Below, piece after piece: positions 1-30,796 of a stretch of DNA of 30,796 nucleotides. Numbering within the stretch: the stretch's first letter is position 1; each line of letters begins with the position of its first letter. The stretch is from positions 1 to 30,796 of IMG/VR virus record IMGVR_UViG_3300013286_000036; one strand, 5' to 3'. Source of the DNA: a virus. The position numbers were made by a program, and so were the translations under genes. The notes beneath the pieces were generated by a model. The model was not told the origin of the DNA. It did no database searches and saw nothing but the letters and a program-made list of their open reading frames with translations.

Positions 1-3000
1 AGTGCTGTCAATGCTATCAACAACATCAGCGCATTGACCATTAGCAATTCAAGCACAGTTGGCGTGACATTCCTTGTGAATCAATTTGTAATTCAAGGCA
101 CACAAGTAACAATCAGCGGTGCAAGCATCTCAGGCAATTTAACGGTAGGCGGTGTTGCTTTAGCGGCAAGTCAAGTGTATTTTCTTGGAAATGTAACGCC
201 CTACTCAGCGCAGTTGTTCAGCAGCTATGTGTCTGCAATAGGCGGTCAAAACCCATTGGCCATAACTGGATCAACCACAACTGGAGCCACATTTACCACT
301 AATGCACCTTCAGCAATTACCACCATTGCTCAGGCAGTTACTGGAATTACTTTTGCAGTAACACCTCAGATTGTGGGCTATTCAACACCAAGCACTTACT
401 ATGTGATGAATACCAACGGTGGCACTAACATGCAGTTGACCAGCAGCTTGGCCAATGCTCTAGTCAGCAATCCTGTACTTATATCCGGTTTGGGTGCCAC
501 AAGCGGCCTTACAACAACCGCAACGCCCAGCACCATCACGGGCTATAGCAGTGGTACAACATACTATATTGCAACCACCAACGGTTCAACTCAGGCCACT
601 TTGAGTGCAACACCGCTGATTACTCTTAACAATGTGCAATACGCTTCGGCATCCACTATCAGCTTTACAGCCACTGGATACACACTTACAGTGGGCATGC
701 CTTTGTCATTCAGTAATCCAGGTATTGCAGGCACATTACAAATTGGCGGCATAACAATTGCTTCAGGACAAGTGTACTACATTGGTGCACCGTTTACATC
801 AACCAGTGCAACCTTGTACGCAAGTGCATCCAATGCCAGCACCAGCAGCAGCCCATTATCCATTACCGCGGGCACTGCCAACGGCACATTTACACTAGGA
901 GGCGTGCCGGTAGTGACCACATTTGGCAATGCTTATGCAGGTCTGACTTACACTTTAAACAGCATAGCCACTTATCCTGGCTCGTCAACTACATACTATA
1001 TTGGCACTACTAATGGATACAACACATTCACTCTCAGTACTGGCCCCAACGGTTTGGGTCAGTTAATCACTGCTCAAGGCATCCCAACGGGGTTGACATT
1101 CTCGGCAGTGCCACAATTCATCAGCGGTTACAGCAGTCCCAGCAGCTATTACATCACAGCTACCAATACCACAACTCAATTCACACTCAGCGGCACACCG
1201 GGAGGACCAGCTATAGCCACAGTGGTTGGTACCCCAACTGGGTTAAGTTACAGTATCAGTGCTCCTAGTTTGTTGGGCTACAGCCCGGGCGCCACTTATT
1301 ACATCACCAGCACCAATGGCACCAATGGCTTTACACTCAGCTCACAACCTCAAAGCACGCCGCTGTCAACCACAGCAGGCATTCCTACAGGATTGGTATT
1401 CACGGTGCAGGCCCCACTAATCACTCCCACATACTCCAGCCCAACCACCTACTACATCGCCAGCACCAATGGCACCAACTTGGCACAACTGAGTTTAAGT
1501 AATCCCGCAGTGAGTACCATTTTGGGACTAACACTTACTTCCGTGGCATACAGCAGTTCAACTCAGATATCTTTTGCCAGCACTGGTTCAGCACTAGCAG
1601 CTGGCACACTGATATCCTTACGGGGAACCAGTATCACAGGCAACATGACCATTGGTACTGTTGGCATAGCTGCAAGTCAAACCTACTTCCTAGGCAACAC
1701 AACAACTACATCAGCAAGTTTGTTCTCAACCTACGCCAATGCCATTGCCAATACGGGCCCATTGACCATCAGTAACGGCACAACAACTGGAGCCATATTC
1801 ACAGCCAGCCAGGGTATTGTTACACAAGGCAGTTCAACCACTATCAGTTTCCCAACAACCGGCACAGCACTACAGAATGGCACCATAGTTACAATCAGTG
1901 GCAACAACATCTCTGGCACTATGACCATTGGTGGTGTTGCACTTTTAACATCACAAACCTATTACATGGGCAACGTGTCCACAACTTCAGCTAGCTTGTT
2001 TGCCACATTTAGTGGTGCTGTGGCCAATAGTGGTGCGCTAACAATCAGCAGCGGTACTACAGTGGGTGCTCAGTTTACAGCCAGCGGTGGTGCACCTATC
2101 AGCACAGTACCGGGCACACTGACTGGTGTCACAATGACAGCTTATGTGGCAACACTGACCTATGCGTTCCAAAGTGTTTCACCATTCCCAGCTGGTGGTG
2201 CCATACAGATCACTGGATTCAGTGCGCAACCTGCATTTAACGGCAATTGGGTGGTGCAGTCATCTAACAGCACCACTATCGTGGTTGCCATATATACAAC
2301 AACCGCACTCACAGGCTCAGTCATGGGCAACATAACTGGTGCCAGTAGTTTGTACATGACAGTTACATTGAGTAACAATTTGACTACAACTGCTTCTGGC
2401 ACCTACGCCTTCTATGACGGAGGTGCGGCAGGTAGCAATAGTTTTGGTATTACAACATCAAGCAATCTTGCAGTGGGGCAACTAATTTCAGGTACAGGTA
2501 TTCCAACAGGTACCACTATCTTAGCACTACTCAACATGGTAGACGCCAATAACGTTCCCACAAACATAGGCGTGGTTTTGAGCAACAATTTAACAACACA
2601 GGCAACGGGCACTTACAATGCCTACAATGTAGGCGGAGCAGGCACATATACCGTTTCAGGATCAACTCAATTGGTAACCAGCACAGCAATGGCAGCGCAG
2701 AGTTTCACTGTGACGCCAAGCCAAACTGTGGCAGGAACTATTCTTGATGGTACAACGGCAAGTATTAATGGCGGAAATACCATATTTACGCCCACAAACA
2801 ATTCAGCAAGCGTGGCAATCGTAAATCCAATCCAGATTTTATTGATAAAAAATGGAGCGAGATTAACAGGATGGCTAAATAAGAGTAGACCAGTGTGGAA
2901 CACAATAACAAAGTACGGCGACTACACAATAAATAGTTCTGGACAGATTGTTTTCACAAGCCCACCGCAGGTTGGAGATATCGTAGCATCTACAGTATTA

Positions 3001-3072
3001 GTTGGCAATAGCACAAACCCATTAGTGGCTTACTATCCATTTAACGCAGTTGATGTGGTTACCGGAACTTAA
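1..3072 (+). CDS. Giant repeat-rich virion structural protein (5' partial)
   Basis: The frame is open from base 1, and the first codons (SAVNAINN...) are the tail of a repeat unit seen again downstream, so the true start lies upstream and 1023 residues are visible. The TTG at 34 is not a credible start. The protein is rich in Ser, Thr, Gly, Asn and Ala and has almost no charged residues until the last 80 or so. It is built from at least two alternating modules: one with the motif Y-x3-TYYI-x2-TNGT (six copies, 376-1473) and one containing GxMTIGGVAL-x3-QTYYxGN followed by GALTISSGTT. The C terminus (LIKNGARLTGWLNKSRPVW...) is non-repetitive and may be the attachment or assembly end. It lies 28 nt before another giant structural gene on the same strand, probably co-transcribed. 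I infer an extended beta-rich fibre or surface decoration. The exact virion position is unknown. Confidence 0.7.
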   Translation, partial: SAVNAINNISALTISNSSTVGVTFLVNQFVIQGTQVTISGASISGNLTVGGVALAASQVYFLGNVTPYSAQLFSSYVSAIGGQNPLAITGSTTTGATFTTNAPSAITTIAQAVTGITFAVTPQIVGYSTPSTYYVMNTNGGTNMQLTSSLANALVSNPVLISGLGATSGLTTTATPSTITGYSSGTTYYIATTNGSTQATLSATPLITLNNVQYASASTISFTATGYTLTVGMPLSFSNPGIAGTLQIGGITIASGQVYYIGAPFTSTSATLYASASNASTSSSPLSITAGTANGTFTLGGVPVVTTFGNAYAGLTYTLNSIATYPGSSTTYYIGTTNGYNTFTLSTGPNGLGQLITAQGIPTGLTFSAVPQFISGYSSPSSYYITATNTTTQFTLSGTPGGPAIATVVGTPTGLSYSISAPSLLGYSPGATYYITSTNGTNGFTLSSQPQSTPLSTTAGIPTGLVFTVQAPLITPTYSSPTTYYIASTNGTNLAQLSLSNPAVSTILGLTLTSVAYSSSTQISFASTGSALAAGTLISLRGTSITGNMTIGTVGIAASQTYFLGNTTTTSASLFSTYANAIANTGPLTISNGTTTGAIFTASQGIVTQGSSTTISFPTTGTALQNGTIVTISGNNISGTMTIGGVALLTSQTYYMGNVSTTSASLFATFSGAVANSGALTISSGTTVGAQFTASGGAPISTVPGTLTGVTMTAYVATLTYAFQSVSPFPAGGAIQITGFSAQPAFNGNWVVQSSNSTTIVVAIYTTTALTGSVMGNITGASSLYMTVTLSNNLTTTASGTYAFYDGGAAGSNSFGITTSSNLAVGQLISGTGIPTGTTILALLNMVDANNVPTNIGVVLSNNLTTQATGTYNAYNVGGAGTYTVSGSTQLVTSTAMAAQSFTVTPSQTVAGTILDGTTASINGGNTIFTPTNNSASVAIVNPIQILLIKNGARLTGWLNKSRPVWNTITKYGDYTINSSGQIVFTSPPQVGDIVASTVLVGNSTNPLVAYYPFNAVDVVTGT
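376..1473 (+). repeat. Protein-level repeats, Y-x3-TYYI-x2-TNGT module (six copies)
   Basis: Copies begin near 376, 541, 973, 1126, 1276 and 1432. Each reads approximately GYSSPxTYYIxxTNGTxxFTLS, followed by a variable linker containing xxGxPTGLxF. Copies have diverged at the DNA level. The same module appears in the minus-strand gene at 8156-11863, for example GYSPGSSYVISVTNGTSTF. Confidence 0.75.
1552..2085 (+). repeat. Protein-level repeats, TIGGVAL / ALTISSGTT module
   Basis: Two adjacent units of about 85-90 residues (roughly 1552-1809 and 1810-2085) share the order: TISF-like strand, SGxxISGxMTIGGVAL, SQTYYxGN, TSASLF, then GxLTIS-GTTxGAxFTAS. Further copies lie near 76-303 and 649-905, and a truncated one opens the window. 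One clear copy is in the minus-strand gene around 9720-9960. Confidence 0.75.
2874..2935 (+). promoter_or_regulatory. Two late-promoter-like boxes inside the upstream gene
   Basis: GCTAAATA at 2874-2881 and AATAAATA at 2928-2935 match the late-promoter boxes found before other genes here. They lie inside the 3' end of the first giant gene, about 165-225 nt before the next start, and could give the 1642-aa gene its own late transcript. A six-base core also occurs by chance, so this is weak. Confidence 0.25.
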
Positions 3073-3100
3073 AAAAGACCAAAATTTGGAGAACTAAAAA

Positions 3101-6100
3101 ATGGCAAGAAAAATTTTAAATGATACCACGTATACATTTAACCCTACAACAAGAACTGTAACAATACCTCGTTACATCGCTAGAGAGAAACTGGTTTTGA
3201 TCACTAACGTTACCAGTAACGTGGTTATCTATAACTTTTCAGATTCTACTTTAACCGCAACCAGCTATACCGCACTGGGCGGTCAAACACAGCCTTACAG
3301 TCAACTGGGCGGCGATGCTGGTTTGACAACGATTATTCTGAACTACAACACAGGTGCAATGAATGCAACTGACAAGTTGCAGATATTGATTGATGAGTAT
3401 GAAGAAAAGTTTTTCCCAGCTGAAGTTTTGCTTGACCCAGCAGATAAACTGCGTGTTTCAACACCACAGTCATTGATTGATACTGACTTTGAATACAGTT
3501 TGCAGTCCACCAAGTGGGAATTCTTCCAGCAACAAAACTTCGTGGCATCGGTTTTTACTCGTCCAAGCGACACACCACTGGCCCCAATCTTTGGAGGAGC
3601 TGGTTTCAGTATCGTTAATCCTACCATTACCACAGACGGTGCAACTGGCACAATCAGTGGATTGGCTATGCCGTCCGCTGCTCCAGTAGGTACTTTTGTT
3701 TATATCGTTGAAGCCACTACAACCACTGTGTTTGCAGCAGTGCGTTTTGCTGTTAAAACCAGCGGTAATACCACCAACACCTTGCAGTTTAATACCACAG
3801 CTGCGGCAGGAACCTATACTCCGCAACTGGTAGTGGTAGGCGGCGTGCCGGGCACAGCAAGTAATCCAACTTATGCTGTGTTCAGTGTGTCAAACGACAT
3901 TACACTCAAGGGCAGTAATTTAATATCCGGTTCACCTATCCTGGTGCAAGAAGCCATAGACGAAGCACACACTGACGGCACATTCCAGGCCACATATGTG
4001 AATCAAGCAGATGGTGCTATCGGTTACTTGACCAAAGGCAACTTCTTCAACCAGTCAATAAACTCCAAGGCTACCACTGTGATTTATCAGGGTAACTTTT
4101 ATGCTACAGGTTACGGCATTGCAAGTCAAATTCCAGTGCAAGCTGTTAATGCATCAGCAACTGCGGCGGGCAGTGCTATCACTGTAACAACATTTGGTCC
4201 TCACAATTTGGTACCAGGCGCTCCAATCTTTATAGGTAATACTACACAAGTAAATGCCAATTTACCTACCTATATTGCGTCTGTGCCACAGCCCAATCAG
4301 TTCACATACTACAACTTGAACGCCATGTCAGCTAGTGGATCTATTATTCAAACCACGCCTGGTTATTTGTACAGTTCAACATTGACGCCTCCAAACAACC
4401 CAACCTATGTTATTGTCCGTCCAGAAGGATTTCAATTGCATAGAAGCGGTGACGGTGGTATTTCAATAACTCCAGGCAACAACGTGGTAGGTGCTCAAAG
4501 TCTGCGTCAAACACGCCGTTATTTCCGTTATCAAGCTGGTAAAGGTATTCAGTTCTCTACCGCGGTTACTTTCAAACCAAACTATGATATCACAAGATTG
4601 AGTGTTAACGGTAGCATCTTAACAATTGAAACTGACCAAGATCACGGTTTGCAACCAGGCGCTATAGTAAACCTACGTGCCATTTTAAGTATTGCTTCTA
4701 GCGACAATGCCATATACAACAACACATTTTCAGTGTTGCCCACCGTGCAGTCAGCAGCCAAGGTGTTTGCTGTGCAGTTGAGTGGTACTCCAGTTGACTC
4801 AAATCCAGGTGGTGCATTGGCCACAGTTGAAGTGGCTGATGCCAAAGGTTATGCTACTCGCGTGGGACTAATGGATGACAGCAACGGCTTTTTCTGGGAA
4901 TTCGATGGCACATTCTGTAATGCTGTTCGTCGAAATGGCACAACTATTCTAAGAGGCACTGTGAATGTGTTAACCGGCTCTGCTTATGTTGTTGGAACTG
5001 GTTCCACTTATACAAAACAAATCAGCCCAGGCGACAAGGTGATCATCCGTGGTACACCGTACGAAGTGGCACAGGTAGTAAGCGATAACGTTATTTGTAT
5101 TGCCCCTGTGTATCGTGCAGCTACTCCTGCTACCACAAGTGGCACAGCAGGTTTGCCATTTGCCTATATCACCAGCGCCAGCAGCACAACTCAAACAATT
5201 CAATTGAGTCAAACTACAACAGCTACTCAAATATCATTGACTGGCGTGGCTGGTACTGGTTCCGGAGTAACTGGTACTGGTATTACCGGTGTATATGTTA
5301 TGCAAGCAGGTATAGCACCGCAGGTAACACAAACTGTGTCCGGCAATGCTGGTACAACCACTTTGACCATTAGCACCTCCAGTGCAAACTTTTTCCCCGG
5401 TCAATTGATAACCAGTGCAAGCGGTATCCAAGCAAACACTTATATCGCTCAGTCATTTGTGCCAACATCACTAACTTGTCCGATTACACTGCCGTTAACA
5501 GCCACAATCAGCCAAAATGCCAGCACTTATTACATGCCAGCGGCTGGTATGACTATTCAAGGCACTGGTATTCCAAGCAATACACAGGTGAACTCAACTA
5601 CTGCGCCTACTGGCACTGGTAACTTGACTATCAGCATTTTCTTCAATCAAGCATTGACAGCCAACACCACAGCAAGCACATACACATTCGGTGCTATTGC
5701 TGGTACACTCAATCCAACAAATGTTATTGCTGTACCTAACACTTTTGGTATCACAGCGGGCATGGTTATTTCAGGAACCAATATTCCAGGCAATTGCTTG
5801 GTTTCTGGTTTAATTGCCAATGGTTCTGGTATTATTTTGAATCAAGCAATCACTGTAACGGTTACCAACGGTATAACGCTGACATTCCAAGCTCAGAACA
5901 GTTTGTATTATTTGAATCAGACCACAGCGGCAGCCACAACCAGTGGCAATATTTTGACATTGGCTTCTGTAGTGGGTATCAATATTGGGTCACAAATTAC
6001 TGGAAGTAACAACATTCCTCTAGGAAGTTTTGTAACTGGTATTAATACTGCTACCAATCAGCTTACTTTCTACAGTCCATATCCATTCGCAGCCACTCAA

Positions 6101-8029
6101 GGTGTGACTGGTACTGTGGCCAGTAATACTGTACTGGGCTTTGGTTCGCGCATCTTCATATATCAAAGCACTCAGAGTGCCTTGAACGGTGTATTTCCGA
6201 TCATAAGCGCACCTAGCACCAACGTGACGTTCCAGACTCAAACAGCGGCAACTGTTACCAGCACTGGTAGCACTCCAGTCAGCCTGTATGGTTACACCAA
6301 AGTGTATGCAGAAGATCAGTCAGTGAAGAAATACTATGTGCGTGAAATCCGTAGCCCAGTATACTTGTTCAACTTGGATCGTTTAGATGGCACGGGACCT
6401 ACTGGTTACAATCAAGACTTGACCAAGATTCAGATGATTTACATGGATTACACATGGTACGGTGCTGGATTTATCCGCTGGGGTATTCGTGCAACTCAAG
6501 GCGATATTATTTATTGCCACAAAGTACAGCACGGCAACAGAGAGTACCAGGCATATCAGCGTTCAGGCAACGTGCCAGGCCGTTTTGAAGCCATTAACTT
6601 TGGTGCTCGCCAAGCAATTACAGCTCAGATCGCTGCCACTGGCTATAGTCAGGGTGCGTCACCTACCCCAGGAACAATAAATGTGTATGACGCAAGTCGT
6701 TACTTTATTCCCGGCGGAGGTTCAGCCAACGGTGAGCGTAACAACGGCGAAGTATTTGTTGAAGGCGAAGTGTTCTATTACACTGGTATCAGCTCGGTAA
6801 CTGGCACTGCTCCCTGGGGCCAAAACACCGGCGGTGTAACAAGTCTGGCAACAGTTGGTACTGTAACAGTATCAAGCGGCAGTTTGGTTAGCGTTACATT
6901 AACCGCTGGTGGTGCTGGCTACACAGCTGCTCCTCCAGTAACGATCGGTGGTGGCGGTGGCGCAGGTGCAGTGGCCAAAGCAATTGTTAATCCTATCACT
7001 GGTAACATCACAGCCATTCAAGTTACTAGCGGTGGTAATGGTTACACAAGTGCACCAAACGTCTACATTGGTGCTAATCAGTTGACAGGTTGCTTCCGTG
7101 AGTCTACAGTGGTTGCTCTGGGCAACTTGGCAGGTACCCCAACAGTAACAGCTGGTTCAACTGCTATCACTAGTGTGACAAACAGCAACTACTATTTTGT
7201 TGGCATGGTTCTTCCTCCACTAGCTGCTTTTGGTTATGTACCAGCCAAGATCACTGGTATTGGCAGTAACACCATTTATGTAAATCAGATTTGCTTGAAC
7301 GGCCAGAGCGGTGCGCTGCCAAGCGTGACACCAATCAACCGTGGCACATCAACTGCCAGTGTACACTATCCATACAACAACACTGGTAACCCAGTGGCCA
7401 ACGCATGGAATACTACACAGCAGATGACCCCGAGTATTCAACACTGGGGTGTATCAGCAATCATGGACGGACGCTTTGATGCTGACAAATCATATGTGTT
7501 TACTACTCCAAAGCAAACAGCTAGTACACTGCAAGCCAACCAAACAGCACCATTGATTTCACTGCGTGTATCACCAAGTGCGTCGAACGGTTTTGCTCGT
7601 AACTTTGGTATTCGCGATATTATCATGCGCATGCAAGCCAACTTGTATCAGATGGACGTTTACAACGCTGGTTCGTTCCTAGTAACAGTCAAATACAATT
7701 GCAACAGCAACGTGTTTACTCCTGCCTTGTGGACTGCCAACGTGGTTGGTTCAGGTTCACTGAGCCAGATCATTTATCACAATCCAAGCGACATTGTGAC
7801 TGGTGGTGACATTGTTATTGCGTTCTACGCTAACAGTTCAGGCGGTACATTCTTTACAGCAACAAGTGCAGACTTGACGGTTGTCAAGGACTTGGGTAAC
7901 TCAGTGTTTGGTGGTGACGGTGTATTTCCGGACGGTCCAGACTGTATAACAATTTTTGCAACTAACTTGAGCGCTGCTAACAGTCAGCCAATCTTTAGTC
8001 GCATTAGTTGGACAGAAGCTCAAGCGTAA
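3101..8029 (+). CDS. Giant virion structural protein (1642 aa)
   Basis: Starts at an ATG preceded by TTTGGAGAAC, a good Shine-Dalgarno site. The N terminus (MARKILNDTTYTFNPTTRTVTIPRYI, then LVLITNVTSNVVIYNF) and the C terminus (HWGVSAIMDGRFD near residue 1450; DLGNSVFGG and FPDGPD near the end; terminal SWTEAQA) resemble large structural proteins I recall from marine T4-like phages, especially cyanophages. That is from memory, not a search. Between these ends lie inserted repeat modules: HNLVPGAPI- and DHGLQPGAIV-like segments (residues about 370-580), GMVISGTNIPGN-like segments (about 760-930), and two GGxGYTxAPxVxIG segments (about 1270-1325). I infer a virion protein with conserved terminal domains and an expandable middle, possibly baseplate- or fibre-associated. 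A strong terminator follows. Confidence 0.75.
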   Translation: MARKILNDTTYTFNPTTRTVTIPRYIAREKLVLITNVTSNVVIYNFSDSTLTATSYTALGGQTQPYSQLGGDAGLTTIILNYNTGAMNATDKLQILIDEYEEKFFPAEVLLDPADKLRVSTPQSLIDTDFEYSLQSTKWEFFQQQNFVASVFTRPSDTPLAPIFGGAGFSIVNPTITTDGATGTISGLAMPSAAPVGTFVYIVEATTTTVFAAVRFAVKTSGNTTNTLQFNTTAAAGTYTPQLVVVGGVPGTASNPTYAVFSVSNDITLKGSNLISGSPILVQEAIDEAHTDGTFQATYVNQADGAIGYLTKGNFFNQSINSKATTVIYQGNFYATGYGIASQIPVQAVNASATAAGSAITVTTFGPHNLVPGAPIFIGNTTQVNANLPTYIASVPQPNQFTYYNLNAMSASGSIIQTTPGYLYSSTLTPPNNPTYVIVRPEGFQLHRSGDGGISITPGNNVVGAQSLRQTRRYFRYQAGKGIQFSTAVTFKPNYDITRLSVNGSILTIETDQDHGLQPGAIVNLRAILSIASSDNAIYNNTFSVLPTVQSAAKVFAVQLSGTPVDSNPGGALATVEVADAKGYATRVGLMDDSNGFFWEFDGTFCNAVRRNGTTILRGTVNVLTGSAYVVGTGSTYTKQISPGDKVIIRGTPYEVAQVVSDNVICIAPVYRAATPATTSGTAGLPFAYITSASSTTQTIQLSQTTTATQISLTGVAGTGSGVTGTGITGVYVMQAGIAPQVTQTVSGNAGTTTLTISTSSANFFPGQLITSASGIQANTYIAQSFVPTSLTCPITLPLTATISQNASTYYMPAAGMTIQGTGIPSNTQVNSTTAPTGTGNLTISIFFNQALTANTTASTYTFGAIAGTLNPTNVIAVPNTFGITAGMVISGTNIPGNCLVSGLIANGSGIILNQAITVTVTNGITLTFQAQNSLYYLNQTTAAATTSGNILTLASVVGINIGSQITGSNNIPLGSFVTGINTATNQLTFYSPYPFAATQGVTGTVASNTVLGFGSRIFIYQSTQSALNGVFPIISAPSTNVTFQTQTAATVTSTGSTPVSLYGYTKVYAEDQSVKKYYVREIRSPVYLFNLDRLDGTGPTGYNQDLTKIQMIYMDYTWYGAGFIRWGIRATQGDIIYCHKVQHGNREYQAYQRSGNVPGRFEAINFGARQAITAQIAATGYSQGASPTPGTINVYDASRYFIPGGGSANGERNNGEVFVEGEVFYYTGISSVTGTAPWGQNTGGVTSLATVGTVTVSSGSLVSVTLTAGGAGYTAAPPVTIGGGGGAGAVAKAIVNPITGNITAIQVTSGGNGYTSAPNVYIGANQLTGCFRESTVVALGNLAGTPTVTAGSTAITSVTNSNYYFVGMVLPPLAAFGYVPAKITGIGSNTIYVNQICLNGQSGALPSVTPINRGTSTASVHYPYNNTGNPVANAWNTTQQMTPSIQHWGVSAIMDGRFDADKSYVFTTPKQTASTLQANQTAPLISLRVSPSASNGFARNFGIRDIIMRMQANLYQMDVYNAGSFLVTVKYNCNSNVFTPALWTANVVGSGSLSQIIYHNPSDIVTGGDIVIAFYANSSGGTFFTATSADLTVVKDLGNSVFGGDGVFPDGPDCITIFATNLSAANSQPIFSRISWTEAQA

Positions 8030-8047
8030 TACTCAAGCTACAAACAG

Positions 8048-8073
8048 AAAAAGGATCGCAAGATCCTTTTTTT
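8048..8073 (+). terminator. Rho-independent terminator (+)
   Basis: A perfect 10-bp stem, AAAAAGGATC / GATCCTTTTT, closed by a GCAA (GNRA-type) tetraloop and followed by more T, 18 nt after the 1642-aa gene. It ends the rightward giant-protein transcript. Confidence 0.9.
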
Positions 8074-8111
8074 GTGGCTGTGTGATTTTGCCGGTACACT
8101 GGTTCTCCGTC

Positions 8112-8137
8112 AACAAAAAACCCGCCTCAGCGGGTTT
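8112..8137 (-). terminator. Rho-independent terminator (-)
   Basis: A 7-bp stem AAACCCG / CGGGTTT with a 6-nt loop. On the minus strand it is followed by a run of T. It lies just past the stop codon of the minus-strand giant gene and ends leftward transcription. Confidence 0.85.
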
Positions 8138-8155
8138 GATATATTGCATCAATTG

Positions 8156-11100
8156 TTATGTTGACACAATAGTGGCAAACACGTCGTTGGCATGACCGCC
8201 AGGAGCACTTGCCAAATTGCTTTGTAGATTTGAAGTTGTTAGCACATTAAACTCAAATTTGCCAGTACGACCATTGGTCACTGTGGCTGTGTTGGCGCCA
8301 GTATTGCTATTAGCAGCCGCCAAGTTTTGAAAGGTAACTGTACAGGCTGCGCCTCCAATGTTCTTAAACCATACCACAACGCGCCTGCCCAAAGGAAAAG
8401 CATGTTCGTATGGTGTGGCACCTGCACCGTTCGCCCCGCTTGTGGCCGTGGTAAAGTCAAAGTAAATGTTGGCTGTGGTGGTACCATTTGTGATAAACAC
8501 AACATTGTTGCCAGTTTGTCCAAAATCTATATAGTAGTTGTTGTTGAAGCTGGTTGGCATATTGGACACAATGGCTTTTTCACCAGGGTTGGCCAATACA
8601 GCAGCTATTATGCCGCCACTTCCTGCTTGGTTTGTACCCACGTTGGTCAAAGTTATTTTTGGTACATTTAGATAACCGCTACCAGGATCTTCCACATAAA
8701 AACCATTTATTGCGCCGCCTGACACTGTTACTGTGGCATATGGCAAGCGTCCGCCTGGCATGTCTGGTTGGCTGAATGTAACTATAGGAGCACTGGTATA
8801 ATTGCTGCCCACGGCCACAATCACACCATTGCTGATACAACCCATTTGAACCAAAGATCCTTGTGCCAAAATGCTGGTGTAGCCCAATACTCCATAAGCC
8901 TGCGCATTGGTTCCCACGAACAGCAGTATACTGGTACCACTCACAATAAAGCCGGTGGTCAATGTGGGCTGTGTGGCATTCATTGTGCCGCCTGAATACA
9001 CATAATAGAAGAATATCAATGCGGCTGAACCACCAGTGCCTGTGGTGCTTTGAATGGCTTTGACATATTGTCCTGTGGCCACAATCAAGCTGGCTGTGTA
9101 CAGCTGGGCCACAATAGGACTGGGATCCTGAAAGTTTATCAATGGTGGACTGAGATAACCAGTGCCTGGATTGTTTATGGCCACTTGTTGTACACCTTGA
9201 CTACTGATCACACCTACCACGGTTTGTGAACCTGAAGTTGTGTTGGCATAGGTCACTTGAGTGACACTGCAACTAGTAACTACATATGTGCCTTGATAGC
9301 CTAAAGGAACAATGTTGCTGACTGTGATCACTTGACCCACATAGAATGGAGGATAAGTTTGGGTGGCAAATGTGAGTGTGGCAACAGAGCCAGAACCGCT
9401 TGCGGCTGTGGTTTGTAGATTTAGGCCTATCATTTGTGGCAAGGCCGATGCTGTGGCACCGCCTGTAAGCACTGGCACCGTTACAACAATATTTGGAGTA
9501 TTTGTTCCTGCGTATTGAGCAGTTGTGACAACTCCGGTACTGGTGCTGCCTGATCCCAAACTTGGAAATACTGTGATAGTGCTGGTGCTAACACTGGCCA
9601 CGTTATAGGTACCGTTGTATCCGCCTGTATTGCCGGCCACGGTGACCTGTTGACTCAATTGGAATGGCACATAGGTTGTTGCGAGGGTCAAACCGGTAAC
9701 AATGCCATACTGTGTGTTAAGTTTCAATATGGTGTTTGCGCCAATGTAAAACACCGCATTGGTTGTGGTACCACTGCTCACTGTTAATGCACCAGTTCCA
9801 GCAATGGCAGCAGCTGCGCTGCTGTACAACTGTATAGATGCTACACCAGTTTGGGCAATATAATATGTTTGATTCAGAGCAATGGTTACACCGCCTATGG
9901 TCATGCTACCACTTATGGCTGAACCGTTATTACCAATAATCATTGGCGTGCCTGATGCAATAATAGATGCTGAATTGAAAGTTTGCACAGTCACAGTGGT
10001 AGTGCCAGCGCCAGTAAATGTGTTGAACACACCACTCAACACGCCCAATGTGGTGGTAATTGGCAAATTGTTTTGATACAGCGTGAATGTGCTAGTGCCG
10101 TTGGTGGCCACAATGGTGTAGATGTTGCCGTCAGTGTAATTCACAATGCTACCGCTTTGAGTGGTGCCCTGTGTACCCGATATAGTAATTGTCATGCCCA
10201 CTTGAAATGTACCAGCTGATTGGGATACACCAAGGGTAAATGCTCCGCCGTTGCCAGCCACCAATACACCATATGTGGTACCGCTGGTGTCAGCTGTTAG
10301 ATTGGCACCCGGTGCACTGGTAGTGACCAAACTGCCACCTGAAGTGTTTAGCAAAGTGAGCAAAATGCCAGGAGATGTTAACGGACTGGCATTAGCATAA
10401 GATCCACTACTGGTGCTAGCGATCACATAGTTGTTTCCAGTGGTATAACCGTTAATGTGATTCAATGTGATGTTTGGAGCAGCACTGGTAAATTGTCCTG
10501 TGCTGGCATTGGATGCCAGGATTATGCCACCTGCGCTAGCGGCCAAACTGAACTGAGTGGTTCCGTTCGTGGCCGCTATAAAGAATGTGGTTGGTCCCGA
10601 ACCATAGGCGCTGGTAGTGGTTGAAGAAGCGTTGAGCACACCCGTGCTTAAGGCATTAGTAAGCGTTATAGCCTGCCCTACAGTGAGCAAATTGGTACCG
10701 TAAGCTGTGGCTAGGGTGAACACATTGCCATAATTTATAGTTACACCAGTAACATTACCTGTACTGGCTGTTGAACCAACTGCGGCGCCACCCACGGTTG
10801 AGCTGATTGTGAATTGATTGGTACTGTTAGTTGCAATCACAAAATACACATTGCCAGTGCTATAGCCAGTGATACTGCCTGAACTAAATGAGCCAGTTAT
10901 TTTTACCTGTTGGCCAATGAACAAAGGTATGCTGGCAGGAGTCGCCAGCGTGATCACACTGGTGGCATTGATGCTGAACAAATTGGTTGAACCATCCGAC
11001 AGTACCGCTGATGGTGCTAGTGAGGCTTTTAATACGCCGCCATTCACTATGGTTGAAGCACTTATGGATCCAGTTATGGTAACAATTTGACCCACGCTAA

Positions 11101-11863
11101 AGGTGTTTTGTGGCAAATTAGTGGTGGTAAGGAAAAATAGACCGCTGTTGTTCACCACACTCAGTTGATTGTATCCATTCACTGTCAAAGTTAATCCAGT
11201 TACTGCTGTGGCCACTGTGGTAATGGGTGTGTAACCTGGATTTTGCAGTGTAAATGTGCTGGTGCCGTTGGTAACGCTGATAACATAACTACTACCAGGC
11301 GAATAGCCTGTAATCACAGCAGTGTTTGGTGTGCCAGTGATGGTTATAATCTGCCCTACAATAAAAAAGCCAGCTGATTGTGCTGTACCGATGGTAAATG
11401 CACCAGTGGTATTGTTGGCTGTCAGTGTGCCATACTGAACACTGGTTAAAATTGAAGTAGTGGCACTGAATGTGTTTTGCAGCGTCTGGGTGGGAAATGT
11501 GATTGTGGCTGTTTGACTGCTCACACTGGTGTTCAGGATTGGCACTATTTGGCTGAATCCTGGATAATAACCACCACCACCCTGTGGACTGATCACATTG
11601 GTAACACTGTAGCCATAGGGCAAATTGTACAGAGCGCCGCCCACGCTTACATTGTGTTGTGCTCCTATGCCACCCAAGGTTTGAAGTGCGCCACTATTAG
11701 AACCATAACTGGCTGTGTATTCGTCAATGAGTACAGTGCCTTTGTTTGGGTTGTTGGTTGAACGAATTGTGAGGTTTGTGCCTGGTGTGTCGCCACCAAC
11801 CAAGGGATAACCTGGGGTTAAAATGTTGTTTGTGCTGACGCCTTGCGCTGTTTGGTTGGCCAT
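8156..11863 (-). CDS. Giant repeat-rich protein, probable virion appendage (1235 aa)
   Basis: Starts at an ATG with GGAG 7 nt upstream and a GCTAAATA late-promoter box beyond it. The N-terminal 110 residues (MANQTAQGVSTNNILTPGY...) and the C-terminal 140 (from NPGEKAIVSNMP) are non-repetitive. Between them are many Ser/Thr/Gly-rich modules of the kinds seen in the plus-strand giants: GYSxGxxYxIxxTNGTxxFTL, FxVGQxITITG, one SGSMTIGGVTIALNQTYYI unit, and GxGYLxxPxI or NYTSAPIVTF units near the C-terminal third. It has no homologue I can name. The late promoter and the shared modules point to a structural, surface-exposed role, such as a fibre or capsid/tail decoration. It is convergent with the 1642-aa gene and transcribed against most of the late region. 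Confidence 0.65.
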   Translation of the reverse strand: MANQTAQGVSTNNILTPGYPLVGGDTPGTNLTIRSTNNPNKGTVLIDEYTASYGSNSGALQTLGGIGAQHNVSVGGALYNLPYGYSVTNVISPQGGGGYYPGFSQIVPILNTSVSSQTATITFPTQTLQNTFSATTSILTSVQYGTLTANNTTGAFTIGTAQSAGFFIVGQIITITGTPNTAVITGYSPGSSYVISVTNGTSTFTLQNPGYTPITTVATAVTGLTLTVNGYNQLSVVNNSGLFFLTTTNLPQNTFSVGQIVTITGSISASTIVNGGVLKASLAPSAVLSDGSTNLFSINATSVITLATPASIPLFIGQQVKITGSFSSGSITGYSTGNVYFVIATNSTNQFTISSTVGGAAVGSTASTGNVTGVTINYGNVFTLATAYGTNLLTVGQAITLTNALSTGVLNASSTTTSAYGSGPTTFFIAATNGTTQFSLAASAGGIILASNASTGQFTSAAPNITLNHINGYTTGNNYVIASTSSGSYANASPLTSPGILLTLLNTSGGSLVTTSAPGANLTADTSGTTYGVLVAGNGGAFTLGVSQSAGTFQVGMTITISGTQGTTQSGSIVNYTDGNIYTIVATNGTSTFTLYQNNLPITTTLGVLSGVFNTFTGAGTTTVTVQTFNSASIIASGTPMIIGNNGSAISGSMTIGGVTIALNQTYYIAQTGVASIQLYSSAAAAIAGTGALTVSSGTTTNAVFYIGANTILKLNTQYGIVTGLTLATTYVPFQLSQQVTVAGNTGGYNGTYNVASVSTSTITVFPSLGSGSTSTGVVTTAQYAGTNTPNIVVTVPVLTGGATASALPQMIGLNLQTTAASGSGSVATLTFATQTYPPFYVGQVITVSNIVPLGYQGTYVVTSCSVTQVTYANTTSGSQTVVGVISSQGVQQVAINNPGTGYLSPPLINFQDPSPIVAQLYTASLIVATGQYVKAIQSTTGTGGSAALIFFYYVYSGGTMNATQPTLTTGFIVSGTSILLFVGTNAQAYGVLGYTSILAQGSLVQMGCISNGVIVAVGSNYTSAPIVTFSQPDMPGGRLPYATVTVSGGAINGFYVEDPGSGYLNVPKITLTNVGTNQAGSGGIIAAVLANPGEKAIVSNMPTSFNNNYYIDFGQTGNNVVFITNGTTTANIYFDFTTATSGANGAGATPYEHAFPLGRRVVVWFKNIGGAACTVTFQNLAAANSNTGANTATVTNGRTGKFEFNVLTTSNLQSNLASAPGGHANDVFATIVST

Positions 11864-11885
11864 TGAAGATCTCCGCTATTGCTAT

Positions 11886-11893
11886 TATTTAGC
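11886..11893 (-). promoter_or_regulatory. Late promoter, minus strand (GCTAAATA)
   Basis: The minus strand reads GCTAAATA, with 22 nt from the box to the ATG of the 1235-aa gene and a GGAG Shine-Dalgarno in the leader. It matches the T4 late consensus TATAAATA in the TAAATA core. Confidence 0.65.
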
Positions 11894-11930
11894 CAATTTG
11901 CTGTATACATATTTGTTCAGCTCAGTTCTC

Positions 11931-11960
11931 TTGCACGGATTAACAAAGTATGTTTAAATA
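11931..11960 (+). promoter_or_regulatory. Candidate promoter for the 172-aa gene
   Basis: Two overlapping readings are possible. One is a sigma70-like pair, TTGCAC then 17 nt then TTAAAT. The other is a late box, TTTAAATA at 11953-11960. Either would place transcription start 15-20 nt before the ATG at 11980, with AAGGAG in the leader. The sequence alone does not decide between them. Confidence 0.45.
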
Positions 11961-11979
11961 ACACAACAAGGAGTCGCCA

Positions 11980-12498
11980 ATGACCAAAGAATTAGACGAG
12001 TTTTCCAACGAAGAATTTATTGAAATTACCCAGCAAGGCCCGGACAAGGATTTTGAGGGCATGCAAGAGCAAGCACCCAGCACGGCTTGGACAGCAGAAT
12101 GGTGGGGGCCGGAAGAAAAAACTGAAGACCCGGCATTGTTGAGTACATTCGGTGTACACATCAGTTATAACGGTGGCACGGAGCACACATGGTGGTACCC
12201 TGAAATCCGCATTGCAGTTGAAACTCAAACTGTGAAAGAATTTGCCTACAGCAAAGGCTTCTTAGAATTACCACAAAATGATTTGGAAGAACTTGAAGCA
12301 TTTCTGTTTCATTATGTGCGCTTCATGGCATTTGATGTTGAAGTACCCAATCATGATGACGCTGTGCCAGCGGTGTGGGAACCAGAAGGTGTTACAGAAG
12401 GGCTAGGCGATGAAGATCTTGAAGTGTTGCAATCAGAATATCGTCTAACAGGAAATGATCTTGACATTGAAGATGTCAAGCGCAACACCCTACATTAG
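11980..12498 (+). CDS. Acidic hypothetical protein (172 aa)
   Basis: Not recognised. The start is supported by AAGGAG 7 nt before the ATG. The protein is strongly acidic, with Glu/Asp-rich ends and a Trp-rich segment (TAWTAEWWGPEE near residue 36, HTWWYPEIRI near residue 69). No signal peptide or membrane segment is seen. It looks like a small soluble globular protein with acidic tails. It is a lone plus-strand gene between two minus-strand blocks, and its 3' end overlaps that of the convergent Nudix gene by 9 nt. It has its own candidate promoter, so it may be regulated separately from the structural genes. Confidence 0.7.
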   Translation: MTKELDEFSNEEFIEITQQGPDKDFEGMQEQAPSTAWTAEWWGPEEKTEDPALLSTFGVHISYNGGTEHTWWYPEIRIAVETQTVKEFAYSKGFLELPQNDLEELEAFLFHYVRFMAFDVEVPNHDDAVPAVWEPEGVTEGLGDEDLEVLQSEYRLTGNDLDIEDVKRNTLH

Positions 12499-12939
12499 AT
12501 CAATCAAATCAAACACAGTTTGTAGTTTGACTCGTATGATCTTGCTACCAAAACTGTTGCGTAAGCCTTGATGCAAGGGTTTGGGTGCCCGATCAATCAC
12601 AGCCCAAGCCCAAGCCATGTGTTCGCTACTGAGAGCAGGTACAAATTCATCTTGTACCACACACATGTAGGTATGAAAATTGAATACTTTGTCGTTGCTC
12701 ACAAATGTTTCTAACGGCAGGGTCTTGATTATGGCTGGATGCTGACCAATTTCCTCAGCAACCTCTCTTTGTAATCCTTGCCACGGAGTTTCTCCAGCCA
12801 TATTTGTGCCACCAACCAAGCCCCAAGTGCCCTCATGCTTGCCTTGTGCTTTTTGTAAAAGCAAAAATCTGCCAGTGCGCTTGGCATAAAATAGTGCGCC
12901 ACTACACACTATTTGATCTTTTACAATACTATTTTCCAT
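12490..12939 (-). CDS. Nudix hydrolase
   Basis: A complete Nudix box GX5EX7REUXEEXG is visible at residues 44-66 (G44, E50, R58-E59, E62-E63, G65), so the protein should bind divalent metal and cleave a nucleoside diphosphate linked to another group. The last box position is Gln rather than the usual aliphatic residue. At 149 aa it is the normal length for a single-domain Nudix enzyme. The segment around the box (HEGTWGLVGGTNMAGE) suits a housecleaning or nucleotide-sugar enzyme, but the substrate cannot be inferred. The start overlaps the end of the gp15-like gene by 19 nt with no clear Shine-Dalgarno, which suggests translational coupling in the gp14-gp15-Nudix operon. T4 also carries a Nudix enzyme (NudE), but not in its neck operon. 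Confidence 0.9.
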   Translation of the reverse strand: MENSIVKDQIVCSGALFYAKRTGRFLLLQKAQGKHEGTWGLVGGTNMAGETPWQGLQREVAEEIGQHPAIIKTLPLETFVSNDKVFNFHTYMCVVQDEFVPALSSEHMAWAWAVIDRAPKPLHQGLRNSFGSKIIRVKLQTVFDLIDLM

Positions 12940-14450
12940 TGACTTGCACCATATTCACCTTCAAAGCTCTTGTGCCACTGTACCCCGTTCCACAGGTACT
13001 GCACTCCAGTGTATATATTTGTTTGCCATATCATGGTGTCGTGGTTATGACTGGCTGTAAATATCACCTGCCACATGGTGCCAGTCCATTCAATGATGTC
13101 GTTGGCATGTGCAATTAGTTCTTGTTGTGCTAGGCCTTCCCACGCCTCGGCGCCGTCAAAAGAATTTATGACAGCACCTATGTCTTCAACCAGCAGGAAT
13201 CTCAAACCCACCGTGAGACTTTGATCTGACTGTTCTCTTCCAGTAGGTCTGTGTGGATTGTAGCTTTGAGGATTAATGATTGCATCAAAGGTGCCAGGGC
13301 TATTGGGTCTGTAACTGATAGCTGCGTTATAATCTGCGTCACGATATTCTATAAAGCCCAAACTATCGATACCGGTGTTGCGCACCAAGGTGTCTGGATT
13401 CCAATTAACCACCAGAATTGTGGGGTCCAGGCTGTTGATAGCCACAGTACCCACTATCTTGACACCGTTAGACTGTGTAAGAAACAGCTGGGTACTGCCA
13501 GCAATGTATTTGCCTGGATACTGATCAAATATTTGTGCCCAAGAAATAGCCACGCCTTGCCTGATGGAAATATTCAGTGTTGGTGCGGGCGGTATCACGC
13601 TTTCATGGGGACCCAATAGTATGGCATGATTGCCCTGCACTTGCAGTCTGTAACCGCCCACTGTTATGAGATCCTGTGCCAACAACGAGCTAACGCTTAC
13701 AGTTTCACCTATGGGATCCTGCCCTAGTCCTGCTATATAGGTCCCACTGGCAGACATATTGTTGTTGATGCCAGCCGCTATCTTGGTGATAACTCCAAGG
13801 CGTTTGACCTTGACTGGTGGATTGATCCATATGGGGGTTTGCAGTGTGAGCGTGGCAATGTCCACGGGCGTGTCGTTGCCCACTGGCACCTGTCTGCTAC
13901 TCCAGTTGATATCAGTGAGATTCAACACTGATAGACTGGTCCAATCCAGATAGTTGTCGCTGGTTTGCAATTCCAGGCTGGGATTGAACAACACCAAGAT
14001 CTGCTCGAGAATTTGCAGTTTTTGTTCGGTGCTGCTGCTCCATATGTCCATCTTGAGTTTGAGATCAAATGGCGTAGGCATAAGTCGTTCTATGGTGTAG
14101 TTTTTGCCTTGACCTTGAGTGTATATCACTTGTCCAAATGTGGGACTGCCGGGAGTGTTGTCAATCTCAGTGTCGCGCTCCCTAATGGGCACCTTGCTGA
14201 TAAAGGTTTGATCTGCCAATCTGTCTCTATCTAAAGCAAGACTGGTCACATAGATACTGATACGCGGCACACTGTTCACAATGTTTTCGCTATTTTGTCT
14301 AATAATACTGGCCACTTGACGGTCAGCATCGCCGTACATGCATGGCACTTGATGCATAGTGCCGTCACCGTACTTGACCACAAAATCGCTCATGGCTCTT
14401 ATGGTTTGCAATATGTAGCGTCTTATTTGACCATCGTAGAAGAACTGCAT
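12921..14450 (-). CDS. 15: gp15-like tail completion / sheath terminator protein
   Basis: The N terminus MQFFYDGQIRRYILQTIRAMSDF, followed by a short-strand core (VPRISIYVTSLALDRDR), MPTPFDLKLKMDIWSSS and QILEQILVLFNPSLEL, parallels T4 gp15 (FYNSSFRRYATLMGDLF; LPRINLHLVDFSY; PSPIKMIYELSIFTRYED; QIVEQILPYFQPHF). T4 gp15 caps the completed tail and joins it to the neck. At 509 aa this is nearly twice T4's 272. Homology covers about the first 240 residues; the rest is an unrecognised C-terminal extension (from about 250), perhaps partly Ig-like. The ATG overlaps the stop of the gp14-like gene (TAATG), so the two are coupled. The gene sits on the minus strand, opposite gp13 and the tail genes. 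Confidence 0.8.
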   Translation of the reverse strand: MQFFYDGQIRRYILQTIRAMSDFVVKYGDGTMHQVPCMYGDADRQVASIIRQNSENIVNSVPRISIYVTSLALDRDRLADQTFISKVPIRERDTEIDNTPGSPTFGQVIYTQGQGKNYTIERLMPTPFDLKLKMDIWSSSTEQKLQILEQILVLFNPSLELQTSDNYLDWTSLSVLNLTDINWSSRQVPVGNDTPVDIATLTLQTPIWINPPVKVKRLGVITKIAAGINNNMSASGTYIAGLGQDPIGETVSVSSLLAQDLITVGGYRLQVQGNHAILLGPHESVIPPAPTLNISIRQGVAISWAQIFDQYPGKYIAGSTQLFLTQSNGVKIVGTVAINSLDPTILVVNWNPDTLVRNTGIDSLGFIEYRDADYNAAISYRPNSPGTFDAIINPQSYNPHRPTGREQSDQSLTVGLRFLLVEDIGAVINSFDGAEAWEGLAQQELIAHANDIIEWTGTMWQVIFTASHNHDTMIWQTNIYTGVQYLWNGVQWHKSFEGEYGASQWKIVL

Positions 14451-15907
14451 TATAGATCTGCCCTTGGTTTCAGCACTTTACTTATGGACTGGCGCTGAGC
14501 TTCTCGTGTGCTGTGCAGTTCAATGAAGTATTGACCTGTGTAAGGTACCGTTTGTTGTATTGAGTTAATTATTGGTAGGGTAATTTTTATGGCTTGATAA
14601 GTGGCCCCACTAAGGGTGTTGGTATAACTGAAGCTTGTTATCAATCCAGGATATTCCGACTGAACATAATCCACTATAATGCTGTCGATCTTGAGCACCA
14701 CATAGGGCTGTGAATGAAATGCATGATAATCAATATCAGTGTAAATCACACTGTCACCCGCTGTGAGATTTTTAGATGCACTAACCTCTGGGTCCACATA
14801 GGTCCAGTTATTGTTGTTGATAAATCCAGTTTTTAGTGTGCTTCTTGAATTGTTATTGGTCATGTTCATTCTCAGACTGTCCTCTACTGCCACCCATGCA
14901 TTTTGACCTGAACTGTAACGAAACAGCCGGTTGGGAAGAAAATCGGATCGTAAAAAATAATCATTATTTTGTGGGCTAGCGGGAAACTGTATGCCGAAAC
15001 CAAAGTCATAACCATTAACGGGAAATCCATCACCTAGCAAATAACCTGTGTATCCGCTTCTTTGGGCCACTGCATTTTCAGTGGATGCATTTCTGTTGCT
15101 GCTTGCATCTATATTCACTTCGTCTGCGGTTTCCAGCAAAGGCTCGCCATTAGTAGGATCCACTGCCAGGGTGTAAAACTGCCGAGTTTCATAGCCACTT
15201 TTGGGGGCATCACTTTCAGCCTGCGCAATCAACTGTTGGTTAATTGCAATTTCTTTATTATAGGTGCTGAGTAGATCTTTCAAAGTAGTTCCGCCACCAG
15301 CTGGGTCTCCATTAGCGTCCTTAGCGGCCTGACCAAAGATGCTGGCAAATTGTTGACTGTCCGTGACCCGTTTAAGTTTAAGTCTATACAAGTGGGGATA
15401 CCAAGTTACTGAAAATCCTTCAGAAGCACGACCCACATCTTCTATCACATAATATCGAGGCAAAGAAAAATCTTTGTCGTTGAGGGCAAAGTCGTCCCTC
15501 AGATGCGGCAACTCTATCACATCGCCACTGATGGGTTTACGGCCAATGTAGGAGATAAAATTGTTGATATGCACAGTCATGTACAGGGTGTCATTGTCAA
15601 TGAATAATCCAAACTGACTGAGATTGAAGTCAATGTTTTGCACATTGTACATGCCTCTAATTCTGTAGATTTCCGTATCGTAGCTTCTATCACGATTTTC
15701 TAAAAACAAAAGATCCTGTATGTTTGTCACTGCCGTAGAGGCATAATTAGGCTGATCAGCTGAGGCATTGGCCTGCTGGGTGTTGGCTCCAAGGTATTTG
15801 TGTAGGTACACATCAGTGCCCCCAACTTGGAACATCTCGCTGGCCTGTCGATCTATGAATTTATAGTCGTTGCCTTTTTCCGGTTTGTAGAGAGATAAGC
15901 GTGGCAT
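14450..15907 (-). CDS. 14: gp14-like neck protein
   Basis: I chose the start at 15907 (MPRLSLYKPEKGNDYKF, 485 aa) rather than the open frame's earlier ATG at 16072. The earlier one would overlap gp13, and a late promoter lies directly before 15907. The core (MYNVQNIDFNLSQFGLFIDN..., then SGDVIELPHLRDDFALNDKDFSLPRYYVIEDVGRA and YPHLYRLKLKRV) has the pattern of T4 gp14 (GDLIYFPMDNSLFEINWVE...FYQL). gp14 joins gp13 in the neck that closes the head after packaging. It is much longer than T4 gp14 (256 aa): residues about 220-485 are additional. The assignment rests on this motif pattern and on adjacency to gp13 and gp15. Box-to-ATG spacing is only 4 nt with no Shine-Dalgarno. Confidence 0.7.
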   Translation of the reverse strand: MPRLSLYKPEKGNDYKFIDRQASEMFQVGGTDVYLHKYLGANTQQANASADQPNYASTAVTNIQDLLFLENRDRSYDTEIYRIRGMYNVQNIDFNLSQFGLFIDNDTLYMTVHINNFISYIGRKPISGDVIELPHLRDDFALNDKDFSLPRYYVIEDVGRASEGFSVTWYPHLYRLKLKRVTDSQQFASIFGQAAKDANGDPAGGGTTLKDLLSTYNKEIAINQQLIAQAESDAPKSGYETRQFYTLAVDPTNGEPLLETADEVNIDASSNRNASTENAVAQRSGYTGYLLGDGFPVNGYDFGFGIQFPASPQNNDYFLRSDFLPNRLFRYSSGQNAWVAVEDSLRMNMTNNNSRSTLKTGFINNNNWTYVDPEVSASKNLTAGDSVIYTDIDYHAFHSQPYVVLKIDSIIVDYVQSEYPGLITSFSYTNTLSGATYQAIKITLPIINSIQQTVPYTGQYFIELHSTREAQRQSISKVLKPRADL

Positions 15908-15911
15908 ATGA

Positions 15912-15919
15912 TATTTATC
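15912..15919 (-). promoter_or_regulatory. Late promoter for gp14 operon, minus strand (GATAAATA)
   Basis: The minus strand reads GATAAATA, then TCAT, then the ATG at 15907. There is no room for a ribosome-binding site between the expected transcription start and the ATG. The core is 8 bp from the divergent plus-strand box. Confidence 0.7.
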
Positions 15920-15923
15920 GATA

Positions 15924-15931
15924 GCTAAATA
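15924..15931 (+). promoter_or_regulatory. Late promoter for gp13 (GCTAAATA)
   Basis: GCTAAATA lies 18 nt before the gp13 ATG at 15950, with AGAGGAA in the leader. It is back to back with the minus-strand box. Confidence 0.7.
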
Positions 15932-15949
15932 TGTAAGAGGAACTAATTT

Positions 15950-16741
15950 ATGGCTGAAGATCAAGCACCCAGTACCCAATCCAACAGCACCATTGAGCGT
16001 AACAAAGTTTTCGACTATGTGAAGCTCATGCTGGGCGATGGTATGGTAGAAGTTGAGCTGGATCCTAAACACTATGAAGAAGCATTGAATAGAGCTCTCA
16101 ATAGGTACAGACAGCGCAGTCCCAACAGCGTGGAAGAAAGTTACTTGTTCCTAGAACTAGTACAGGATCAAAATGAATACAGATTACCTGATGAAGTTAT
16201 CACAGTGCGTGAGGTATTTCGTAGAGCTATTGGCTCAAGAAGTGGTATTGGTGCGGGCGGTACTTTATTTGAACCGTTTAATCTAGCATACACAAATACC
16301 TATCTCATGAGTGGCAGCATGATGGGCGGTTTGGCCACATATGACTTTTTCGCTGGCTATCAAAAACTAGTGGGACGCATGTTTGGTAGTTATATTGAAT
16401 ATGCGTGGAAACCCACCAGCCATATCTTAACAATTCTCCAGCGCCCGTTTGCTCAAGGAGAACAAATCTTGGTTCGCAGCTACAACTTCCGCCCGGACTG
16501 GGTGCTGTTGCAGGACATTTATGCCAAACAATGGCTCAAGGATTACACACTGGCAACTTGCAAGGAAATGCTGGGTGAGGCTAGAAGCAAATTTGCTAGC
16601 ATTGCCGGCCCGGGCAGTGGTGGCATGCAATTGAACGGCGCTGCATTGAAAACCGAAGCCAAAGACATGTTTGAAAAGTTGGACAAAGAAATTGAACTAA
16701 GCATGGCAGGCGGAAACGGATTGACTTTTGTAATCGGCTAA
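15950..16741 (+). CDS. 13: gp13-like neck protein
   Basis: This 263-aa protein resembles gp13 neck proteins of T4-like phages in length and layout. It has an N-terminal helix (NKVFDYVKLMLGDGMVEVELDPKHYEEALNRALNRYRQRSP) typical of head-completion adaptors, then NEYRLPDEVITVREVFRR, a Gly-rich loop (GSRSGIGAGG), and a C-terminal helical part (YAKQWLKDYTLATCKEMLGEARSKF...GAALKTEAKDMFEKLDKEI). gp13 binds gp14 and closes the portal after DNA packaging. Start: AGAGGAA upstream of the ATG and a late promoter 18 nt upstream. It diverges from its expected partners gp14/gp15, which lie on the other strand. The dNMP kinase follows 60 nt downstream with its own promoter. Confidence 0.8.
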   Translation: MAEDQAPSTQSNSTIERNKVFDYVKLMLGDGMVEVELDPKHYEEALNRALNRYRQRSPNSVEESYLFLELVQDQNEYRLPDEVITVREVFRRAIGSRSGIGAGGTLFEPFNLAYTNTYLMSGSMMGGLATYDFFAGYQKLVGRMFGSYIEYAWKPTSHILTILQRPFAQGEQILVRSYNFRPDWVLLQDIYAKQWLKDYTLATCKEMLGEARSKFASIAGPGSGGMQLNGAALKTEAKDMFEKLDKEIELSMAGGNGLTFVIG

Positions 16742-16749
16742 TAAACTTC

Positions 16750-16778
16750 TTGATTCTGTATAGAAACTGTTATATACT
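16750..16778 (+). promoter_or_regulatory. Sigma70-like promoter before the dNMP kinase
   Basis: TTGATT, 17 nt, TATACT fits the host vegetative promoter pattern, with TATACT 23 nt before the ATG. ACTGT at 16766-16770 and ACAGT at 16780-16784 form an inverted repeat around the -10 box, a possible operator. The box differs from the TAAATA type used by the neighbouring structural genes. Confidence 0.5.
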
Positions 16779-16801
16779 GACAGTACTTTACGGGGTTTCT
16801 T

Positions 16802-17443
16802 ATGATTATTGGCATATGCGGGTTTATTGGTTCGGGCAAAGACACCATTGCGGACTATCTAACAAATTTCCATGGATACAGACGAGAAAGTTTTGCTAAT
16901 AGCTTAAAAGATGCGGTGTCTGGCGTGTTTGGCTGGGACCGAACCATGCTGGAAGGGCGCACAAAAAGTGCTCGAGAATGGCGTGAACAAGTGGATCCAT
17001 GGTGGGCGGAACGCTTGAGCATGCCGCAGTTGACTCCGCGCTGGGTGTTGCAATACTGGGGAACTGAAGTATGTCGCAAGGCATTTCACGACGATATCTG
17101 GATTGCCAGCTTGGAAAACAAACTGCGTAACAGCACTGATGACATTGTGATCAGCGACTGCCGCTTTCCCAACGAAATCAAGTCAATTAGAAATGCTGGC
17201 GGAATTGTTATTCGTGTGGTGCGCGGTTCAGAGCCTGAATGGTATCAAGTGGCACACTATGCAAATCAAGGCGTAGAAATGTTTATGGAAAAATTATCAA
17301 GCTATGGCATTCACGCCAGCGAAACTGCATGGGTGGGCACTGAATTTGATCATGTGCTGGACAACAACGAAACCATAGACGACCTTTACAATCAAATACA
17401 CAGCCTTATAAATCTGGAACCAAGTCACCTTGCCGCCATTTGA
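16802..17443 (+). CDS. 1: Deoxynucleoside monophosphate kinase (gp1-like)
   Basis: A P-loop at residues 7-14 (GFIGSGKD) opens the protein, followed by LQYWGTEVCRKAFHDDIW and VISDCRFPNE, both characteristic of phage dNMP kinases such as T4 gp1. The enzyme phosphorylates dNMPs to dNDPs in the cytoplasm, feeding phage DNA synthesis and restoring hydroxymethylated or recycled nucleotides in T4. At 213 aa it is close to T4's 241. A GGGG stretch 6 nt before the ATG is a weak ribosome site. The sigma70-like promoter suggests early or middle expression, although both flanks are late structural genes. The 3' end overlaps the convergent HNH gene by 38 nt. Confidence 0.9.
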   Translation: MIIGICGFIGSGKDTIADYLTNFHGYRRESFANSLKDAVSGVFGWDRTMLEGRTKSAREWREQVDPWWAERLSMPQLTPRWVLQYWGTEVCRKAFHDDIWIASLENKLRNSTDDIVISDCRFPNEIKSIRNAGGIVIRVVRGSEPEWYQVAHYANQGVEMFMEKLSSYGIHASETAWVGTEFDHVLDNNETIDDLYNQIHSLINLEPSHLAAI

Positions 17444-17741
17444 TCCCATCCTTGTGCAGAATTTTTGAGCAATTGGCACACACAGTTTTTAGATTGGCAT
17501 TTCTACAGTTATTGAGATCACCATCCACGTGAAATACGGTGAACACTTCGGGGTGACTGCTTTTGTAACCACATTTGTCACAACTGGATTTGCAAATGTA
17601 ACCCATACGCATCCATCTAGGTATGCCATGATCAGCCCCATGTTTTAGGCAAATGTTACATGCGCCTCTATAGAAAACTTGGTCAGATTTTTTGTAGTTG
17701 ATGGCTCGCGGTCTCATACCGCATTTACACAAAGGTCTCAT
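17406..17741 (-). CDS. HNH endonuclease, zinc-binding
   Basis: 111 aa from the ATG at 17741, chosen over the one at 17756 because a late-promoter box lies 4 nt upstream of 17741. Eight cysteines form two zinc-knuckle groups: C5/C7 with C28/C31, and C54/C57 with C88/C91. The HNH core is H71-V-D-G-D...N77...N83-L, followed by VCANC. The overall pattern (GIPRW, CDKCGYKSSHPEVF, NLKTVCANC) matches small HNH proteins I recall from T4-like marine phages. It may act as a free-standing homing-type nuclease or in DNA processing. It is oriented against both neighbours and overlaps the kinase 3' end by 38 nt, which fits late insertion or a mobile gene. Confidence 0.8.
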   Translation of the reverse strand: MRPLCKCGMRPRAINYKKSDQVFYRGACNICLKHGADHGIPRWMRMGYICKSSCDKCGYKSSHPEVFTVFHVDGDLNNCRNANLKTVCANCSKILHKDGIKWRQGDLVPDL

Positions 17742-17745
17742 ATGA

Positions 17746-17753
17746 TATTTAAG
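17746..17753 (-). promoter_or_regulatory. Late promoter for the HNH gene, minus strand (CTTAAATA)
   Basis: The minus strand reads CTTAAATA, TCAT, ATG. The 13-nt string TAAATATCATATG is identical to that at the gp14 start. No Shine-Dalgarno is present. Confidence 0.6.
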
Positions 17754-17815
17754 CAAGCCAGGCCTTTTTGCGACCTTTTCGTCGAGGTCATATTCAGCTC
17801 ATTTATTCAAATTGC

Positions 17816-17823
17816 CATAAATA
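17816..17823 (+). promoter_or_regulatory. Late promoter for tail sheath (CATAAATA)
   Basis: CATAAATA is followed by a 33-nt stretch to the sheath ATG at 17857, which contains GGAG 8 nt before the start. This is a conventional late promoter with a normal leader. Confidence 0.75.
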
Positions 17824-17856
17824 CATACAAGAACATGTAATCATGGAGATAACACA

Positions 17857-20800
17857 ATGGCTCAACTAAGTTCACCAGGCGTAAGCGTAACAGTAATCGA
17901 CGAGAGTTTTTACACTCCTGCCGCACCAGGCACAGTCCCTCTCATCATTGTAGCATCGGAAGAAAGCAAATTGAACAGTGCCAAAACTGGCATTGCCAAA
18001 GGCACACTTAAAGCAAATGCAGGCACTGTGTACCTGTTGACCAGTCAATCGGATCTAGGGGCTACTTTTGGTATTCCATATTTTCAAACTGATGCCAGCA
18101 ACAATCCAGTCCATGGTGGCGAATTGAACGAATATGGATTACAGGCTGCCTACAGCTTTTTAGGTGTGAGTAATAGAGCCTATGTGGTTCGCGCTGACAT
18201 CAACACAAGGCAGCTGATAGGATCAGCACAGATCCCACACGGTTATCCAGCAGATGGCACATTGTGGTGGGACATAGCGGACTCTGCATTTGGTGTGTTT
18301 GAATGGCAAGGTGGCAGTGCAAGTGTTGCCGGCAATCAAGCATTCAGTGTGCAAACAGTGCATCGAATTCAGGGCTCTGACTCCACTTATAATCGCTCCA
18401 CATTAGCTCCACTGCCCAGTTATGGCATGCTAGGCGACTATGCTATCGTGGCAGTACAAGGAACCGATGGCAACAATAGCAGTCAGCTGTGGATGAAAAA
18501 ATACAACACAGCTGGATCAGGCACTCCTAGTAATGCCGGCACATGGGTAGAGGTAGGCAGTAATGCTTGGACAATGAGTTGGCCAGCAGTGTCAGCCGTG
18601 ACCACAGTGACTGGTTATGGCTCACCAATTAATGCAACGGGTGATATCACTGTTGTGGGCTATGTAGCCAGTGGCACAATAACTTTGCGTTCAATAGTGG
18701 GCGGTAGTTTGACAACTGGCATGGCCTTCACAGACGGGGCGGATAATTTTACTCTTGGCACTGGAGTTGCAGGCAGTGTTGGAGTTCTCACCGCCAGCAC
18801 CACATATGGTCAGCCTGGCGGCATCGCAAATGCCAAGGCTCCCAATGGCACCCACACTGGCCTAGCTCAATCTGCCACAACTGGTAGCGGTACAGGTGCA
18901 GTGTTCAGTATCACAGTTAATGGTACAGCCCCAAGCACCTACCTGGTTGGTACCAATGTTATTATCACAATGACCACTCCAGGCACAGGATATTTCAGCG
19001 GTGATCAAATAACCATTTCAGGTATTGCACTGGGAGGCAGCTCACCAACCAATGACCTTTCGTTCTTATTGGGCGGACAGATACAGTCAGTATACAATGT
19101 AACCAACCCCAGTCCAGCCACTATTGGGTCATCTGGCAGCCCAAAGTCATTTGTGCATGCCGGTGATATAGCTGACATATATACCATTAATGGTTATAAG
19201 ATAGTGGGTGTTTCATCAGCTGACAATGTGGTCGCGGCCATAAATGCTCAGTTTAACGGACACATAGAGGCTAGCAATAACAACGGTCTCATACGGCTTT
19301 ATCTAGACGGCTCACCAGGCTACACCAGTGTGACACTGACTGGTTACACCAGTTTTTCACTTGTTGAATCATGGCACAAATTGGGTGTGATACCTGGCAC
19401 CTACTATGCTCCGCAGTTGACACTAAGCTCTCATACCCAGGTGCCTATTTATGCGTCTGCACCAACCGGCAGTTTATGGATCAAAACCACCAGTGTTAAT
19501 CTTGGTGCAAGCTGGGTAATTAAAAAATACACTTCAGCCACACAGTCATTTAATCGCCAAACAGTCAATCTTTACAGCTCGGGTGCAGCAGCCAATGCTG
19601 CTTTGGATCCAGCTGGCGGCGGCATCAATCTCAGCCTCAACAGCACATATGTGGATTTTAATACCACTAACACAGTATTCTCAATAAAGACTCGTGCGGC
19701 AGTTGGGCCAACAACCGCTAACAGTGTACCAGTAACAGCCAGCACACTTAACGCAGGCACTTACACATTCACAGTGCAAGAAAGCACAGCTGGCGCATCA
19801 GCACTTACGGCTAGTACAACAGTGAGTGTTGTAGCCACTGCCGCCACAACTGATGCCACTGTTTTTGTAGTAGCTATCAATACTGCACTGACCAACAGCA
19901 ATATTAGTGCTTCCTTAACTGCAACCAACAGTGTTGTGTTAACACATGCTATAGGTGGTGACATTTACCTTATAGATGTGACCTATCCAGGAATGCACGG
20001 TGCAATCAGCCAACTGTTTGGCGACCAATCCAATGTGTATGATGGCACATCTCTTAATCCTCAATTGGAATACAACATATCATTGTGGCAACCTGCCAAC
20101 AAGAGTACACTGTTCTTTGCACAAAATGATGCACCTAATACTACTCCAGCTGATGGCACATTGTGGTATGACACCAATATTGATGCCGACATCCTGGTTC
20201 ACAATGGATATGCATGGGTGGGTTATCAATACAGCGGAGTTAGTGGACACAGCGTTGGACATCCAAGTCCCTATTACAATGCGGACTCCACGCTGAGTAC
20301 TGACCCGAATGGTCCTTTAATTTCAGCCACCGCACCAACCCAGCAAAGTGACAACACCACATTGGTACATGGCGATTTATGGATCAACACCAGCAATTTA
20401 GAAATGTTCCCAGCCATCAGTCGTTGGAATGGATATACCAAGAAATGGATTGCAATTGATGTCACTGATCACACCACCACTAACGGTATCATATTCCATG
20501 ATGCTAGATGGTCCGGTGATTCCACTGATGATTTTAAATATGTTGAACCAATCACCAAATTGTTAGCTAGTGACTATGTTGATGTTGACTGTCCAGATCC
20601 CGCACTGTATCCCAGAGGAACTCTGTTGTGGAACACCCGCAGAAGCGGATTCAATGTGAAGAAATTTGTGGTAAATTATGTAGATACCACTTCATACAAT
20701 GTGCGTCTGGCCAACGAAAGCCAAAGCATGTACTATCCCAATGCATGGGTAAGCCAAGCAGCCAACACAACTCAAGGCGTGGGACAATTTGGTAGAAAAT

Positions 20801-21738
20801 CGCAAAGAGCTGTGGTATTGCAGGCAGTGAAAGCCTTGATTGAAGGCAATCAACAGATTAGAGACACAGACGGTCGTGGATTCAACTTGATCAGTTGCCC
20901 AGGCTACTTAGAAACACTGAGTGATTTGATTGCGCTCAATACAGACCGTGGCGAATCAGCATTCATAGTAGCCGACACACCAGCCCGCTTGGCACCAGAT
21001 GCCACAAGTCTAAGCAACTGGGCAACCAACGCAGCAGGTGCTGCTGAAGACGGTGACACTGGACTAATTGCAACCAATGCATATGCAGCGGTTTACTATC
21101 CATGGGCATATACCACAGATCTATTGGGCAACAACATTGTGGTACCACCCAGTCACATCATGTTGCGCACAATTGCACTCAGCGACAATGTGAGCTATGT
21201 GTGGTTTGCTCCAGCTGGCGTGCGACGCGGCGGAGTAACCAATGCAGCTTCTGTGGGCTATGTCAGTAGCATAGGTGAATTTGTTCCTGTATCTTTAAAT
21301 CAGGGTCAAAGAGACACCTTAGCCATCAATCATGTGAATCCAATCACATATTTGGCTGGCACAGGACTAGTAGCTTATGGACAATACACAAGACAATTGA
21401 TTGCCAGCAGTTTGGATAGAATAAATGTAGCCCGTTTGGTAATTTATCTACGCCATCAGTTGAATCAGTTGGCAAAACCATTCATCTTTGAACCCAATGA
21501 TCAAATTACCAGAAATGAGATCAAACAGTCAGTGGAAAAACTGCTGTTAGAATTGACAGGACAGCGAGCACTGTATGATTATCTCGTGGTATGTGACACC
21601 AGCAACAACACGCCAGCTCGTATAGACAGAAGCGAATTATGGGTTGACATTGCCATTGAACCAGTCAAGGCAGTGGAGTTTATCTATATTCCAATGCGCC
21701 TTGAGAAGACCGGCGGCATCAAACTATTGGGCAAATAA
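17857..21738 (+). CDS. 18: Tail sheath protein gp18-like, greatly enlarged
   Basis: The N terminus (MAQLSSPGVSVTVIDESFYTP, then GTVPLIIVAS) and the C-terminal 330 residues (GRGFNLISCPGYLE; VYYPWAY; APAGVRRGGVTNA; INPITYLAGTGLVAYGQYT-like; RLVIYLRHQLNQLAKPFIFEPND; and a final IDRSELWVDIAIEPVKAVEFIYIPMRLE) are typical of contractile-tail sheath proteins. The sheath surrounds the tube and contracts to drive it through the host envelope. At 1293 aa it is about twice T4 gp18 (659 aa). The extra middle holds repeated DGTLWxD beads (near residues 133, 541, 769, 841, 930) and a Gly/Thr-rich segment with a PGTGYFSGDQITISG unit like those in the giant structural proteins. The insert presumably projects from the sheath surface. 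It leads an apparent operon with gp19, 13 nt downstream. Confidence 0.93.
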   Translation: MAQLSSPGVSVTVIDESFYTPAAPGTVPLIIVASEESKLNSAKTGIAKGTLKANAGTVYLLTSQSDLGATFGIPYFQTDASNNPVHGGELNEYGLQAAYSFLGVSNRAYVVRADINTRQLIGSAQIPHGYPADGTLWWDIADSAFGVFEWQGGSASVAGNQAFSVQTVHRIQGSDSTYNRSTLAPLPSYGMLGDYAIVAVQGTDGNNSSQLWMKKYNTAGSGTPSNAGTWVEVGSNAWTMSWPAVSAVTTVTGYGSPINATGDITVVGYVASGTITLRSIVGGSLTTGMAFTDGADNFTLGTGVAGSVGVLTASTTYGQPGGIANAKAPNGTHTGLAQSATTGSGTGAVFSITVNGTAPSTYLVGTNVIITMTTPGTGYFSGDQITISGIALGGSSPTNDLSFLLGGQIQSVYNVTNPSPATIGSSGSPKSFVHAGDIADIYTINGYKIVGVSSADNVVAAINAQFNGHIEASNNNGLIRLYLDGSPGYTSVTLTGYTSFSLVESWHKLGVIPGTYYAPQLTLSSHTQVPIYASAPTGSLWIKTTSVNLGASWVIKKYTSATQSFNRQTVNLYSSGAAANAALDPAGGGINLSLNSTYVDFNTTNTVFSIKTRAAVGPTTANSVPVTASTLNAGTYTFTVQESTAGASALTASTTVSVVATAATTDATVFVVAINTALTNSNISASLTATNSVVLTHAIGGDIYLIDVTYPGMHGAISQLFGDQSNVYDGTSLNPQLEYNISLWQPANKSTLFFAQNDAPNTTPADGTLWYDTNIDADILVHNGYAWVGYQYSGVSGHSVGHPSPYYNADSTLSTDPNGPLISATAPTQQSDNTTLVHGDLWINTSNLEMFPAISRWNGYTKKWIAIDVTDHTTTNGIIFHDARWSGDSTDDFKYVEPITKLLASDYVDVDCPDPALYPRGTLLWNTRRSGFNVKKFVVNYVDTTSYNVRLANESQSMYYPNAWVSQAANTTQGVGQFGRKSQRAVVLQAVKALIEGNQQIRDTDGRGFNLISCPGYLETLSDLIALNTDRGESAFIVADTPARLAPDATSLSNWATNAAGAAEDGDTGLIATNAYAAVYYPWAYTTDLLGNNIVVPPSHIMLRTIALSDNVSYVWFAPAGVRRGGVTNAASVGYVSSIGEFVPVSLNQGQRDTLAINHVNPITYLAGTGLVAYGQYTRQLIASSLDRINVARLVIYLRHQLNQLAKPFIFEPNDQITRNEIKQSVEKLLLELTGQRALYDYLVVCDTSNNTPARIDRSELWVDIAIEPVKAVEFIYIPMRLEKTGGIKLLGK

Positions 21739-21751
21739 TTAGGAGATCACC

Positions 21752-22378
21752 ATGGCAATCGCAGCTTTATCAAATTTTACAGTACCACTTGCATCTGACC
21801 AAAGTGCAGCCAGTCAAGGCATGCTGATGCCCAAGTTGAAGTATCGCTTTAGAGTGAACTTTGAAAACTTTGGCGCCAGCGGCAGCACAACTGAACTGAC
21901 CAAACAGGTAAGTGACATAACCCGCCCTGTGTTGGGCTTTACCAATCAAGTGATTGAGATCTACAACAGCAAAATCAATTATGCTGGCAAATACACATGG
22001 GAAAATATCACTGTGAAGCTGCGCGACGATGTAAATGGCAATGTGACCAAGCTGGTTGGTGAACAAAATCAAAGACAGTTTGACTTTTTTGAACAAAGCT
22101 CAGCGGCCAGCGCAGGTGACTACAAGTTTACTATGAGAATTGAAATGCTGGATGGTGGCAATGCCAACAATTCACCCACTGTACTGGAAGCATGGGAAAT
22201 ATACGGTTGCTACTTGGAAAAAACCAATTGGCAGAATTTGGACTACAAGGAACAAGGCCCAGCAATGATTGATCTTACCATTCGCTATGACAATGCTGCT
22301 CAAACAACTGGCGGCAAAATTGGCTCAGCCACTCCCAACATAGTATTTCCAGGTGGTCAGAACGCCATAGGTTCCTGA
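21752..22378 (+). CDS. 19: Tail tube protein gp19
   Basis: A 208-aa protein with the gp19 tube pattern: PKLKYRFRVNFENFG near residue 27, then TKQVSDITRPVLGFTNQVIEIYNSKINYAGKYTWENITVKLRDD, and a C-terminal WEIYGCYLEKTNWQNLDYKEQGPAMIDLTIRYDNA. It polymerises as stacked hexamers into the inner tail tube through which DNA passes. T4 gp19 is 163 aa, so this is slightly longer, mostly at the two ends. AGGAG lies 7 nt before the ATG, and the gene follows the sheath by 13 nt as in T4. A strong terminator begins 4 nt past the stop, so gp18-gp19 form a closed transcription unit. Confidence 0.95.
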   Translation: MAIAALSNFTVPLASDQSAASQGMLMPKLKYRFRVNFENFGASGSTTELTKQVSDITRPVLGFTNQVIEIYNSKINYAGKYTWENITVKLRDDVNGNVTKLVGEQNQRQFDFFEQSSAASAGDYKFTMRIEMLDGGNANNSPTVLEAWEIYGCYLEKTNWQNLDYKEQGPAMIDLTIRYDNAAQTTGGKIGSATPNIVFPGGQNAIGS

Positions 22379-22381
22379 TTT

Positions 22382-22405
22382 AAAAAGCCACTGAGTGGCT
22401 TTTTT
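22382..22405 (+). terminator. Rho-independent terminator after gp19
   Basis: A 10-bp perfect stem AAAAAGCCAC / GTGGCTTTTT with loop TGA, just after the gp19 stop codon. It separates gp18-gp19 from the next late promoter at 22442. Confidence 0.9.
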
Positions 22406-22441
22406 AATGACTGGTCATAAAGTGCTCACTTAATTCATAAC

Positions 22442-22449
22442 GCTAAATA
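22442..22449 (+). promoter_or_regulatory. Late promoter (GCTAAATA), ATG-proximal
   Basis: GCTAAATA, then 5 nt (TTAGC), then the ATG at 22455. There is no Shine-Dalgarno anywhere in the preceding 40 nt. A T4-type late start should fall on or next to the A of the ATG. Confidence 0.7.
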
Positions 22450-22454
22450 TTAGC

Positions 22455-23711
22455 ATGGCCTTCTCATCCAATTCAAATTTGAAACTCAATCCAGTTGATC
22501 AACTAAATGGTCAACAGGTGGTCATGCGGGATCAACAGCATGCTGCCAAGCTGTTCAATGTGGATCAGTTTAGACTGGCACCCAAGAGTGCATTTTTATT
22601 CCATGTTAGTTTTGCCATAAACACCGCGGCTTTAAAGTCCACAGACCTAGTACAAAAATATGGTCAGGAAATCAACATGCTGGTTAAAAGCTGCGATTTG
22701 CCTGGATTTAGGATAAAGAATGAAATATTGAATCAGTACAATAGAAAAAAGGTAGTGCAGTATGGTCATGACTTCAATGAAATTGGCATGAAGTTTCACG
22801 ACGACAACATGAACCTGGTCAATCAGCTGTGGCAAAATTACTACAGTTATTACTTTGCTGACAGCACTAGTGCAAAAAATCAAGGCGCATATGCCAGGAA
22901 TGCTACCAAGAATGGCAATTTCATAACCACCCCTTACGGTTTTGACAACAGCAGCACACGACCATTTTTTACCAGTATCACCATATACCAGATGGCCAGA
23001 CATGAGTATGCCAGCTACAGATTGATCAATCCCATTGTGATAGCTTGGAGTCACAACCGTGTGGATTATGCTGGCACTCAGCCAAAAGATCTTGACATGA
23101 AATTGCAGTATGAAGCTGTGGTATATGGTCAAGGGCTAGTACGCAACGGCATACCTGAAGGGTTTGGTAACAGTCACTATGACCTTTACCCTAGCCCCTT
23201 GGTAGGACCTAATCCAGATCCCGCAGTGAGCATGCCCAGTTTTGCAACTGGCATTGATACCGGAGCTCTTGCACCGGGTATTTTAGACAATGCACTGCAA
23301 ACTGCACAAAATTATGAAAACAACAGCAATAATGGAACTCCCAATAGCGCAATACTAAACACCATAGGTGGTATTGGTTTAGGAGTAGCAGCCTTTAGTG
23401 CAGGATCTCAGTTGATCGGCAGCCTTGGCGGAATCAGTGGCATTGCCAGTGGCATTGGCAATGTAATAGGCAGTGTTGCATCTGGTATAGGTGATGCAGT
23501 GAGTGGTGTTGTTGATGCGGTGTTTCCAGGGGGCATCCCCAACCCATTTGCTGACCCAGCTGCAGAGCAGATTAAGGCCGATGCAGCTTTACTGAAAGAA
23601 GTGGATCCAGATAACTTGTTTAACAATCCTGATCCATATGGAGGTGACAATTTAAGTGCTGCCGCTAGTGGCTTTGGCACCAGCAACGACCTAAATGATT
23701 TTTATGGATAA
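22455..23711 (+). CDS. Tail-tube-related structural protein, possible baseplate/tube junction protein
   Basis: 418 aa. Residues about 45-230 resemble the tube-protein superfamily: AFLFHVSFAINT, MLVKSCDLPGFRIKNEILNQYNRKKVVQYG, an IGMKFHDDN-NLVNQLWQNYY strand-helix, and PIVIAWSHNRVDYAG. The C-terminal part is different: a Pro/Asn linker, then a Gly/Ala/Ile-rich hydrophobic stretch (about residues 298-360, with GGIGLGVAAF, GSLGGISGIASGIGNVIGSV), then an acidic tail. T4 gp54, which starts the tube on the baseplate, also ends in a Gly/Ser-rich hydrophobic segment, so a gp54/gp48-like role is a reasonable guess. Position right after gp18-gp19 supports a tail role. The exact homologue is not settled. 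Confidence 0.55.
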   Translation: MAFSSNSNLKLNPVDQLNGQQVVMRDQQHAAKLFNVDQFRLAPKSAFLFHVSFAINTAALKSTDLVQKYGQEINMLVKSCDLPGFRIKNEILNQYNRKKVVQYGHDFNEIGMKFHDDNMNLVNQLWQNYYSYYFADSTSAKNQGAYARNATKNGNFITTPYGFDNSSTRPFFTSITIYQMARHEYASYRLINPIVIAWSHNRVDYAGTQPKDLDMKLQYEAVVYGQGLVRNGIPEGFGNSHYDLYPSPLVGPNPDPAVSMPSFATGIDTGALAPGILDNALQTAQNYENNSNNGTPNSAILNTIGGIGLGVAAFSAGSQLIGSLGGISGIASGIGNVIGSVASGIGDAVSGVVDAVFPGGIPNPFADPAAEQIKADAALLKEVDPDNLFNNPDPYGGDNLSAAASGFGTSNDLNDFYG

Positions 23712-23713
23712 AA

Positions 23714-24079
23714 ATGGCAAGTAATTTACCTCAAGCTCAGTACAGCGGTGTCACTCCGGTCAAAACATTCTTTGACAACTATTTTGTCAATACTGTTACT
23801 TTTCCAGCGGCAGAAATTGATGCAACTGTGGGTTTTTTCCAAAAGAGAGGATTTGATACCACCAGTGCCAGAAGTGTCAGCATCGTGGTATTAAATCAAG
23901 CCAGGACTGAACAAGTGAGCGTGTTCACACTGTTGGAAACATTTAAAAATCTCACGGATACTCAGTTGAGTCATGTGGTGGTACAGGTTCTAAACACCTA
24001 CAGGGAAAGTACCAGTTTTTTAGGCTACAAAACAGCGCCCAGCACAAGCGATTACGAAAGTCGCAACATATTGGTATAA
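23714..24079 (+). CDS. Conserved small structural-type protein (121 aa)
   Basis: No function recognised. The ATG is 2 nt after the previous stop and lacks a Shine-Dalgarno, so it is probably translated by coupling. The protein is mixed alpha/beta: FFDNYFVNTVTFPAAEIDATVGFFQKRGFD near the N terminus, a helix VFTLLETFKNLTDTQLSHVVVQVLNTYRE, and a short tail TSFLGYKTAP...ESRNILV. I recall a similar small protein beside structural genes in cyanophages, but cannot confirm this. It lies in a tight run with the tube-related gene and gp4, so a virion or assembly role is likely. Confidence 0.7.
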   Translation: MASNLPQAQYSGVTPVKTFFDNYFVNTVTFPAAEIDATVGFFQKRGFDTTSARSVSIVVLNQARTEQVSVFTLLETFKNLTDTQLSHVVVQVLNTYRESTSFLGYKTAPSTSDYESRNILV

Positions 24080-24085
24080 TTTTAC

Positions 24086-24514
24086 ATGGCCAAGTTCGCT
24101 CGAGGCAAATTCAATATGAAGCACCCTGACAAGTATGTGGGCACCAAGACACCCACTTATCGCAGCAGTTGGGAACTTACATTCATGAATTTTTGCGATA
24201 CAAATCGCAGCGTGACCAAATGGGCCAGTGAAGCTGTACAGATACCTTACAGAGATCCACTTACCCAGAAACAAACAGTGTATGTGCCAGATTTTTTCAT
24301 TCAGTATGTTGACAAAAACAACAAGATGATTGTGGAATTGATTGAGATAAAACCAGCCAGTCAAAGCATTTTAGAGCGTGTGGGCAAGAACAAATACAAT
24401 CAAGCACAGTTTGTAAAAAATCAAGCCAAATGGGCAGCTGCTACCTTGTGGTGCAAACAACAGGGCTTGAAGTTTAGGATACTAAACGAAAATGATATAT
24501 TCAGTCAAACCTGA
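24086..24514 (+). CDS. 4: Head completion protein gp4 (nuclease-fold)
   Basis: 142 aa matching T4-like gp4 in order: an N-terminal basic FARGKFNMKHPDKYVG, YRSSWELTFMNF, an IPYRDPL strand, YVPDFFIQYV, VELIEIKPAS, and a C-terminal NQAKWAAATLWCKQQGLKFRILNENDI. The E of SSWEL, the D of PDF and the E/K of EIKP form the PD-(D/E)xK-type site found in this family. gp4 acts after packaging to complete the head before tail joining. The start lies 6 nt after the previous stop with no Shine-Dalgarno. Length is close to T4 gp4 (150 aa). Confidence 0.9.
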   Translation: MAKFARGKFNMKHPDKYVGTKTPTYRSSWELTFMNFCDTNRSVTKWASEAVQIPYRDPLTQKQTVYVPDFFIQYVDKNNKMIVELIEIKPASQSILERVGKNKYNQAQFVKNQAKWAAATLWCKQQGLKFRILNENDIFSQT

Positions 24515-24528
24515 GCATAAGTAATAGT

Positions 24529-25005
24529 ATGACCAAAAAATTAGAAGAGATTTTAAACCTGCCTGAAAGCAAAAAAATTATGAAGCATGAAGAAAAAATT
24601 CAAGCTCGAGAAGTTGCAGCGCCTCTTTTGAGAGACATCACGGAGTTTGACAAAATCAGTGCAGCATTGCCCCAGGTCACAGGATTGGGTGATGTGGGTG
24701 ATGGCGAGCTGGATGAATTGGCGCAAAAAGCCAAAGATGCATATGAGGATATCATGGATCTGGGCATGAATGTTGAAGCTAGATACAGTGGTAGATTGTT
24801 TGAAGTTGCGGCCAGTATGCTGGGTCATGCTATCCAAGCCAAAACAGCCAAACTGGATAAAAAACTAAAAATGATTGATCTACAGCTGAAAAAACAAAAA
24901 ATTGATCAGGATGCAAACACAGACGACAGTGTGACCTTGCAGGGGGATGGCGTGATTATCACAGATAGGAACAGCCTGTTAGAAAAACTCAAGCAAATTA
25001 AATAA
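24529..25005 (+). CDS. 16: Terminase small subunit gp16-like
   Basis: 158 aa, close to T4 gp16 (164). The central coiled-coil part has the family pattern: DELAQKAKDAYEDIMDLGMNVEARYSGRLFEVAASMLGHAIQAKTAKLDKKLKMIDLQLKKQKID (residues about 62-126), preceded by an acidic segment. The C-terminal SVTLQGDGVIITDRNSLLEKL recalls the T4 region where VFMGSPTELMDEI occurs. gp16 oligomers recognise phage DNA and regulate the gp17 motor. There is no clear Shine-Dalgarno before the ATG, which is 14 nt after gp4. The stop codon TAA overlaps the TAAATA box of the next gene. In T4 gp17 follows directly; here three genes intervene. Confidence 0.8.
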   Translation: MTKKLEEILNLPESKKIMKHEEKIQAREVAAPLLRDITEFDKISAALPQVTGLGDVGDGELDELAQKAKDAYEDIMDLGMNVEARYSGRLFEVAASMLGHAIQAKTAKLDKKLKMIDLQLKKQKIDQDANTDDSVTLQGDGVIITDRNSLLEKLKQIK

Positions 25006-25008
25006 ATA
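25001..25008 (+). promoter_or_regulatory. Late promoter overlapping the gp16 stop codon (AATAAATA)
   Basis: AATAAATA overlaps the TAA stop of gp16 (25003-25005). A 17-nt interval containing AGGA leads to the ATG at 25026, so the expected leader is short but carries a ribosome site. Confidence 0.65.
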
Positions 25009-25025
25009 CTACACCAGGACCGCAT

Positions 25026-25652
25026 ATGAAATCATTCAAACAATATCTTACCGAAAGCACCAAAGTCTACGAGTTCAAGATCAAGATCTGTGGCACTTGC
25101 CCCAAAGATTGTAAAAAACAAATCGAATCAGCACTTGGCACCTACAAGCTAGAAAGTTGTAGTGCTGGCAAGAGCATGCCCATACAAGAACATTACCAAG
25201 ATTTTCCAGAGCAAAAAAATCAGCCCATGACTGTGTTTGATGTTTGTGTACATTATCCAACAACCAGTCTCATGATTCGTGACAAAGTATCAGAAGCTTT
25301 GGGCATATCACATGGCTCCATAGCCGTAGTGAGTCCAGCAGACGAGCGTGAGCATGCAATTAACCATGCACATGACCATGCCACTTCTACTGCCATGATT
25401 GGCACAGATTACGAGCCCAGTGATAATTCACATCTGTATGGTGAAAAATATGTGATGAATTTCCTCAAAGAACTTGCTAGCGAAAAGAAAACAGGTCACG
25501 AAATTGATAACATCAATAAACAACTGTTTCCTACAACTGGCATGAACAAAACACAAGCTCAACAGCCTATTGCACAAAAGAAGGCCAGCCACAGTCCGGT
25601 GCCTAATCGACAACAATACAAAGTCGCACCAGCCATGGGAGCAAGACAATGA
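25026..25652 (+). CDS. Putative internal head protein with capsid-targeting N terminus
   Basis: 208 aa. The N terminus MKSFKQYLTES closely matches the capsid-targeting sequence of T4 internal proteins (MKTYQEFIAEA in IPI-IPIII), including an L-x-E site for the gp21-type prohead protease (after E10). The following domain (VYEFKIKICGTCPKDCKKQIESAL, PIQEHYQDFP, FDVCVHYPTTSLMIRDKVSEAL) looks like a small alpha/beta fold with five Cys (22, 25, 29, 45, 74). A His-rich stretch lies at about residues 107-120 (EREHAINHAHDHATS), then a basic Gln/Lys/Pro-rich tail. I infer packaging into the prohead core, cleavage, and possibly ejection with DNA. The 3' end overlaps the next gene by ATGA. AGGA lies 6 nt before the ATG. 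Confidence 0.65.
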   Translation: MKSFKQYLTESTKVYEFKIKICGTCPKDCKKQIESALGTYKLESCSAGKSMPIQEHYQDFPEQKNQPMTVFDVCVHYPTTSLMIRDKVSEALGISHGSIAVVSPADEREHAINHAHDHATSTAMIGTDYEPSDNSHLYGEKYVMNFLKELASEKKTGHEIDNINKQLFPTTGMNKTQAQQPIAQKKASHSPVPNRQQYKVAPAMGARQ

Positions 25653-26440
25653 ATTTGAAAGAATTAATAGCCAAGATGACAGCGATAGAAGAAGGCGCTC
25701 CTGTGGCTCCTACTCACACTGATGCACCGGCCGATCAAGAAGGCATCATAATCGGAAGTCCCATGGGAGCAATGATGGGTCATTCTGAGGCACCGCACCA
25801 GCAAGACAATGTAACGATGAGCGTGAACCTCAATGGGCAAGGCACAGGTGGTGTTAGAGATCTAATGAACATCTTGAAAGATATTGAGCAATCGTCTGAC
25901 CATGATCAGGATGACCGCATGCAGGACATGCTGTTTGGTGCAGAAGAAAAACAAATGTACGACGGTTATGAAAATAGTCAGCATGGTCATGACGGAGCGA
26001 CTACATTTGGCATAGACAGCATAACTCACCATGGAGATGACATGCACAAAGGCAGTGCCAAAGAACCGCATAAAAAACACGGTGGCGGCAATCCCTATAA
26101 GGAATCCCTGGAAGCCCGTTTGTCACGCATGTATCAAGAAATCAAAGAAGCCGCAAAGCCAACACCGTTTGATAAATCTCAATACGACGGCGATAGAGAA
26201 GAGCCAGCTGGTAGTAAATCAAAACCAACACCAAAGGGCGAACTAGGAAAAACATTGCGTAAACGATTAGGTGAGCCTGAAAAGAAAGTTAACGAAGCTG
26301 ACCGCACCATGAGTCGTGCAGCCAAAGGCTATGAGAAGTACGGTAAAAAAGGTATGACAGCTTTAGCCAAAGCAGGTCGCGAAGGCAAAGATTTGGACAA
26401 GGTCAGAGACAAATTTAACAAATACAAGGATAAATCATGA
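25649..26440 (+). CDS. Putative prohead core / internal protein, His-rich
   Basis: 263 aa, highly charged and low in hydrophobics. It begins MNLKELIAKMTAIEEGAP, an amphipathic helix ending in I-E-E/G, which fits the I/L-x-E rule of T4 prohead protease sites. Residues about 83-144 are rich in His and Asp (SDHDQDD, SQHGHDGA, THHGDDMHK, HKKHGGG). The C-terminal 50 residues (EADRTMSRAAKGYEKYGKKGMTALAKAGREGKDLDKVRDKF) form a strongly basic helical region that I recall from other marine T4-like phages. It may bind DNA. The start overlaps the previous gene by ATGA with GGAG upstream. The function is inferred from composition, N terminus and neighbours. Confidence 0.6.
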   Translation: MNLKELIAKMTAIEEGAPVAPTHTDAPADQEGIIIGSPMGAMMGHSEAPHQQDNVTMSVNLNGQGTGGVRDLMNILKDIEQSSDHDQDDRMQDMLFGAEEKQMYDGYENSQHGHDGATTFGIDSITHHGDDMHKGSAKEPHKKHGGGNPYKESLEARLSRMYQEIKEAAKPTPFDKSQYDGDREEPAGSKSKPTPKGELGKTLRKRLGEPEKKVNEADRTMSRAAKGYEKYGKKGMTALAKAGREGKDLDKVRDKFNKYKDKS

Positions 26441-26805
26441 ATGCTCAAGAATACAGAACTTTAGTCAACAAACTTGAAAAGATATCAGAAGACCCCATGG
26501 ACATGGTGCCAGATGATATCACAATGAACACGGGTCAGCCCTTGCCAGTGACACAGACTGCTCCTTCTCCTGAAATCCCCACAATTGAAGCACCCACTTT
26601 CAAACAGGCATATGCCCAAGCAGTAAAACAAAAATTAAAAAAATTCAAATGGTGCGGCACTTTTGCAGTTAAAGCAGCAAGCACATCGGCACCTAAACCC
26701 GCAGTATCTGATCCTAAAGTTGACTATGTAGGACAAGAAAATCCCCTGGGCGGCACCATGAAAAATCCAATGAGTTACACTTCCAACAGCAATTTTGGCG
26801 CATAA
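26437..26805 (+). CDS. Small putative core / internal protein (122 aa)
   Basis: Not recognised as a named family. The ATG overlaps the previous stop (ATGA), with AAGGA upstream. The N terminus MNAQEYRTLVNKLEKISEDP is an amphipathic helix ending in I-S-E, parallel to the two preceding proteins. A Pro/Thr-rich acidic linker follows, then a basic patch (AVKQKLKKFKWCGTFAVK, residues about 62-80) with an aromatic-Trp-Cys-Gly motif, and a polar disordered tail. The third member of a coupled cassette between terminase subunits, it ends at a strong terminator. Most likely a minor prohead or scaffold component. Confidence 0.6.
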   Translation: MNAQEYRTLVNKLEKISEDPMDMVPDDITMNTGQPLPVTQTAPSPEIPTIEAPTFKQAYAQAVKQKLKKFKWCGTFAVKAASTSAPKPAVSDPKVDYVGQENPLGGTMKNPMSYTSNSNFGA

Positions 26806-26841
26806 AAATTTCGTCGCAGTTAGCACCCTGCCCAAGGTGCC

Positions 26842-26869
26842 AAATAGCTCCTCCGGGAGCTATTTTTTT
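26842..26869 (+). terminator. Rho-independent terminator before gp17
   Basis: A 10-bp stem AAATAGCTCC / GGAGCTATTT with a TCCG loop and a T-run. A small hairpin GCACC...GGTGC (26823-26840) precedes it. The terminator ends 3 nt before the next late-promoter core. Confidence 0.9.
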
Positions 26870-26870
26870 A

Positions 26871-26878
26871 AGTAAATA
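26871..26878 (+). promoter_or_regulatory. Late promoter for gp17 (AGTAAATA), ATG-proximal
   Basis: AGTAAATA, then CTAT, then the ATG at 26883. No Shine-Dalgarno is present, because the preceding bases are the terminator's T-run. Confidence 0.7.
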
Positions 26879-26882
26879 CTAT

Positions 26883-28484
26883 ATGGCCAAGAGTCTCGAC
26901 GGCGTTCTAACAAAAAAAGCGCATACCAAAGAAAAATTCACTGAACAGCAAGTGGATAACTTGTTGCAATGCATGACTCCCACGGATGGATATTTGCATT
27001 TTGCTAAGAATTTTTTCTTTATACAGCACCCAGTCAAGGGCAAAATGAAGTTTGAGCCATATGATTATCAAGTGAGGCTGTTACAGGCCTATCATGATCA
27101 TAGATTCAACATCAATATGTTGCCTAGGCAAAGTGGTAAGACCACATGTGCCAGTGCCTACTTACTGTGGTTTGCCATGTTCCACCCTGATCAAACTATA
27201 CTTGTGGCCGCGCACAAGTATACTGGTAGTCAGGAAATAATGCAACGCATACGCTACGGCTATGAATTGTGTCCCGACTACATACGCAGTGGTGTGGTCA
27301 ATTACAACAAAGGGAGTATTGAATTTGACAACGGATCAAGAATTGTATCAGCTACTACTACTGGTAACACCGGTCGTGGCATGTCCATATCCTTACTCTA
27401 TTGCGATGAGTTTGCTTTCGTACAACCTAACATCGCTACTGAATTTTGGACATCGATATCGCCAACACTAGCAACTGGTGGCAGGGCTATCATTACCTCA
27501 ACACCCAACAGTGATGAAGACGAATTTGCCATTATCTGGAAAGAAAGTCAAGACAAGTTTGATGCACACGGCAATGAGCGCACAGACGGAAAAGGCCGCA
27601 ATGGCTTTCATGGATTCAGAGCTGAATGGTACGAGCACCCGGATCGAGATGATGCTTGGAAAACAGTTGAAGAAGGCAGAATTGGCATTGAACGATTTCG
27701 TAGAGAGTATGGTTGTGAATTTCTTATCTATGATGAAACTCTCATCAGTAGCATCAAGCTGGTAGACATGGTGGGCAGAGAGCCCGTGTGGAAAATGGGT
27801 CAAGTGCGATGGTGGCGCAAACCTCAACCAGGCAAGATATACCTTGTGGCCTTAGATCCCAGTTTGGGTACTGGCGGTGACTATGGAGCAATACAAGTGT
27901 TTGAAATGCCGACCATGGTGCAAGTGGCAGAATGGCAACACAACATAACACCCATACAGCAACAGGTCAAAATCTTGCGCGACATACTGAAATATATAGC
28001 AGATGAGCTGGGTGGGGAAAGCTTCAATCAGATCTATTGGAGTGTGGAAAACAACACTGTGGGCGAAAGTGCTTTAGTAGTTATTGAAAATCTTGGCGAA
28101 GAAACTTTTCCTGGCATGTTCATGAGCGAGCCAGGACGCAAGGGACATGTTAAAAAATTCCGCAAAGGATTCAACACCACTTTTGGCACCAAGATTGCCA
28201 CATGTGCCAAGGTAAAATTTCTTGTGGAAGAAGAAAAAATGCTGTTGAACAGCAGACCCATGATAAGTGAGCTTAAAACCTATATTGCCAAAGGCACCAG
28301 TTTTGGTGCCAAAGAAGGACAACACGATGACTTGGTGGCTGCCCTATTGCTGGTAGTGCGCATGAGCATTGTGCTGGCCGAATGGGATCCGGCTGTATTT
28401 GAACATCTAAAGGTAACCAGCGAATGGATATCCGACGACAGTTTTGAACCGCCCTTGCCCATATTCATATCGTCGGGCTTTTGA
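26883..28484 (+). CDS. 17: Terminase large subunit gp17
   Basis: 533 aa with both motor and nuclease domains. Walker A PRQSGKT at 81-87, Walker B LLYCDE at 171-176 with the catalytic Glu, and the coupling motif TSTPN at 205-209. The RNase H-like nuclease has D325 (ALDPS), E389 (VENN) and D482/D483 (HDDLVAALL), corresponding to T4 D401, E458 and D542. It pumps DNA into the prohead through the portal and cuts the concatemer. It is shorter than T4 gp17 (610 aa), mainly at the N terminus. The ATG at 26883 is just after a late-promoter box and lacks a Shine-Dalgarno; no in-frame upstream start is needed. Confidence 0.97.
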   Translation: MAKSLDGVLTKKAHTKEKFTEQQVDNLLQCMTPTDGYLHFAKNFFFIQHPVKGKMKFEPYDYQVRLLQAYHDHRFNINMLPRQSGKTTCASAYLLWFAMFHPDQTILVAAHKYTGSQEIMQRIRYGYELCPDYIRSGVVNYNKGSIEFDNGSRIVSATTTGNTGRGMSISLLYCDEFAFVQPNIATEFWTSISPTLATGGRAIITSTPNSDEDEFAIIWKESQDKFDAHGNERTDGKGRNGFHGFRAEWYEHPDRDDAWKTVEEGRIGIERFRREYGCEFLIYDETLISSIKLVDMVGREPVWKMGQVRWWRKPQPGKIYLVALDPSLGTGGDYGAIQVFEMPTMVQVAEWQHNITPIQQQVKILRDILKYIADELGGESFNQIYWSVENNTVGESALVVIENLGEETFPGMFMSEPGRKGHVKKFRKGFNTTFGTKIATCAKVKFLVEEEKMLLNSRPMISELKTYIAKGTSFGAKEGQHDDLVAALLLVVRMSIVLAEWDPAVFEHLKVTSEWISDDSFEPPLPIFISSGF

Positions 28485-28490
28485 TAAATA
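28483..28490 (+). promoter_or_regulatory. Late promoter overlapping the gp17 stop (GATAAATA), ATG-proximal
   Basis: GATAAATA overlaps the gp17 TGA stop (28482-28484), followed by CACC and the ATG at 28495. No Shine-Dalgarno is present. Confidence 0.65.
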
Positions 28491-28494
28491 CACC

Positions 28495-30753
28495 ATGAAT
28501 ACTAATTTGGATAGAATTGCTCTTGACCTTTATGGCAAACTGGAAACACGCTTCTCCAGCATAAAGATGGGTGACGAAGAAGCCAAAGTGCTCAGCAAGA
28601 AAAGTGAAATTCCCCAGGCAAGATTTTTTGAATTTGACTATCAACACAACGGGAAAAATCTTGGCACAGTGACCATTACCTTGGATGAAGATGATGGCGT
28701 GATTGTGCAAATTGGTGGCGACATTAGTGATAGCAAACACCACAGCGTGTTCAAATTTCTGCGTAGTTTGCGAAATTTTGCCAAGGATAGGCTGTTGAAT
28801 TTTGACGTCAAGAGTATAGGAAAAAATCAGCTAGACAAACGAGATTATGAATTTCAAGCAAAACCCAAGGAAACCCCTGCTATGTCCAACTCGCCCATAA
28901 TGGAAAACAAACTATACGGTACAGGTCGTATGAGCTATCAAGATCTAGGCGAAGCAAGATTGATCATCAAACACAGTCAACCTATAAACCCAGAATTGGC
29001 CGCTGGCCGCACCATGCACATTGAAGGCATATGGGTGGAAAATGCTCAAGGCGAGCGTTTTAAATTTCCCTTCAAGCATCTCAACGGTGCAAGAGCTGTG
29101 GCTGAGCACATGAAGCACGGAGGCAACCTGTACGATGACATTGGTCAACATATTTGTGGTCTTTCAGAAGAATTGGCACAATTGAGAAAATTCAAAGGCT
29201 ATGTTAGTCGTAACAGCACTCTTAGTGAGGCCATGGGCGATATCACACACAAGGTTTTGGAACGCATTGAACAGATCAAGAAAGAAGTAACTGGTCTTCA
29301 GCGCCCTGCCTACTATGCGCAATTTGCTGAATCATTCAACAGTAAAGAAGAGCAGATCATTCCTGAAGACATCATGAGCGATTGGATTGATAGGTTAACA
29401 ATCCGCACATTCAATGAAGACCTAAAAACAGCATTCCCATACATTTTCCGTTTAGTTGGAGAAGGTGATATACCAGTAAAAGAATTGTCAGCAGGTGATT
29501 TACTGGATGAAGCTGGTGCTGGTGCCCAACGGGCTGCAATAGCCATTGCCAAGAAAAAATCCGGAAAATATGACAAAGACGGCAAACGCTTGAAAGAAAC
29601 TCCTGAAGATCAATTTGAAGCAGCTATCAATCGCATAATGAGCGAAGATGAAAACGACCTGGGAAGCAATTCAATCATGAGTCCCAACAAAGCCACGCAA
29701 GTGGATGCAATTGACAAACTTAACGCAATTTTACAAACGGAATTAAAGGGCGGCCCGGATGGCATTAATGCCATACAGAGTCTCAAAGGACTCATAGATG
29801 ATCCTGAATTTTTGGACAGTATCAAAGACATAGACCCTGATCTTGACACGCGACCACTGATACAACAGTATCTCACGCAGAGCGTGCCTGAGATTGTGGC
29901 GCAACTACATTTTGGCGGCACAGATGCTGGTGAAATAGGTGGTGCAAACGCCCAGCCAGCTGACGCAACGCCTGGACAAAATGATCCCAGTTCGAAAAAT
30001 TATACCAATCAAATGGATCAAGCCAGCGATGCTGTTGGCGCTGCGCCAGCGACTGGTGCCGCTTTGCCCCCTGCACCTGATGCCACTTTGCCCCCTGCAC
30101 CTGATGCAACTTTGCCCCCTGCACCCCCAGTGGCAGAAGGCAGTGATCATGAGCCTCCTTTTGATGCTCCATACAGCAAGTCTAAAGGCGATGTAACAGA
30201 CAAAAGCGGTGCAAAACATACTGGACACAGTCATGCCAAACATTTAGCCAAATCAGGCATGATCAAGGCCATTCACAAGGCCAAAGCGGCAGGTGCTAAA
30301 TTGGATACCAAATTGGATTTTGGGAATCGAGAAATGACACTGCATGACTGTATAGAAGAGTGCGGCATGAGTGCGAGCGATTTTGGTTACAAAGAAGCAC
30401 ACCAAAGTGGCATTGAACAGATGCTAAAAGACATTGCTGGTTTTTGGAATCACGAAGCCAAGAATTTCACAATAGGCGGCACACGGGCCAAGACCAAAAT
30501 CGTAAAAGCCTACAAGAACGGTGAATTTTCTCATGCTACAGACGATGACCTTCACAAGGTGTTGGCACTGATAGACAAGATGGACCCCAGCGGAGATAGC
30601 AATCCTGAATTACATCACATTAGGCGATCTGCAGGCATGCATACACACGAACATTCTACGAATGAAATGCAATCGCAGATAAATACCAAATCAAACATGC
30701 ATGAGTCACAAGAGCTGACAGCCATGTTGAAAATAGCAGGACTTAGAAAATGA
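28495..30753 (+). CDS. Conserved T4-like phage protein of unknown function (752 aa)
   Basis: Start taken at 28495 (MNTNLDRIALDLYGKLETRF), not the in-frame ATG at 28444 inside gp17, because the family-like N terminus and the promoter box are here. Residues about 1-370 appear well structured (ARFFEFDYQHNGKNLGTVTITLDEDDGVIVQ; GEARLIIKHSQPINPELAAGRTMHIEGIWVEN; MSDWIDRLTIRTFNEDLKTAFPYIFRLV) and resemble a protein I recall beside terminase genes in marine T4-like phages; its role is unknown to me. After an Ala/Lys-rich helix come a disordered linker, an ALPPAPDATLPPAPDATL repeat (about residues 523-544), a His-rich section and a C-terminal helical domain (TLHDCIEECGMSASDFGYKE). It is probably a virion or packaging-associated protein. 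The stop overlaps the next start (ATGA). Confidence 0.65.
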   Translation: MNTNLDRIALDLYGKLETRFSSIKMGDEEAKVLSKKSEIPQARFFEFDYQHNGKNLGTVTITLDEDDGVIVQIGGDISDSKHHSVFKFLRSLRNFAKDRLLNFDVKSIGKNQLDKRDYEFQAKPKETPAMSNSPIMENKLYGTGRMSYQDLGEARLIIKHSQPINPELAAGRTMHIEGIWVENAQGERFKFPFKHLNGARAVAEHMKHGGNLYDDIGQHICGLSEELAQLRKFKGYVSRNSTLSEAMGDITHKVLERIEQIKKEVTGLQRPAYYAQFAESFNSKEEQIIPEDIMSDWIDRLTIRTFNEDLKTAFPYIFRLVGEGDIPVKELSAGDLLDEAGAGAQRAAIAIAKKKSGKYDKDGKRLKETPEDQFEAAINRIMSEDENDLGSNSIMSPNKATQVDAIDKLNAILQTELKGGPDGINAIQSLKGLIDDPEFLDSIKDIDPDLDTRPLIQQYLTQSVPEIVAQLHFGGTDAGEIGGANAQPADATPGQNDPSSKNYTNQMDQASDAVGAAPATGAALPPAPDATLPPAPDATLPPAPPVAEGSDHEPPFDAPYSKSKGDVTDKSGAKHTGHSHAKHLAKSGMIKAIHKAKAAGAKLDTKLDFGNREMTLHDCIEECGMSASDFGYKEAHQSGIEQMLKDIAGFWNHEAKNFTIGGTRAKTKIVKAYKNGEFSHATDDDLHKVLALIDKMDPSGDSNPELHHIRRSAGMHTHEHSTNEMQSQINTKSNMHESQELTAMLKIAGLRK
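30061..30126 (+). repeat. 24-bp in-frame tandem repeat (2.75 copies)
   Basis: Units start at 30061, 30085 and 30109 (partial). Each is close to xCTTTGCCCCCTGCACCTGA plus TGCC/A and encodes (A/T)LPPAPDA. Units differ at only a few bases, so this is a recent expansion. It forms a Pro/Ala linker in the 752-aa protein. Confidence 0.9.
30678..30685 (+). promoter_or_regulatory. Possible late promoter for the next gene (GATAAATA)
   Basis: GATAAATA inside the 3' end of the 752-aa gene, 64 nt before the ATG at 30750. Identical to the box before the 752-aa gene, but intragenic and distant, so weak. Confidence 0.3.
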
Positions 30754-30796
30754 ATAAAATTACAGAATCACAACTACTCAACCATGTAAATCAACT
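30750..30796 (+). CDS. Start of a further gene (3' partial)
   Basis: The ATG overlaps the preceding stop (ATGA), with AGGA about 9 nt upstream. Only MNKITESQLLNHVNQ is visible. The Met-Asn-Lys start and helix-forming sequence recall the short N termini of the putative internal head proteins upstream, but 15 residues are too few to assign a function. Confidence 0.6.
   Translation, partial: MNKITESQLLNHVNQ

Follow-up and report, generated by a model that had tools for sequence, protein, structure and literature searches.

Leaderless mRNAs such as lambda cI begin at their AUG or close to it and lack a Shine-Dalgarno (SD) sequence, with AUG as the preferred start codon in E. coli (PMC9031893). 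Among phages, the middle and late mRNAs of the Thermus phage phiYS40 have been reported as leaderless in a review (PMC3594737). The late promoters of T4 (gp55/gp33/gp45, TATAAATA) usually have their box followed by an SD leader. The window analysed here, 30,796 nucleotides of an IMG/VR virus record, resembles T4 in carrying a TAAATA core at structural and packaging genes and in having relatives with gp55 homologues, but differs in where the box lies: boxes 4-7 nt before an ATG are rare in T4 (3/225) compared with the related contig G001 (33/186). It resembles phiYS40, as that phage is described in the review, in having a phage late class without a leader, here a predicted one, although phage and host are different and the likeness is one of description and not of sequence. 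Only part of the window's late genes are predicted to be leaderless, mixed with SD-led ones and preceded by a T4-type box, which makes this a T4-type-box variant of what has already been reported for phiYS40. Compared with lambda cI, a whole phage promoter class is here predicted to be positioned for leaderlessness. The closest named relatives include PA5oct, Atu_ph07 and Phosso (TerL 49-53%), which share the late box at gp14, but 19-28 nt upstream and with an SD of -6.8 to -8.9; a TerL search of the genome contigs returned no relative.

Five genes of the window follow the box almost directly, as TAAATA-N4-ATG at 15907(-), 17741(-), 26883(+) and 28495(+) and as TAAATA-N5-ATG at 22455(+). These predicted leaderless genes encode a gp14-like neck/virion structural protein of 485 aa (14450..15907, minus strand, box at 15912..15917; phrog_11591, virion structural protein), an HNH endonuclease-like protein of 111 aa (17406..17741, minus strand, box at 17746..17751), a tail-tube-related protein of 418 aa (22455..23711, plus strand, box at 22444..22449), the gp17-like terminase large subunit (TerL) of 533 aa (26883..28484, plus strand, box at 26873..26878), and a virion structural protein of 752 aa (28495..30753, plus strand), whose box at 28485..28490 lies right behind the TerL stop codon. 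No SD-like run of more than three bases was found before any of the five, and their median SD duplex energy was 0.3 kcal/mol, versus -6.0 for the window's five late boxes at gaps of 16-28 nt. Position and SD check thus confirmed the initial annotation's five genes with a box 4-5 nt before ATG and no SD. Its statement that genes with a more distant box carry AGGA/GGAG-type sites was borne out for all five contrast genes: the gp13-like adaptor gene (15950..16741, plus strand; box at 15926..15931, divergent from that of gp14, 18 nt to ATG, AGGA), the tail sheath gene (17857..21738, plus strand; box at 17818..17823, 33 nt, GGAG), a 208-aa gene with the N-terminus MKSFKQYLTE (25026..25652, plus strand; tandem boxes TAAATAAATA at 24999..25008, 17 and 21 nt, AGGA), a 172-aa gene with its ATG at 11980 (plus-strand box at 11955..11960, 19 nt, AAGGAG) and a 1235-aa gene with its ATG at 11863 (minus-strand box at 11886..11891, 22 nt, GGAG). 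An Rfam search of the window gave no match.

The initial annotation had proposed measuring the spacing in relatives, and the expected 4-5 nt peak with SD loss was found. In the window pooled with nine related IMG/VR contigs (G001-G009), 81 of 647 TAAATA boxes preceded the ATG of an open reading frame by 4-5 nt, against 4.9 expected from 14 hexamers of the same composition (Poisson p ~5e-68), a conservative control because some of these hexamers overlap TAAATA. A second class of 106 boxes lay at 16-28 nt. An SD, defined as a duplex energy of -4 kcal/mol or better, preceded 8 of 94 genes at gaps of 4-7 nt versus 77 of 106 long-gap genes, leaving 86/94 short-gap genes with weaker pairing. The clean separation of two classes also held in the pool, where 16 cases fell at 8-15 nt (including at least four tandem boxes that were counted twice), with the refinement of an extra group at 6-8 nt, often reading ACT|ATG, which would fit a leader of ~3 nt. 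The start-picking script favours ATG and these spacing counts consider no other codon; raw pattern counts without the reading-frame requirement separate poorly (at gap 5, 9 vs 5 for the reversed pattern in G001 and 9 vs 6 in G002). Phage genes often have AT-rich start regions, and the hexamer might instead be a translation enhancer or an unstructured spacer within mRNAs that start upstream and possess leaders. Hexamers of equal composition but without overlap with TAAATA, however, gave no 4-5 nt peak, and further evidence given below makes this explanation very improbable.

In T4, the late box occupies -13 to -6 (PMC1524935), so +1 falls 5 nt past TAAATA. Beyond the box, A was the most frequent base in 21 leadered T4 genes at offset 5 (62%) and in 43 from Phosso at offsets 4-6 (58-67%). 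The clade's own leadered genes gave a weak start-site signal (A 36-46% at offsets 4-6) because a purine-rich SD sequence comes next. A pyrimidine preceded the ATG in 74 of 78 gap-4/5 genes versus 46 of 74 leadered genes (p 6e-7). Under the T4 rule, +1 would coincide with the T of ATG where the gap is 4, and a start on the A requires the assumption that it is shifted by one base. The box at late genes is TATAAATA-like with its first T not kept, a loss reported for other T4-like phages.

Homologues of the gp55 late sigma factor were found in G002, in six of the seven further contigs (G010 and G012-G016) and in Phosso, Atu_ph07 and PA5oct; the same search found none in G001, G003-G009 or G011, and a gp45 family search matched nothing in any record, nor in any control. 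An AC-rich start was rejected as an enhancer, since the predicted leaderless late genes did not differ from the leadered ones in AC enrichment near the AUG (p 0.12 and 0.74); within the clade they did surpass SD genes that lack a box (p 0.001). Sigma-70-type leaderless promoters were not apparent at genes with neither SD nor late box (TAWNWT at gaps of 4-8 nt in 1/37 in G001 and 0/17 in G002, using a crude gene caller). The lone tRNA-Met of G001 and G002 was rejected by eye as an initiator tRNA, having a normal 1:72 pair, and bS21 was rejected as an explanation, as it also occurs in PA5oct, Atu_ph07 and Phosso.

Each gene kept its spacing among relatives, in row counts that include some records twice because G001-G009 are the parents of nine loci. 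A gap of 4-5 nt was found in 30/30 HNH rows and 47/50 tube-related rows, where two of the three misses (G002 and L052, a single record) stem from a wrongly picked start, the true ATG being at gap 5, and a gap of 4 in 85/85 rows of the 752-aa gene. TerL kept the short-gap class in 76/78 loci, a count that omits L036 (match begins inside) and L025 (too little upstream sequence). The leadered genes were equally constant, with gaps of 16-18 nt and an SD in 18/18 gp13 rows, 32-37 nt and an SD in 33/33 sheath rows, and 17-19 nt in 70/70 rows of the 208-aa gene, with SD pairing of -4 or better in 62/70 and -3 or better in 70/70. Pairing of -4 or better occurred in 9/85 rows of the 752-aa gene. SD-like pairing of -3 or better was seen in 28/30 HNH rows, and in the rows shown it is an AAGG upstream of the late box, which would therefore lie outside the predicted mRNA. 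Leaderless or leadered, the predicted class is thus a property of the gene and not of the phage.

An intrinsic terminator, a hairpin with T-run (26842..26869, plus strand), lies upstream of TerL and stops 3 nt short of its late box. Its stems are perfectly paired in 35 of 38 sequences and include about nine clearly different stems; with TerL directly behind this varying, paired terminator, the late box is left as the evident promoter, which argues against an enhancer or spacer, as does the divergent gene directly upstream of both gp14 and HNH. In the 517-kb phage contig G015, moreover, two ATGs can be 21-22 bp apart, so that any leader would have to extend into the opposite reading frame. True starts further downstream, giving mRNAs with leaders, were also considered, as start codons were assigned from open frames and by alignment. 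Codons 2-12 of TerL (79 sequences) nevertheless hold six residues invariant despite codon changes, the other five having one minority residue each, and the gp14 N-terminus MPRLSLYK is kept from the ATG, with few substitutions, down to ~50% overall identity; misassignment is hardly credible.

The gp14 gene occurs in both states. Among the best 80 matches in each of two sets, the short gap was present in 69/70 copies of the first (10/80 skipped) and 75/75 of the second (2/77 skipped, 19 of the 77 contigs shared with the first). Short-gap copies among the matches listed began with ATG in 122/122 cases and had an SD in 0/122. Leadered copies had an SD and began with ATG, GTG, TTG or ATT, 6 of 12 start codons being non-ATG once exact duplicates and copies that were short or incomplete had been removed; L406, L408 and L410 were assigned by eye, as the script ignores ATT starts, and L400, without box or SD, is in neither group. 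By a quick tree method, leadered copies near leaderless ones combine an SD with weak start codons. The leaderless arrangement could be real yet a neutral by-product of genome compaction with no role in expression, and divergent late genes do share 21-60 bp while the TerL promoter adjoins a terminator. The pairing of SD with weak start codons speaks against neutrality, as do the gene-specific nature of the class, its persistence across large divergence, and the different gene contents of the two classes in G001, where structural PHROG labels were found for 8/15 leadered and 0/25 leaderless genes (15 of 24 and 25 of 31 scanned, the rest being window orthologues, short or cut ORFs and a few omitted leadered genes). 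We regard compaction alone as a possible but not the favoured explanation.

Leaderless late genes, the reading we prefer, would be numerous in G015, with 62 short-gap genes (SD in 1/62) and four divergent pairs with 21-28 bp between ATGs; a pyrimidine preceded the ATG in 55/62, hardly above the leadered 17/23. T4, Syn9, PA5oct, Atu_ph07 and Phosso have only 1-6 short-gap boxes each. An N-terminal motif was found in 25/62 predicted leaderless G015 genes versus 10/280, by an expression that was written after viewing the list and serves as a lead (the first expression gave 11/62 vs 8/280); it was significant in G015 only, and not in G001 (4/31), G002 (3/14) or G010 (2/12). The initial annotation had suggested two modes of late translation, perhaps tuned to host or infection stage. 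Two predicted modes stand, on spacing, conservation, the pyrimidine, the ATG-only gp14 starts and the TerL terminator, whereas the tuning is unsupported because both classes share the late box core within one genome and class follows gene; no sign of two kinetic classes was seen. In favour of tuning, phiYS40 reportedly increases IF2 and reduces IF3 for its leaderless mRNAs (PMC3594737), and all records in which a phage-encoded IF3 was seen lack a clear leaderless class, a contrast drawn from few, partly incomplete records. Tuning appears improbable, and the G001 gene content points to protein dosage instead.

With the box placed where transcription would start on the ATG, the messages should lack a ribosome-landing leader. 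Very probably, T4-type late promoters in these phages put the transcription start on, or 3 nt before, the AUG to yield leaderless mRNAs, and SD-led late genes coexist with them. We infer that gp55-directed RNA polymerase would start on the A of ATG (for the gap-7/8 group, on that of ACU-AUG), and that an mRNA beginning with AUG would enter leaderless, presumably 70S-type, initiation, while other late genes of the same genomes would retain an SD leader. Our best guess at the reason, from PHROG labels for part of one contig (G001), is that low-copy virion proteins, enzymes and perhaps capsid cargo are kept at a low or set dosage, together with very compact gene spacing. More speculatively, and with considerable doubt, the leader may be a heritable dosage switch, in which leaderless mRNA with AUG and a leader with strong SD and weak start (GUG, UUG, AUU) give the same low output; leaderless initiation may be the main late mode in some phages, such as that of the 517-kb contig, for proteins with short capsid-targeting-like N-termini, and may be incompatible with a phage IF3 gene.

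The window and its relatives belong to a group of uncultured T4-related jumbo phages with many predicted leaderless late genes. The group would provide a large natural collection of predicted phage leaderless mRNAs with orthologues in both states, in which evolution and simple reporters could be used to test what leaderless initiation costs and what it is good for. Gene-start calling in environmental jumbo phages should benefit as well, since starts of this kind may be missed or shifted by callers that expect an SD.

The initial annotation had placed the late box TAAATA 4-5 nt before the ATG of five genes (gp14-like, HNH, tube-related, the gp17-like terminase TerL and a 752-aa protein) without a Shine-Dalgarno (SD) sequence; in the window each box was found at the spacing claimed, and an SD was seen at 0/5 genes. 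Judging from its relatives, the 30.8-kb record probably derives from a T4-related jumbo-type myovirus; its TerL is 49-53% identical to those of the jumbo phages PA5oct, Phosso and Atu_ph07 and 76-93% identical to those of IMG/VR relatives (80 loci kept of 267 relatives). The window was pooled with nine contigs containing close terminase relatives and picked for length (G001-G009), and the gap was measured on both strands from TAAATA to the first ATG opening at least 60 codons. The 647 boxes in this pool included 47 at a gap of 4 nt, 34 at 5 nt, 2 at 6 nt, 11 at 7 nt, 16 at 8-15 nt and 106 at 16-28 nt. The peak that had been anticipated in relatives is thus present, with 81 boxes at 4-5 nt versus 4.9 predicted from 14 other hexamers of the same composition, and it is accompanied by loss of the SD: pairing of <= -4 kcal/mol was found in 8/94 genes at gaps of 4-7 nt versus 77/106 long-gap genes (p = 1e-21).

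Conservation was followed gene by gene. The short gap was kept at 4 nt in 85/85 rows for the 752-aa gene, at 4-5 nt in 30/30 for HNH and 47/50 for the tube-related gene, and at 4, 5 or 7 nt in 14/15 for gp14. For TerL, the box lies 4-5 nt away in 76/78 loci, many of which are nearly identical: the 52 nt upstream occur in 45 distinct versions, counting the window. SD pairing <= -4 was rare in these rows (TerL, 2/87, the 87 counting L004 and L005; 752-aa, 9/85; HNH, 4/30; tube-related, 0/50; gp14, 1/15). In contrast, leadered genes kept both their spacing and, for the most part, their SD <= -4: gp13 at 16-18 nt in 18/18 rows (SD in 18/18), the 208-aa gene at 17-19 nt in 70/70 (SD in 62/70) and the tail sheath at 32-37 nt in 33/33 (SD in 33/33). 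The sheath leader (17818-17857) also contains a start-stop mini ORF, ATGTAA, at 17835 upstream of the SD, and an ATG at about this position is kept in several relatives. The N-terminus of the 208-aa protein (MKSFKQYLTE, 25026-25055) resembles the peptide that targets T4 internal proteins to the capsid.

TerL's two exceptions, loci L004 and L005, carry an inserted reading frame directly before TerL that overlaps its start and, by eye, looks homing endonuclease-like; no late box was found within 60 nt of TerL in either. The TerL ATG is supported as the true start by the mostly synonymous variation of codons 2-12. Of 38 distinct regions upstream of TerL, 35 contain a hairpin with perfect pairing and T's after it, with the box no more than a few bases farther on. 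The hairpins gave 12 stem strings; some are overlapping versions of one stem, and about nine are clearly different. With a terminator just upstream, TerL would most simply be transcribed from the box, the sole evident promoter left.

The T4 late box spans -13 to -6 (PMC1524935), so +1 would fall five bases past TAAATA. At a gap of 5 nt the A of the ATG coincides with this predicted +1, and at a gap of 4 nt a one-base shift is required. Among leadered genes the commonest position of A is offset 5 in T4 and offsets 4-6 in Phosso; the start-site A signal is weak in the window clade's own leadered genes. A pyrimidine is usually preferred before a transcription start site, and one directly precedes the ATG in 74/78 gap-4/5 genes versus 46/74 leadered genes of the window and G001-G009; the contrast is weaker in G015, a 517-kb phage contig (55/62 versus 17/23). 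In the gap-7 group (11 genes) offset 4 is occupied by an A in 82%, and the gap-8 gp14 variant L288 keeps ACT|ATG with the A at offset 5; the gap-7/8 group is therefore naturally interpreted as having a leader of 3 nt. The pattern is real and conserved. On sequence evidence, late transcription that initiates at the AUG explains it best, and by established knowledge leaderless translation would follow from this.

The gp14 gene appears to have changed state repeatedly. Gaps were 4, 5 or 7 nt in 69/70 usable loci among the best 80 matches, with 8 nt in the remaining one, and 4-8 nt in all 75 usable loci of a further set that overlaps the first, among the matches listed. Broadening the set to 135 distinct proteins gave 122 short-gap copies (gap 4, 17; 5, 40; 6, 8; 7, 49; 8, 8), 9 leadered copies with an SD and 4 others, three of which, on re-reading, appear to be leadered with an ATT start. 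In these three, L406, L408 and L410 (gp14 start at locus position 1001), the apparent ATT, a rare start codon, comes after a strong SD. In G004, within the leaderless clade, gp14 starts with GTG, has an SD and lies 41 nt from its box; it is the SD-bearing exception among the 15 rows. At least five state changes are needed on well-supported branches of the 94-row gp14 tree. All 122 short-gap copies start with ATG, whereas 6/12 leadered copies use GTG, TTG or ATT (p = 1e-7); AUG is preferred by E. coli leaderless mRNAs (PMC9031893). Unlike the short-gap copies, gp14 of PA5oct, Phosso and Atu_ph07 has its box 19-28 nt away and a strong SD; an SD is also present in Vibrio 2.275.O, Munch, 121Q, RaK2 and CBB (-5.9 to -6.4), but not in Salicola SCTP-2 (-2.2).

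Boxes 4-7 nt before an ORF were few in T4 (3/225), Syn9 (1/132), PA5oct (3/611), Atu_ph07 (6/287) and Phosso (1/116; 381 kb of each of the last two), and numbered 33/186 in G001 and 13/99 in G002. Whole-record pattern counts requiring no ORF fell below the reversed-pattern control in CBB and RaK2. The same crude count at gap 4-5, applied to ten further contigs, exceeded its reversed control in G015 (72 versus 7), G011 (12 versus 5), G013 (9 versus 6), G017 (4 versus 1) and G016 (5 versus 3), and was not above it in G010 (14 versus 15), G012 (12 versus 16), G014 (9 versus 14), G018 (1 versus 3) and G019 (3 versus 3). With an ORF required, gap 4-5 occurred at 9/142 boxes in G010 (other hexamers, 0-5 each) and at 62/318 in G015, where an SD accompanied 1/62, compared with 23 of the 32 long-gap boxes at 16-30 nt. 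Four divergent gene pairs in G015 have 21, 22, 26 and 28 bp between their two ATGs; the 21-bp intergenic region (L430:16597-16617) consists of two abutting late boxes, TATTTATAAATA.

The T4-type late sigma gp55 was found in 4/12 records searched (G002, Phosso, Atu_ph07 and PA5oct) and in 6/7 further contigs. IF1 was found in G001 and Phosso, and bS21 in G001, PA5oct, Atu_ph07 and Phosso. IF3 was found in Phosso (L226), Atu_ph07 (L227) and G016 (L460), and was not found in PA5oct, G001-G009 or G010-G015, most of these records probably being fragments. Short-gap boxes are few in the three IF3-bearing records (in G016 as judged by the crude count), and the search found no IF3 in the contigs rich in predicted leaderless genes that it covered. 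Locus L090 of G001 holds 28 tRNA genes in an array, together with a tmRNA candidate; by eye, one tRNA-Met (7312-7385) has an initiator-tRNA-like C-U mismatch at 1:72.

No report of leaderless late transcripts in T4-type phages or related jumbo phages was found in literature searches by title and abstract opening. AR9 is an unrelated jumbo phage. Its leaders measure 26-491 nt (PMC5312081). The nearest precedent is phiYS40 (PMC3594737).

The two classes also differ in gene content in G001. There, a PHROG label for head, tail or connector was carried by 0/25 leaderless proteins scanned (31 listed) versus 8/15 leadered proteins scanned (24 listed), two of the eight being weak. With window orthologues added the counts became 3/30 versus 10/18, or 4/30 with the terminase included, whose label is head and packaging; the gp14, 752-aa and tube-related proteins are both leaderless and structural. 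In G015 (L419-L446), short shared N-termini such as MRYFEILNE (MRYFEILxE) or SNWYRNLVNLIE, matched by an expression chosen after inspecting the gene list, occur in 25/62 leaderless versus 10/280 other genes. They resemble the peptides that target T4 internal proteins to the capsid, and may perhaps be capsid-targeting peptides themselves. Overall, the leaderless class appears to lean towards low-copy products, as a tendency rather than a rule.

Follow-up and report, generated by a model that had tools for sequence, protein, structure and literature searches.

Between the two terminase genes of a jumbo phage lie three overlapping genes, here P1, P2 and P3, which raise the question of whether their products enter the prohead through short N-terminal helices, are trimmed there by a protease and are carried in the mature head. 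The original prediction was that all three are putative encapsidated proteins with gp21-type cleavage sites, which may serve host takeover or DNA condensation. Its open reading frames, coordinates and N-terminal peptides all proved right on re-reading. Judged from sequence, head entry and trimming now appear likely for P1, plausible for P2 and uncertain for P3; the encapsidation claim probably stands for P1 and P2, given the conserved peptide and the occurrence of P1 homologues in virions, and is weak for P3.

An apparent late unit between the terminase genes

The window, meaning the whole stretch of 30,796 nucleotides that was analysed, is a 30.8-kb IMG/VR fragment with a T4-superfamily morphogenesis block in the order neck protein, sheath, two tubes, gp4-like head-completion nuclease, gp16-like small terminase, P1-P2-P3, gp17-like large terminase and P4, the neck and sheath being assigned by similarity to the annotated gene order of PA5oct and 121Q. 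Its source is a T4-superfamily jumbo phage, kin of PA5oct, 121Q and RaK2. The small terminase gene (24529..25005, plus strand) matches phrog_16202 (E 8e-16) and phrog_445, terminase small subunit (E 9e-6), and the large terminase gene (26883..28484, plus strand) matches phrog_36964 (E 7e-125) and Pfam Terminase_6N (E 3e-19). P4 (28495..30753, plus strand) is related to virion structural proteins (phrog_13484, E 4e-13) and ends in HES-QELTAMLKIAGLRK, a C-terminal motif considered below. On the minus strand, a small Cys-rich HNH-like gene (17406-17756) adjoins the sheath gene and overlaps the end of a dNMP-kinase-like gene, and this arrangement beside the sheath is seen again in several relatives. 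Three very large proteins (34-3072, 3101-8029 and 8156-11863) have common low-complexity repeat units like GYSTGTTYYIATTNGSTQATL, and these repeats are probably those of fibres or adhesins.

P1 (25026..25652, 208 aa), P2 (25649..26440, 263 aa) and P3 (26437..26805, 122 aa), all on the plus strand, are late genes joined by ATGA overlaps at 25649-25652 (P1/P2) and 26437-26440 (P2/P3); the three appear translationally coupled because of these overlaps, as had been proposed. A T4-type late promoter core, ATAAATA, lies at 25002..25008 on the plus strand, with 17 nt separating it from the start codon of P1, and TAAATA (as ATAAATA) is present upstream of P1 in 63/63 non-identical loci. The heptamer is enriched about 17-22-fold 5' of genes in relatives (31 against 1.8, 24 against 1.1 and 9 against 0.5 expected). 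An intrinsic-terminator-like hairpin with a T run (26842..26865, plus strand; folding z-score -3.9) closes the unit ahead of gp17, and P1-P2-P3 look like a discrete late unit.

The N-terminal peptide of P1 and its predicted protease

P1 begins MKSFKQYLTE/S11, and residues 1-10 (25026..25055, plus strand) resemble a capsid-targeting propeptide with a predicted cut after E10. In the T4 record, IPII and IPIII begin MKTYQEFIAE/A or with an /A-like site, and P1 has the suggested resemblance to these internal proteins. Amber-suppressor work on T4 IPIII has shown that residues 4 and 7 mainly govern targeting and residues 8 and 10 processing, the cleavage motif of gp21 being L/I-x-E (PMC9026906). P1 follows these rules at every position, with hydrophobic or aromatic residues at 4 and 7, L/I at 8 and E at 10, both in the window and in 55 non-redundant relatives, among which residues 1, 2, 3, 7, 8 and 10 are invariant (Y7, L8, E10), residue 4 is F/Y and residues 5, 6 and 9 vary. 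Because an N-terminal pattern served as the query in one of the scans that contributed to this set, that scan favours sequences with a conserved N-terminus; 17 loci fetched via P4, without P1 patterns, were therefore checked, and all read MKSF[KT][EQH]YLTE[SN]. N-termini in unannotated contigs were taken from our own start-site caller, so single genes may be miscalled.

A decamer pattern drawn from the T4 rules (a hydrophobic residue at both 4 and 7, then L/I at 8 and E at 10) picked out P1 alone among the genes of the window (1/21, against 0.01 expected from shuffled N-termini), and in five large relatives it gave one match per genome, always P1. In T4, used as a control, there were three matches only, one of which, IPIII, carries its annotation in the T4 record, while the other two, from their position and established T4 knowledge, we take to be gp24 and IPII. 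IPII, IPIII and gp24 are all gp21 substrates. The N-terminal pattern of P1 is accordingly beyond chance as a sequence feature, and it argues strongly that P1 has a capsid-targeting peptide of the T4 type and, within it, a gp21-type site. Distant homologues retain the peptide, as MKTLQDYLTE/S in Atu_ph07, MKDLNTILTE/S in Vibrio 2.275.O, MNKLQKILTE/L in CBB and MNRLQQILTE/K in 121Q. The annotated start of the Atu_ph07 homologue (L143:9001) is 29 codons too late, and the upstream start gives MKTLQDYLTESKK.

A gp21-family protease was also expected. No peptidase S77 (gp21) gene was detected in the window, a fragment that does not span the portal-gp21-gp23 block, but relatives that do span the region encode one, including PA5oct, 121Q, RaK2, CBB and Atu_ph07 and the IMG/VR relatives G006, G007, G008 and G009. 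Its absence from a further relative, G005, is meaningless because the whole portal-to-gp23 block is missing there. The major capsid proteins of relatives (67 distinct sequences) have a predicted site, [YH]-L-x-E with S, T or A as the next residue, ahead of a conserved mature start, and HMMER matches the residues after it to the region where mature T4 gp23 starts; those of PA5oct, CBB, 121Q and RaK2 have a predicted L-x-E/S or L-x-E/N site. The Y-L-T-E/S of P1 is the same motif as this predicted capsid-protein site, and an [LI]-x-E motif ends the putative N-terminal propeptide in each of the three proteins (LTE/S in P1, IEE/G in P2 and ISE/D in P3).

Glu10 has been lost from P1 in four lineages, namely PA5oct (YYDA), Phosso (YLSS), RaK2 (ILTD) and Erwinia Hallingskeid (ILID), so not every member of the family can be expected to undergo cleavage of P1. 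Both the protease and the capsid-protein site are intact in PA5oct and RaK2, which places the change in P1 and not in protease specificity. In T4, Asp at position 10 blocks processing without blocking targeting (PMC9026906). Taken together, these observations lead to the sequence-based prediction that P1 is targeted in all lineages and trimmed in some only, with PA5oct, RaK2 and the two others untrimmed. Such lineages would form a natural experiment, showing whether targeting can be separated from trimming in the way that the T4 mutants suggested.

The P1 family and its companions P2 and P3

In a tblastn comparison, window P1 matched EST35_0202 of PA5oct (32%, E 1e-6), a protein annotated as structural, detected in the virion by ESI-MS/MS and encoded in the same gene order as in the window. 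The homologue CBB_210 was identified in CBB virions from 13 unique peptides, which gave 60.5% coverage (PMC5259590 Table 4). Presence in mature virions is shown in this way for these two homologues of P1. At least 445 relatives of P1 are present in IMG/VR, and the family can be followed, by way of relatives and Atu_ph07, to 121Q, RaK2, GAP32 and CBB, to Vibrio 2.275.O and Phosso, and to Erwinia phages. Homology to PHROG 14802 (virion structural protein) covers the folded domain, reaching 7e-8 in relatives and 6e-10 in Atu_ph07, although window P1 itself scores an E of 0.057 only against that profile. PHROG 2667, an 'internal head protein' family, aligns weakly from its position 1 with residues 1-40 of the P1 proteins of relatives (E 0.002-0.14). 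A P1-family profile, run against T4 without a positive control, matched nothing, and body homology to T4 proteins was therefore not found. The order gp4-like, gp16-like, P1 is kept in P1 homologues, and is rearranged in Atu_ph07 and Phosso.

The AlphaFold model of P1 (mean pLDDT 69.5) comprises a helix at residues 4-10, a ferredoxin-like domain of beta-alpha-beta-beta-beta-alpha-beta topology at residues 15-102 (pLDDT by block about 81-93) and a tail that is disordered; the domain as a whole is placed at about residues 14-105. Foldseek and VIA-align matches to this model were generic ferredoxin-like folds (ACT, PII and ribosomal S6; best Z 7.8) and uninformative as to function. A viral fold library returned mainly uncharacterised phage proteins, with a weak match to 'Ip7 protein' (rank 47, E 2e-3) that was not relied on.

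The position of P1 between the gp16-like and gp17-like genes, found in every relative of the window's clade that was read, would also suit a packaging or neck accessory whose helix binds the terminase, the portal or another partner, the LxE being coincidental and uncut; retention of the helix while E10 was lost in four lineages is in keeping with such a role. The exact agreement of P1 with the T4 residue rules and the presence of the same predicted site in the relatives' capsid protein speak against it, as does the high peptide coverage of the P1 homologue in CBB virions, terminase being normally absent from virions. A packaging or neck role is consequently considered improbable, and P1 is preferred as a protein of the head interior.

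P2 begins MNLKELIAKMTAIEE/G16 (residues 1-15, 25649..25693, plus strand), a putative targeting helix and cleavage site on a protein of variable length. Its 43 non-redundant relatives range from 153-661 aa and have the N-terminal consensus MN[FL]..L..K[LI].[AS]I[DE]E, with I/L at position 13 in 43/43 and E at position 15 in 38/43. P3 begins MNAQEYRTLVNKLEKISE/D19 (residues 1-18, 26437..26490, plus strand), a weak putative targeting helix and site with Asp as the P1' residue, and carries a conserved short segment, IPTIEAPTFKQAYAQAVKQKLKKFKWCG. It is lineage-restricted, with relatives only in L103, L120 (G009) and L269, and its site reads L-Q-E/A and I-Q-E/A in L269 and G009 and INPSE in L103; in one of four homologues it is thus not clearly retained. 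No relatives of P2 or of P3 were detected among sequenced phages. A looser N-terminal pattern fitting both proteins was dropped as too unspecific, since its matches include genes that are not head genes, the small terminase among them; the case for P2 and P3 rests for this reason on conservation in relatives.

It is a distinct possibility that only P1 bears a genuine targeting peptide, the starts of P2 and P3 being ordinary amphipathic helices with a chance [IL]xE. The false matches of the loose pattern would fit this, together with a helical moment at the P2 start no higher than in shuffles, the Asp at P1' in P3 and the unclear site of P3 in L103. The P2 helix, however, is kept, with [IL] at position 13 throughout and E at position 15 in most relatives, although the length of the protein varies fourfold, and the P3 relatives in L269 and G009 do have [IL]-Q-E/A. 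The helices ending I-E-E/G and I-S-E/D that had been described are correct as sequence; for P2 the conserved helix argues moderately for capsid targeting of the T4 type and for a gp21-type site, and for P3 the argument is weak.

A broader N-terminal pattern, permitting E at positions 8-11, gave 11 matches in G005, where 1.6 were expected and none of 200 shuffles had more than 7. Two adjacent G005 genes (L247:2189-3317, equal to 122189-123317) share nearly the same first 30 residues, beginning MKVTELVQE/S and MKITELVRE/S; an M23 peptidase domain (E 5e-30) is present in the first and no domain was detected in the second, and this pair may possibly represent tag-and-swap head cargo. In PA5oct (MK797984) the broader pattern matches EST35_0150, EST35_0238 and the gp22-like gene. 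The first two are small proteins with N-termini like the capsid targeting sequence (CTS) of T4, MKINDIITE/G (82921-83142) and MKIKDILVE/S (157529-157843), and both were positive by ESI-MS/MS in the virion.

A second motif, ES..[ED]L..ML.[IL]AG or EDQSLARIISLAG, stands at the extreme end of head-region proteins (P4 in the window; also in G005, G006, G008 and G009), and is carried by P4, P5, some P2 proteins and one N-terminally tagged G005 protein. In the window and five relatives there were 7 C-terminal matches, against about 0.3 expected, and the motif is rarely internal. The C-terminus of the gp22-like scaffold, IIDIRRLAGLKF, is similar. It may be speculated, tentatively, that in this clade many proteins are sent to the prohead core by either of two interchangeable tags, one N-terminal and T4-like and the other C-terminal and gp22-like. 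If true, new cargo would be acquired when a tag became fused to a body unrelated to it, as the adjacent G005 genes might illustrate.

Proposed role in the head and comparison with known systems

The reading that we favour with fair confidence is that P1, and probably P2, are late proteins that join the prohead core through an N-terminal helix, are trimmed and are kept in the mature head. During late expression the short amphipathic helix would bring P1, and probably P2, into the core much as the capsid targeting sequence does in T4, with docking on the core through the hydrophobic residues at 4 and 7, after which a prohead protease of the gp21 family would cut at L8-x-E10 and the trimmed bodies would remain in the mature head. 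P1 would be a conserved structural component of the head interior, left after cleavage as a compact ferredoxin-like domain with a disordered tail, and P2 and P3 would be lineage-variable companions reusing the same entry signal.

The functions originally suggested for the three proteins fare less well. T4 internal proteins are strongly basic, variable and lineage-specific. The predicted mature net charges (K+R-D-E) of P1, P2 and P3 are +1, -3 and +1; none of the three is basic in that sense, which argues against DNA condensation, and P1, unlike the T4 proteins, keeps both its sequence and its gene position in jumbo phages that are only very distantly related, which favours a structural head-interior role over a host-specific effector. 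Searches of P1-P3 against Pfam and NCBIfam gave no convincing domain, and no effector-like domain was found with these or with PHROG profiles. The proposal that P1-P3 are ejected with the DNA, acting in the host in takeover or anti-defence, or condense the DNA, does draw on the fact that T4 proteins with such a peptide include ejected ones, for example IPI, an inhibitor of a restriction enzyme (PMC9026906), and on the several CTS-like N-termini that G005 has on unrelated bodies, including the M23 peptidase. On balance this proposal is judged unlikely, and retention of P1 as a structural part of the head interior is preferred.

For a family formerly annotated only as structural or hypothetical, and conserved not only in RaK2-like and PA5oct-like phages but also in many uncultured jumbo phages, a head-interior, protease-trimmed role is thus likely. 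The T4 targeting rules are indicated to hold over a very wide range of phages, and the P1 tag could serve to load proteins into jumbo heads.

Among known systems, the closest parallel at the N-terminus is with T4 IPI, IPII and IPIII, which like P1 have a ten-residue peptide with aromatic or hydrophobic residues at 4 and 7, L/I at 8 and E at 10, a small residue after the cut and a phage lineage with a gp21-type protease. No homology was detected between their bodies and that of P1, and the T4 proteins are accessory, whereas P1 is a conserved core gene between terminase genes and is not strongly basic. A second parallel is offered by T4 gp24 (MAKINELLRE/S) and the gp23-like capsid protein of the relatives (YLxE/S), which share with P1 an N-terminal propeptide ending L-x-E/S; these are shell proteins, whereas P1 is predicted to have a small ferredoxin-like domain. 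The closest parallel in the body is with PA5oct EST35_0202, CBB_210 and 121Q gp557 (PHROG 14802), which are homologous to P1 and encoded in the same order of tube, gp4-like, gp16-like and P1. Members of this family are found in the virions of PA5oct and CBB and are annotated without a named function, and while EST35_0202 is without the cleavage Glu, the P1 of the window retains it.
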